Shown here piece by piece: positions 1 through 64,000 of a DNA stretch of 64,000 nucleotides. The DNA is taken from NCBI RefSeq assembly GCF_028858725.1, contig NC_084789.1:42129594-42193593 (forward strand). The letters are read 5' to 3'. Positions within the stretch are counted from its first letter, which is position 1, and every line of letters starts with the position of its first letter. Below the pieces are notes generated by a model that ran no database searches, was not told the origin of the DNA, and saw nothing but the letters and a program-made list of their open reading frames with translations. Origin of the DNA: Colius striatus (Eukaryota > Chordata > Aves > Coliiformes > Coliidae). Made by a program: the position numbers and the translations under genes.

Positions 1-264
1 GAGACAAGGAGGTAGAATGCGTGACCTGGAGGTGTCTCCTTAGCTGTGGGTCAGGAGGAATCTCCCTGGGCTTTGTTACTCTCTGCAGGGCTCTTTTGGA
101 AGGAGGGGAAGCAGAAGCCAGTGTGCTTCCCTACAGCACCTACCGCTCTTATCACCGTCTCGTGGCTTTTCTCCATTCTGATGGGCTGCAGAAGTGCTCG
201 GTACTGACCCTTTGGTCTCTGCTTCCCCCTGCCTTGTTTCCCAGGTCACCTCCGTCCCGCAGCC

Positions 265-561
265 ATGTCCTGCTACAGCTCGTGCCAGCCCTGCGGCCCG
301 ACCCCGCTGGCCAACAGCTGCAATGAGCCCTGTTTCAGGCAGTGCCAGGACTCCAACGTGGTCATCCAGCCCTCCGCTGTGGTGGTGACCCTGCCCGGCC
401 CCATCCTCAGCTCCTTCCCTCAGAACACCGTTGTGGGCTCCTCCACCTCCGCCGCCGCTGGCAGCATCCTCAGCAGCCAGGGAGTGCCCATCTCCTCCGG
501 GGGCTTTGGCCTCTCCGCCTTTGGCAGCGGCCTCTGCGGCAGGAGGAGCCTCCCCTGCTAA
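265..561 (+). CDS. Feather beta-keratin, 98 aa (array 1, copy 1, plus strand)
   Basis: Small structural protein of the feather-type corneous beta-protein family, which packs into beta-sheet filaments in cornifying feather cells. The N-terminus is cysteine rich (Cys 3, 7, 10, 19, 23, 27). A hydrophobic central region from about residue 30 to 63 ([20 protein letters not shown] and onward) is the filament-forming beta core. The tail is Gly/Ser rich and ends in a Cys-containing LPC motif. Length fits the family (about 97-100 aa). The start is set by the acceptor (ttcccag at 238-244), followed by a 20-bp 5'UTR and ATG; upstream in-frame codons are intronic. Exon 1 lies outside the window, as judged from the next copy. 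A polyadenylation signal ATTAAA is at 624-629. The opposing keratin at 2919 faces it tail-to-tail. Confidence 0.93.
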
Positions 562-629
562 AGCTGCTCCTGCACTGGGGCCTCCACTCACAGAAACCTC
601 CTTCCCTTCCTCTCCTTTGGCTCATTAAA

Positions 630-2850
630 GTTTTGCTGCATCCCAGTCCCTGTCTCGGCGTCATCCTTTCTCCTGCCGGTGCTCTCCGCAGCTGCCCAGG
701 CGGAGAGATGTTGCTCAGGGATGCTTTAGAGTGGGGATTGTTCCGGATGGTTGTGCAGCGAGCGGGAGCAGGGTTGTAATCAGTCTGCCTGGTTGGGCGG
801 GGGTAGGTCTCACTGTATTAGCCCTCGTACTGCTTCGTTCTGGTGGTAGCTAGGCTGGTGTTGAGAATACATTCACGTTCTGGGTTTTGCCTGGCAGTGC
901 CTGTGCAGCAGCCCAACTGGGGACACGGCCTGGATGGCTGACCCAGACTGACCAAAAGCTTCTTACATACAGTATGACATCAGGATCAGCAGCAGTTGCT
1001 CCGGGAAAGGAGGAGGAGGGGGCCTGTGGGGCATTCCTTATGGAGCCGTTTGTCGTGCAAAGGACCTGTAACAGGTCCTGTGACTCTGCTTCCCAGGAGG
1101 GGACAGTCATGGGCTGCTGGTGGGAAGCAGAGAAGAAATCTGTGCGCTTTGCTTCAGCATGCTTTGCTTTCTTGTCCTCATTACACTGTTTACCACTGTT
1201 GAGCCACGAGGCTGTCAGCTTCTTTCTTCTCCTCTTTCACGCTGAGGAGGGGTAGTGGCAGAGTGTCCGGGTGGGCCCCTGGCAGGCAGCAAACGTCAGC
1301 CCAGCTCAGCCTTTGCGGTGTTGTCCGAGTGCTGAGCTGCTGACCCAGCGTGCAGCTCGCGCAGGGTCACCCTCTCGGCAGAGACGTCGCTGACGGATTC
1401 AGGTTGGCGCCGTCCGGAGTGCTCGGTGGTAGCTGCACAACTCAAACACACCTGACACGGGTTTCCGCGCCGTGTTTCCACACAGGTCGTACGCTGCCAT
1501 GGCTAATGATTGGTTAGTAATTTGCCTGCTGTCCTTGTGCTGCTGTGTCACTGCAAATGTCTGCGGTGCGTGCTGTCAGAGGGTCTTTGGTGGCTGCTGG
1601 TGGGCCCGCATGCGTCGGTGCTCCCCCTTTCCCCTGCTGCAGTTACCTGCAGCTGACTTCTCCATCGTTTGGCAGAGCCGGGCGCTTGGTCGCAGGCTCT
1701 TGCCTCTGCTTCCCGTTAGTGCTGCCCAGGTTTCTGCCTCTGACGTGCCTGTGCGACAGGGGGTTGTTTGGAGTGTAATCGTTCTTCCTGTGCTCCTAAC
1801 AAAGTTGTCCTCGTTCTCGTGAGCTATTGATATGCGTGGGGCTGGAGACATGGGCGGTTTTGAAGTGAGCACGCAGGGGCTGTAGCAGTTATTTGCTAGC
1901 AGGTGTCTGTGCAGGTCAGGGGCTCTGTTTGCTGAACTGCTTCTCTCTGTGTCTGCTCTTGTGAAGGTGTTAATGGAAACAATGGCTCCACGCTTAGGCC
2001 TGGCGTTGCCGTCTGTACTGCGCTGTGGGGGCTGTCTCGTGGAGGGGATCCGGGAACACACCTTCCTCTTCCCGACTGGGACTCTGGTGTGATGCTGGCC
2101 TGCGAGGAGGTGGCTTTGGGTGCTGTGACAGTGAGGCATGGCCTGAGGTGGCCAGAGCCTGGGTGGCAGGTGCTTGCAAATCATGCTTGGTCAGGGCTGG
2201 TTCTGGAGGGTGCTGCAGGGGAAGGTTTTTCGAGTTGCCCAGAGAGTGGTGGGATGCCCCATCATTGCAACTGCTAAAGATGAGATTTGCCAGCGGTTTG
2301 AGCACCGTGATCTGGTGACTGATAGCCCTGCCTCTGGCAGGAGGGTTGGATGAGATGATCCTTAAAGGTCTCTGCTGACCCAAAGCATTGCAGGAGTGTG
2401 TGATAACAGTGTTCTGTGCTGAGGCAGCCGATTGCACTGGCTGTGTCCCGAGAATGCTGTGGTTGGGATGGGTTGTCCTGGCCTCTCCTTGGAAGCAAGT
2501 GCCTGTGTCTTGTTCATAACACATTTGGTCCCCCTACTGCCCTTGTTCAAATGTTGAGCTTACTGAGAAGAAAGCGAAGGTTTCCACAGCCAAGGAGCTG
2601 GCAGTCACTGACCTGTGTCGGGTGACTCGGAACCGACCCAACCAGGCAGCAAATGAGAGAAACTAGAGGATCACTGGGTGCACAACTGAGCTTGTTCAGT
2701 GCAAGCGTGTGCTGACAGTCACGACACGAACGTTCTCGAGAACCCCCTCCCAAAGCAGCCCTGAGCAGCATGTCTTTGTGTGGGCAGCTGGGGAGAGCGT
2801 GTTGAAAGAGACAGGAGTACACAGAGGCATTGGGTGCAACGCAGCAGAAC
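630..2850. other. Intergenic stretch between tail-to-tail keratins
   Basis: No gene recognised. The open frames here lack family signatures and start or stop arbitrarily. A CR1-like 3' remnant lies at about 2295-2415. The stretch is repeated with only minor changes at about 5743-7963. Confidence 0.6.
2295..2415 (+). mobile_element. CR1 LINE 3'-end remnant (copy at about 7408-7528)
   Basis: Contains the typical CR1 tail wording (ggttggatgagatgatcctt, then aaggtctctgctgacccaaa). It is short and diverged. The same fragment recurs one 5,113-bp period later, so it predates the tandem duplication. Confidence 0.6.
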
Positions 2851-2918
2851 TTTAATGAGCCGAAGGAGAGGAAGGGAAGGAGGTTTCTGTGAGCGGAGGC
2901 CCCAGTGCAGGAGCAGCT

Positions 2919-3215
2919 TTAGCAGGGGAGGCTCCTCCTGCCGCAGAGGCCGCTGCCAAAGGCGGAGAGGCCAAAGCCCCCGGAGGAGATGGGCACTCCC
3001 TGGCTGCTGAGGATGCTGCCAGCGGCGGCGGAGGTGGAGGAGCCCACAACGGTGTTCTGAGGGAAGGAGCTGAGGATGGGGCCGGGCAGGGTCACCACCA
3101 CAGCGGAGGGCTGGATGACCACGTTGGAGTCCTGGCACTGCCTGAAACAGGGCTCATTGCAGCTGTTGGCCAGCGGGGTCGGGCCGCAGGGCTGGCACGA
3201 GCTGTAGCAGGACAT
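2919..3215 (-). CDS. Feather beta-keratin, 98 aa (array 1, copy 1, minus strand)
   Basis: Protein identical to the plus-strand partner at 265 as far as read, including the cysteine-rich start and the [10 protein letters not shown] tail. Exon 2 begins at 3235 (acceptor CCCAG on the minus strand). The intron spans 3236-3553, and exon 1 runs from 3554 to about 3595 with donor AAG|GTGAGT. The TATA box is at 3614-3620. The polyadenylation signal (ATTAAA on the minus strand) is at 2851-2856. It is head-to-head with the next plus-strand keratin, whose TATA is at 4924, so the two genes share a 1.3-kb promoter interval. Long reading frames antisense to it (proline- and alanine-rich) are shadows. Confidence 0.93.
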
Positions 3216-3613
3216 GGCTGCGGGATGGAGGTGACCTGGGAGAGAACGGGGCGGGGGGAAAAGAAAGCACGTGGGGTGGTTAAGAGAAGCGTGTCAGCCT
3301 CCTTAAGGAAGACCCTTTCCCACAGCTCGAAAGAGCGTGGCCGAGACCAGCCATGGCCACAGAGCTCCCAGCCCAGTCCCATAGTTCAGCAGACAGCTCA
3401 GACCAGCCAAAACCTCTCCATGCTGCACGTTCCCTCTGCCGTGGCCAGCAGCCTCAGACCCGGCAGAGGGGGAAAAGGCAGTTGTGTGCTGGGAAGTGCC
3501 AGAGGAGGCAGGACAGGCAGGAGGAGGAAGACAGGCAAGGGGATCACACTCACCTTGTTCCCAAGGAGAAGGAGGCAAGAGGAGTGGATGAGAGAGTGAG
3601 CAGAAGGGCCCGC

Positions 3614-3790
3614 TTTTATACTGCTGCAGACGCCCCAGGCCCACAGTGACTGCACACGGGCGGTAATTATCCAGCAGAGTCACCTCCAGAGCAAAATGCC
3701 CTTCCTAATGGCTCAGCTTGTGTTTTGGTTTCCCTCAATGCTGCCATTTCATTTCCTCGTTTGTGCCGGGACCGTGGAGCCACCGAGGCT
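3614..3790 (-). promoter_or_regulatory. Keratin promoter with TATA box and conserved upstream module
   Basis: TATAAAA (minus strand) at 3614-3620. Upstream, read on the minus strand, come a TAATTA-containing block, GGGCATTTTGC, GCCATTAG and GGAAATGAAA followed by GGCAGCA. The same order of blocks occurs before most other keratins here. Confidence 0.75.
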
Positions 3791-4082
3791 CTTTTGAAGC
3801 ATTGGGATGAGATGCCCAAGGCTTTCCCGAGCAGGATCATGCGAGTACAGGCAGAAGATGTGACCCCGAGGGCTCTGCACAAAGGAAAGACACGCACCTC
3901 GGCCGTGCTTTGCACCCTGACCTTCATGACACAGGAAGGCTTGGACATTCTTGCCAAACAAGCCGTGGACTGCTGTGGCCCTCCTGAGCTGTGGCAGGGC
4001 TGGAAGAAGGTCATGCTGAGGGCCGTGGCCGCTGGGGCCCCCTGGAGCTGTGTCTGGGCGCAGCCCAGGGCTCGGACACAGA

Positions 4083-4200
4083 GTCATAGAATCACAGAAT
4101 TGTTTCATCTGGAAGATACCTCTGAGTTAGATCATTGAGTCCAGCCTTTGTCACAGCCCTGTTCACCACTAGACCATTTTCCTAAGTGCAACATCCAAGC
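4083..4200 (-). mobile_element. CR1 LINE 3'-end fragment (copy at about 9196-9313)
   Basis: Begins with the repeated tail octamer in reverse (tcatagaatcacagaatt) and continues with CR1-like sequence (agatcattgagtccagcc; ccactagaccattttcctaa). It sits in the shared interval between the divergent keratin promoters. Confidence 0.7.
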
Positions 4201-4737
4201 TGGAACAGGGCCGGAGCTGCCCTGGCTGCAGGGGAAACCAGACCTTCAGAGGACACGGGCTGCAGAGAGCACTCTCCTGACTTGACCGTCACGCCAGAAG
4301 GCTGACACATAGCCCATCCAAAGCTCGAGTGTGAGTCCCCGTGGGCAGGGAGAGGCTGTCCCAGGCCGTTTGCCTACTACAGGCATTCCCTGGCTGTCGT
4401 GGGATACGTCCCAGCTGCACGTCCATGTGTGCAGGGCAGGCAAGTGCGTCACCTCCTTGGAGTACTGTGTGAGCTGGTTTGGAGCCAGGGCCTTTCTGAG
4501 CACACCCCCTCCCTGAGCAGCCTCAGGCACATGGCACAGCAGGGCCCTGCCAGCCCCCATGTAGTGGGGAGCCGGGGGGAGTTTCTTGGCCTGTGCTGCA
4601 GCGGTGGGTTTTTCTGCAGTCTGCGGATGCCTTTAGGGCGTTGGAAACGAGACCCACCAACCCTAATGCTAAAACCAGCCGTATTCCCTGGGACCGGGGG
4701 TGAGCCCCTGCCTGAAAAATGGTGAGGCCTCTCATGC

Positions 4738-4930
4738 CAGCACATGAAAGGAGCCTGCATTGCAGAGCAAGCGTGGCACAAACGAGGAAATGAAATGGCA
4801 GCAGTGATGGAAACCACAAAACAACCTGAGCCATTAGGACGGGCATTTTGCTCTGGAGGTGACTCTGCTGGATAATTACTGCCCGTGTGCAGTGGCCGTG
4901 GGCCTGGGGCAGCGCAGGAGCAGTATAAAA
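4738..4930 (+). promoter_or_regulatory. Keratin promoter (TATA 4924-4930)
   Basis: GAGGAAATGAAATGGCAGCA, a GGAAACC block, GCCATTAG, GGGCATTTTGCTC and GGATAATTACTG precede TATAAAA at 4924-4930. This block mirrors the promoter of the divergent neighbour at 3614-3790. Confidence 0.75.
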
Positions 4931-5377
4931 GTGAGCCCTTCTGCTCACTCTCTCATCTACTCCTTTCACCTCCATCTCCTTGTGAGCAAGGTAGGTCTGA
5001 AGGTCTTTATGCTCCTTCTTCTGTGTCTCCTCCTTCTCTTCCTCCTGTGGGATTTCTCAGCACACGGCTGCACCACGGTCCTACGCTTGTGTTTGGGGCT
5101 GCTTGTGTCAGGAGAGACAAGGAGGTAGAATGCGTGACCTGGAGGTGTCTCCTTAGCTGTGGGTCAGGAGGAATCTCCCTGGGCTTTGTTACTCTCTGCA
5201 GGGCTCTTTTGGAAGGAGGGGAAGCAGAAGCCAGTGTGCTTCCCTACAGCACCTACCGCTCTTATCACCGTCTCGTGGCTTTTCTCCATTCTGATGGGCT
5301 GCAGAAGTGCTCGGTACTGACCCTTTGGTCTCTGCTTCCCCCTGCCTTGTTTCCCAGGTCACCTCCGTCCCGCAGCC

Positions 5378-5674
5378 ATGTCCTGCTACAGCTCGTGCCA
5401 GCCCTGCGGCCCGACCCCGCTGGCCAACAGCTGCAATGAGCCCTGTTTCAGGCAGTGCCAGGACTCCAACGTGGTCATCCAGCCCTCCGCTGTGGTGGTG
5501 ACCCTGCCCGGCCCCATCCTCAGCTCCTTCCCTCAGAACACCGTTGTGGGCTCCTCCACCTCCGCCACCGCTGGCAGCATCCTCAGCAGCCAGGGAGTGC
5601 CCATCTCCTCCGGGGGCTTTGGCCTCTCCGCCTTTGGCAGCGGCCTCTGCGGCAGGAGGAGCCTCCCCTGCTAA
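5378..5674 (+). CDS. Feather beta-keratin, 98 aa (array 1, copy 2, plus strand)
   Basis: The complete gene is in the window: TATA 4924-4930, exon 1 about 4950-4990 ending AAG|GTAGGT, intron 4991-5357 (367 bp), exon 2 from 5358, ATG at 5378, ATTAAA at 5737-5742. It differs from the copy at 265 by one residue in the Ser/Ala stretch (STSAAAG becomes STSATAG), caused by one G-to-A change at about 5567. A divergent keratin lies upstream at 2919-3215. Confidence 0.93.
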
Positions 5675-8031
5675 AGCTGCTCCTGCACTGGGGCCTCCAC
5701 TCACAGAAACCTCCTTCCCTTCCTCTCCTTTGGCTCATTAAAGTTTTGCTGCATCCCAGTCCCTGTCTCGGCGTCATCCTTTCTCCTGCCGGTGCTCTCC
5801 GCAGCTGCCCAGGCGGAGAGATGTTGCTCAGGGATGCTTTAGAGTGGGGATTGTTCCGGATGGTTGTGCAGCGAGCGGGAGCAGGGTTGTAATCAGTCTG
5901 CCTGGTTGGGCGGGGGTAGGTCTCACTGTATTAGCCCTCGTACTGCTTCGTTCTGGTGGTAGCTAGGCTGGTGTTGAGAATACATTCACGTTCTGGGTTT
6001 TGCCTGGCAGTGCCTGTGCAGCAGCCCAACTGGGGACACGGCCTGGATGGCTGACCCAGACTGACCAAAAGCTTCTTACATACAGTATGACATCAGGATC
6101 AGCAGCAGTTGCTCCGGGAAAGGAGGAGGAGGGGGCCTGTGGGGCATTCCTTATGGAGCCGTTTGTCGTGCAAAGGACCTGTAACAGGTCCTGTGACTCT
6201 GCTTCCCAGGAGGGGACAGTCATGGGCTGCTGGTGGGAAGCAGAGAAGAAATCTGTGCGCTTTGCTTCAGCATGCTTTGCTTTCTTGTCCTCATTACACT
6301 GTTTACCACTGTTGAGCCACGAGGCTGTCAGCTTCTTTCTTCTCCTCTTTCACGCTGAGGAGGGGTAGTGGCAGAGTGTCCGGGTGGGCCCCTGGCAGGC
6401 AGCAAACGTCAGCCCAGCTCAGCCTTTGCGGTGTTGTCCGAGTGCTGAGCTGCTGACCCAGCGTGCAGCTCGCGCAGGGTCACCCTCTCGGCAGAGACGT
6501 CGCTGACGGATTCAGGTTGGCGCCGTCCGGAGTGCTCGGTGGTAGCTGCACAACTCAAACACACCTGACACGGGTTTCCGCGCCGTGTTTCCACACAGGT
6601 CGTACGCTGCCATGGCTAATGATTGGTTAGTAATTTGCCTGCTGTCCTTGTGCTGCTGTGTCACTGCAAATGTCTGCGGTGCGTGCTGTCAGAGGGTCTT
6701 TGGTGGCTGCTGGTGGGCCCGCATGCGTCGGTGCTCCCCCTTTCCCCTGCTGCAGTTACCTGCAGCTGACTTCTCCATCGTTTGGCAGAGCCGGGCGCTT
6801 GGTCGCAGGCTCTTGCCTCTGCTTCCCGTTAGTGCTGCCCAGGTTTCTGCCTCTGACGTGCCTGTGCGACAGGGGGTTGTTTGGAGTGTAATCGTTCTTC
6901 CTGTGCTCCTAACAAAGTTGTCCTCGTTCTCGTGAGCTATTGATATGCGTGGGGCTGGAGACATGGGCGGTTTTGAAGTGAGCACGCAGGGGCTGTAGCA
7001 GTTATTTGCTAGCAGGTGTCTGTGCAGGTCAGGGGCTCTGTTTGCTGAACTGCTTCTCTCTGTGTCTGCTCTTGTGAAGGTGTTAATGGAAACAATGGCT
7101 CCACGCTTAGGCCTGGCGTTGCCGTCTGTACTGCGCTGTGGGGGCTGTCTCGTGGAGGGGATCCGGGAACACACCTTCCTCTTCCCGACTGGGACTCTGG
7201 TGTGATGCTGGCCTGCGAGGAGGTGGCTTTGGGTGCTGTGACAGTGAGGCATGGCCTGAGGTGGCCAGAGCCTGGGTGGCAGGTGCTTGCAAATCATGCT
7301 TGGTCAGGGCTGGTTCTGGAGGGTGCTGCAGGGGAAGGTTTTTCGAGTTGCCCAGAGAGTGGTGGGATGCCCCATCATTGCAACTGCTAAAGATGAGATT
7401 TGCCAGCGGTTTGAGCACCGTGATCTGGTGACTGATAGCCCTGCCTCTGGCAGGAGGGTTGGATGAGATGATCCTTAAAGGTCTCTGCTGACCCAAAGCA
7501 TTGCAGGAGTGTGTGATAACAGTGTTCTGTGCTGAGGCAGCCGATTGCACTGGCTGTGTCCCGAGAATGCTGTGGTTGGGATGGGTTGTCCTGGCCTCTC
7601 CTTGGAAGCAAGTGCCTGTGTCTTGTTCATAACACATTTGGTCCCCCTACTGCCCTTGTTCAAATGTTGAGCTTACTGAGAAGAAAGCGAAGGTTTCCAC
7701 AGCCAAGGAGCTGGCAGTCACTGACCTGTGTCGGGTGACTCGGAACCGACCCAACCAGGCAGCAAATGAGAGAAACTAGAGGATCACTGGGTGCACAACT
7801 GAGCTTGTTCAGTGCAAGCGTGTGCTGACAGTCACGACACGAACGTTCTCGAGAACCCCCTCCCAAAGCAGCCCTGAGCAGCATGTCTTTGTGTGGGCAG
7901 CTGGGGAGAGCGTGTTGAAAGAGACAGGAGTACACAGAGGCATTGGGTGCAACGCAGCAGAACTTTAATGAGCCGAAGGAGAGGAAGGGAAGGAGGTTTC
8001 TGTGAGCGGAGGCCCCAGTGCAGGAGCAGCT

Positions 8032-8328
8032 TTAGCAGGGGAGGCTCCTCCTGCCGCAGAGGCCGCTGCCAAAGGCGGAGAGGTCAAAGCCCCCGGAGGA
8101 GATGGGCACTCCCTGGCTGCTGAGGATGCTGCCAGCGGCGGCGGAGGTGGAGGAGCCCACAACGGTGTTCTGAGGGAAGGAGCTGAGGATGGGGCCGGGC
8201 AGGGTCACCACCACAGCGGAGGGCTGGATGACCACGTTGGAGTCCTGGCACTGCCTGAAACAGGGCTCATTGCAGCTGTTGGCCAGCGGGGTCGGGCCGC
8301 AGGGCTGGCACGAGCTGTAGCAGGACAT
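8032..8328 (-). CDS. Feather beta-keratin, 98 aa (array 1, copy 2, minus strand)
   Basis: Same structure as the gene at 2919, shifted by 5,113 bp: intron 8349-8666, TATA (minus) 8727-8733, ATTAAA (minus) at 7964-7969. One residue differs: the GFGLSA tail motif is GFDLSA here, the residue found in the other keratin subgroups of this window. This looks like a point change or a short conversion tract. Confidence 0.93.
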
Positions 8329-8726
8329 GGCTGCGGGATGGAGGTGACCTGGGAGAGAACGGGGCGGGGGGAAAAGAAAGCACGTGGGGTGGTTAAGAGA
8401 AGCGTGTCAGCCTCCTTAAGGAAGACCCTTTCCCACAGCTCGAAAGAGCGTGGCCGAGACCAGCCATGGCCACAGAGCTCCCAGCCCAGTCCCATAGTTC
8501 AGCAGACAGCTCAGACCAGCCAAAACCTCTCCATGCTGCACGTTCCCTCTGCCGTGGCCAGCAGCCTCAGACCCGGCAGAGGGGGAAAAGGCAGTTGTGT
8601 GCTGGGAAGTGCCAGAGGAGGCAGGACAGGCAGGAGGAGGAAGACAGGCAAGGGGATCACACTCACCTTGTTCCCAAGGAGAAGGAGGCAAGAGGAGTGG
8701 ATGAGAGAGTGAGCAGAAGGGCCCGC

Positions 8727-8903
8727 TTTTATACTGCTGCAGACGCCCCAGGCCCACAGTGACTGCACACGGGCAGTAATTATCCAGCAGAGTCACCTCC
8801 AGAGCAAAATGCCCTTCCTAATGGCTCAGCTTGTGTTTTGGTTTCCCTCAATGCTGCCATTTCATTTCCTCGTTTGTGCCGGGACCGTGGAGCCACCGAG
8901 GCT
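8727..8903 (-). promoter_or_regulatory. Keratin promoter (TATA 8727-8733)
   Basis: Copy of the promoter at 3614-3790. The visible difference is in the TAATTA-containing block (CAGTAATTA on the plus strand here, CGGTAATTA in the first copy). Confidence 0.75.
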
Positions 8904-9850
8904 CTTTTGAAGCATTGGGATGAGATGCCCAAGGCTTTCCCGAGCAGGATCATGCGAGTACAGGCAGAAGATGTGACCCCGAGGGCTCTGCACAAAGGAA
9001 AGACACGCACCTCGGCCGTGCTTTGCACCCTGACCTTCATGACACAGGAAGGCTTGGACATTCTTGCCAAACAAGCCGTGGACTGCTGTGGCCCTCCTGA
9101 GCTGTGGCAGGGCTGGAAGAAGGTCATGCTGAGGGCCATGGCCGCTGGGGCCCCCTGGAGCTGTGTCTGGGCGCAGCCCAGGGCTCGGACACAGAGTCAT
9201 AGAATCACAGAATTGTTTCATCTGGAAGATACCTCTGAGTTAGATCATTGAGTCCAGCCTTTGTCACAGCCCTGTTCACCACTAGACCATTTTCCTAAGT
9301 GCAACATCCAAGCTGGAACAGGGCCGGAGCTGCCCTGGCTGCAGGGGAAACCAGACCTTCAGAGGACACGGGCTGCAGAGAGCACTCTCCTGACTTGACC
9401 GTCACGCCAGAAGGCTGACACATAGCCCATCCAAAGCTCGAGTGTGAGTCCCCGTGGGCAGGGAGAGGCTGTCCCAGGCCGTTTGCCTACTACAGGCATT
9501 CCCTGGCTGTCGTGGGATACGTCCCAGCTGCACGTCCATGTGTGCAGGGCAGGCAAGTGCGTCACCTCCTTGGAGTACTGTGTGAGCTGGTTTGGAGCCA
9601 GGGCCTTTCTGAGCACACCCCCTCCCTGAGCAGCCTCAGGCACATGGCACAGCAGGGCCCTGCCAGCCCCCATGTAGTGGGGAGCCGGGGGGAGTTTCTT
9701 GGCCTGTGCTGCAGCGATGGGTTTTTCTGCAGTCTGCGGATGCCTTTAGGGCGTTGGAAACGAGACCCACCAACCCTAATGCTAAAACCAGCCGTATTCC
9801 CTGGGACCGGGGGTGAGCCCCTGCCTGAAAAATGGTGAGGCCTCTCATGC

Positions 9851-10043
9851 CAGCACATGAAAGGAGCCTGCATTGCAGAGCAAGCGTGGCACAAACGAGG
9901 AAATGAAATGGCAGCAGTGATGGAAACCACAAAACAACCTGAGCCATTAGGACGGGCATTTTGCTCTGGAGGTGACTCTGCTGGATAATTACTGCCCGTG
10001 TGCAGTGGCCGTGGGCCTGGGGCAGCGCAGGAGCAGTATAAAA
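9851..10043 (+). promoter_or_regulatory. Keratin promoter (TATA 10037-10043)
   Basis: Copy of the promoter at 4738-4930, one period later, driving the last plus-strand keratin of the array. Confidence 0.75.
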
Positions 10044-10490
10044 GTGAGCCCTTCTGCTCACTCTCTCATCTACTCCTTTCACCTCCATCTCCTTGTGAGC
10101 AAGGTAGGTCTGAAGGTCTTTATGCTCCTTCTTCTGTGTCTCCTCCTTCTCTTCCTCCTGTGGGATTTCTCAGCACACGGCTGCACCACGGTCCTACGCT
10201 TGTGTTTGGGGCTGCTTGTGTCAGGAGAGACAAGGAGGTAGAATGCGTGACCTGGAGGTGTCTCCTTAGCTGTGGGTCAGGAGGAATCTCCCTGGGCTTT
10301 GTTACTCTCTGCAGGGCTCTTTTGGAAGGAGGGGAAGCAGAAGCCAGTGTGCTTCCCTACAGCACCTACCGCTCTTATCACCGTCTCGTGGCTTTTCTCC
10401 ATTCTGATGGGCTGCAGAAGTGCTCGGTACTGACCCTTTGGTCTCTGCTTCCCCCTGCCTTGTTTCCCAGGTCACCTCCGTCCCGCAGCC

Positions 10491-10787
10491 ATGTCCTGCT
10501 ACAGCTCGTGCCAGCCCTGCGGCCCGACCCCGCTGGCCAACAGCTGCAATGAGCCCTGTTTCAGGCAGTGCCAGGACTCCAACGTGGTCATCCAGCCCTC
10601 CGCTGTGGTGGTGACCCTGCCCGGCCCCATCCTCAGCTCCTTCCCTCAGAACACCGTTGTGGGCTCCTCCACCTCCGCCGCCGCTGGCAGCATCCTCAGC
10701 AGCCAGGGAGTGCCCATCTCCTCCGGGGGCTTTGGCCTCTCCGCCTTTGGCAGCGGCCTCTGTGGCAGGAGGAGCCTCCCCTGCTAA
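10491..10787 (+). CDS. Feather beta-keratin, 98 aa (array 1, copy 3, plus strand, distinct 3'UTR)
   Basis: Exon 1 ends at 10103, the intron is 10104-10470 and the CDS starts at 10491. The protein equals the copy at 265; the CGGC-to-TGGC difference near the end is silent. The shared repeat ends at about 10,795. The downstream 3'UTR is unique and about 400 bp long, reaching an ATTAAA at 11195-11200. This gene therefore keeps the likely original array edge, or joins the repeat to another keratin's 3' end. Confidence 0.93.
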
Positions 10788-11568
10788 AGCTGCTGCCGAT
10801 GGCCCCGGTAAAGGCCTCAGGGAGCCGCTGGATGGTCCCTGCTTGGGATGTAGCAACCTCTTGTTTCTTATAGCAGGGCTTAGCCACCCCAGCAGCCCTT
10901 GCTAAAGGACGGGGCCAGCCTGGGCTCTCACAGAGCACGGCCTGTGCCTGCCTTTACCTTCATCCCTGCTCTTCTTTCCATCCCGTGCCTTTGTTCTCTT
11001 CTGCCACCCTGTTCTGTAAGCCCCACAAAGCCAGTCTAGGGAAGGGCTGCTGGTGCTGCTCTCTATCTGGGGTAGCCAGAGTGACACTGGCTGGGATCTC
11101 TGCCACGGCAGTGGGGGACAGACTCCTGTCTGTCACTGGTTGTTCCCTGCAGTGGGACCCTAACGCATAGCAACCTCATTTCTCTTTTTGACTCATTAAA
11201 GTTCTGCTGCAATCCAGCCTATGCTCATGTGTCAGTCTTTTGCATGCAGATTCTCTCCCAGTATGTCCAGGGAGAGAGATGTTGCTCAAGGCTGGTTATG
11301 GGAGGAGGTGTTGGGGATGATTGTGCTGTGAATGTCAACATAGACTGTCATAGGTTGTGCTTAGTCATGCATTATGATACTCTCTGCCTTATAAATTTCT
11401 CTGCACTTTCCAAAACCAACAAGCTGACAATATTACAGCTGCAAAAGGTATTTTATTAGGAATCATCAACTCTTAAACCCATTATCTCTTGTAGTATGGC
11501 CTGACAGTGGAGCTGTGATGTGCTCCTGCTCCAGATTCCTGCTGTGCCACTCGGGGAACTCTCTGTAG

Positions 11569-12205
11569 TCATAAAATCATTGAATCATAGAATGGTAGGG
11601 TTGGAAGGGACCTTTAGAGATCATCCAGTCCAACTCCTCCTGCTAAAGCAAGTCCACCTAGATCAGGTCACACTGGAACGTGTCCAGGTGGGTTTCGAAG
11701 GCCTCCAGAGCAGGAGCCTCCACACCCTCCCTGGGCAGCCTGGGCCAGGGCTCCCTCACTGAAACAGGGAAAGAGTTTTTCCTTATGGTTAAATGGAAAT
11801 TTTTACGTTCCAACTTTTTTTCATCACCCCTTTTCCTGTCACTGGATACAACACAAAAAGTGATGCCCCAGCCTCCTGACACCCACCATATCCAGATATT
11901 TGTAAGTATGAATGAGCTTCCCCCTCAGTCTCCTCCTCTCCAGACTAAACAGCCCCAGGCCCTGCAGCCTTTCCTTATCAGGAAGATGCTCCAGTGCTCT
12001 GATCATCTTGGTGTCCCTGCACTGGCCTCTATCCAGCAGTTCCCTGTCCCTCTGGAGCTGGTGAGCCCAGAACTGGACACAGGACTCTAGATGAGGCCTC
12101 AACAGGGCAGAGCAGAGGGAGAGCAGAACCTCCCTTGACTTGCTGGCCACACTCTTCTTGAGTCCTATCCTATGGGTGGAATCGCGTCCCCTGGACCAAA
12201 GCATA
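11569..12205 (-). mobile_element. CR1 LINE 3' fragment with ORF2 C-terminus
   Basis: Read on the minus strand it encodes the end of the CR1 ORF2 protein (motifs like LLSLCSALLRPHLESC, LGLFSLERRRLRG, PWPRLPREGVEAP). It ends in the tail repeat (tcataga/atcatagaat near 11569-11592). 5' truncated, with several disruptions. Confidence 0.9.
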
Positions 12206-12439
12206 TCTCTTTTGCCCCCTTAGTTGGAGAGGTCACCATTCTGTTTAACACTATAGTACACGTGTTCACAAGATGCACGTAGCCCAGTGTGGTGGCTGTG
12301 CTGCCCCAGAGAGCAGCTTCCCCTCAGAAGGGGTTGGCCAGTCTGATGCTTCCCCAGGCTGCTTCTCTCGAGTGCTTCGCCTTGGATGGGGTTAGAGAGT
12401 GTCACCCAATGCCATCCTGGCTTGCAGCAGATATAGCGT

Positions 12440-13008
12440 GACCAGGTGGCCCAGTGCAGTGATTGTCCCCCTGTGCTGGGCCCTGGGGAGGCTGCAGCTC
12501 CAGGGCTGTGTTCAGTGCTGGGCCCCTCACTCACTACCAGAGGGACACTGAGGGGCTGCAGCGTGGCCAGAGCTGGGCACAGAGCTGGGGAAGGGGCTGG
12601 AGCACAAGGGGCTGGGGAGGGGCTGAGGGAATGGGGATGTTGAGCCTGGAGAAGAGGAGGCTGAGGGGAGACAGCAGCACTCTGCAGCTCCCTCACAGGG
12701 AGTTACAGTGAGCTGAGGGTTGATCTCTCCAGTAATGAATGAGATAGGACATGAGGAAATGAGTTCAAGTTGCCCCAGAGGAGATTTAGGTTGGAGATTA
12801 GGAAGAACTTTCACCAAGGGGTTGTTCAGCACTGGAATGGGCTGCCCGGGTAGGTGGTGGAGTCCCCATCCCTGGAGACATTTAAAACATGCACAGATGA
12901 GGTGCTGAGGGACATGCTTTAGTTTGGTGATGGGCTCGGTAGCATTGTTAGTGTTTGGATTTGCTCTTAAAGGTCTTGTCCAACCAAAATGATTCCATGA
13001 TTTTATGA
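12440..13008 (+). mobile_element. CR1 LINE 3' fragment
   Basis: Plus-strand CR1 of a different subfamily. It includes the SLEKRRLRGD-encoding segment near 12,640-12,670, a stretch like ggaatgggctgcccgggtag, and a tail ending ttccatgattttatg at about 13,008. Confidence 0.85.
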
Positions 13009-13985
13009 CCAGGACAGCCCATGATGCACACTGTCCATAAAGAAACTGTTGAACTTTGCAAGTTTCACAAGAAGTAATTACACAAATGCTGCCAGTTGTA
13101 GGGAAGCAAAGTCACCTTACCAGAGCCTTGGTGAAATTCGGCTGTAGAAATGAGGCAGATGCAGCTGACAAGTGTTGGAATCTTTTGTGTTATCTGTGTG
13201 GAAGCTGGGGGTGGTGGGACCCTGGCCAGCCCAGCTTGCTGTGAGGATCTCTGTTTCTCAGTGCCATCAACTCAGCTCCAACGATCTGTAAAGTGTGAAG
13301 TCGTGGCTCAAATGATCACAATCCTGCACCTATTCCAGTACGCAGATTTCTTGGGATCCCAAGGGACCACAAAGTGCAGCTCATAAGGTTCCTGGGTGGC
13401 CACCTAGAGTATTAGCACTGGGTAGTCGTGGGTTTGGTTTGGAATTATTGGTGCAGCCAGAGAAATGACTTTGAATGGCCAAGTTCAAACTCACGGAATA
13501 TTGTCTAATATTGTCTCTGGTCTTTCCCATGAATTGCCAGGAAGTAGTTTGGGCAACACTGGGATTCAGCTTGTGGTTTCTGGAAGAGTGTGTGGCTTTG
13601 TGATTGTGTCTGGAGAGACTATTCGCAGTACTGACTGCACACTCCATGACATTTGGAAGGACTCTCTGCTCCCTCCTGCCAAGGTTCTACCTGTCCTGTT
13701 GTTTTTCAGTAGGACAAGACTCCAAATCTCTAGTGGAAAGCTCAAGCTGGGAATGTACCAACAGGCAGATGTAGGGAGCTGCTCATCAGAAGGAGAATCC
13801 TAGCAAAGGATGTCACATAACTGCAGACTTAACCTCTGCTCTGAAGGCTTAGGATGGGCTGAGGTCTCTGGCTGAGCTTAGCAAACAGCAAATTGCTTGT
13901 TGTGGGAAAGTATTTTCCAAAGCTGTAGATCTGGCCTGCAGCATCTTCCATCTGGCACTTTTCATTGACAGAATGTGTAGCACAT
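13009..13985. other. Unassigned intergenic sequence
   Basis: No gene, repeat family or RNA recognised. Open frames are short and carry no family motif. Confidence 0.5.
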
Positions 13986-13987
13986 GT

Positions 13988-14112
13988 AAGACCCAGTGAC
14001 AGTGAGAGCACAGTGCGGAGGCCAGAGCCACCTGCCAGGGAGCGCTGATGGAGCTGTGGGCGCAGCAGCAGTTCCCAGGGCCACCCCCAGCACAGATAGG
14101 TAGCTGACACCT
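13988..14112. repeat. Unidentified 125-bp element, diverged copy at about 19,885-20,010
   Basis: About 125 bp here (gaggccagagccacctgcca and following) aligns with 19,885-20,010 with scattered differences and no large gaps. Both copies lie downstream of minus-strand keratins. On the minus strand this copy could encode a V-segment-like end (EVSATYLC), but the other copy lacks that Cys. Identity unknown. Confidence 0.45.
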
Positions 14113-14129
14113 CACTCTCCAGTGCTTCT

Positions 14130-14930
14130 CTCCTCATGTTGAAACCCATTTTCCCTGCTGCCTGCCTGATATGGTCACTGCTGTTTCTTTTTTCTTGCCT
14201 AGGGTTACAAAACACTTTGTTCCTAATCATCCAGAGTCTTAACTCCAATCTTACCTCTCACATGTTTACAGATGCTGTCTTTACCAGTGCAACGTCCCCC
14301 CTTTGAGCCTTCCTAAATTCAGTTTCTGGGAGTCTCACTTCAACTGGGTAATGTTGATCATATTTTTCACTTCCAGGTTTCAAGATACAAAAGTCACAGT
14401 CAGTGAGACGACTCCCATAAAGAGTTGTCTGACCCATGACAAGTTTGGGTTAAGGCCAGTAAGTTAGCCAGGACCAGTGAGGTCCCTCCTCTCTTTTAAC
14501 ATTTTTGTGGCCAAATGATGTAGCTGGCTGATTTTAACACATTCCTTTGAATTCTTCACACCCATGTTAGTTTATTCTTTGACTTTGGTTGCATTTGAAC
14601 CCTTACAAGAGCCAGAGAAAGGGCCTCTGGCCACTTTAAAGATGTTTCTTGACATCTCTTCCTGATTTGTCGTTTTAGAGTTTGATTCACTCTTTCTACT
14701 GCTCCACTGGATTGTGGCCTCCATGGGGGTGTGTAAATCTTACTCAGTACCCAGGACTTTCCTTAGTTGTTGGATTATATCTGCAACAACATGCGGGCCT
14801 CGGTCTGATGACATTCCTATTGGCATCCCAAATCTTGGTAGTATCTCTTTGGTCATCTCCTTAAGTTTGGTCTTCTCCATGGGGCTCTTTCAGTTTAGAG
14901 AGCCTCTCTGTCTGCTTTGTAAGCACTGGA
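14130..14930 (-). mobile_element. Broken class I (gammaretrovirus-like) ERV fragment
   Basis: Fossil pol fragment covering the C-terminal integrase region and some following sequence. No LTRs seen. It is broken, with several disruptions. It is shared with the inverted copy at about 23,010-23,815, so it inserted before that duplication. Confidence 0.75.
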
Positions 14931-15365
14931 AGAATGTGATGAGCCCCCATCTCTGAGCATTCTGTTCTAACAAGAGAAAAGACCAAACTGACCAAACTCC
15001 TTCAGTCTGTTCAGCAGCAGACACACCTGGGTGAAGCTGACAACAAACCCAACGCTCCCAGCCTGGCTGGAGCCAGTGGAAGCCTTTGTCCATGTGATAA
15101 AAAGACTGGAAAAGCAGTGGCAGAAGGAAGGAGGACTTGGAGGCCCAGGCTTGGATGCAGCACGACTTTAATGGGTCCAAAGATGAGAAGGGGGTGTCTC
15201 AGAGAGAGCACCAGAGGCAGCCAGCAAGAGCTGGCCTTGGGAGAAGGGGAAAGTCAACAGCAAAGGAAAGAGAGAGAGGAGAGCAGAGCCCTGAAGCTCA
15301 GTCTCGTGCCCGGCACCATGTTGCGAGGCCTTGAAGGTTCTTGGCCAAGGAGGGTGCCGGCAGCT

Positions 15366-15659
15366 TTAGCAGGGGCATCTGCTGCCACAGTAGCGGCTGG
15401 TGATGCAGGAGAGGTCAAAGCCCCCGGAGGAGATGGGCACTCCCTGGCTGCTGAGGATGCTGCCAGCGGCGGCGGAGGTGGAGGAGCCCACAACGGTGTT
15501 CTGAGGGAAGGAGCTGAGGATGGGGCCGGGCAGGGTCACCACCACAGCGGAGGGCTGGATGATGATGTTGGAGTCCTGGCACTGCCTGCAGCAGGGCTCA
15601 GTGCAGCTGTTGGCCAGCGGGGTCGGGCCGCAGGGCTGGCAGGGGCTGCAGCAGGACAT
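15366..15659 (-). CDS. Feather beta-keratin, 97 aa (MSCCSPC subgroup, minus strand)
   Basis: Differs from the array-1 type by a more cysteine-rich head ([17 protein letters not shown]), SNIIIQPS in the beta core and a tail ending [10 protein letters not shown]. Exon 2 begins at 15679; the intron is 15680-15976 (297 bp) and exon 1 is 15977 to about 16020. TATA (minus) at 16037-16043. Polyadenylation ATTAAA (minus) at 15167-15172. It is head-to-head with its near-identical inverted copy at 17488. The in-frame ATG upstream at 15779 lies in the intron and is not the start. Confidence 0.93.
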
Positions 15660-16036
15660 GGCTTCGGGATGGAGGTGACCTGGGAGAGAACGGGGCGGGG
15701 GGAAGCAGAGGCCGGGGCCACGTGAGAAGCAGCACTGCACCCAGCCACAGTGGAGACAAGGCACCTCCTGGCCCAGCACACGCTGCCCAGCTCAGAGCCC
15801 CTCTGAGCAGCCACCTCAACTGAGTCCCAGCCTGTGTCTGCAGAAGCCCCTCTGTCCCCTTCCCTCCCTGCTGAGAAGCGGCTGCCAGCCCCAGGCTCGC
15901 ACAGCCCCTCTCACAGCAGCCGTGCCCGAGGAAAGCCCTGATGGTGGAGGAGGAGGACAAGAGGCTTCACACTCACCTGGATCCCAAGGAGCAGGAGGCG
16001 AGAGAAGTGGATGAGAGAGCAGAGAGCTGGGCTGCC

Positions 16037-16215
16037 TTTTATAGCAGCCCGGCCCTGCCTCGGGCCCAGAGGCACGCTTTCCGGAGCAGTAATTTCCTGA
16101 CAAGCTCATGAGCAACGCAAACCATCTCCGCTAATGGCCTGGGCAGCGTCCTGGTTTCCTGCACTGCTGCCTTTTCATTTCCTGGCTTGTGCCACGTGCT
16201 TCCCATCGGAAGGCT
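16037..16215 (-). promoter_or_regulatory. Keratin promoter (TATA 16037-16043)
   Basis: Minus strand TATAAAA. Upstream blocks include AAATTACTGC, GGTTTGCGTTGC at about 72 bp from the TATA, GCCATTAG, GGAAACC, and GGAAATGAAAAGGCAGCA at about 16,160. Confidence 0.75.
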
Positions 16216-16286
16216 TCTGTCAGTGCCGGGAGGAGAGGCCCGAGGATTGCCGAGGCACACGGACGTCAGTGCGGCACAAGACTCAG

Positions 16287-16860
16287 CCCAGGCGCTGAAG
16301 GCTCAGTGTGGAGGCAGCACCTCGGCCGTTCCTGTAGACTCGTTTGTGGCAGAGCTGTCGGGCCGTGGCACCGCTCTCACGTTTCTGCTCTGCGTGCCCA
16401 AGGAATGACACCTGAGAGGACATCCCACGTCCTTTGCTCTTGCTCCCGGCTTCTGTCTGTGCACTCGCCGTGGTGAGCAGTGTGACCTGTCACGCATTCC
16501 CCTCTGCTGCCTTGCGGGGAGGAGGCAGAAAACCAGCAAGAAGCAGGAGGTGGGGGCAGGCGTTTTGAGTTTTGGGTTTTTTTTCACAATACCTGACTCT
16601 GTTCTGATCGCTGGGAGTTCTCCCAAACTCATTCTGCCCAAGCTAGTCTGCTTTGCCCAAGATGGCAATTGCTGAGCCATCTACTTGGTCCTTCTCTAAC
16701 CCCACGAGCATTTCGTCGTGTTTGTCTCTCCCCTTCCCTGTTCAGGAGGGGCAGCAACAGAGAGGCTTTGGTGGGCACCTGGTACCCAGCCAGGGCTGAA
16801 CCTCCACACGCCCAGAGGTTGCTCTGCTGTCAGATGTTGGAGTGAGGCAACTCTGTGGAG
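16287..16860. other. Palindrome spacer
   Basis: 574 bp between the two arms, without a recognised gene or repeat. It contains a short T run at 16,575-16,585. Confidence 0.5.
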
Positions 16861-16949
16861 CTGAGTCTTGTGCCGCACTGACGTCCGTGTGCCTCGGCAA
16901 TCCTCGGGCCTCTCCTCCCGGCACTGACAGAAGCCTTCCGATGGGAAGC

Positions 16950-17110
16950 ACGTGGCACAAGCCAGGAAATGAAAAGGCAGCAGTGCAGGAAACCAGGACG
17001 CTGCCCAGGCCATTAGCGGAGATGGTTTGCGTTGCTCATGAGCTTGTCAGGAAATTACTGCTCCGGAAAGCGTGCCTCTGGGCCCGAGGCAGGGCCGGGC
17101 TGCTATAAAA
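16950..17110 (+). promoter_or_regulatory. Keratin promoter (TATA 17104-17110)
   Basis: Mirror copy of the promoter at 16037-16215, with the same spacing of blocks. Confidence 0.75.
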
Positions 17111-17487
17111 GGCAGCCCAGCTCTCTGCTCTCTCATCCACTTCTCTCGCCTCCTGCTCCTTGGGATCCAGGTGAGTGTGAAGCCTCTTGTCCTCCTCCTC
17201 CACCATCAGGGCTTTCCTCGGGCACGGCTGCTGTGAGAGGGGCTGTGCGAGCCTGGGGCTGGCAGCCGCTTCTCAGCAGGGAGGGAAGGGGACAGAGGGG
17301 CTTCTGCAGACACAGGCTGGGACTCAGTTGAGGTGGCTGCTCAGAGGGGCTCTGAGCTGGGCAGCGTGTGCTGGGCCAGGAGGTGCCTTGTCTCCACTGT
17401 GGCTGGGTGCAGTGCTGCTTCTCACGTGGCCCCGGCCTCTGCTTCCCCCCGCCCCGTTCTCTCCCAGGTCACCTCCATCCCGAAGCC

Positions 17488-17781
17488 ATGTCCTGCTGCA
17501 GCCCCTGCCAGCCCTGCGGCCCGACCCCGCTGGCCAACAGCTGCACTGAGCCCTGCTGCAGGCAGTGCCAGGACTCCAACATCATCATCCAGCCCTCTGC
17601 TGTGGTGGTGACCCTGCCCGGCCCCATCCTCAGCTCCTTCCCTCAGAACACCGTTGTGGGCTCCTCCACCTCCGCCGCCGCTGGCAGCATCCTCAGCAGC
17701 CAGGGAGTGCCCATCTCCTCCGGGGGCTTTGACCTCTCCTGCATCACCAGCCGCTACTGTAGCAGCAGATGCCCCTGCTAA
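17488..17781 (+). CDS. Feather beta-keratin, 97 aa (MSCCSPC subgroup, plus strand)
   Basis: Exon 1 ends at 17170 (ATCCAG|GTGAGT), the intron is 17171-17467 and the ATG follows a 20-bp leader in exon 2. ATTAAA at 17975-17980. It differs from the gene at 15366 by one tail residue (YCSSRCPC in place of YCGSRCPC). The shared 3'UTR stops matching its relatives at about 18,021, so this copy did not carry the ERV-containing flank. Confidence 0.93.
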
Positions 17782-18021
17782 AGCTGCTGGCACCCTCCTT
17801 GGCCAAGAACCTTCAAGGCCTCGCAACATGGTGCCGGGCACGAGACTGAGCTTCAGGGCTCTGCTCTCCTCTCTCTCTTTCCTTTGCTGTTGACTTTCCC
17901 CTTCTCCCAAGGCCAGCTCTTGCTGGCTGCCTCTGGTGCTCTCTCTGAGACACCCCCTTCTCTTCTTTGGACCCATTAAAGTTGTGCTGCATCCAAGCCT
18001 GGGCCTCCGAGTCCTCTTTCC

Positions 18022-19384
18022 TTACAAGGTGGTTCTTCCACTCTGCTCAGCGAAAAGCTCTAGGAGGGGGAGCATGGGAAGCCTTGGCACTGGTTTTTGC
18101 TTGGTGTCCTTTCCCTTGGAGGTGACAAAGCCCTCCCACAGCCCAGGTTCATCGGTGGGCACGTGGCTCCAAGGGCTGGCAGGTGTGGGGATGCGAAACA
18201 ACGGTGTCTGGGGACAGCCCCCAGCCTCAGCTCCACCTTCTCCCCTGCATTACCTGCTCAAGGGTCAATGGCCAGCACACATGGGCACAGGTCGTAAAGG
18301 TACCTCAAGCAGTCCTTCAGTGCCTGGCTGGGCCCAGCTGCTGTCCACACATGCAGGGCTGAGGGAATTCACATGTTAGGACTTGTATAAGTCACCAAAC
18401 AGAGTCCCCACTCACTCTGAACCCAACACCCCACTGTTGGGTTCAGCCCACTGTTGGGTCCCAGTGAGGCCCCAGGAGAGTATCCAGTGCTCAAAACCCA
18501 TGGCTGCTCTGTGACACTTTGTCCTCCAAGCTTGGGCAGCTTTTATGGGCCTCTAAGGCTGCACCACGACCACAGCCTGTCTTTGCCCTGGAAAGGCTCT
18601 GTGCAAGAGCAGCCAGCCCTCCATCACCCATGGGCCACTTTGATAACGTACTGAGGAAGGGGAGCTGCTGACCTCCTTGCAGGAGGTTGGTTGGCATGCT
18701 GACTTGCACCCACCCAAAGCCTGCTCAGGGATCCCAGCAGCAGGGACTAAACCTTTCCCTTAGCTCAGCACACCTTCCAACCCCTCACAAGCAAAGACAG
18801 AGACAGGAGAAAGGAAAACCTGCTGAGAGGGAAGGAAATGTGTTAGGACAGAACCAAAAGGACATGCTCCTTGTGCAGACAAAAAGTGTCCACCTGCTAA
18901 TTAGCATGTTGACTAGAGCGTGTTTGCCAGTAACCGATGCTGGAAGGAAGTTCATCAGCTCAGCTTCCCTTCTTCTTCCTCACCTCGGCATTTACAGCTT
19001 GCGTTGAGCTTGTCCCAGCGTCACAGCCCAGTGCTGTGCATGACTCCCTGCACAGGAGCTCTGGCTGGCTCCACAGCCCCCCTTTTCCATAAGCAGTGTA
19101 CAGGCACCAGGGAGATGCAAGGTTTCACGTGTTCATTTCTTTGTCGCTGTATTTGTAGTGAGCACCCAAGTTTGTCAAGCCGGCTCGTTCCACCTGTCAT
19201 GTTTTTCCTCACGTGTAGATAGGGGCAGGCGGAATGCGTTGAACTGACCTGTGAGCTTCAACTCCAAAGCAGTCTTTTTCTTTCCTTTAGGAGGGAACAA
19301 GCCCCTAAACCTGTCAAAACACCTTAGTCAAGAGCAGCCAGGCAAGGCTCTTTTCACTTTGTAACAGTGGGGATTTGGGAACAG
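18022..19384. other. Unassigned intergenic sequence
   Basis: No gene recognised. A short local duplication of the words cactgttgggttc/cactgttgggtcc is seen near 18,430-18,465. Confidence 0.5.
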
Positions 19385-19485
19385 AAGGGAAGGGAAGGGA
19401 AGGGAAGGGAAGGGAAGGGAAGGGAAGGGAAGGGAAGGGAAGGGAAGGGAAGGGAAGGGAAGGGAAGGGAAGGGAAGGGAAGGGA
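19385..19485 (+). repeat. (AAGGG)n microsatellite, about 20 copies
   Basis: Uninterrupted pentamer run of about 100 bp, purine rich on the plus strand. Its apparent long frames (FPSLPFPSLPF on the minus strand) are repeat artefacts. Confidence 0.97.
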
Positions 19486-19884
19486 AAGCAGTAAGAGACA
19501 AGGCAATAAGAAGCAAGGCCAGGCAAGGGAAAAAACCTGAATGCCAAGCCAGATGGAGGGCACGGGAAGGTGTAGAGCTCTTTGGTGAATGGTGCTCTTG
19601 GATTGTTCTCCACACACAAGCATCACTTTGCTTTTCTTTACACAGTGCCCATAGGTAATGACTATGGGTGCAATTCCTCTGCCATCAAAGCGCTGCAGAA
19701 ACAACAGCTTGCAGTGGGAGTCACAGAGGGAAGTGCACAAGTAACAGCCCCACTCCCTTCCTCGGCTGAGGGACCAGGTCTGGTGTCCAGAGGAGCACCT
19801 GGGAGAGATGTCAGGGAGGAGCACAGTGGGTGTGAGCAGCGACCTCTCATCCACCCGCCACCGCTCCCACGACAGGGACAGGGA

Positions 19885-20010
19885 CAGGTACCCTTCTGAG
19901 GCCAGAGCCGCCTGCCAGGGAGGGCTGATGGAGCACTGGGCCGCAGCAGCAGCTGCCAGGGCCACCGCCAGCGCAGATGGGCAGCCGGCACCTCGCTCTG
20001 CTGCCCGGCA
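19885..20010. repeat. Second copy of the unidentified 125-bp element
   Basis: Aligns with 13,988-14,112 and is more GC rich. It lies about 280 bp past the polyadenylation signal of the keratin at 20671. Confidence 0.45.
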
Positions 20011-20670
20011 CCTGCGGGGCTGCTGGAAGGCTGAGCTGGGCGTCTGCGTGCAGGGGGCAGCCGCACAGGCCCTGACGGCTGCTGAGGGACATCTTGCTGA
20101 GCTGCAAGGGACGGTGTCTCGGCAGCAGCACACTGCCCGTGTCTCGCCCTGCCCTGCCCTTGCTGCAGGAGTGCCCACAGCTCTGCTGTGGCATGCGAGG
20201 TCTCCGTGGGGGGACACCTTTCCCGCTGGCAGCCGGGCAGAGCGTCCGCAGGGAGAAGGAGCACGCAGAGGCCCAGACTGCGATGCAGCAGAACTTTAAT
20301 GAGTTGCAAGAGAGAAAGGAGGCCCTCTGAGTGGGGCCTGCAGTGCGGGAAACAGAAGGCATAGCTAGGAGTCTTTGCCCCTGGGCCGGGTGATGGGCAT
20401 CGGCTCGCCTGCCGCTGAGAGGCCCTTAGCAGGCGATCACAGCCCAGGGGAGCAGAAGACAAGAGAGAAAAGAGAGAGAAGGAGGAGAAACAGGCAAGTT
20501 AGACAGGGGCCATGTTCCCAGAGAGCCCAGGCGCTCCTCTTCTGCCTTCCTTTGCAGGTGGAGCCACGGATGCTCAGTCCCTCTGAAAGCCATGGCCAGG
20601 ATCTCCGTGTTCCGTTCAGTACCGTCTTTGGAGTTCAGGGAGTCCGTGTGTGGGGCCACCAGCATCAGTT

Positions 20671-20973
20671 TTAGCAGGGACATCTGCTGCCACAGTAGCG
20701 GCTGGTGATGCAGGAGAGGTCAAAGCCCCCAGAGGAGATGGGCACTCCCTGGCAGCTGAGGATGCTGCCAGCAGCAGCAGAGGTGGAGGAGCCCACAACG
20801 GTGTTCTGAGAGAAGGAGCTGAGGATGGGGCCGGGCAGGGTCACCACCACAGCAGAGGGCTGGATGATGATGTTGGAGTCCTGGCACTGCCTGCAGCAGG
20901 GCTCAGTGCAGCTGTTGGCCAGCGGGGTCGGGCCGCAGGGCTGGCAGGACTGGCACTGGTCACAGCAGGACAT
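20671..20973 (-). CDS. Feather beta-keratin, 100 aa (MSCCDQC subgroup, minus strand)
   Basis: Three residues longer than the MSCCSPC type because of an extended head ([13 protein letters not shown]). It has an additional Cys in the core tail (ILSCQG where relatives have ILSSQG) and SSFSQN where relatives have SSFPQN. Exon 2 begins at 20993; the intron is 20994-21290 and exon 1 is 21291 to about 21335. The TATA-like GATAAAA is at 21351-21357 (minus). ATTAAA (minus) at 20295-20300. Divergent with the keratin at 22282. Confidence 0.92.
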
Positions 20974-21350
20974 GGCTGGGGCTGGAGGTGCAGCTGGGAG
21001 AGAATGGGGCAGAGAGGAGCACGGGGCTGTGTGAGGAGCAGCCTGTCCGCCCAGCACAAGGCAGACAAGGCATGTGCTGGCTGGGCATTGGCAACTGTGC
21101 AAGGAGGCCCACGTGCCTCTTTGTCTGTCCGTCTGGGCAGCGAGCACAGAGAGACAGACTCTGAAATGCTCTTTCCTAGCCACGAGCCCAAGAGTCCCCC
21201 CAGCCCAGTCCCAGCCCCTCTCCACGCCAAACCTCCCCCACGCTTCCCGGCAGCTCCAAGCCCCTGGACAGGACGGAGCGTGCAACTCACTTGCTTCCAA
21301 AGGAGAGGAAGGAGACTGAAGTGGCTGAGAGAGGAAAGACCTACGATGGC

Positions 21351-21500
21351 TTTTATCCTGCTCCAGCACTGCCCCAGGTCCAGAGGAAACCTTTTGGGAA
21401 GCAATAATTTCCTGAGCAGCTCCTCAGCAATGCAAAGCATCCCAGATAATGATATGGCCTGTGATTTTGGTTCATTTTTTTTCTCTTATCTTGCCTTCTT
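21351..21500 (-). promoter_or_regulatory. Keratin promoter, GATAAAA type
   Basis: GATAAAA at 21351-21357 (minus) replaces TATAAAA. An octamer-like CTTTGCAT (minus) sits at 21430-21437, about 74 bp upstream, and ATCATTATC lies near 21,447. The distal part is AT rich (runs of T at 21,475-21,515). Confidence 0.6.
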
Positions 21501-21649
21501 TTTTTTTTTTGCCTTACAGGCCAGGAAGATCTCTGTGCAGACCTGCTGGTAGAGCAAGAGCCAGGCTACAGAGCTGCGAGAGCAGCTTCTCTTCTGTACA
21601 GATTTGATGTCAGTGCCATCTTGAGAACCACAACCCACAGGTTCCAATC

Positions 21650-21757
21650 ACCAGCGCCCAGAATCCCAGATTCGGTGAGGTTGGCAGCTGCCTCTGGAGA
21701 TGGTCCAGTCCAACTGTCCTGCTCGGAGCAGAGTCAACCAGAGCTGGTTGATGATGA
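21650..21757 (-). mobile_element. CR1 LINE 3'-end fragment at a duplication breakpoint
   Basis: Reads cagaatcccagattcggtga, then ggtccagtccaactgtcctg, typical of a reversed CR1 tail. It ends exactly where the duplicated keratin arm begins (21758). Confidence 0.75.
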
Positions 21758-21904
21758 AGGAAATGAAAAGGCAGCAGTGCAGGAAACCAGGACGCTGCCC
21801 AGGCCATTAGCGGAGATGGTTTGCGTTGCTCATGAGCTTGTCAGGAAATTACTGCTCCGGAAAGCGTGCCTCTGGGCCCGAGGCAGGGCCGGGCTGCTAT
21901 AAAA
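21758..21904 (+). promoter_or_regulatory. Keratin promoter (TATA 21898-21904)
   Basis: Same blocks as at 16950-17110, but the duplication starts at AGGAAATGAAAAGG, so sequence further upstream differs. Confidence 0.75.
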
Positions 21905-22281
21905 GGCAGCCCAGCTCTCTGCTCTCTCATCCACTTCTCTCGCCTCCTGCTCCTTGGGATCCAGGTGAGTGTGAAGCCTCTTGTCCTCCTCCTCCACCAT
22001 CAGGGCTTTCCTCGGGCACGGCTGCTGTGAGAGGGGCTGTGCGAGCCTGGGGCTGGCAGCCGCTTCTCAGCAGGGAGGGAAGGGGACAGAGGGGCTTCTG
22101 CAGACACAGGCTGGGACTCAGTTGAGGTGGCTGCTCAGAGGGGCTCTGAGCTGGGCAGCGTGTGCTGGGCCAGGAGGTGCCTTGTCTCCACTGTGGCTGG
22201 GTGCAGTGCTGCTTCTCACGTGGCCCCGGCCTCTGCTTCCCCCCGCCCCGTTCTCTCCCAGGTCACCTCCATCCCGAAGCC

Positions 22282-22575
22282 ATGTCCTGCTGCAGCCCCT
22301 GCCAGCCCTGCGGCCCGACCCCGCTGGCCAACAGCTGCACTGAGCCCTGCTGCAGGCAGTGCCAGGACTCCAACATCATCATCCAGCCCTCTGCTGTGGT
22401 GGTGACCCTGCCCGGCCCCATCCTCAGCTCCTTCCCTCAGAACACCGTTGTGGGCTCCTCCACCTCCGCCGCCGCTGGCAGCATCCTCAGCAGCCAGGGA
22501 GTGCCCATCTCCTCCGGGGGCTTTGACCTCTCCTGCATCACCAGCCGCTACTGTGGCAGCAGATGCCCCTGCTAA
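22282..22575 (+). CDS. Feather beta-keratin, 97 aa (MSCCSPC subgroup, plus strand, second copy)
   Basis: The protein equals the minus-strand gene at 15366. Exon 1 ends at 21964, the intron is 21965-22261 (297 bp) and exon 2 carries the whole CDS. ATTAAA at 22769-22774. Its 3' flank continues into the duplicated ERV fragment. Confidence 0.93.
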
Positions 22576-23009
22576 AGCTGCCGGCACCCTCCTTGGCCAA
22601 GAACCTTCAAGGCCTCGCAACATGGTGCCGGGCACGAGACTGAGCTTCAGGGCTCTGCTCTCCTCTCTCTCTTTCCTTTGCTGTTGACTTTCCCCTTCTC
22701 CCAAGGCCAGCTCTTGCTGGCTGCCCCTGGTGCTCTCTCTGAGACACCCCCTTCTCATCTTTGGACCCATTAAAGTTGTGCTGCATCCAAGCCTGGGCCT
22801 CCGAGTCCTCCTTCCTTCTGCCACTGCTTTTCCAGTCTTTTTATCACATGGACAAAGGCTTCCACTGGCTCCAGCCAGGCTGGGAGCGTTGGGTTTGTTG
22901 TCAGCTTCACCCAGGTGTGTCTGCTGCTGAACAGACTGAAGGAGTTTGGTCAGTTTGGTCTTTTCTCTTGTTAGAACAGAATGCTCAGAGATGGGGGCTC
23001 ATCACATTC

Positions 23010-23815
23010 TTCCAGTGCTTACAAAGCAGACAGAGAGGCTCTCTAAACTGAAAGAGCCCCATGGAGAAGACCAAACTTAAGGAGATGACCAAAGAGATAC
23101 TACCAAGATTTGGGATGCCAATAGGAATGTCATCAGACCGAGGCCCGCATGTTGTTGCAGATATAATCCAACAACTAAGGAAAGTCCTGGGTACTGAGTA
23201 AGATTTACACACCCCCATGGAGGCCACAATCCAGTGGAGCAGTAGAAAGAGTGAATCAAACTCTAAAACGACAAATCAGGAAGAGATGTCAAGAAACATC
23301 TTTAAAGTGGCCAGAGGCCCTTTCTCTGGCTCTTGTAAGGGTTCAAATGCAACCAAAGTCAAAGAATAAACTAACATGGGTGTGAAGAATTCAAAGGAAT
23401 GTGTTAAAATCAGCCAGCTACATCATTTGGCCACAAAAATGTTAAAAGAGAGGAGGGACCTCACTGGTCCTGGCTAACTTACTGGCCTTAACCCAAACTT
23501 GTCATGGGTCAGACAACTCTTTATGGGAGTCATCTCCCTGACTGTGACTTTTGTATCTTGAAACCTGGAAGTGAAAAATATGATCAACATTACCCAGTTG
23601 AAGTGAGACTCCCAGAAACTGAATTTAGGAAGGCTCAAAGGGGGGACGTTGCACTGGTAAAGACAGCATCTGTAAACATGTGAGAGGTAAGATTGGAGTT
23701 AAGACTCTGGATGATTAGGAACAAAGTGTTTTGTAACCCTAGGCAAGAAAAAAGAAACAGCAGTGACCATATCAGGCAGGCAGCAGGGAAAATGGGTTTC
23801 AACATGAGGAGAGAA
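23010..23815 (+). mobile_element. Broken class I (gammaretrovirus-like) ERV fragment, inverted copy
   Basis: Duplicate of the fossil at 14,130-14,930: same integrase-region remnant, no LTRs seen, several disruptions. It was copied with the flanking keratin and is not an independent insertion. Confidence 0.75.
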
Positions 23816-23818
23816 GCA

Positions 23819-24180
23819 GTGGGGTTGAACAGCCATGTTGCCCTCTATAGAAGGCAGAAAACTTTAACGTTCACCAAGAGATCAACTGAGAAGCGAGCAC
23901 CAAGGGTCTTTGGAGACCACCAGGACCACCAACCCAATAAAGCGAGCGTGTGTAAAGCGGCCGATCCCGGTGGTAAGTTCCAGGAAACAGAACCAATGTG
24001 TAAACCATTCCAGAAGTGTGTTGCAGGTGTGTGTCACAGGTAACCCAAACTGATCTGACAGAGCAGCCAGCACGCACGCCGGCTGGAGTGCTGCCCCATG
24101 CAGGAACGCTGCTTCTCATTGCCACGGCGGCAGTAATGACTGTATCCCCAGTTTTGGTGACACTGTTGAAACAGGCTTTG
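23819..24180. other. Unassigned intergenic sequence
   Basis: Sequence beyond the duplication edge. No gene recognised. Confidence 0.5.
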
Positions 24181-24184
24181 CTTA

Positions 24185-25010
24185 AAAGTTTGTCCCTAAC
24201 TCTCTTAAGGCTCCCTTCAAGTACTGAAAAAGCCTGCAATAAGGTGTCCCTGGAGCCTTCTCTTCTACAGGCTGAACAGCCCCAAGTCTCTTTCCATATA
24301 GGAGAAGTGCTCCATCCCTGTGATCCTTTGGACCCAGTCCAACAGGTAAGTTTATTTTCTCTTTTGAGGATTCCAGGGCTGGATGCAGTACTCTAGGGTT
24401 GCTCTCACCAGAGCAGAATAGAGGGGCTCTTGAGCTGCTGGTCATAATTCTTTTCATACAGCCAAGGATACGCTTCACTTTATGTAATGTGAGTGGACAT
24501 TCACAGCTCAAAACCAGCTCATCGTGCACCAGTAACCTCCAGTCCTTCCCTGCAAGGCTGGTCTCAATCCCTTCATCCTCCAGCCTGTATTGATATTGGA
24601 GGTTCCCCCAGCCCAGGTGCTGGACTTTGCACTTGACCTTGTTAACAGTGAACCTTGTGAGGTTCACATGGGCCCACTTCTCTGGGTTGTCCAGCTCCCT
24701 CTGGATGGTATCCTGTCCCTCAGGTGTGTCAATCGCAACACTCAGCTTGGTGTCATCTGCAAACTTGCTGAAGGTGCACTGAGTCCCAATATGTTGTTCA
24801 TGAAGATATGAAACAGTACTGGTCTGAATACACAGCCCTGAGAGAAACCACTTGTAACTGGTCTCCATCTGGCTATTGACACATTGACCACTGTTCTCTG
24901 ATCATCGGAGTAATTCCTTATCCACTAAACAGTCCACCCATCAAATCCATCTCTCTCCAATTTAAAGAGAAGGATGTTATGAGGGAGAGTTTCAAAGACC
25001 TGGTGCCAGA
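24185..25010 (-). mobile_element. CR1 LINE fragment with reverse-transcriptase motif
   Basis: Minus-strand reading gives the RT catalytic segment FADDTKL and a CR1 palm/thumb-like region. It is 5' and 3' truncated with frame breaks. Confidence 0.88.
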
Positions 25011-25194
25011 CTGCAAGGCCTGATTTCCACTGACTCAGGAGGAGCAGAGAATGTCTTCCTCAGCTCAAAAACGCACTGACTGGAAGGGACCCACTGCCCT
25101 GTGTCCCATCTTCCCTTTCCTCTACGATTCATGATAGGTCTGCTTATACTCCCCCCTTACTCCTGCCACGCAAGACACTCTTCCTTCCTTGACA

Positions 25195-25350
25195 GCTCAA
25201 CAAAAAGGACTAAGTGGAGGCAGAGGCTAGAATAGAAAACTGTAATGCTGCTAAAGAAGGAAACGAGAACAATTATAGAGGAGGGAAATGAGAACAGGGA
25301 GAGCAGCAGCAGCTGCAGAAAGTCCGTGCTCATCACCCACCTGGGATCCC
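25195..25350 (-). pseudogene. Decayed keratin 3'UTR remnant at the array edge
   Basis: Aligns over about 140 bp with the terminal 3'UTR of the array-2 keratins (compare 29,850-29,990), including the word for the polyadenylation region, the AGCAGCAGC-CTGCAGAAAGT stretch and CATCACCCAC. No coding part remains. Confidence 0.6.
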
Positions 25351-25523
25351 TCATCCTCAATGACGGAGCTGTCAGCGGCGGCCGCGCAGGGCCGTGCCGT
25401 GCCGTGCCGGGAGGGAAGGGGAGGGGAGGGGAGAGAAGGGGGCGTTGTGGAGGAGGCGGCGGGGCCGGAGCCCAGGGCCGGGGCTGGCTGGGCACAGCGA
25501 GGCGCGGGCGGCGGAGCGGCGGG

Positions 25524-26342
25524 ATGCGGCGGGGCCGGGGCGCGGGGCTGGCCGGGCTGGCCGCGCTGCTGCTGGGTGCGCGGGGCTGCGGGGGGCCGGG
25601 GCTGAGCCTGGGGGTCCCCGCAGCTCCCTCGGCGCTTCCTCACCGACCTCTATCCCGAAGCGGCCTCCCGTCTTTCCCTCCCTCTGCTGCAGCCCCCACA
25701 GAACCCAGCGCTCGCTTCTGTGTCCGGCGCTCGCTCTTTCCTGCCTTTCCCCGGGCTCCTGCCGGATCGCCCATCAGTCGTTGCTTCCCGCTCGCCGCGT
25801 CCTCCCTCTTTTGCCTTTGCTTCCCTTTCCTTCCTCAACACGTCCAGCCTTCCCCCGGCGTTCTCGCACTCGGCTCTCCCACAGCAATTAAGGGCCACTT
25901 CCATCGGGGCACCTGCTGACAGCCTGTGCAAACTCCTCTCCTCATCACGTCGGGACGCTGCTGGCGGCGGCTGCGGGCTTAGTTCGGGCAGCAGCAGGCA
26001 GAGCTGGGCAGAGCAGCTTTGGAGCGCTTTTCCTTCTTTTCTCTCGGCAGTGGCTGCGGGCAGAGCCCAGGTGCAGCAGGAGCCGCGGGCAGAGACCAGC
26101 GAGGAGATCGGCATCACCATCAATTGCTCTCACCCCAGCATCAACTCCTATGACTATATCCACTGGTACCGTCAGTTCCCGGGCCGAGGTCCCGAGTGGC
26201 TCGTGAGCGCTCTCCGAGGGTCCCAGGAGCTGCGGTCGCCGTCGGGGCGGCTGTCGGTGTCGGCAGACCGGCGGTCCAGCGGGCTGCGGCTCTCCCGGCC
26301 CCGGCGCGGGGACGCGGCCGTGTACTGGTGCGCCGTGGGAGA
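25524..26342 (+). CDS. TRAV: TCR alpha-type V segment V-A, unit 1
   Basis: Germline V segment of an alpha/delta T-cell receptor, joined somatically to a J segment to form the antigen-binding domain. Leader exon 25524-25575 (hydrophobic, [10 protein letters not shown]); donor G|GTGCGC; phase-1 intron 25576-26050; V exon 26051-26342. The spliced protein has Cys43, Trp56 (HWYRQFPG), and Tyr109/Cys111 in VYWCAV, the canonical V-domain residues, with an N-glycosylation sequon at Asn42. The alpha-like CAV end favours TRAV, but TRDV use cannot be excluded. Leader and V exon are very GC and CpG rich. No TATA box seen. The upstream neighbour is the divergent keratin of the preceding unit, except in this first unit, where a decayed keratin 3' end is found. 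Confidence 0.87.
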
Positions 26343-26381
26343 CACGGGGAGAGGAGCCGGGGCTGCGGCCGGGCACGAACC
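26343..26381 (+). promoter_or_regulatory. 23-bp recombination signal of V-A, unit 1
   Basis: Heptamer CACGGGG, 23-bp spacer, nonamer GCACGAACC (6 of 9 consensus positions). CAC is kept, but heptamer positions 4 and 6 are off consensus. Confidence 0.75.
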
Positions 26382-26447
26382 GCCGCGGGCGGCACGGCGG
26401 GGCCGACAGGGGGCGCTGCCGCCCGCCGCTCCGGCAGCACCGGGACA

Positions 26448-26790
26448 GCGACACCGACACAGAGACACAGGCGTAGAGATACGGACACACGGACACGGAC
26501 ACACAGACACAGGACACAGGCGTAGAGATACGGACACAGGGACACGGACACACAGACACAGGACACAGGCGTAGAGATACGGACACAGGGACACGGACAC
26601 ACAGACACAGGACACAGAGACACAGGCGTAGAGATACGGACACAGGGACACGGACACACAGACACAGGACACAGGCGTAGAGATACGGACACAGGGACAC
26701 AGACACACAGACACAGGGACACGGACACAGAGACTTAGAGATACGGGCTCAGAGACATAGGGACACGGATGTGGGGACATGGACACGGGA
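26448..26790 (+). repeat. Minisatellite with 49-bp period (unit 1)
   Basis: The landmark gcgtagagatac occurs at 26471, 26520, 26569, 26626 and 26675, giving steps of 49, 49, 57 and 49 bp. The motif is built of ggacaca-type hexamers. The 57-bp step contains an extra 8-bp agagacac. Confidence 0.95.
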
Positions 26791-27579
26791 ACCGTGACAC
26801 CCTCCAGTTACAGAGTTTCACGGGGCTTTCCAAATGTTCCCGAGAGTGTTATAAAGTCACGCCACATCCACAGCCAGAGGAGAAGGGGATGTGGAGGTCA
26901 CAGGCACTGCCACTCGCTCACTACAGCTGCCCGGGGTTGTCAGAACCAGCTTGTTTGGTTGGACTCGGCACCTTTGGAGTTGAGGCCCGGGAGACAGGCA
27001 AAAGCTCTGGGCTGGACACCCTGACCATAACCTCAGGATTTGCCAGGTTCCTACTCCGTGAGTGAGTCCAACACGGATTTGCTGAGTTGCCCCAAGGGGC
27101 TGGGGGTCTGAGGTGAGTGAGAGCTGTCAGGAGGCCTCTGGCAAGAGACTGTGGGCTCCAGTCAGTCCCCAGCCAGTGGCTCAAGGAGCTGACAGAGCTG
27201 TTCAAAACCCCTGGTCACACGCTTCTGAGGCACAGAGTGAAGGATCACCCTGCACTCTGTCCCGTCTGGGCTTGATAACTGTGTTTCCAGGGAACAACTG
27301 ACACAGGGGCAAACAAGGCAGAGCAACTGCCTTGGCCAGGCAAGCACATGGATCAGCCCCATGCTCACATGTGGTCTGCCCCTCTGCTTCCTCTCTCCAC
27401 TTGTCTCCCAGCATCTGTTTCTGATGTCCAGCAGCTCCTGACTTGAAGGGATGGCAGAAGCCCAGCAGTAGCCTGACTGCCCAGAGAAGAGCCCTCCCAG
27501 TGCTAAACAACCTCTCCTTGGCCCTTGCACACCTGATACACAGGGAAGGTTGAAGTCTGGGGGTTTTCCCTTGTGCTGA

Positions 27580-27900
27580 GCATTTCACCAACAGTAATTT
27601 CACCCCTACAGAGCTTCCTCATAGCAGAGCTGTGCAGTCCCAAGCACCGCAGACTCAGAAGTCTCTCCTTTTCCTTCCCTCCCATTACACCCATTCCAAG
27701 CTGCCCCTCCAGCCTTCTCTTCCCCAGGCTGAACACCAACAGCCCTCGCAGCCCATCCTCCCAGGAAAGATGCTCCGGTCCCTGCCCCGTCTTGCTGGCC
27801 TCGCTGCATTAACCATCATGAGGAAGGAGGATCGGGTGCCTTGTGCTGCTGGCCATGCTCTTCCCACTGCAGCCCAGGGTGCTCTTGGCCTTCCTTGCCA
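27580..27900 (-). mobile_element. Old CR1-like fragment in the array unit (copies at about 34,366, 41,140 and 47,930)
   Basis: Contains agccttctcttccccaggct, then gaacaccaacagccctcgca and ccaggaaagatgctccggtc, matching the reversed CR1 3' region. Heavily diverged and duplicated with the array. Confidence 0.65.
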
Positions 27901-28990
27901 CGAGGGTTCATTGCCCCAGCAGGCTCGGGAACAGCCACGAGCCGCCAAAACGGAGCGGGACACAGCAGTGAGAGCTCAGGAGAAGTGTCCCCACTGCCTG
28001 TGCAGCTCGGACTCTTCCCTCAGCACTCACCAGCCGCCGCTGTTGGAGGAGGGGGCTCTTGTTATGCTGAGTCTGTATTGCACAGCCCCTTTTGGCCCTG
28101 CTCAGGGGAAGCTGTGTGGGAAGCTGTCAGCAGCAGCCACGCTGGCAGCCGGCAGGGACTGATGTCAGCTCAGGAGCCACGGTAGCAACTGAGGGCCCCG
28201 AGGCCTTCAGGGGTGCCAAAGAAAACTCGGGCTGTGTTCCTGTCCAACCGTGTCTCTGTGAGGTACTGGAAGGGGCTGAGAAGCCCCTTGGGCACCCAAA
28301 TGGGTAAGGAAGCTGTGGATTGGATTCCCCCCCCCCCCCCCAACCCCAAGCAAGGCAGTTCAGCTGTGTGCTCATCCTCAGCTGCACTCCCCCAGCTCTG
28401 AGGGTGCATTCAGGATCTGGCAGGGAATGCAGGACACCTGGGAGGGCCAAGACTGCCAAGTGATATCTGCAGCTCAGCAGCAGCCAGGCCCCAGCTCCTG
28501 TATGGGAGAGAGATGTTGGTTCCCAGGGGACTGAGGAAAGAAACAGGAGATGAGGGAAACAGAAGAGCCTCCTGTTCCCAGAAGATCCCAGAATCTGAGG
28601 CCTCCTGAGGGAAGGTGGGTACCCTGGGTGGGCAGAAAGCCTCTGAGCTGCCCCTTGTCCCAGCAGTGGCTGTGCAGCAGAGCAGGCGCCTGGAGCTGGG
28701 GAGGTGAGGGCTGCCCTGTGAGCTGAGCAGGAACAGCCCCTTCCCAGCACCAGCACCCCTGGGGCCCTCTCTGGGGAGATGCTGATGCTGCCTTTGGCTG
28801 AGGCAGCCACAGGGCTGGCTGCTGCAGGAGGGAAAAGCCCAGAAGGAGCCTTGCAGGCACAGCAAGGACAGAGCTCTGCTCTTCTTCCTTTGCTCCCCCA
28901 GCAGAGTGGTTTCCTGCAGCTCTGTCATCTCGGGGCTGGGAGCTGCTTTGCTCACTCTCTCACACAGCAAACAGGCAGCTTGGTCTCAGC

Positions 28991-29617
28991 ATGCACCTGG
29001 GATCCCTCGTCCTCACTGTCCTTCTGGGGACACTGCTGGGTAAGTCCTGCCTTTTTTTCCTCAGCACCTACTTCTTCTTCTTCTGGCAAAACCCTCAGCA
29101 GCTTCATCAGACCATGTGGGGAAATACTCTTGAAAGCCAGGAAAGCTGTGATAAATGTCAGCTGGCATTTGTGGCTCTGCCCTGCTTCTCTCAAGGTGCT
29201 CTTGCTGTTGGTAGGCAGAAAGCAGAGATACCTCAGAAACCTTCTCTGTCTCCTAGGGAGGGGAGAGGCCCTTTGAACCCTCTCTCTACCTCTCTCTTCT
29301 GATCCATCTGCTCTGTGCTTTCTTCCAGGCACCATGGGGCAGGTCACCGTCACCCAGCCACAAAGAGAAGTCACACTGCAGCAGGGGGACTCCTTCAAAA
29401 CTACCTGCACATACCAGAGCTCTGGCTTCGATGGCTTGCTCTGGTACCAGCAGAAGAAAGGCCAAGCTCCCCAGCTGCTCTCGTATCAAGCAAGATCTGA
29501 CCAGAAGGTCACTGGCCGTTTCAGGACTGTGCTGAACACCACAGGGAAATACAGCCTCCTGCAGCTGGAGGAAGTCGAGGTCTCTGACAGTGCCTTGTAC
29601 CTCTGTGCTGTGCAAGA
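28991..29617 (+). CDS. TRAV: TCR alpha-type V segment V-B, unit 1
   Basis: Leader exon 28991-29039 ([16 protein letters not shown]) ends G|GTAAGT. Phase-1 intron 29040-29328. V exon 29329-29617. Canonical Cys43, Trp55 ([12 protein letters not shown]) and YLCAV with Cys109; sequon at Asn86 (NTT). CDR1 carries SSGFDG and CDR2 QARSD. An ATG inside the V exon (29334) is residue 19 of the spliced protein and not the start. The keratin at 30277 lies tail-to-tail downstream, its polyadenylation signal only about 225 bp past the recombination signal. Confidence 0.9.
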
Positions 29618-29656
29618 CACCGCAGTGCAGGGAGCTTCCTTGGCTGTGCAACAACC
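29618..29656 (+). promoter_or_regulatory. 23-bp recombination signal of V-B, unit 1
   Basis: CACCGCA, 23-bp spacer, GCAACAACC (7 of 9). An alternative reading three bases on (CGCAGTG with ACAACCCAG) has a better heptamer tail but loses the critical CAC. Confidence 0.7.
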
Positions 29657-30276
29657 CAGGGCAGGGAGGGGATGTTCTTGCTCAGCTGCTGGAGACAGTG
29701 GCTGCAAGGGCCCCACTGCCCCATGTGGCAGCTCCTCATTGCTCTGGCACTGATCGAAGCCCAGCTTGTGCCCCCACCTTGTCCCTGCCACCCAAGGCCC
29801 TGCCTTTGCTCCTTGGCAACACGAGGCAGTGCCCACCAGGAAAAGGATTATTCAGAGGCAGAGGCTGGGATGCAGAAAACTTTAATGACTCTGAGGTGGG
29901 AAATCTCTAGAGGAGGCTCCCAGAGCAGGAAGAGCAGCAGCAGCAGCAGCTGCAGAAAGTCTGTGCCCATCACCCACAGGGGAGATCCCACAGGGCATCC
30001 AGCTGCCTGCCCCACGCAGGGACGGGGGCCAGCTGATGCCCCAGCTTGGCTCGGGGGCTCCCACAGCCCAGCAGAACAGGAGACAGGAGATGGGAGAGAG
30101 AATAAGGCAGGGAAGCGAGACGTTGGCCCTGGTTTCAGAGAGCCCCAGGTGCCCTCCTGTGCAAGGGCAGCCCTGGCTGCTCAGCCTCTGCCAAAGCGAT
30201 GGCCGTGAGCTGTGTCCTCAGTCCAGCATCTCGGCTGGATTCCTGGAGGTCCTCGTCCGGGCTGGCAGCAGCGGCT

Positions 30277-30573
30277 TTAGCAGGGGGAGGATCTCCTGCC
30301 ACAGTAGCGGCTGGTGATGCTGGAGAGGTCAAAGCCCCCGGAGGAGATGGGCACTCCCTGGCTGCTGAGGATGCTGCCAGCGGCGGCGGAGGTGGAGGAG
30401 CCCACAACGGTGTTCTGAGGGAAGGAGCTGAGGATGGGGCCGGGCAGGGTCAGCACCACAGCAGGAGGCTCGATGACCACGTTGGAGCTCTGGCACTGCC
30501 TGACACAGGGCTCAGTGCAGCTGTTGGCCAGCGGGGTCGGGCCGCAGGGCTGGCACGAGCTGTAGCAGGACAT
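30277..30573 (-). CDS. Feather beta-keratin, 98 aa (array 2, unit 1)
   Basis: A fourth subgroup: head [33 protein letters not shown] in the core (Glu-Pro-Pro instead of Gln-Pro-Ser) and tail [15 protein letters not shown]. Exon 2 starts at 30593 (acceptor CCCAG), the intron is 30594-30914 (321 bp) and exon 1 is 30915 to about 30955. TATA (minus) 30977-30983. ATTAAA (minus) 29881-29886, giving a 3'UTR of about 400 bp. It diverges from the V-A segment of the next unit. Confidence 0.93.
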
Positions 30574-30976
30574 GGCTGGCGCTGGCGTTTCACCTGGGAC
30601 ACAACAAGGAGGGAGCAGAGCACACGCTGGCTGAGGAGCAGCCTGGGGACACTGGCACGAGGCGGCCACGGGCACGACCGAGTGGGGAGCTGGAAGCTGT
30701 GCCAGCAGCCACACGCTCTGCATCGCTCTCCACAGAGCAGCCTGCACGTGGGAAGCTCCCTCCAAGTTCCCAAACCGAGTCAGACCTCTCCCTTCTTTCC
30801 ATTGGCACGAGAAGAAGAACCAGAGCCCAGGACAGGATGGAGCACTCTCAGCAGAGAGGTTTCTGGAGGAGAGATCCCTCTTTGGAAGGGGAAGAGAAGG
30901 GGCTTCAGACTCACCTGTTCCCGAGGAGGAGAAGGAGGCAGGAGAAGCGGATGAGAGAGCAGGGACTTGGGCTGCC

Positions 30977-31130
30977 TTTTATAGCTGCCCTTCGTGGCTG
31001 CAGGACCTGAGGCAGCCTTTGCAGAGGTAACAATTTGCTGACGCACTCGCCTGAAATGCAAACCGTGGCAGCTAATGATATGGGCTGTGCTTTCATTTCC
31101 AACGCTGCTGCCTTTTCATTTCCAGCTCTG
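30977..31130 (-). promoter_or_regulatory. Keratin promoter in the keratin/V-A interval, unit 1
   Basis: TATAAAA at 30977-30983 (minus), an octamer-like GTTTGCAT at 31056-31063, ATCATTAGC near 31,075, and two GGAAATGAAA blocks, the distal one followed by GGCAGCAG at about 31,110. Copies lie at 37751-37904, 44536-44689 and 51318-51471. Confidence 0.75.
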
Positions 31131-31904
31131 GGCCATGCCCACTCCCCAGTGAAGGCTGCTTCTGAGCTCTGGGATGAAAGGCCCCAGCATTTCCAAGGCA
31201 GGAATGCAGCAGTGCGGGCAGCAGACTCAGCTCAAGTGCTGGAGGGGTCCAGCGCAGGCAGTTGGTGTCAGCCTGGGCCACTCCGGAGGGGCCGTCGGAA
31301 GCGTCATTCTCAGGAAGAGGATGCAGCCCTCCTCAGCTGGCTGTCCCAGAGCTGCCAAGCTTGAGCATGGGCCATGTCCAGCTCTTTCCCTCCTTCAGAG
31401 GCTCAGCCTGAGGGGCACTCGTTGTTGCCTCCATAGCTGTTGTGGGGTGTCTCGTTGGCTTTGCCCCCCTCCTCCCTAACATGGACCTCAGGAAAAGCAT
31501 CTGGCCTGTTTTCCCTCGTCTCTTTTGTGTGCTGCCTGAGAGCTCACAAAGAACGGCGTGGGCATGGCTGGGGCTTTTCTTTGCCCAGAATGCCTGAGCC
31601 CTGATGCAGTTGTCCCCGTCTGCCCTCAGCAGAGTCCACACTCTGCTCTGGTCCTTGTGTGTGTTTTTGAGCAGCTGCGTTTGTGTGAACGTCGGGGGTT
31701 TGTGTCTGGGGTAGAAGTAAGACCTTGCAGCCAGACGTGCTGGGGAGTCCCTGTGTGGGAAGCAGATGCCCAGAGAAGGATGTTGGGGTTGAGGAGACAG
31801 TGAGGTGAGCATAAGCAAGAGACGTTCCCCTGCAGCAAAGAGCAAGGGCATGGTGAGCTGTGCTGGAACAAGCGCTGTCAGCAGGGGCAGGAAAGTGTCC
31901 GTGA

Positions 31905-32100
31905 CTGTGTGTCCCCTGTGGGACCACGTCTGGAGTTCTGCGTCCAGACTGGAGCTCCCTGGGCCAGGGAGGACGCGGACGTCCTGAGCAGGGTCCCACC
32001 AAGGCCTCGCAGGGTGCGGGGGCCCTGTCACAGCTGAGCTGGGCTGGGAGCGCAGAGAGGCAGCTGAAGGGAGGCTGTCGGCAGAGCCCCGGAGCCGTGT
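31905..32100 (+). mobile_element. Old CR1-like fragment upstream of V-A (copies at about 38,679, 45,464 and 52,246)
   Basis: Degraded CR1 ORF2-like sequence (accacgtctggagttctgcg, ccagactggagctccctggg). It is part of the 1.3-kb interval between the keratin promoter and the next V-A leader; otherwise I see nothing in that interval. Confidence 0.5.
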
Positions 32101-32309
32101 GAGGCCGGGCGAGGGGCCGCTGGGGGCTGAGCCCCGGGGCGGAGCTGTCAGCGGCGGCCGCGCAGGGCCGTGCCGTGCCGTGCCGTGCCGTGCCGGGAGG
32201 GGAGGGGAGGGGAGGGGAGAGAAGGGGGCGTTGTGGAGGAGGCGGCGGGGCCGGAGCCCAGGGCCGGGGCTGGCTGGGCACAGCGAGGCGCGGGCGGCGG
32301 AGCGGCGGG

Positions 32310-33128
32310 ATGCGGCGGGGCCGGGGCGCGGGGCTGGCCGGGCTGGCCGCGCTGCTGCTGGGTGCGCGGGGCTGCGGGGGGCCGGGGCTGAGCCTGGGGG
32401 TCCCCGCAGCTCCCTCGGCGCTTCCTCACCGACCTCTATCCCGAAGCGGCCTCCCGTCTTTCCCTCCCTCTGCTGCAGCCCCCACAGAACCCAGCGCTCG
32501 CTTCTGTGTCCGGCGCTCGCTCTTTCCTGCCTTTCCCCGGGCTCCTGCCGGATCGCCCATCAGTCGTTGCTTCCCGCTCGCCGCGTCCTCCCTCTTTTGC
32601 CTTTGCTTCCCTTTCCTTCCTCAACACGTCCAGCCTTCCCCCGGCGTTCTCGCACTCGGCTCTCCCACAGCAATTAAGGGCCACTTCCATCGGGGCACCT
32701 GCTGACAGCCTGTGCAAACTCCTCTCCTCATCACGTCGGGACGCTGCTGGCGGCGGCTGCGGGCTTAGTTCGGGCAGCAGCAGGCAGAGCTGGGCAGAGC
32801 AGCTTTGGAGCGCTTTTCCTTCTTTTCTCTCGGCAGTGGCTGCGGGCAGAGCCCAGGTGCAGCAGGAGCCGCGGGCAGAGACCAGCGAGGAGATCGGCAT
32901 CACCATCAATTGCTCTCACCCCAGCATCAACTCCTATGACTATATCCACTGGTACCGTCAGTTCCCGGGCCGAGGTCCCGAGTGGCTCGTGAGCGGTCAC
33001 AAAGGGTCCCAGGAGCTGCGGTCGCCGTCGGGGCGGCTGTCGGTGTCGGCAGACCGGCGGTCCAGCGGGCTGCGGCTCTCCCGGCCCCGGCGCGGGGACG
33101 CGGCCGTGTACTGGTGTGCCGTGGGAGA
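32310..33128 (+). CDS. TRAV: TCR alpha-type V segment V-A, unit 2 (variant CDR2)
   Basis: Leader exon 32310-32361, intron 32362-32836, V exon 32837-33128. Unlike all four sister copies, the CDR2 codons read Gly-His-Lys in place of Ala-Leu-Arg (residues 71-73): four base changes in three adjacent codons. The only other V-exon difference noticed is a silent TGC-to-TGT at Cys111. Frame and splice sites are intact. Confidence 0.87.
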
Positions 33129-33167
33129 CACGGGGAGAGGAGCCGGGGCTGCGGCCGGGCACGAACC
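33129..33167 (+). promoter_or_regulatory. 23-bp recombination signal of V-A, unit 2
   Basis: Same CACGGGG-23-GCACGAACC as unit 1. Confidence 0.75.
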
Positions 33168-33233
33168 GCCGCGGGCGGCACGGCGGGGCCGACAGGGGGC
33201 GCTGCCGCCCGCCGCTCCGGCAGCACCGGGACA

Positions 33234-33576
33234 GCGACACCGACACAGAGACACAGGCGTAGAGATACGGACACACGGACACGGACACACAGACACAGGA
33301 CACAGGCGTAGAGATACGGACACACGGACACGGACACACAGACACAGGACACAGGCGTAGAGATACGGACACAGGGACACGGACACACAGACACAGGACA
33401 CAGGCGTAGAGATACGGACACAGGGACACGGACACACAGACACAGGACACAGAGACACAGGCGTAGAGATACGGACACAGGGACACAGACACACAGACAC
33501 AGGGACACGGACACAGAGACTTAGAGATACGGGCTCAGAGACATAGGGACACGGATGTGGGGACATGGACACGGGA
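33234..33576 (+). repeat. Minisatellite with 49-bp period (unit 2)
   Basis: Landmarks at 33257, 33306, 33355, 33404 and 33461: steps 49, 49, 49, 57. The long step is last here, whereas it is third in units 1, 3 and 4. Confidence 0.95.
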
Positions 33577-35764
33577 ACCGTGACACCCTCCAGCTACAGA
33601 GTTTCACGGGGCTTTCCAAATGTTCCCGAGAGTGTTATAAAGTCACGCCACATCCACAGCCAGAGGAGAAGGGGATGTGGAGGTCACAGGCACTGCCACT
33701 CGCTCACTACAGCTGCCCGGGGTTGTCAGAACCAGCTTGTTTGGTTGGACTCGGCACCTTTGGAGTTGAGGCCCGGGAGACAGGCAAAAGCTCTGGGCTG
33801 GACACCCTGACCATAACCTCAGGAGTTGCCAGGTTCCTACTCCGTGAGTGAGTCCAACACGGATTTGCTGAGTTGCCCCAAGGGGCTGGGGGTCTGAGGT
33901 GAGTGAGAGCTGTCAGGAGGCCTCTGGCAAGAGACTGTGGGCTCCAGTCAGTCCCCAGCCAGTGGCTCAAGGAGCTGACAGAGCTGTTCAAAACCCCTGG
34001 TCACACGCTTCTGAGGCACAGAGTGAAGGATCACCCTGCACTCTGTCCCGTCTGGGCTTGATAACTGTGTTTCCAGGGAACAACTGACACAGGGGCAAAC
34101 AAGGCAGAGCAACTGCCTTGGCCAGGCAAGCACATGGATCAGCCCCATGCTCACATGTGGTCTGCCCCTCTGCTTCCTCTCTCCACTTGTCTCCCAGCAT
34201 CTGTTTCTGATGTCCAGCAGCTCCTGACTTGAAGGGATGGCAGAAGCCCAGCAGTAGCCTGACTGCCCAGAGAAGAGCCCTCCCAGTGCTAAACAACCTC
34301 TCCTTGGCCCTTGCACACCTGATACACAGGGAAGGTTGAAGTCTGGGGGTTTTCCCTTGTGCTGAGCATTTCACCAACAGTAATTTCACCCCTACAGAGC
34401 TTCTTCATAGCAGAGCTGTGCAGTCCCAAGCACCGCAGACTCAGAAGTCTCTCCTTTTCCTTCCCTCCCATTACACCCATTCCAAGCTGCCCCTCCAGCC
34501 TTCTCTTCCCCAGGCTGAACACCAACAGCCCTCGCAGCCCATCCTCCCAGGAAAGATGCTCCGGTCCCTGCCCCGTCTTGCTGGCCTCGCTGCATTAACC
34601 ATCATGAGGAAGGAGGATCGGGTGCCTTGTGCTGCTGGCCATGCTCTTCCCACTGCAGCCCAGGGTGCTCTTGGCCTTCCTTGCCACGAGGGTTCATTGC
34701 CCCAGCAGGCTCGGGAACAGCCACGAGCCGCCAAAACGGAGCGGGACACAGCAGTGAGAGCTCAGGAGAAGTGTCCCCACTGCCTGTGCAGCTCGGACTC
34801 TTCCCTCAGCACTCACCAGCCGCCGCTGTTGGAGGAGGGGGCTCTTGTTATGCTGAGTCTGTATTGCACAGCCCCTTTTGGCCCTGCTCAGGGGAAGCTG
34901 TGTGGGAAGCTGTCAGCAGCAGCCACGCTGGCAGCCGGCAGGGACTGATGTCAGCTCAGGAGCCACGGTAGCAACTGAGGGCCCCGAGGCCTTCAGGGGT
35001 GCCAAAGAAAACTCAGGCTGTGTTCCTGTCCAACCGTGTCTCTGTGAGGTACTGGAAGGGGCTGAGAAGCCCCTTGGGCACCCAAATGGGTAAGGAAGCT
35101 GTGGATTGGATCCCCCCCCCCCAGCAGGGCTGTTCAGCTGTGTGCTCATCCTCAGCTGCACTCCACCAGCTCTGAGGGTGCATTCAGGATCTGGCAGGGA
35201 ATGCAGGACACCTGGGAGGGCCAAGACTGCCAAGTGATATCTGCAGCTCAGCAGCAGCCAGGCCCCAGCTCCTGTATGGGAGAGAGATGTTGGTTCCCAG
35301 GGGACTGAGGAAAGAAACAGGAGATGAGGGAAACAGAAGAGCCTCCTGTTCCCAGAAGATCCCAGAATCTGAGGCCTCCTGAGGGAAGGTGGGTACCCTG
35401 GGTGGGCAGAAAGCCTCTGAGCTGCCCCTTGTCCCAGCAGTGGCTGTGCAGCAGAGCAGGCGCCTGGAGCTGGGGAGGTGAGGGCTGCCCTGTGAGCTGA
35501 GCAGGAACAGCCCCTTCCCGGCACCAGCACCCCTGGGGCCCTCCCTGGGGAGATGCTGATGCTGCCTTTGGCTGAGGCAGCCACAGGGCTGGCTGCTGCA
35601 GGAGGGAAAAGCCCAGAAGGAGCCTTGCAGGCACAGCAAGGACAGAGCTCTGCTCTTCTTCCTTTGCTCCCCCAGCAGAGTGGTTTCCTGCAGCTCTGTC
35701 ATCTCGGGGCTGGGAGCTGCTTTGCTCACTCTCTCACACAGCAAACAGGCAGCTTGGTCTCAGC

Positions 35765-36391
35765 ATGCACCTGGGATCCCTCGTCCTCACTGTCCTTCTG
35801 GGGACACTGCTGGGTAAGTCCTGCCTTTTTTTCCTCAGCACCTACTTCTTCTTCTTCTGGCAAAACCCTCAGCAGCTTCATCAGACCATGTGGGGAAATA
35901 CTCTTGAAAGCCAGGAAAGCTGTGATAAATGTCAGCTGGCATTTGTGGCTCTGCCCTGCTTCTCTCAAGGTGCTCTTGCTGTTGGAAGGCAGAAAGCAGA
36001 GATACTTCAGAAACCTTCTCTGTCTCCTAGGGAGGGGAGAGGCCCTTTGAACCCTCTCTCTGCCTCTCTCTTCTGATCCATCTGCTCTTTGCTTTCTTCC
36101 AGGCACCATGGGGCAGGTCACCGTCACCCAGCCACAAAGAGAAGTCACACTGCAGCAGGGGGACTCCTTCAAAACTACCTGCACATACCAGAGCTCTGGC
36201 TTCTATGGCTTGTTCTGGTACCAGCAGAAGAAAGGCCAAGCTCCCCAGCTGCTCTCGTATCAAGCAAGATCTGACCAGAAGGTCACTGGCCGTTTCAGGA
36301 CTGTGCTGAACACCACAGGGAAATACAGCCTCCTGCAGCTGGAGGAAGTCGAGGTCTCTGACAGTGCCTTGTACCTCTGTGCTGTGCAAGA
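35765..36391 (+). CDS. TRAV: TCR alpha-type V segment V-B, unit 2
   Basis: Leader 35765-35813, V exon 36103-36391. Two residues differ from unit 1: Asp51 to Tyr in CDR1 and Leu54 to Phe beside the conserved Trp55. Recombination signal and frame are intact. Confidence 0.9.
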
Positions 36392-36430
36392 CACCGCAGT
36401 GCAGGGAGCTTCCTTGGCTGTGCAACAACC
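36392..36430 (+). promoter_or_regulatory. 23-bp recombination signal of V-B, unit 2
   Basis: CACCGCA-23-GCAACAACC, unchanged. Confidence 0.7.
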
Positions 36431-37050
36431 CAGGGCAGGGAGGGGATGTTCTTGCTCAGCTGCTGGAGACAGTGGCTGCAAGGGCCCCACTGCCCCATGT
36501 GGCAGCTCCTCATTGCTCTGGCACTGATCGAAGCCCAGCTTGTGCCCCCACCTTGTCCCTGCCACCCAAGGCCCTGCCTTTGCTCCTTGGCAACACGAGG
36601 CAGTGCCCACCAGGAAAAGGATTATTCAGAGGCAGAGGCTGGGATGCAGAAAACTTTAATGACTCTGAGGTGGGAAATCTCTAGAGGAGGCTCCCAGAGC
36701 AGGAAGAGCAGCAGCAGCAGCAGCTGCAGAAAGTCTGTGCCCATCACCCACAGGGGAGATCCCACAGGGCATCCAGCTGCCTGCCCCACGCAGGGACGGG
36801 GGCCAGCTGATGCCCCAGCTTGGCTCGGGGGCTCCCACAGCCCAGCAGAACAGGAGACAGGAGATGGGAGAGAGAATAAGGCAGGGAAGCGAGACGTTGG
36901 CCCTGGTTTCAGAGAGCCCCAGGTGCCCTCCTGTGCAAGGGCAGCCCTGGCTGCTCAGCCTCTGCCAAAGCGATGGCCGTGAGCTGTGTCCTCAGTCCAG
37001 CATCTCGGCTGGATTCCTGGAGGTCCTCGTCCGGGCTGGCAGCAGCGGCT

Positions 37051-37347
37051 TTAGCAGGGGGAGGATCTCCTGCCACAGTAGCGGCTGGTGATGCTGGAGA
37101 GGTCAAAGCCCCCGGAGGAGATGGGCACTCCCTGGCTGCTGAGGATGCTGCCAGCGGCGGCGGAGGTGGAGGAGCCCACAACGGTGTTCTGAGGGAAGGA
37201 GCTGAGGATGGGGCCGGGCAGGGTCAGCACCACAGCAGGAGGCTCGATGACCACGTTGGAGCTCTGGCACTGCCTGACACAGGGCTCAGTGCAGCTGTTG
37301 GCCAGCGGGGTCGGGCCGCAGGGCTGGCACGAGCTGTAGCAGGACAT
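37051..37347 (-). CDS. Feather beta-keratin, 98 aa (array 2, unit 2)
   Basis: Protein identical to the unit 1 copy. TATA (minus) 37751-37757, intron 37368-37688, ATTAAA (minus) at 36655-36660. Confidence 0.93.
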
Positions 37348-39083
37348 GGCTGGCGCTGGCGTTTCACCTGGGACACAACAAGGAGGGAGCAGAGCACACG
37401 CTGGCTGAGGAGCAGCCTGGGGACACTGGCACGAGGCGGCCACGGGCACGACCGAGTGGGGAGCTGGAAGCTGTGCCAGCAGCCACACGCTCTGCATCGC
37501 TCTCCACAGAGCAGCCTGCACGTGGGAAGCTCCCTCCAAGTTCCCAAACCGAGTCAGACCTCTCCCTTCTTTCCATTGGCACGAGAAGAAGAACCAGAGC
37601 CCAGGACAGGATGGAGCACTCTCAGCAGAGAGGTTTCTGGAGGAGAGATCCCTCTTTGGAAGGGGAAGAGAAGGGGCTTCAGACTCACCTGTTCCCGAGG
37701 AGGAGAAGGAGGCAGGAGAAGCGGATGAGAGAGCAGGGACTTGGGCTGCCTTTTATAGCTGCCCTTCGTGGCTGCAGGACCTGAGGCAGCCTTTGCAGAG
37801 GTAACAATTTGCTGACGCACTCGCCTGAAATGCAAACCGTGGCAGCTAATGATATGGGCTGTGCTTTCATTTCCAACGCTGCTGCCTTTTCATTTCCAGC
37901 TCTGGGCCATGCCCACTCCCCAGTGAAGGCTGCTTCTGAGCTCTGGGATGAAAGGCCCCAGCGTTTCCAAGGCAGGAATGCAGCAGTGCGGGCAGCAGAC
38001 TCAGCTCAAGTGCTGGAGGGGTCCAGCGCAGGCAGTTGGTGTCAGCCTGGGCCACTCCGGAGGGGCCGTCGGAAGCGTCATTCTCAGGAAGAGGATGCAG
38101 CCCTCCTCAGCTGGCTGTCCCAGAGCTGCCAAGCTTGAGCATGGGCCATGTCCAGCTCTTTCCCTCCTTCAGAGGCTCAGCCTGAGGGGCACTCGTTGTT
38201 GCCTCCATAGCTGTTGTGGGGTGTCTCGTTGGCTTTGCCCCCCTCCTCCCTAACATGGACCTCAGGAAAAGCATCTGGCCTGTTTTCCCTCGTCTCTTTT
38301 GTGTGCTGCCTGAGAGCTCACAAAGAACGGCGTGGGCATGGCTGGGGCTTTTCTTTGCCCAGAATGCCTGAGCCCTGATGCAGTTGTCCCCGTCTGCCCT
38401 CAGCAGAGTCCACACTCTGCTCTGGTCCTTGTGTGTGTTTTTGAGCAGCTGCGTTTGTGTGAACGTCGGGGGTTTGTGTCTGGGGTAGAAGTAAGACCTT
38501 GCAGCCAGACGTGCTGGGGAGTCCCTGTGTGGGAAGCAGATGCCCAGAGAAGGATGTTGGGGTTGAGGAGACAGTGAGGTGAGCATAAGCAAGAGACGTT
38601 CCCCTGCAGCAAAGAGCAAGGGCATGGTGAGCTGTGCTGGAACAAGCGCTGTCAGCAGGGGCAGGAAAGTGTCCGTGACTGTGTGTCCCCTGTGGGACCA
38701 CGTCTGGAGTTCTGCGTCCAGACTGGAGCTCCCTGGGCCAGGGAGGACGCGGACGTCCTGAGCAGGGTCCCACCAAGGCCTCGCAGGGTGCGGGGGCCCT
38801 GTCACAGCTGAGCTGGGCTGGGAGCGCAGAGAGGCAGCTGAAGGGAGGCTGTCGGCAGAGCCCCGGAGCCGTGTGAGGCCGGGCGAGGGGCCGCTGGGGG
38901 CTGAGCCCCGGGGCGGAGCTGTCAGCGGCGGCCGCGCAGGGCCGTGCCGTGCCGTGCCGTGCCGTGCCGGGAGGGGAGGGGAGGGGAGGGGAGAGAAGGG
39001 GGCGTTGTGGAGGAGGCGGCGGGGCCGGAGCCCAGGGCCGGGGCTGGCTGGGCACAGCGAGGCGCGGGCGGCGGAGCGGCGGG

Positions 39084-39902
39084 ATGCGGCGGGGCCGGGG
39101 CGCGGGGCTGGCCGGGCTGGCCGCGCTGCTGCTGGGTGCGCGGGGCTGCGGGGGGCCGGGGCTGAGCCTGGGGGTCCCCGCGGCTCCCTCGGCGCTTCCT
39201 CACCGACCTCTATCCCGAAGCGGCCTCCCGTCTTTCCCTCCCTCTGCTGCAGCCCCCACAGAACCCAGCGCTCGCTTCTGTGTCCGGCGCTCGCTCTTTC
39301 CTGCCTTTCCCCGGGCTCCTGCCGGATCGCCCATCAGTCGTTGCTTCCCGCTCGCCGCGTCCTCCCTCTTTTGCCTTTGCTTCCCTTTCCTTCCTCAACA
39401 CGTCCAGCCTTCCCCCGGCGTTCTCGCACTCGGCTCTCCCACAGCAATTAAGGGCCACTTCCATCGGGGCACCTGCTGACAGCCTGTGCAAACTCCTCTC
39501 CTCATCACGTCGGGACGCTGCTGGCGGCGGCTGCGGGCTTAGTTCGGGCAGCAGCAGGCAGAGCTGGGCAGAGCAGCTTTGGAGCGCTTTTCCTTCTTTT
39601 CTCTCGGCAGTGGCTGCGGGCAGAGCCCAGGTGCAGCAGGAGCCGCGGGCAGAGACCAGCGAGGAGATCGGCATCACCATCAATTGCTCTCACCCCAGCA
39701 TCAACTCCTATGACTATATCCACTGGTACCGTCAGTTCCCGGGCCGAGGTCCCGAGTGGCTCGTGAGCGCTCTCCGAGGGTCCCAGGAGCTGCGGTCGCC
39801 GTCGGGGCGGCTGTCGGTGTCGGCAGACCGGCGGTCCAGCGGGCTGCGGCTCTCCCGGCCCCGGCGCGGGGACGCGGCCGTGTACTGGTGCGCCGTGGGA
39901 GA
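39084..39902 (+). CDS. TRAV: TCR alpha-type V segment V-A, unit 3
   Basis: Leader exon 39084-39135, V exon 39611-39902. The V exon protein equals unit 1 (Ala-Leu-Arg CDR2). One intronic A-to-G (39,182) is shared with unit 5. Confidence 0.87.
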
Positions 39903-39941
39903 CACGGGGAGAGGAGCCGGGGCTGCGGCCGGGCACGAACC
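39903..39941 (+). promoter_or_regulatory. 23-bp recombination signal of V-A, unit 3
   Basis: CACGGGG-23-GCACGAACC. Confidence 0.75.
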
Positions 39942-40007
39942 GCCGCGGGCGGCACGGCGGGGCCGACAGGGGGCGCTGCCGCCCGCCGCTCCGGCAGCAC
40001 CGGGACA

Positions 40008-40350
40008 GCGACACCGACACAGAGACACAGGCGTAGAGATACGGACACACGGACACGGACACACAGACACAGGACACAGGCGTAGAGATACGGACACAGG
40101 GACACGGACACACAGACACAGGACACAGGCGTAGAGATACGGACACAGGGACACGGACACACAGACACAGGACACAGAGACACAGGCGTAGAGATACGGA
40201 CACAGGGACACGGACACACAGACACAGGACACAGGCGTAGAGATACGGACACAGGGACACAGACACACAGACACAGGGACACGGACACAGAGACTTAGAG
40301 ATACGGGCTCAGAGACATAGGGACACGGATGTGGGGACATGGACACGGGA
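40008..40350 (+). repeat. Minisatellite with 49-bp period (unit 3)
   Basis: Same step order as unit 1 (49, 49, 57, 49). Confidence 0.95.
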
Positions 40351-42549
40351 ACCGTGACACCCTCCAGTTACAGAGTTTCACGGGGCTTTCCAAATGTTCC
40401 CGAGAGTGTTATAAAGTCACGCCACATCCACAGCCAGAGGAGAAGGGGATGTGGAGGTCACAGGCACTGCCACTCGCTCACTACAGCTGCCCGGGGTTGT
40501 CAGAACCAGCTTGTTTGGTTGGACTCGGCACCTTTGGAGTTGAGGCCCGGGAGACAGGCAAAAGCTCTGGGCTGGACACCCTGACCATAACCTCAGGATT
40601 TGCCAGGTTCCTACTCCGTGAGTGAGTCCAACACGGATTTGCTGAGTTGCCCCAAGGGGCTGGGGGTCTGAGGTGAGTGAGAGCTGTCAGGAGGCCTCTG
40701 GCAAGAGACTGTGGGCTCCAGTCAGTCCCCAGCCAGTGGCTCAAGGAGCTGACAGAGCTGTTCAAAACCCCTGGTCACACGCTTCTGAGGCACAGAGTGA
40801 AGGATCACCCTGCACTCTGTCCCGTCTGGGCTTGATAACTGTGTTTCCAGGGAACAACTGACACAGGGGCAAACAAGGCAGAGCAACTGCCTTGGCCAGG
40901 CAAGCACATGGATCAGCCCCATGCTCACATGTGGTCTGCCCCTCTGCTTCCTCTCTCCACTTGTCTCCCAGCATCTGTTTCTGATGTCCAGCAGCTCCTG
41001 ACTTGAAGGGATGGCAGAAGCCCAGCAGTAGCCTGACTGCCCAGAGAAGAGCCCTCCCAGTGCTAAACAACCTCTCCTTGGCCCTTGCACACCTGATACA
41101 CAGGGAAGGTTGAAGTCTGGGGGTTTTCCCTTGTGCTGAGCATTTCACCAACAGTAATTTCACCCCTACAGAGCTTCTTCATAGCAGAGCTGTGCAGTCC
41201 CAAGCACCGCAGACTCAGAAGTCTCTCCTTTTCCTTCCCTCCCATTACACCCATTCCAAGCTGCCCCTCCAGCCTTCTCTTCCCCAGGCTGAACACCAAC
41301 AGCCCTCGCAGCCCATCCTCCCAGGAAAGATGCTCCGGTCCCTGCCCCGTCTTGCTGGCCTCGCTGCATTAACCATCATGAGGAAGGAGGATCGGGTGCC
41401 TTGTGCTGCTGGCCATGCTCTTCCCACTGCAGCCCAGGGTGCTCTTGGCCTTCCTTGCCACGAGGGTTCATTGCCCCAGCAGGCTCGGGAACAGCCACGA
41501 GCCGCCAAAACGGAGCGGGACACAGCAGTGAGAGCTCAGGAGAAGTGTCCCCACTGCCTGTGCAGCTCGGACTCTTCCCTCAGCACTCACCAGCCGCCGC
41601 TGTTGGAGGAGGGGGCTCTTGTTATGCTGAGTCTGTATTGCACAGCCCCTTTTGGCCCTGCTCAGGGGAAGCTGTGTGGGAAGCTGTCAGCAGCAGCCAC
41701 GCTGGCAGCCGGCAGGGACTGATGTCAGCTCAGGAGCCACGGTAGCAACTGAGGGCCCCGAGGCCTTCAGGGGTGCCAAAGAAAACTCAGGCTGTGTTCC
41801 TGTCCAACCGTGTCTCTGTGAGGTACTGGAAGGGGCTGAGAAGCCCCTTGGGCACCCAAATGGGTAAGGAAGCTGTGGATTGGATTCCCCCCCCCCCCCC
41901 AACCCCAAGCAAGGCAGTTCAGCTGTGTGCTCATCCTCAGCTGCACTCCCCCAGCTCTGAGGGTGCATTCAGGATCTGGCAGGGAATGCAGGACACCTGG
42001 GAGGGCCAAGACTGCCAAGTGATATCTGCAGCTCAGCAGCAGCCAGGCCCCAGCTCCTGTATGGGAGAGAGATGTTGGTTCCCAGGGGACTGAGGAAAGA
42101 AACAGGAGATGAGGGAAACAGAAGAGCCTCCTGTTCCCAGAAGATCCCAGAATCTGAGGCCTCCTGAGGGAAGGTGGGTACCCTGGGTGGGCAGAAAGCC
42201 TCTGAGCTGCCCCTTGTCCCAGCAGTGGCTGTGCAGCAGAGCAGGCGCCTGGAGCTGGGGAGGTGAGGGCTGCCCTGTGAGCTGAGCAGGAACAGCCCCT
42301 TCCCAGCACCAGCACCCCTGGGGCCCTCCCTGGGGAGATGCTGATGCTGCCTTTGGCTGAGGCAGCCACAGGGCTGGCTGCTGCAGGAGGGAAAAGCCCA
42401 GAAGGAGCCTTGCAGGCACAGCAAGGACAGAGCTCTGCTCTTCTTCCTTTGCTCCCCCAGCAGAGTGGTTTCCTGCAGCTCTGTCATCTCGGGGCTGGGA
42501 GCTGCTTTGCTCACTCTCTCACACAGCAAACAGGCAGCTTGGTCTCAGC

Positions 42550-43176
42550 ATGCACCTGGGATCCCTCGTCCTCACTGTCCTTCTGGGGACACTGCTGGGT
42601 AAGTCCTGCCTTTTTTTCCTCAGCACCTACTTCTTCTTCTTCTGGCAAAACCCTCAGCAGCTTCATCAGACCATGTGGGGAAATACTCTTGAAAGCCAGG
42701 AAAGCTGTGATAAATGTCAGCTGGCATTTGTGGCTCTGCCCTGCTTCTCTCAAGGTGCTCTTGCTGTTGGTAGGCAGAAAGCAGAGATACCTCAGAAACC
42801 TTCTCTGTCTCCTAGGGAGGGGAGAGGCCCTTTGAACCCTCTCTCTACCTCTCTCTTCTGATCCATCTGCTCTGTGCTTTCTTCCAGGCACCATGGGGCA
42901 GGTCACCGTCACCCAGCCACAAAGAGAAGTCACACTGCAGCAGGGGGACTCCTTCAAAACTACCTGCACATACCAGAGCTCTGGCTTCAATGGCTTGCTC
43001 TGGTACCAGCAGAAGAAAGGCCAAGCTCCCCAGCTGCTCTCGTATCAAGCAAGATCTGACCAGAAGGTCACTGGCCGTTTCAGGACTGTGCTGAACACCA
43101 CAGGGAAATACAGCCTCCTGCAGCTGGAGGAAGTCGAGGTCTCTGACAGTGCCTTGTACCTCTGTGCTGTGCAAGA
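42550..43176 (+). CDS. TRAV: TCR alpha-type V segment V-B, unit 3
   Basis: Leader 42550-42598, V exon 42888-43176. One residue differs from unit 1: Asp51 to Asn in CDR1. Intron and flank variants match unit 1, not unit 2. Confidence 0.9.
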
Positions 43177-43215
43177 CACCGCAGTGCAGGGAGCTTCCTT
43201 GGCTGTGCAACAACC
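43177..43215 (+). promoter_or_regulatory. 23-bp recombination signal of V-B, unit 3
   Basis: CACCGCA-23-GCAACAACC. Confidence 0.7.
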
Positions 43216-43835
43216 CAGGGCAGGGAGGGGATGTTCTTGCTCAGCTGCTGGAGACAGTGGCTGCAAGGGCCCCACTGCCCCATGTGGCAGCTCCTCATTG
43301 CTCTGGCACTGATCGAAGCCCAGCTTGTGCCCCCACCTTGTCCCTGCCACCCAAGGCCCTGCCTTTGCTCCTTGGCAACACGAGGCAGTGCCCACCAGGA
43401 AAAGGATTATTCAGAGGCAGAGGCTGGGATGCAGAAAACTTTAATGACTCTGAGGTGGGAAATCTCTAGAGGAGGCTCCCAGAGCAGGAAGAGCAGCAGC
43501 AGCAGCAGCTGCAGAAAGTCTGTGCCCATCACCCACAGGGGAGATCCCACAGGGCATCCAGCTGCCTGCCCCACGCAGGGACGGGGGCCAGCTGATGCCC
43601 CAGCTTGGCTCGGGGGCTCCCACAGCCCAGCAGAACAGGAGACAGGAGATGGGAGAGAGAATAAGGCAGGGAAGCGAGACGTTGGCCCTGGTTTCAGAGA
43701 GCCCCAGGTGCCCTCCTGTGCAAGGGCAGCCCTGGCTGCTCAGCCTCTGCCAAAGCGATGGCCGTGAGCCGTGTCCTCAGTCCAGCATCTCGGCTGGATT
43801 CCTGGAGGTCCTCGTCCGGGCTGGCAGCAGCGGCT

Positions 43836-44132
43836 TTAGCAGGGGGAGGATCTCCTGCCACAGTAGCGGCTGGTGATGCTGGAGAGGTCAAAGCCCCCGG
43901 AGGAGATGGGCACTCCCTGGCTGCTGAGGATGCTGCCAGCGGCGGCGGAGGTGGAGGAGCCCACAACGGTGTTCTGAGGGAAGGAGCTGAGGATGGGGCC
44001 GGGCAGGGTCAGCACCACAGCAGGAGGCTCGATGACCACGTTGGAGCTCTGGCACTGCCTGACACAGGGCTCAGTGCAGCTGTTGGCCAGCGGGGTCGGG
44101 CCGCAGGGCGGGCACGAGCTGTAGCAGGACAT
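43836..44132 (-). CDS. Feather beta-keratin, 98 aa (array 2, unit 3)
   Basis: One residue differs from its sisters: Gln8 to Pro in the head (SSCPPCGP), from one base change at about 44,110. TATA (minus) 44536-44542. Confidence 0.93.
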
Positions 44133-45873
44133 GGCTGGCGCTGACGTTTCACCTGGGACACAACAAGGAGGGAGCAGAGCACACGCTGGCTGAGGAGCAG
44201 CCTGGGGACACTGGCACGAGGCGGCCACGGGCACGACCAAGTGGGGAGCTGGAAGCTGTGCCAGCAGCCACACGCTCTGCATCGCTCTCCACAGAGCAGC
44301 CTGCACGTGGGAAGCTCCCTCCAAGTTCCCAAACCGAGTCAGACCTCTCCCTTCTTTCCATTGGCACGAGAAGAAGAACCAGAGCCCAGGACAGGACGGA
44401 GCACTCTCAGCAGAGAGGTTTCTGGAGGAGAGATCCCTCTTTGGAAGGGGAAGAGAAGGGGCTTCAGACTCACCTGTTCCCGAGGAGGAGAAGGAGGCAG
44501 GAGAAGCGGATGAGAGAGCAGGGACTTGGGCTGCCTTTTATAGCTGCCCTTCGTGGCTGCAGGACCTGAGGCAGCCTTTGCAGAGGTAACAATTTGCTGA
44601 CGCACTCGCCTGAAATGCAAACCGTGGCAGCTAATGATATGGGCTGTGCTTTCATTTCCAACGCTGCTGCCTTTTCATTTCCAGCTCTGGGCCATGCCCA
44701 CTCCCCAGTGAAGGCTGCTTCTGAGCTCTGGGATGAAAGGCCCCAGCGTTTCCAAGGCAGGAATGCAGCAGTGCGGGCAGCAGACTCAGCTCAAGTGCTG
44801 GAGGGGTCCAGCGCAGGCAGTTGGTGTCAGCCTGGGCCACTCCGGAGGGGCCGTCGGAAGCGTCATTCTCAGGAAGAGGATGCAGCCCTCCTCAGCTGGC
44901 TGTCCCAGAGCTGCCAAGCTTGAGCATGGGCCATGTCCAGCTCTTTCCCTCCTTCAGAGGCTCAGCCTGAGGGGCACTCGTTGTTGCCTCCATAGCTGTT
45001 GTGGGGTGTCTCGTTGGCTTTGCCCCCCTCCTCCCTAACATGGACCTCAGGAAAAGCATCTGGCCTGTTTTCCCTCGTCTCTTTTGTGTGCTGCCTGAGA
45101 GCTCACAAAGAACGGCGTGGGCATGGCTGGGGCTTTTCTTTGCCCAGAATGCCTGAGCCCTGATGCAGTTGTCCCCGTCTGCCCTCAGCAGAGTCCACAC
45201 TCTGCTCTGGTCCTTGTGTGTGTTTTTGAGCAGCTGCGTTTGTGTGAACGTCGGGGGTTTGTGTCTGGGGTAGAAGTAAGACCTTGCAGCCAGACGTGCT
45301 GGGGAGTCCCTGTGTGGGAAGCAGATGCCCAGAGAAGGATGTTGGGGTTGAGGAGACAGTGAGGTGAGCATAAGCAAGAGACGTTCCCCTGCAGCAAAGA
45401 GCAAGGGCATGGTGAGCTGTGCTGGAACAAGCGCTGTCAGCAGGGGCAGGAAAGTGTCCGTGACTGTGTGTCCCCTGTGGGACCACGTCTGGAGTTCTGC
45501 GTCCAGACTGGAGCTCCCTGGGCCAGGGAGGACGCGGACGTCCTGAGCAGGGTCCCACCAAGGCCTCGCAGGGTGCGGGGGCCCTGTCACAGCTGAGCTG
45601 GGCTGGGAGTGCAGAGAGGCAGCTGAAGGGAGGCTGTCGGCAGAGCCCCGGAGCCGTGTGAGGCCGGGCGAGGGGCCGCTGGGGGCTGAGCCCCGGGGCG
45701 GAGCTGTCAGCGGCGGCCGCGCAGGGCCGTGCCGTGCCGTGCCGGGAGGGGAGGGGAGGGGAGGGGAGGGGAGGGGAGGGGAGAGAAGGGGGCGTTGTGG
45801 AGGAGGCGGCGGGGCCGGAGCCCAGGGCCGGGGCTGGCTGGGCACAGCGAGGCGCGGGCGGCGGAGCGGCGGG

Positions 45874-46692
45874 ATGCGGCGGGGCCGGGGCGCGGGGCTG
45901 GCCGGGCTGGCCGCGCTGCTGCTGGGTGCGCGGGGCTGCGGGGGGCCGGGGCTGAGCCTGGGGGTCCCCGCAGCTCCCTCGGCGCTTCCTCACCGACCTC
46001 TATCCCGAAGCGGCCTCCCGTCTTTCCCTCCCTCTGCTGCAGCCCCCACAGAACCCAGCGCTCGCTTCTGTGTCCGGCGCTCGCTCTTTCCTGCCTTTCC
46101 CCGGGCTCCTGCCGGATCGCCCATCAGTCGTTGCTTCCCGCTCGCCGCGTCCTCCCTCTTTTGCCTTTGCTTCCCTTTCCTTCCTCAACACGTCCAGCCT
46201 TCCCCCGGCGTTCTCGCACTCGGCTCTCCCACAGCAATTAAGGGCCACTTCCATCGGGGCACCTGCTGACAGCCTGTGCAAACTCCTCTCCTCATCACGT
46301 CGGGACGCTGCTGGCGGCGGCTGCGGGCTTAGTTCGGGCAGCAGCAGGCAGAGCTGGGCAGAGCAGCTTTGGAGCGCTTTTCCTTCTTTTCTCTCGGCAG
46401 TGGCTGCGGGCAGAGCCCAGGTGCAGCAGGAGCCGCGGGCAGAGACCAGCGAGGAGATCGGCATCACCATCAATTGCTCTCACCCCAGCATCAACTCCTA
46501 TGACTATATCCACTGGTACCGTCAGTTCCCGGGCCGAGGTCCCGAGTGGCTCGTGAGCGCTCTCCGAGGGTCCCAGGAGCTGCGGTCGCCGTCGGGGCGG
46601 CTGTCGGTGTCGGCAGACCGGCGGTCCAGCGGGCTGCGGCTCTCCCGGCCCCGGCGCGGGGACGCGGCCGTGTACTGGTGCGCCGTGGGAGA
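45874..46692 (+). CDS. TRAV: TCR alpha-type V segment V-A, unit 4
   Basis: Leader exon 45874-45925, V exon 46401-46692. The protein equals unit 1. The upstream GGGGA tract is the longest of the five copies (about 45,745-45,785). Confidence 0.87.
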
Positions 46693-46731
46693 CACGGGGA
46701 GAGGAGCCGGGGCTGCGGCCGGGCACGAACC
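46693..46731 (+). promoter_or_regulatory. 23-bp recombination signal of V-A, unit 4
   Basis: CACGGGG-23-GCACGAACC. Confidence 0.75.
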
Positions 46732-46797
46732 GCCGCGGGCGGCACGGCGGGGCCGACAGGGGGCGCTGCCGCCCGCCGCTCCGGCAGCACCGGGACA

Positions 46798-47140
46798 GCG
46801 ACACCGACACAGAGACACAGGCGTAGAGATACGGACACACGGACACGGACACACAGACACAGGACACAGGCGTAGAGATACGGACACAGGGACACGGACA
46901 CACAGACACAGGACACAGGCGTAGAGATACGGACACAGGGACACGGACACACAGACACAGGACACAGAGACACAGGCGTAGAGATACGGACACAGGGACA
47001 CGGACACACAGACACAGGACACAGGCGTAGAGATACGGACACAGGGACACAGACACACAGACACAGGGACACGGACACAGAGACTTAGAGATACGGGCTC
47101 AGAGACATAGGGACACGGATGTGGGGACATGGACACGGGA
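46798..47140 (+). repeat. Minisatellite with 49-bp period (unit 4)
   Basis: Same step order as units 1 and 3. Confidence 0.95.
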
Positions 47141-49331
47141 ACCGTGACACCCTCCAGTTACAGAGTTTCACGGGGCTTTCCAAATGTTCCCGAGAGTGTT
47201 ATAAAGTCACGCCACATCCACAGCCAGAGGAGAAGGGGATGTGGAGGTCACAGGCACTGCCACTCGCTCACTACAGCTGCCCGGGGTTGTCAGAACCAGC
47301 TTGTTTGGTTGGACTCGGCACCTTTGGAGTTGAGGCCCGGGAGACAGGCAAAAGCTCTGGGCTGGACACCCTGACCATAACCTCAGGAGTTGCCAGGTTC
47401 CTACTCCGTGAGTGAGTCCAACACGGATTTGCTGAGTTGCCCCAAGGGGCTGGGGGTCTGAGGTGAGTGAGAGCTGTCAGGAGGCCTCTGGCAAGAGACT
47501 GTGGGCTCCAGTCAGTCCCCAGCCAGTGGCTCAAGGAGCTGACAGAGCTGTTCAAAACCCCTGGTCACACGCTTCTGAGGCACAGAGTGAAGGATCACCC
47601 TGCACTCTGTCCCGTCTGGGCTTGATAACTGTGTTTCCAGGGAACAACTGACACAGGGGCAAACAAGGCAGAGCAACTGCCTTGGCCAGGCAAGCACATG
47701 GATCAGCCCCATGCTCACATGTGGTCTGCCCCTCTGCTTCCTCTCTCCACTTGTCTCCCAGCATCTGTTTCTGATGTCCAGCAGCTCCTGACTTGAAGGG
47801 ATGGCAGAAGCCCAGCAGTAGCCTGACTGCCCAGAGAAGAGCCCTCCCAGTGCTAAACAACCTCTCCTTGGCCCTTGCACACCTGATACACAGGGAAGGT
47901 TGAAGTCTGGGGGTTTTCCCTTGTGCTGAGCATTTCACCAACAGTAATTTCACCCCTACAGAGCTTCCTCATAGCAGAGCTGTGCAGTCCCAAGCACCGC
48001 AGACTCAGAAGTCTCTCCTTTTCCTTCCCTCCCATTACACCCATTCCAAGCTGCCCCTCCAGCCTTCTCTTCCCCAGGCTGAACACCAACAGCCCTCGCA
48101 GCCCATCCTCCCAGGAAAGATGCTCCGGTCCCTGCCCCGTCTTGCTGGCCTCGCTGCATTAACCATCATGAGGAAGGAGGATCGGGTGCCTTGTGCTGCT
48201 GGCCATGCTCTTCCCACTGCAGCCCAGGGTGCTCTTGGCCTTCCTTGCCACGAGGGTTCATTGCCCCAGCAGGCTCGGGAACAGCCACGAGCCGCCAAAA
48301 CGGAGCGGGACACAGCAGTGAGAGCTCAGGAGAAGTGTCCCCACTGCCTGTGCAGCTCGGACTCTTCCCTCAGCACTCACCAGCCGCCGCTGTTGGAGGA
48401 GGGGGCTCTTGTTATGCTGAGTCTGTATTGCACAGCCCCTTTTGGCCCTGCTCAGGGGAAGCTGTGTGGGAAGCTGTCAGCAGCAGCCACGCTGGCAGCC
48501 GGCAGGGACTGATGTCAGCTCAGGAGCCACGGTAGCAACTGAGGGCCCCGAGGCCTTCAGGGGTGCCAAAGAAAACTCAGGCTGTGTTCCTGTCCAACCG
48601 TGTCTCTGTGAGGTACTGGAAGGGGCTGAGAAGCCCCTTGGGCATCCAAATGGGTAAGCAAGCTGTGGATTGGATCCCCCCCCCCCCCCAGCCGGGCTGT
48701 TCAGCTGTGTGCTCATCCTCAGCTGCACTCCACCAGCTCTGAGGGTGCATTCAGGATCTGGCAGGGAATGCAGGACACCTGGGAGGGCCAAGACTGCCAA
48801 GTGATATCTGCAGCTCAGCAGCAGCCAGGCCCCAGCTCCTGTATGGGAGAGAGATGTTGGTTCCCAGGGGACTGAGGAAAGAAACAGGAGATGAGGGAAA
48901 CAGAAGAGCCTCCTGTTCCCAGAAGATCCCAGAATCTGAGGCCTCCTGAGGGAAGGTGGGTACCCTGGGTGGGCAGAAAGCCTCTGAGCTGCCCCTTGTC
49001 CCAGCAGTGGCTGTGCAGCAGAGCAGGCGCCTGGAGCTGGGGAGGTGAGGGCTGCCCTGTGAGCTGAGCAGGAACAGCCCCTTCCCAGCACCAGCACCCC
49101 TGGGGCCCTCCCTGGGGAGATGCTGATGCTGCCTTTGGCTGAGGCAGCCACAGGGCTGGCTGCTGCAGGAGGGAAAAGCCCAGAAGGAGCCTTGCAGGCA
49201 CAGCAAGGACAGAGCTCTGCTCTTCTTCCTTTGCTCCCCCAGCAGAGTGGTTTCCTGCAGCTCTGTCATCTCGGGGCTGGGAGCTGCTTTGCTCACTCTC
49301 TCACACAGCAAACAGGCAGCTTGGTCTCAGC

Positions 49332-49958
49332 ATGCACCTGGGATCCCTCGTCCTCACTGTCCTTCTGGGGACACTGCTGGGTAAGTCCTGCCTTTTTTTC
49401 CTCAGCACCTACTTCTTCTTCTTCTGGCAAAACCCTCAGCAGCTTCATCAGACCATGTGGGGAAATACTCTTGAAAGCCAGGAAAGCTGTGATAAATGTC
49501 AGCTGGCATTTGTGGCTCTGCCCTGCTTCTCTCAAGGTGCTCTTGCTGTTGGTAGGCAGAAAGCAGAGATACTTCAGAAACCTTCTCTGTCTCCTAGGGA
49601 GGGGAGAGGCCCTTTGAACCCTCTCTCTGCCTCTCTCTTCTGATCCATCTGCTCTGTGCTTTCTTCCAGGCACCATGGGGCAGGTCACCGTCACCCAGCC
49701 ACAAAGAGAAGTCACACTGCAGCAGGGGGACTCCTTCAAAACTACCTGCACATACCAGAGCTCTGGCTTCGATGGCTTGCTCTGGTACCAGCAGAAGAAA
49801 GGCCAAGCTCCCCAGCTGCTCTCGTATCATGCAATATCTGACCAGAAGGTCACTGGCCGTTTCAGGACTGTGCTGAACACCACGGGGAAATACAGCCTCC
49901 TGCAGCTGGAGGAAGTCGAGGTCTCTGACAGTGCCTTGTACCTCTGTGCTGTGCAAGA
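49332..49958 (+). CDS. TRAV: TCR alpha-type V segment V-B, unit 4
   Basis: Leader 49332-49380, V exon 49670-49958. CDR1 equals unit 1, but CDR2 differs at two residues: Gln70 to His and Arg72 to Ile. One further difference in the V exon (ACA to ACG near 49,883) is silent. Confidence 0.9.
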
Positions 49959-49997
49959 CACCGCAGTGCAGGGAGCTTCCTTGGCTGTGCAACAACC
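49959..49997 (+). promoter_or_regulatory. 23-bp recombination signal of V-B, unit 4
   Basis: CACCGCA-23-GCAACAACC. Confidence 0.7.
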
Positions 49998-50617
49998 CAG
50001 GGCAGGGAGGGGATGTTCTTGCTCAGCTGCTGGAGACAGTGGCTGCAAGGGCCCCACTGCCCCATGTGGCAGCTCCTCATTGCTCTGGCACTGATCGAAG
50101 CCCAGCTTGTGCCCCCACCTTGTCCCTGCCACCCAAGGCCCTGCCTTTGCTCCTTGGCAACACGAGGCAGTGCCCACCAGGAAAAGGATTATTCAGAGGC
50201 AGAGGCTGGGATGCAGAAAACTTTAATGACTCTGAGGTGGGAAATCTCTAGAGGAGGCTCCCAGAGCAGGAAGAGCAGCAGCAGCAGCAGCTGCAGAAAG
50301 TCTGTGCCCATCACCCACAGGGGAGATCCCACAGGGCATCCAGCTGCCTGCCCCACGCAGGGACGGGGGCCAGCTGATGCCCCAGCTTGGCTCGGGGGCT
50401 CCCACAGCCCAGCAGAACAGGAGACAGGAGATGGGAGAGAGAATAAGGCAGGGAAGCGAGACGTTGGCCCTGGTTTCAGAGAGCCCCAGGTGCCCTCCTG
50501 TGCAAGGGCAGCCCTGGCTGCTCAGCCTCTGCCAAAGCGATGGCCGTGAGCTGTGTCCTCAGTCCAGCATCTCGGCTGGATTCCTGGAGGTCCTCGTCCG
50601 GGCTGGCAGCAGCGGCT

Positions 50618-50914
50618 TTAGCAGGGGGAGGATCTCCTGCCACAGTAGCGGCTGGTGATGCTGGAGAGGTCAAAGCCCCCGGAGGAGATGGGCACTCCCT
50701 GGCTGCTGAGGATGCTGCCAGCGGCGGCGGAGGTGGAGGAGCCCACAACGGTGTTCTGAGGGAAGGAGCTGAGGATGGGGCCGGGCAGGGTCAGCACCAC
50801 AGCAGGAGGCTCGATGACCACGTTGGAGCTCTGGCACTGCCTGACACAGGGCTCAGTGCAGCTGTTGGCCAGCGGGGTCGGGCCGCAGGGCTGGCACGAG
50901 CTGTAGCAGGACAT
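50618..50914 (-). CDS. Feather beta-keratin, 98 aa (array 2, unit 4)
   Basis: Protein identical to units 1 and 2. TATA (minus) 51318-51324, intron 50935-51255. It diverges from the last V-A copy at 52641. Confidence 0.93.
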
Positions 50915-52640
50915 GGCTGGCGCTGGCGTTTCACCTGGGACACAACAAGGAGGGAGCAGAGCACACGCTGGCTGAGGAGCAGCCTGGGGACACTGGCACG
51001 AGGCGGCCACGGGCACGACCGAGTGGGGAGCTGGAAGCTGTGCCAGCAGCCACACGCTCTGCATCGCTCTCCACAGAGCAGCCTGCACGTGGGAAGCTCC
51101 CTCCAAGTTCCCAAACCGAGTCAGACCTCTCCCTTCTTTCCATTGGCACGAGAAGAAGAACCAGAGCCCAGGACAGGACGGAGCACTCTCAGCAGAGAGG
51201 TTTCTGGAGGAGAGATCCCTCTTTGGAAGGGGAAGAGAAGGGGCTTCAGACTCACCTGTTCCCGAGGAGGAGAAGGAGGCAGGAGAAGCGGATGAGAGAG
51301 CAGGGACTTGGGCTGCCTTTTATAGCTGCCCTTCGTGGCTGCAGGACCTGAGGCAGCCTTTGCAGAGGTAACAATTTGCTGACGCACTCGCCTGAAATGC
51401 AAACCGTGGCAGCTAATGATATGGGCTGTGCTTTCATTTCCAACGCTGCTGCCTTTTCATTTCCAGCTCTGGGCCATGCCCACTCCCCAGTGAAGGCTGC
51501 TTCTGAGCTCTGGGATGAAAGGCCCCAGCGTTTCCAAGGCAGGAATGCAGCAGTGCGGGCAGCAGACTCAGCTCAAGTGCTGGAGGGGTCCAGCGCAGGC
51601 AGTTGGTGTCAGCCTGGGCCACTCCGGAGGGGCCGTCGGAAGCGTCATTCTCAGGAAGAGGATGCAGCCCTCCTCAGCTGGCTGTCCCAGAGCTGCCAAG
51701 CTTGAGCATGGGCCATGTCCAGCTCTTTCCCTCCTTCAGAGGCTCAGCCTGAGGGGCACTCGTTGTTGCCTCCATAGCTGTTGTGGGGTGTCTCGTTGGC
51801 TTTGCCCCCCTCCTCCCTAACATGGACCTCAGGAAAAGCATCTGGCCTGTTTTCCCTCGTCTCTTTTGTGTGCTGCCTGAGAGCTCACAAAGAACGGCGT
51901 GGGCATGGCTGGGGCTTTTCTTTGCCCAGAATGCCTGAGCCCTGATGCAGTTGTCCCCGTCTGCCCTCAGCAGAGTCCACACTCTGCTCTGGTCCTTGTG
52001 TGTGTTTTTGAGCAGCTGCGTTTGTGTGAACGTCGGGGGTTTGTGTCTGGGGTAGAAGTAAGACCTTGCAGCCAGACGTGCTGGGGAGTCCCTGTGTGGG
52101 AAGCAGATGCCCAGAGAAGGATGTTGGGGTTGAGGAGACAGTGAGGTGAGCATAAGCAAGAGACGTTCCCCTGCAGCAAAGAGCAAGGGCATGGTGAGCT
52201 GTGCTGGAACAAGCGCTGTCAGCAGGGGCAGGAAAGTGTCCGTGACTGTGTGTCCCCTGTGGGACCACGTCTGGAGTTCTGCGTCCAGACTGGAGCTCCC
52301 TGGGCCAGGGAGGACGCGGACGTCCTGAGCAGGGTCCCACCAAGGCCTCGCAGGGTGCGGGGGCCCTGTCACAGCTGAGCTGGGCTGGGAGCGCAGAGAG
52401 GCAGCTGAAGGGAGGCTGTCGGCAGAGCCCCGGAGCCGTGTGAGGCCGGGCGAGGGGCCGCTGGGGGCTGAGCCCCGGGGCGGAGCTGTCAGCGGCGGCC
52501 GCGCAGGGCCGTGCCGTGCCGGGAGGGAAGGGGAGGGGAGGGGAGGGGAGAGAAGGGGGCGTTGTGGAGGAGGCGGCGGGGCCGGAGCCCAGGGCCGGGG
52601 CTGGCTGGGCACAGCGAGGCGCGGGCGGCGGAGCGGCGGG

Positions 52641-53459
52641 ATGCGGCGGGGCCGGGGCGCGGGGCTGGCCGGGCTGGCCGCGCTGCTGCTGGGTGCGCGG
52701 GGCTGCGGGGGGCCGGGGCTGAGCCTGGGGGTCCCCGCGGCTCCCTCGGCGCTTCCTCACCGACCTCTATCCCGAAGCGGCCTCCCGTCTTTCCCTCCCT
52801 CTGCTGCAGCCCCCACAGAACCCAGCGCTCGCTTCTGTGTCCGGCGCTCGCTCTTTCCTGCCTTTCCCCGGGCTCCTGCCGGATCGCCCATCAGTCGTTG
52901 CTTCCCGCTCGCCGCGTCCTCCCTCTTTTGCCTTTGCTTCCCTTTCCTTCCTCAACACGTCCAGCCTTCCCCCGGCGTTCTCGCACTCGGCTCTCCCACA
53001 GCAATTAAGGGCCACTTCCATCGGGGCACCTGCTGACAGCCTGTGCAAACTCCTCTCCTCATCACGTCGGGACGCTGCTGGCGGCGGCTGCGGGCTTAGT
53101 TCGGGCAGCAGCAGGCAGAGCTGGGCAGAGCAGCTTTGGAGCGCTTTTCCTTCTTTTCTCTCGGCAGTGGCTGCGGGCAGAGCCCAGGTGCAGCAGGAGC
53201 CGCGGGCAGAGACCAGCGAGGAGATCGGCATCACCATCAATTGCTCTCACCCCAGCATCAACTCCTATGACTATATCCACTGGTACCGTCAGTTCCCGGG
53301 CCGAGGTCCCGAGTGGCTCGTGAGCGCTCTCCGAGGGTCCCAGGAGCTGCGGTCGCCGTCGGGGCGGCTGTCGGTGTCGGCAGACCGGCGGTCCAGCGGG
53401 CTGCGGCTCTCCCGGCCCCGGCGCGGGGACGCGGCCGTGTACTGGTGCGCCGTGGGAGA
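52641..53459 (+). CDS. TRAV: TCR alpha-type V segment V-A, unit 5 (array end)
   Basis: Leader exon 52641-52692, V exon 53168-53459, intact. Unlike units 1-4 it is not followed by the minisatellite, V-B or the array-type keratin: the repeat ends at about 53,551 in the words cgccgctccgg. Its upstream GC tract (gggagggaagg) resembles unit 1 more than units 2-4. Confidence 0.87.
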
Positions 53460-53498
53460 CACGGGGAGAGGAGCCGGGGCTGCGGCCGGGCACGAACC
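53460..53498 (+). promoter_or_regulatory. 23-bp recombination signal of V-A, unit 5
   Basis: CACGGGG-23-GCACGAACC. Confidence 0.75.
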
Positions 53499-53551
53499 GC
53501 CGCGGGCGGCACGGCGGGGCCGACAGGGGGCGCTGCCGCCCGCCGCTCCGG

Positions 53552-54300
53552 GTCCTGCCGGCCGCGTTCTGTCCCGCTGCGCCGGAGTCGCGGCGCTCTG
53601 TGGGAGGCGGGAGCCGAGCGGGGTTCCGTCTGGGTGCCTTCCGCGCGGCTCGGAGCGCTCTGGATCCCATTGCACTCCTTGGCCATCCCTACGTCCTGGC
53701 AGCACAGGCTCCGTCGTGCGTGGTGGAGGGCAGAGATGTGCAGCCAGCCAGTGCCACGCTGCGTCTTGTCCCTCTCCTTTTGCCAAGGATGCTCAGCTTT
53801 TGTTGCCCTTTACAAAGTTTATAGCCCTGCGTCCTTTACATGACGATGTTCAGAGGGATTTCGTGGTATTGTGAACAAACGTCCCAAATGACCCAGGGTG
53901 ATGCTCAGCTCAGTGGGTGTCCCTTTGCAGCTTCACTCACTGCTGGTACCAAACTAGGAAGTTCTATGGAGTCTCCTGTGGGACAAGGAGCTCTACAGGG
54001 GATAGGTTGGATCACTGGGCAATGATCTCTAAAGGTCCCTTCCAACCCCCACCATTCTGTGATTCTATGGTTCTGTTTCTGAGCAGAATTACAGAGGGCA
54101 AGGACTGATGGCCGCTGCCTGTCGAGTGACCTGGGATGTCTTCCTCAGTTCCAGGAGGTCTGAAAATGAATCAATGCCGTGTGTCCCACTCTCCAAGGCT
54201 TCTGCCAGTGGTGAAGGGCTCCTTTGCGCTCTCACCTCCCACAAAGCAATGCTCTTCTCCCTCAGCATTCAGGATGTGGATGAAAGACAATCTCAGGGAC
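53552..54300. other. Unique flank right of the V/keratin array
   Basis: A GC-rich start grading into ordinary sequence. Apart from a CR1 tail at about 54,000-54,075 nothing is recognised. Confidence 0.5.
54000..54075 (+). mobile_element. CR1 LINE 3' tail
   Basis: Contains gatctctaaaggtcccttcc, then a tail with attctgtgattctatggttc. Confidence 0.8.
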
Positions 54301-54715
54301 ACATACATGGTTGCAGCATTTTATTAATGTCTAAAGAGGGAAACAAGGTCACGCCAAGCGGAGATCTCCAGAGCCAGGGGGAGCAGGAACAGACAGGAAT
54401 CTGTGCCCCTTTACCCATCAGCCTGCCCCAGCATAGAAGACAGGCTGGCAGGATACTGGCTGGAATCCTCCCAGCAGACTTTTGGGGGAGCACAAGACAA
54501 CAGCAAAGAAAAGAGAGAAAAGGGTGAGTGAAGACAGGAGAGAGACATTGGTGGTGTTTTCACAGAGCCCAGGCTGATACCTTCCAATCTTGCCCTTGCA
54601 GGACACACCAGAGATGACCAGCTAGTCAGAAAATAGCAGCATGAACTCCAATCCTCTGTACAGCATCATGTTCTGAGTTCCTGGGAGTCCTTGTCTGAGG
54701 CTGTTGGTGGCAGCT

Positions 54716-55018
54716 TTAGCAGGGACATCTGCTGCCACAGTAGCGGCTGGTGATGCAGGAGAGGTCAAAGCCCCCGGAGGAGATGGGCACTCCCTGGCTG
54801 CTGAGGATGCTGCCAGCGGCGGCGGAGGTGGAGGAGCCCACAACGGTGTTCTGAGGGAAGGAGCTGAGGATGGGGCCGGGCAGGGTCACCACCACAGCGG
54901 AGGGCTGGATGATGATGTTGGAGTCCTGGCACTGCCTGCAGCAGGGCTCAGTGCAGCTGTTGGCCAGCGGGGTCGGGCCGCAGGGCTGGCAGGACTGGCA
55001 CTGGTCACAGCAGGACAT
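54716..55018 (-). CDS. Feather beta-keratin, 100 aa (MSCCDQC subgroup, right flank)
   Basis: Closest to the gene at 20671, but with the common SSFPQN and ILSSQG words. Exon 2 starts at 55037; the acceptor is CCTAG instead of CCCAG. The intron is 55038-55396 (359 bp) and exon 1 is 55397 to about 55440. GATAAAA (minus) at 55457-55463. The polyadenylation signal is AATAAA (minus) at 54320-54325, unlike the ATTAAA of the others. It is the only keratin here without a recognised intact divergent partner. Confidence 0.93.
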
Positions 55019-55456
55019 GGCTGAGGCTGGAGGTGACCTAGGAGACAGGGCAGGGAGGAAGCAGAGCATGAATGAGAAGCAGCCTGTCACCACATCATGA
55101 GAGAGGCAAAGAACATGCAGAGTTTGGATGTGGAGGCTGTGCTAAGACATATGAAGGCTTCTTGGCCTCATCCTACCATGGCCCAGAAAGAGCCACCAGC
55201 AGTTAGTGCTGAGTCCAGAGGCTACCTCGGTACAGTTCCACCTTCCCTCCATCTCCAGCCCTCTCCCTAGTTCCCTCTGCCGTGACATGCAGCCCTCACA
55301 TGTAGTGCAGAAGACAGGTGGTGACAGCTGAGAGGTCTACCGAAGTGAGACCTCCTTTTTGAGAAAGCAGAGAAGGAGAAGGGTCTTGAGACTCACCTGA
55401 CTCCTGAGGAAAAGGAGGCAAGAGAAGTGGATGAAGGAGCGAGGAGCTGGGCTGGC

Positions 55457-55625
55457 TTTTATCGTGGACCTTCCCTGCCCCAGGCTGCCAAAGGCTTCCT
55501 TTGCAGAGGTGATGATTTTCTGACAAGGTCATCCTGAATGCAAAGCATCCCAGGTGATGCTATGGGCTATGTTTTGGCTGCCTGAATTACTATCTTGGCG
55601 TTTCCTGCTTTCTGCCAGGCACATT
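55457..55625 (-). promoter_or_regulatory. Keratin promoter, GATAAAA type
   Basis: GATAAAA at 55457-55463 (minus) and octamer-like CTTTGCAT at 55538-55545 (minus), about 76 bp upstream. The distal GGAAATGAAA block is not clear here. Confidence 0.6.
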
Positions 55626-55924
55626 CCCCAGTGGAGGTATCTTTCGCCTGACAGGATGAGAGACCTGATCATTTCTGGTGCAAAACACTTCAGTGTGGGC
55701 AGTAACTCAATTAATATGCTGCAGGAGTTCAGTAAATTGTATCAGCCTGGGTCACACCTTTGAGTCTCTGTCTCTATCCCTCTTGGTAAGTGACCTGTCT
55801 GTACTAGGTTGGACCCAATTCTACTTAAGAGTGCTCTCAGAGAAATTCTTCTGGCCCTTTTTGCCTCTTCCTGTTTTACAGCAGGGAGGGAGGCTTTGGG
55901 AGAGAAGTGTTATGAGCTCCTCTC

Positions 55925-56150
55925 CAGATCTCAGAAAGGCAGACCTGACAACAAATGTGTGACAAAATGTCTGGTTTTAAGATCCAGATCATTGATAAAG
56001 ATGCCAATCAGAACAGACCCTACCACTGAGCCCTGGGGAACACCACAGGTGACTGGCATCCAGTGGGACCTCACTGCATTCCCACCTCTCTCAGAGCCTG
56101 GCCATCCAGAGAGTTCTCTCTCCATTTCTCCATTTAGTGGCTCCAAACAC
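55925..56150 (-). mobile_element. CR1 LINE reverse-transcriptase fragment
   Basis: Minus-strand frame contains [15 protein letters not shown] and FINDLD, the CR1 RT palm motif. Confidence 0.85.
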
Positions 56151-56840
56151 CACAGTTTTGCCTGTCCCACCCTGTCACAGTCTCAGTCCCCTTCGTCTCC
56201 ACTGTGCCAGCAGCATGTGGGGAGCCCCAAGCCCTGTCCATATGCCTTGCACAGGTGTAGAGCTGTGCTGGGGGTGGGGCTGCAGGCCCCTCCATTCCTG
56301 CTCTGCCCCAGCCAGCACTGAACCAATCCATCAGTTTTAGGTTGCCATCCCCCTATCCTAGGAATTCATATGTTCACACATTAAAATATTTTTCTTTATC
56401 TTTTATCAACTTTCTCCCCCTCTCCAAGTCGTTATGCATGGAGATATGCTGAACAGCTGCTTCCAAAATGATGGGCTAAACTAAGAGATACCTGAAACTT
56501 AGACCTGTGTTTCCCTGAGCCCTGAACATTATGAGAAGCTGTTGTGCTTTCAAAAGCCCTCGCACCAACAAAGAGCACACAAAAGCAGATACACTCTACA
56601 GTGGGGGAGGGATGTTCCCTTATAGAGAAGAGCTTACAAAGGGAGAGGAAACCCACAAAAAAGTGCAGAAAGCCACTGAGACTGTTGCTCTCTGCTGTGA
56701 AGACAAGTAAAGGGTGAACGGCCTTGTTTTTGCCCTCCTCACCCCAGAGGTGTGACTGTCACACATGCTCTGGCACCCTGTGCAGCCTCTTCATTGTGCT
56801 GCTGAGAGTCTCCCAAGGAACGGGCATTTTGGAGCCAGGA
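56151..56840. other. Unassigned intergenic sequence
   Basis: No gene recognised; somewhat AT rich. Confidence 0.5.
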
Positions 56841-56843
56841 AAA

Positions 56844-57475
56844 ATGACCTTCACCATGACTGTGCCAGTGTGTGTCCTGCTAATCCAGTCAGGTTGGTAT
56901 ATTTGTGCATTTCCTATCGTCTCTCACAGTTTCTAGTAGGCTACACAGAGGTCTGGGCTGACAAGGTGGAGAAGGGGCAAGGGAGAAATGCAAGAGGGGT
57001 CATGGAGGCAGATACTTGAACTTTACTTTCCTTTGGAAAGACAGAAAGGTTTGAGGCAAACACGGCCTAAAAGACAGATAAAATGAGAGAAGGAAGCAAG
57101 CTGCTCTGCAGACATTTCTGCCTGTGTTGCAGGTCTTGTTGGAGGTGATCCCCCAAAGCAATTCTCCTCTGAGGTGTCAGCCACAGTTAGGCAGTGCGTG
57201 GTTCTGCCCTGCCAGTCCTGCAGCGAGGACAGGGACAGCAATTTGAATGTCTTCTGGTGCCAGCAGCTCGCATGGCAAACACTGACATTTATCCTGCAGG
57301 CATTCAGATCTCAAGGGAATGACAAGTTCCATGGGGGCCAGTTCTCCATGGTGGTCTATGAAAACAAAACATCCCCTTAGAAATACTGATTCTGTCCATC
57401 GGGGGCACTGGGGTTTAGCACTGTGCTCTGAAACACCACGTTAAGATGAGCCCCATTTCCACTCGTGCAAAATCT
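56844..57475 (+). pseudogene. Decayed V-set segment (TCR V-like, possibly CD8-like)
   Basis: A leader-like exon at 56844-56892 (MTFTMTVPVCVLLIQS, phase-1 donor) and a V-like exon from 57133 (acceptor TTGCAG). Cys and Trp landmarks are present (VVLPCQSC, VFWCQQ). The frame meets TAG at 57,378-57,380, and the expected F-G strand (HWGLALCSE) continues in a frame shifted by one. A weak 23-bp signal follows: CACGTTA at 57437-57443 and GCAAAATCT at 57467-57475 (6 of 9). That tail favours a TCR V pseudogene; the FWxQQ...TLTFI wording also recalls CD8-type V domains. Confidence 0.5.
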
Positions 57476-57479
57476 GCAT

Positions 57480-58226
57480 TGCCAAGAACATCACAGGAAG
57501 GGTGAGGAACAGGAAGGTGAAGACAAAAGCAAAGATGAAGATGATGATGAAGTTACCCTGTGGTTGTGATTATTGTTTGATGGCACTGAGAACCCAAAGG
57601 TAATTTGGTTTGGACAGCCCAAGGACTCAGCTTGGCCTGTTCTATGGGGAAAACAGAGAGCCTCCTGCAGCCATGTCATGTCTTATGCGAGACATTTTCC
57701 CACGAGCACCATATGAACTGCAGTGCACAGGGCATCACCACACTGGATCGGGACAGCTGCTTGTGTCCTGGCAGGAATGACAGGAAAAGATACTCAAGGG
57801 TGCCCTGGCAATTCCAACGACTTTCTCTTTACCACCTCAGCTTTTGGGTTGGCCCAGGCCAAGGAGCAACAGGAGTGTACGCACTGTGCCTCGGTCCCCG
57901 CGGGCAGGGGATGGGAGCTGGTCAGGGCGAGGTGTGGCTGCGGGGCACGGGGAGAGACCCGCGAGGGGCCGCTGCGGGCCGGCAGCCCGTCCCTTGAGCG
58001 GGGCCGTTCGGGGCGACCAGCGGGCACGGCGCCGGGCGCCGCGCTCGTGCTGTGCCGCCGGCCTGGCCCCGTGTCCCGCCCGCGCCGCCCCTGCCTCTGC
58101 GCCCGGGGGACCGGGCGGCGCCGGCGCGGCCGCGGCGAGGGGCCGGGGCGACGGGGTGGGCGGCAGCGCGCCCGAGCTCGGCTCCGCTCGGCTCGTGTGC
58201 GGCCCCGCCGGGACCTTGGTTCACTG
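57480..58226. other. Flank turning into a CpG-rich block
   Basis: No gene recognised. From about 57,890 it becomes strongly GC and CpG rich up to and past the V-C leader, like the region around the V-A leaders. Confidence 0.5.
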
Positions 58227-59500
58227 ATGGCGGCCGGGCTGGGGCCGTGGCTGCTGGCCTTGGCCTTGGCCGCGGGGCCGGCAGGTGAGAGGCGGCGGGC
58301 GGGGCGGGCAGCGAGCCCGGGACTGGGGCAGCCGCAACGGGAGGGGGAGGAGAGGGAGAGGGATGGGTAGAGAGAAGCCGGGAGAGGTCGAGGGAGAGGA
58401 AGAACGAGAGGGCGAGGGAAGCTTTCGGTGCCTGGCTTGCCCTTGCTCTGTCTCTAAGTGCCCTGCGGCCACAGGACTCTGCCGGCCACTTCTGTGCAAC
58501 GCGCACGGGGACAGAAAATCCATCTGAGCTCTAACAGAAACCTGCCAGCGTCACAGCACAAGGTGCAGGAGGTTTGGAGATGGTGAATGCTCAGGTGGCT
58601 TGACACTCTTCCAAAGGAGAGGGAGAGAGGAGCCATCACTACACACCACAGGTGGTTTTGGCTGTTTTACAAGAGCTTCTTTACTGGTACTGCCAATTTC
58701 CAGGCAGGCACCAACCTGCCACTCATCTGGTGCTGTGCACTGGGGCTGGACACTGCTCGTGGGGCACTGCAGCCCATCTTGAAAGAACAGGTTTAGCAAC
58801 GGCAGGGTAGGGGGCAAGTCCCATGTGCTTGTGAGAGGTCCTTGTCCCTGCTGTGCTTATTCAGAGCCATTCTAGGGACAGGAGAGTGAATCCTTCACCA
58901 TTCCTGGTGGGGAAAGACAAAGGGCTTTGTCCTCCAGATGCAAAATATTCCCTCTCTGAACAGGAAAATCAGGAAAAGCTCTTTGTCTGACTGAGAAAAG
59001 GAGGGAGGGGACCATGGTGTCTTCTTCCTTGTAAGCCCTGATTTCCTGGTGCCAGCTCTACTTCTCAGCCCATAGTTGTCAGCTGGGCTCAAAGAGGATT
59101 TAGTCCTGCTCCTGATGCAGTGCCACTGCAGTGTCCCCCCTAGCATCGCTCTGACCTTTGCTGAACGTTGCAATGACCATGGCTTGTTGTTTCTCACTGT
59201 AGCTGTCACTGGCCAGGTGGTCTTGAAGCAAGACATGAGGAGCCTGGCTGTGCAAGAGGGAGAAGCTGCCACCTTCCGCTACAGCATGAGTGGGGACAGT
59301 ATGAGCAGTTACTTCACGTTCTGCTACCGGCAGGAGCCACATGGCACCCTGGACTGGATTTACAAAGACGGTAATGCCTATGGAGAAGGTTTCCAGTATG
59401 GCTTTAATGTCTCAGTGGTGAGCTCTGAGAACAGATGCACCCTGCAGATCCAGGCAGCAAAGCAATGGGATGAAGCAGTGTATTACTGTGGTGCTAGTCT
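58227..59500 (+). CDS. TCR V segment V-C with altered framework Cys/Trp
   Basis: Leader exon 58227-58284 (MAAGLGPWLLALALAAGPA, phase-1 donor G|GTGAGA). Intron 58285-59202 (918 bp, long for a V leader intron). V exon 59203-59500. The final YYCGAS (Cys115) and the FR2 wording YRQEPHGTLDWIY are V-like. However, the usual first Cys is Tyr46 (ATFRYSM), the conserved Trp is Cys60 (FTFCYRQ), and an added Cys98 lies in framework 3 (ENRCTLQ). The reading frame and recombination signal are intact. It is probably a delta- or alpha-type V; whether it can fold is uncertain. Confidence 0.78.
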
Positions 59501-59539
59501 CACCCTGGTGTAGCTCTGCAGCAGCATGGACCAAAAACT
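59501..59539 (+). promoter_or_regulatory. 23-bp recombination signal of V-C
   Basis: CACCCTG, 23-bp spacer, CCAAAAACT (7 of 9). The best nonamer in the window. Confidence 0.8.
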
Positions 59540-59869
59540 GACTGCCACAGGAGACAGACTGCTCAGCATTTCTTTCCAGCAGCTGCCAAGCAGAGGATGG
59601 TGTCACACAATGGCAGGTGCAGGAAGCAGATTTTCGGCTTGCTTGTAGTGAACAGTGGTGAGCAGAGATGTGGGTGAAGATCTGAGACCGTTTATGATGT
59701 GGGAAGATGTATTCTAGGAACTTGAGAGGCTGAATGGTGAAGTGCAAGTTAGTGCACTCTGTCTTTACCCTCAGCCATATATAATCCCTACAAAACCTAA
59801 CAGTTTGTGTACATTGTATCTTGTCTTGTGACTGAGCTCTACATAAAAGAGCTCAGGCCTGTTTCCCTG

Positions 59870-60480
59870 CACCCTCCCTTCATACATTTCTGTATATCAT
59901 TGAGATTTCCCCCTAAGCTTTCTCTTCTCCAGGGGAAAGAGTCCCAGCTCTCTCAGCCTTGCTTCATGTCAGAGGTGGTCCAGTCCCATTATCAGTTCCT
60001 TGGCCTTTACTGGTCTCTCTCCTGTATGCCCAAGCGTCTCCTGTCCTGGGGAGCCATGAAGTGGACCAGGGACTCCAGGAGTAACCTCACCAGTGCTGAG
60101 CACACACAGACACTGAATCCCAGAATGGTGGGGGTTGGAAGGGCCCTCCAGATCTCACACAGCCCAGCCTCCTGCTAAAGCAGGTTCCCCTCGCTCAGGG
60201 GGCACAGGAATGTGTCCAGGTGGGTTTGGAAACCTCCTGAGAAGGAGCCTCCACACCCTCCCTGGGCAGCCTGGGCCAGGGCTCCCTCACCTCAGCACCA
60301 AAGGAGCTTCTCTCCTGTGCCAGGGGTACTGCCTGTGTTCCAGCCTGTGCCCGTTGCCCCTTGTCCTCGCACTGGCCACCACACAACAAATACTGGCACC
60401 ATTCTCTGAACACCTGACCTTTGGGTATTTAGAAGTGTTGATAAGGCTGATGGGAAGCATCATGTCAGATTGATTAATGT
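59870..60480 (-). mobile_element. CR1 LINE 3' fragments
   Basis: Two adjacent reversed CR1 pieces. One includes aagctttctcttctccaggg; the other starts with a tail near 60,115 and contains ctccctgggcagcctgggcc. Confidence 0.8.
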
Positions 60481-60819
60481 TGACTAACCAGGTGGGCTTT
60501 GCTAAATGTGTATCCCAGTGTTTGAAGGTCCCACCCCCATTGCTTCCAGTGTGGTCTTTAACAGTATTGTTTGATTTTCCTGCATGCTGGTGCATGGCAG
60601 GTGATGTGACAGACCTACTCAGTGCTGTGCTCTTTGACCCAGGTATCCATGAAGTTGTTCCAGAAATCAGCTCTGTGGTTTGACTCAGTCTTTTCTGGGG
60701 TGCTGTGTCTCCATAAGGCTTGTTTTTCAAGGCCCAGGATAGTGTTCTGGGCAATGGACATGGCATGGGATATCTTTCCAGCCATTGGGCTATTACCTCA
60801 ACCATTGTAAGCATATAGA
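60481..60819. other. Unassigned intergenic sequence
   Basis: Nothing recognised. Confidence 0.45.
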
Positions 60820-61515
60820 ATTGTAGAATCATTTTGGTTAGAGAACACTTTTAAGATCTGACCCAACCACTAAACTGACAGGAGTTTAGGACCATTAAAC
60901 CATGACCCTAAGCACTTAATCTACACATCTTTTAAACACCTCCAAGGATAGTGATTCCACCACATCCCTGGGCAGCCTGTTCAAAAGCTTGACAGTCCTT
61001 TCAATGAAGAATTTGTTCCAATGTTTAATCTAAACCTCTATTGGTGCAACCTGAGGCCATTTCCTCTTGTCATGTCACTTATTACTTAGGAGAAGAGACC
61101 ATCTCCCACCTGGCTACAACTTCCTGTCAAGCAGTTGCAGAGAATGAGAAGGTTCCTTCTCACCCTTCTTCAGGCTAAGCAGCCCCAGCCCCTCCCCAGC
61201 ACCCTTGTGCTCCAGCCCCTTCCCCAGCTCCACTGGCTGGCTCTGGCCATGCTGCAGCCCCTCAGCGTCCCTCTGGCAGTGAGCGAGGGGCCCAACACTC
61301 AACACAGCCCTGGAGCTGCAGCCTCACCAGTGCCCAGTATAGGAGGACAATCACTGCAGTGGTTCTGCTAGCCACACTCTTTCTGATACAAGCCTGGATG
61401 CTATTGTTGCTTTTGGCCACTTGGGCACACTGCTGGCTCCTGTTCAGCTGCTGTCAATTAACACCCTCATGTCTTTTCCCTCTGGGCAGCTTTCCAGCCT
61501 CTTTGCCCCTGTCTG
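60820..61515 (-). mobile_element. CR1 LINE 3' fragment, longer copy
   Basis: Runs from a reversed tail (agaattgtagaatcattttg) through ccctgggcagcctgttcaaa, ggccatttcctcttgtcatg and tttctgatacaagcctggat to ttgggcacactgctggctcc. It is a CR1 3' segment without an open frame. Confidence 0.9.
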
Positions 61516-64000
61516 TAGCACTGCCTGGGGTGAGTGTAGTGACTGAGGCTCAAGGAGGGAAGATGTAGGCAGAGCTGGTCTGTAAGTAGAGAGAAGCTGC
61601 AGAGAGGTGAGAGCAAGTGGCTCTGGCCCTGTGGGCTGCTCTGTCCGTGGCATTGTTCCCCGTCACAGGTAAGTGAAAGGAAGGGGTGATGCCTCCTGGA
61701 ACCTGAGCTTGCTGCTGTGCTCTGCAGGGCTCTGTGGAGCTATGCTGGCTGCTGCTCTTCTTTGTGGGAGGGATGAGGGAATAAGGAGGAAAAAACTCTT
61801 TGACACAATAAAGGAAACAGCAGATGAACATGCTGATGTTAACAATGGGAAATACAGCAGCAATGGTACTAAAAACAGTAGTTAAAAATGAGAAATACAC
61901 CTTTGTACTTGGTAACAAGAGTAATGCAAATGAACTCATTGAATAACACCGTGGAACTATGCAGATTTGTGAGTAGGATGAAATAATGCTCTTTCCTTTT
62001 GTGTCTAAGAACTCAATTTGAGGATGCAGAACCCACTCCATGAACAAATTAAGAAGCCAACTTTAGTCAGTCATAACTAGATATTCCCTCTCTCCAAACC
62101 CAGCCAGAGGCGTAAATAATCAAAAGCCCAAAGGATAGCTGACATTGTGGTCAAAAGCAAAGAAACTGCGGGGGGGAGAAAGGTGCATATAATCAGGAAA
62201 AGAATTTCAAAACCCTTATAAAAATAAACAAGAAGCAATAAGAGTCAAATACCTGAGTACATAAGCAACTTTAGCCCATCCAGGCAGAATCCCTTAAACC
62301 TCTATCAGCTAATCCAAAAGAACCTTAACAATTCATAAATGGTTTTTTTTTTTTTTTTATTTAACATGAAAACAGATTTTGAGAACATAAATACTTGAAG
62401 GCCAGGAAGAATTAGGAAATTTAGAATGAAGCTAAATAGAAGATGTGTAAGATTGGGGCAGCTGGTCTGCAGATAGTTCTTAATTCTTTAAAATATTTCA
62501 CCCTAACTCTCTGGAAGTTTGTTATGTCTCTGCAGCGCTAACCACTCAAAAGGAATAATATTCTTTTTTTGATAAGTATGGGCAATGTTTCAGTGAGAGT
62601 TTGATACTGCCATATTTGCCAAAAAAAAGAGCAATGCTGATAGTGTTATTTTTAGGTTATAGCAACCTCTCTGGAGCAGTATTAGAGTAGCAGAAGTACC
62701 AGAAGTAGAATAAATGTAGAGGAAGACAAAAATAGCATCCAGCTCTTCAAAGGACATGAAAGAGGAGACATCAGCTGGCACTGAAAAAAGTGTTTTTGTA
62801 GAACTGCCTGTGTAGACTACAAACCACAGTGACTGCAAATGACTGAAACACTGCACACAAATTGTCTCACTCACTGACTTGACTTCAAGGCAGAAATGTG
62901 GTGCCCTGTGTAGCCTTCTTTTCTTCAGACAGCTGTGCACATACGCAAATTTAGTTCCCAGATTAACTAGAACAGCAGGAAGACCTTTCTATGCCAGTGC
63001 AGTTTCTTCATTCCACATTATATATTGGATCTCACAAGCATAATACTTGTACAGCAGCTCAAGTTGAGCAAAGGGGAAATATTCTACTGTATTTAAATGT
63101 TTCCATTTAAGCTTAGAGTTATGTTCTTCTCTGTCTTAAAGCACAGACGAGGTAAGATATACTCTCTCTTTTTTGACAAGATCCTTTTAGCTTTGTATCC
63201 AACAGTAGCCAATAGCAGATGTATAAATAATAAGAACTGGAGACGGGAAAGGACACTTCCCACCAGTGATCTCTCAGCTACTACACATCAGAAAGAGGAT
63301 TTTTGAGTCACAAACTGTTCCCTTTGCCGTTTATGAGTTTATTCGTTATCATTTTTGCATTCTGCCACCTTTTCTTCGCTTACTGCATTGTAAAGATGAA
63401 ACATTCTTGAGCTTGGAGGAGTTAATCTCTGAAAATCAAGCAGCTCTAGAACCCTCTTCTGTCCAAGGCCATAACCTATGGGATTCTTTCAAGCTGGAGA
63501 GCCCAAATTCTACCCTCCTGAAGACCAGGGTTCCAGACCTGCTTTTTTTGCATTACTTTCTCCTCTCTGGATCCTGAACTCAAACACTGCACAGTCAGTC
63601 TTTGTGTATGAACAATCATTTTACCTACTTCCTCATCTTAAAACAGAATAAAGACTTTCTAAGGCACCAAAGGACCCTCAGACAACTACTCTTAGAGCCC
63701 AAGTAAGGCACATTCCTCACGCTCCTGAGAACTGAAACCAGATTTGAGGTGAAGCAGATTGACATAAATGCTTTGAGATAGCACTAGTAGTACTGATTTT
63801 TCGTGTTTCTTCACTGTTTACTGGTGTCATGTTTTTTTATGTGGTGTGCACAGTCAGAAACCGCTCAAGAAGTCACGTGACTCTCTTATCCAAATTCTAC
63901 TTAGTGAAGAAGCAGGAACAGACTGTTTTTACAACGAAATATCTCACTGTGAGGGCCAATGTAGCACAGTGGTATAAACAGCATAGGGTCCTGTACAAAA
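61516..64000. other. AT-richer tail without recognised genes
   Basis: Contains a run of about 18 T at 62,342-62,359 and short frames only. No tRNA, V segment, keratin or repeat family recognised. Confidence 0.5.

Follow-up and report, generated by a model that had tools for sequence, protein, structure and literature searches.

Why should feather keratin genes lie among antigen-receptor V segments, and how did the two come to be multiplied together? The question is raised by a 64,000-nucleotide stretch of the Colius striatus genome (the window; coordinates below count from its first nucleotide), in which self-comparison reveals one continuous tandem array composed of four units and a fifth copy of a V segment. 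The array contains five V segments of one family (V-A) and four of another (V-B), all on the forward strand, and four feather keratin genes on the reverse strand, in the order V-A and then four times V-B, keratin, V-A, with a V-A at either end.

A repeated unit of two V segments and one keratin

The features of the array and its flanks are as follows.

25074..25346, no strand: remnant (66%, E 6.5e-16) of the flank 3' of V-B together with the 3' end of the keratin, left of the array
25364..53551, no strand: whole array, V-A plus four times V-B/keratin/V-A (self-comparison)
25524..26381, +: V-A copy 1; leader exon 25524-25575, V exon 26051-26342, 23-RSS 26343-26381 (heptamer CACGGGG, nonamer part GCACGAACC)
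26451..26757, no strand: 49-bp minisatellite following V-A in the first full unit (self-comparison)
28991..29656, +: V-B copy 1; leader exon 28991-29039, V exon 29329-29617, 23-RSS 29618-29656 (heptamer CACCGCA, nonamer part GCAACAACC)
30277..30573, -: feather keratin 1, 98 aa
32310..33167, +: V-A copy 2, with CDR2 GHK in place of ALR
33231-33543, 40011-40317 and 46801-47107: 49-bp minisatellite of the three other full units
35765..36430, +: V-B copy 2
37051..37347, -: feather keratin 2, protein identical
39084..39941, +: V-A copy 3
42550..43215, +: V-B copy 3
43836..44132, -: feather keratin 3, single replacement Q to P
45874..46731, +: V-A copy 4
49332..49997, +: V-B copy 4
50618..50914, -: feather keratin 4, protein identical
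52641..53498, +: V-A copy 5, without a full unit behind it
58228..59539, +: V-C, a further V segment; leader 58228-58285 (by eye), V exon 59203-59500, 23-RSS at 59501

The units are 6.77-6.79 kb long and 99.6-99.8% identical to each other. The first-pass annotation had proposed that a single unit of ~6.78 kb co-amplifies two V segments and one keratin, and this is directly shown by the start-to-start spacing (6786, 6774, 6790 and 6767). In total, 21.4 kb of the window aligns to itself at 99.2% identity, so the arrangement of V segments and keratins is no chance match. The earlier count of nine intact V segments and four keratins is likewise borne out: from the leader ATGs (the first coordinate of each V row) V-A is open in 5/5 and V-B in 4/4 copies, and all four keratins are open over 98 aa from the ATG at their higher coordinate. 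No minisatellite was reported 3' of V-A copy 5, where homology to the units stops at 53551. The remnant to the left of the array represents an earlier copy of the junction between V-B and keratin.

The array keratins have the features of feather beta-keratins. One copy compared with Pfam matched the Keratin family (PF02422, 1.6e-33), and a TATA promoter, a 5'UTR intron splice signal and a poly(A) signal are present in 4/4; in feather keratin 1 these lie at -410 (TATAAA), -344 (splice donor) and +687 (poly(A)) relative to the ATG. In the window as a whole, a start-motif search gave at least 14 feather keratins with an open frame. dN/dS between keratin subgroups ranged from 0.12 to 1.36 (ten pairs), a measure made uninformative by too few changes and probable conversion, and purifying selection on the keratins is therefore not demonstrated.

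The V segments and the TRA/TRD locus

All nine V-A and V-B segments have a split leader and V exon with a GT-AG intron, and all contain the two Cys and the Trp of the C..W..C motif. One copy of each family was compared with Pfam, and both matched the Ig V-set above the cut-off (V-A 1.1e-9, V-B 3.8e-12). The best PDB match of V-A is the TCR alpha chain 6lir_A (1.2e-35, 125 bits), from what we take to be a chicken TCR, and the next rows are antibodies at no more than 95 bits. Among natural TCR chains, V-B matches MAIT/TRAV1-type alpha chains best, at 72-76 bits against 52-63 for the others; one engineered multi-domain antibody ranks above them. A 23-RSS follows the V exon directly in 9/9, with a spacer of exactly 23 and agreement at 11/16 consensus positions; against the consensus letters the heptamers are weak (CACGGGG 5/7, CACCGCA 4/7). 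As background, the forward strand of the 64 kb holds 21 RSS-like sites, 10 directly after a V (V-C included) and 11 elsewhere, and the reverse strand holds 8. In V-C the first Cys and the conserved Trp are substituted; its best TCR matches are delta chains, and antibodies rank higher. Judged by these features, V-A and V-B are putative TRAV gene segments, closest to TCR alpha, with predicted use in T cells.

Further along the same contig (C39, on which the array spans 42154957-42183144), the forward strand carries, in order, a TRDC-like exon, TRAJ segments and TRAC, followed by the telomere. The exon at ~67576, between the V segments and TRAJ, matches the C1-set below the cut-off (E 0.0026) and has antibody heavy chains as its best PDB matches; we tentatively call it TRDC-like. 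Eight TRAJ-like segments with a 12-RSS and FGxG lie at 77-84 kb (scanned up to window coordinate 84000), and 19 were found with relaxed settings on a second contig (C40). The TRAC exon at about 95935 matches residues 111-198 of 6lir_A (2.2e-30) and PF09291 with E 0.00068 and 20 bits, under the cut-off of 22.1. Between 53 and 77 kb, no TRDJ appeared at the threshold used. The notion that these V segments are remote from any J or C gene is wrong, as TRAJ lies at 77-84 kb and TRAC at ~95.9 kb; the proximity that the first-pass annotation had called for holds, with the J and C elements, the tentative TRDC-like exon included, ~14-42 kb downstream. Because this tentative exon, TRAJ and TRAC share contig and strand with it, the array belongs to the V region of a real bird TRA/TRD locus. 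One of two 1.2 kb samples taken deeper in C39 contained an ORF that by eye resembles the tail of an endogenous retroviral envelope.

Variation among copies and the growth of the array

C40 carries a second copy of the region, with its array at 133.8-161.9 kb, 99.1-99.3% identical in long blocks and again with five V-A, four V-B and four keratins; 9/9 of its V segments read open. Copies are 99.5-99.9% alike within one array and 99.0-99.4% between arrays, and 17 differences are fixed. The two contigs may be alternative haplotypes, the Z and W chromosomes with one end in common, or the outcome of a recent duplication. Elsewhere in the genome there are six relatives of V-B at 76-80%. In the three of these modules that were read, the keratin is deleted (2/3) or interrupted (1/3) and the V-B exon is open; the V-A exon contains stop codons in 2/2 read. 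The V-B/keratin/V-A module thus predates the array.

The V copies diverge mainly in CDR1 and CDR2, and their frameworks are conserved. With the CDRs delimited by IMGT boundaries, 21/72 CDR1/2 sites are variable versus 20/1454 other sites (10 V-A and 8 V-B, both contigs). Of the 37 substitution columns among the four window units, seven fall within the 72 CDR nucleotides of 6755. When clustered changes are counted as single events, the excess in the window drops to 3/32 events (P 0.005), and the V-A excess across both contigs consists mostly of block changes; selection and conversion are therefore not separable. There is little variation from copy to copy in leaders, introns, frameworks or keratins, and the keratin CDS has 2/297 variable sites (8 units).

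Very probably, this is a TRA/TRD V-region array in which TRAV segments and keratins are long-standing neighbours and which was amplified by unequal crossing-over, with the keratins riding along. The V-A-bearing segments at the left and right array ends (1.07 kb, 99.4% alike) would pair and amplify the interior, as the structure of the ends suggests. Within each array, crossing-over and conversion would then hold the copies alike, CDR1 and CDR2 may be diversified by selection and/or by conversion from diverged V donors, and the keratins would stay open while being carried along with the V segments. The linkage of the keratins is probably a passenger effect and not a new mechanism. The reverse relation, in which keratin dosage was selected and drove the amplification with the V segments as passengers, is unlikely. 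It would account for the intact keratin signals described above, for the separate array at 1-10794, which repeats keratins and in which V-A, V-B and V-C queries gave only chance-level matches, and for the readiness with which bird keratin families are reported to expand (PMC2894828); however, the diversity here is concentrated in the V CDRs, and the dispersed modules lost or interrupted the keratin and kept V-B open, although V-A has stops in both of those in which it was read.

That a single real unit was multiplied by the assembly, or two haplotypes placed in tandem, is quite improbable. The near-identity of the units would suit such an artefact, as would the abundance of repeats in the region, among them keratins arrayed over 5.1 kb at 99.88% identity, and the presence of the locus twice in one assembly. 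Yet the units are separated by their 37 substitution columns, 23 of them private to one of the four, and by 7 indel events, the contig continues into the telomere, and C40 repeats the layout with other unit variants, which makes a one-off assembly error unlikely. There is also little probability that V-A and V-B are unused relics, decayed Ig exons within a keratin array: their heptamers are weak, and chicken TRAV1 is described as mostly ORF (weak RSS) or pseudogene with a very low frequency in spleen (PMC10972964), but the V segments of both contigs are open, those of the window with splice sites, frameworks are conserved with change falling mainly in the CDRs, and J and C are within reach. 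Finally, a germ-line duplication mediated by RAG or otherwise linked to V(D)J joining has only the slimmest chance of having created the unit. The right edge, at 53551, does lie only 53 bp beyond a V-A nonamer, but neither edge is at a heptamer, which rules against this origin; the equivalent position in the first unit, 26434, is near the minisatellite start of the other copies (26451), and nothing more than the homologous V-A segments at the two ends is needed.

Known mixed loci and likely consequences of the linkage

The closest kind of arrangement known is in TRB, among whose genes trypsin(ogen) genes are scattered (PMC2275272, PMC8070946); there, in mammals, opossum and chicken, unrelated non-immune genes likewise sit between V segments. 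The present case differs in its locus, TRA/TRD, in the partner gene, a feather keratin of opposite orientation, and in that both belong to a near-identical 6.8 kb tandem composite unit. In mammals, olfactory receptor genes, also a non-immune multigene family, are interspersed with TRAV at the TRA/TRD 5' end, but the passage on them describes no single repeated composite unit (PMC2275272). The chicken TRA/TRD locus on chromosome 27 has 72 V alpha, including TRAV1/TRAV2 pairs repeated ~2 kb apart in long duplicated homology units (PMC10972964). V-A shares the initial 'QVQQ' of TRAV1, and in this array V-A and V-B are spaced 2.6 kb apart; on the other hand, the V-A leader has two exons, unlike the single-exon leader of all but three TRAV1, and the VSQQ motif given for TRAV2 (PMC10972964) is absent from V-B.

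Tandem feather keratins as found here are also known from the chromosome 27 array of chicken and zebra finch, with 47 genes over 577.6 kb in chicken (PMC2894828, PMC4202321). On the contig covering chicken chr27 1-1,465,288, 50/61 feather keratins are on the + strand (PMC2894828); the chicken V(D)J genes of TRA/TRD are on the reverse strand (PMC10972964), so the relative orientation equals that observed here. The passages on these keratins treat them alone, whereas here they interleave with TRAV; the TCR and immunoglobulin terms looked for were not found in the main texts (PMC2894828, PMC4202321), nor does keratin occur in the main text of the chicken TRA/TRD paper (PMC10972964). Among the matches listed from open-licence PMC literature, 20 of 1,756 and 20 of 3,122 in the largest result sets, none reports a keratin and TCR/TRAV arrangement. 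It is conceivable, though we stop just short of favouring the idea, that the feather keratins and the V-alpha segments described on bird chromosome 27 form one interleaved array, ancestral to birds, in which unequal crossing-over would alter both gene numbers at once and so couple immune and plumage gene dosage. In Colius striatus the locus is subtelomeric and present on two large contigs, of 42.3 and 89.0 Mb, perhaps even the two sex chromosomes with a pseudoautosomal end in common.

The first-pass annotation had further proposed that joining of an upstream V to J would delete the keratins in between. With J and C downstream on the same strand, usual deletional V-to-J joining in T cells would indeed put the intervening keratins on excised DNA; the importance given to this was overstated. 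Such a loss is somatic, in cells that make no feathers, and should be of little importance; feathers should not be affected, as the cells that form them do not rearrange TRA. Any lasting consequence is likely to be genetic, with V repertoire size and keratin dosage shifting together in the germ line. A skin-appendage multigene family lies physically within an antigen-receptor V array, in the same amplifying unit. Because so little else varies between its copies, the array is also a good natural setting in which to ask if selection or conversion diversifies recent V copies. If the arrangement is general in birds, studies of keratin and of TRAV copy number would measure one event, selection on either family would carry the other with it, and V-keratin-V units would record V-array growth in countable form.

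A composite unit repeated in tandem

The direct tandem array spans 25364-53551 of the window (64,000 bases, N = 0), with offsets of 6786, 6774, 6790 and 6767 bases from the start of one copy to the next. From left to right, each of the four full units carries V-A (+), a 49-bp minisatellite, V-B (+) and, last, a feather keratin (-). The right end of the array is formed by one more V-A, the fifth. When offset by one unit, the array aligns with itself over 21.4 kb at 99.2%, which bears out the claim of the first-pass annotation that two V types and one feather keratin have been co-amplified. Its count of nine intact V segments and four keratins also stands: the leader exon and V exon are open, the intron is GT-AG and the spacer of the recombination signal (RSS) is exactly 23 bases in all nine V segments, while the 98-aa keratin frame is open in all four copies, each with TATAAA at -410, a splice donor at -344 and a poly(A) signal at +687 relative to the ATG. 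Pfam, applied to one copy of each, assigned V-A and V-B to V-set and the keratin to Keratin (PF02422). By eye, an ORF beside the left edge of the array (window 24182-24868, -) resembles a piece of CR1 LINE reverse transcriptase, with no Pfam match; a short ORF in L039, a sample 6 Mb inside the contig of the window, C39 (L039 130-348), likewise looks like an endogenous retroviral envelope tail.

The TRA/TRD locus and its second copy

The genome searched comprises 1.21 Gb in 191 contigs, with the window at C39:42129594-42193593. The annotation had made its reading depend on nearby TCR J or C genes, and these were found downstream on the same strand: a tentative TRDC-like exon, TRAJ-like segments and TRAC. 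Between window coordinates 53 and 77 kb, no TRDJ reached the threshold used.

Features in window coordinates, continued along C39
1-10794, alternating strands: separate tandem array of keratins with a 5113-bp unit (99.88% identity); keratin ATGs at 265+, 3215-, 5378+, 8328-, 10491+
58228-59539, +: V-C, open V segment with leader and fairly good 23-RSS
~67576, +: TRDC-like exon, tentative (C1-set E 0.0026, under the cut-off)
76952-83746, +: at least eight TRAJ-like segments in the C39 stretch examined, with 12-RSS and FGxG
~95935, +: TRAC (6lir_A residues 111-198 matched at 2.2e-30)

The array is part of a real TRA/TRD locus. Since the V segments, TRAJ and TRAC all lie on the + strand, a V-to-J rearrangement that starts from an upstream V and proceeds by deletion, as is usual, would, judging from orientation, cut out the intervening keratins. 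TTAGGG repeats mark the end of C39 at 42309093, which puts the array at a distance of about 126-154 kb from a telomere.

The window is matched in reverse orientation at 123.4-190 kb of C40, near the start of this 89.0 Mb contig, with 99.19% identity over 1-26722, 99.08% over 46961-64000 and array units in between (five V-A, four V-B and four keratins, the last identical to the array type). Identity is 99.4-99.8% in the single-copy stretches between keratins, 99.2% in the right flank, 99.30% over window coordinates 60001-84000, 99.81% for the TRAC region and 99.97% for 10 kb of sequence located 30-40 kb upstream of the window. The V-A, V-B and V-C queries and a V motif scan found at least 10 V segments in 200 kb of C40, nine of them in the array, a lower bound that V families outside the queries and motif could escape. 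Within one assembly, two large contigs carry the same TRA/TRD locus close to an end (the 42.31 Mb end of C39 and the first 230 kb of C40), a telomere being seen on C39 and C40 being read from 30 kb onward. C39 and C40 (42 and 89 Mb) might be W and Z with a common pseudoautosomal end; the C40 copy may also be the other haplotype, retained in the assembly, or a duplicate.

Divergence, dispersed relatives and growth of the array

The four window units differ at 37 substitution columns. CDR1/CDR2, delimited by the IMGT rules, account for 72 of 6755 nt and for seven of these columns (binomial 1.2e-7); when neighbouring changes of the same pattern are merged, the CDRs hold 3 of 32 events (P 0.005). 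When both contigs are pooled (10 V-A, 8 V-B), the CDRs are variable at 21 of 72 sites versus 20 of 1454 elsewhere, with 10 of 509 in the framework, the sites not being independent. The V-A CDR1 changes as a block, either SINSYDY or NIKLNEF, and the latter resembles NIKLTEF in dispersed V-A copies. The pattern suggests that diverged donors have supplied sequence by conversion, that diversity has been selected for, or both. Among eight units, the coding part of the keratin is variable at 2 of 297 sites.

The genome search with V-B gave 17 matches, to be read as lower bounds for the family: four in the window, four near the start of C40, six at 76-80% identity (two each on C162, C171 and C40 near its end) and three weak ones on C19. 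In the three of these six that were read, one per contig (L035, L036 and L037), the V-B exon is open, and behind it come keratin 3'UTR and V-A-side homology in turn, with a DNA identity of 81-89%. It follows that a V-B/keratin/V-A unit predates the parting of these copies. Nearly the whole keratin coding part is gone from L036 and L037, at the same junction, and V-A has stop codons in both (the L035 stretch excludes the V-A exon). The L035 keratin is broken near its start codon by about 486 bases (L035 1542-2027), of which 381 are 86% like the keratin/V-A spacer of an array unit (window 31699-32079); the interruption could represent a repeat element or result from rearrangement at the locus.

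Among eight units (6392 columns after removal of gaps and the minisatellite), identity is 99.5-99.9% within an array and 99.0-99.4% between the C39 and C40 arrays, with 17 fixed differences; each array is therefore undergoing homogenisation or was amplified independently. Window units 1+3 group against 2+4 at seven sites, 1+2 against 3+4 at one and 1+4 against 2+3 at one, as expected from copying of a two-unit block. The two ends of the array share a 1.07 kb V-A segment at 99.4% identity, as unequal crossing-over between V-A copies would produce. To the left of the array, a remnant with 66% identity corresponds to the V-B flank plus the 3' end of the keratin. We consider it very probable that unequal crossing-over multiplied a composite homology unit of the bird TRA/TRD locus, in which the V loops would have been diversified and the keratins carried along with their frames still open. 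Growth driven by keratin dosage is compatible with the amplification itself, and the keratin array at window 1-10794 shows that amplification occurs here without any V detected by the V-A, V-B or V-C queries; we nevertheless regard it as an unlikely driver. Further keratins are flanked by a 2.07 kb inverted repeat (99.66%; window 14119-16183 and 21758-23822), with matching stretches on C40.

Known parallels and identity of the V segments

Precedents exist for non-immune genes among V segments: trypsinogen genes have been described within TRB (PMC2275272, PMC8070946), and TRAV is interspersed with olfactory receptor genes (PMC2275272). In chicken, the reverse strand of chromosome 27 is reported to carry repeated TRAV1/TRAV2 pairs, with about 2 kb between the two members (PMC10972964). 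The same chromosome holds the largest array of feather keratins, where 50 of 61 lie on the + strand in a contig spanning 1-1,465,288 (PMC2894828); a later assembly has 47 feather keratins in tandem over 577.6 kb (PMC4202321). By these accounts, TRAV and feather keratins share one chicken chromosome on opposite strands, which fits the arrangement in C. striatus. The word 'keratin' is absent from the main text of the chicken TCR paper (PMC10972964), the TCR terms tried were not found in the main texts of the keratin papers (PMC2894828, PMC4202321), and no description of the V/feather keratin arrangement was found in open-licence PMC literature among the matches listed.

The top match of V-A among solved structures is a 'TCR alpha chain' (6lir_A, 1.2e-35, 125 bits), presumably of a chicken receptor, with antibodies trailing at 95 bits or less. 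V-A also has the QVQQ start that is given for chicken TRAV1 in the relevant excerpt (PMC10972964). In V-C, neither the first Cys nor the conserved Trp is retained; the TCR chains that it matches best are delta chains, ranked under several antibodies. For V-B, the first-ranked match is an engineered multi-domain antibody, through summed weaker domains; among natural TCRs, the highest scores (72-76 bits) go to alpha chains named MAIT or TRAV1/TRAV1-2 and to a few unnamed equals, and the remaining TCR chains score 52-63 bits. In alignment, V-B (window 29329-29617) resembles mammalian TRAV1, from which MAIT receptors take their V segment. Birds are described in part of a review as lacking MR1, except for chicken YF1, which is possibly MR1-like (PMC12562908). 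A TRAV1-like V segment in a bird without MR1 may interest MAIT researchers.
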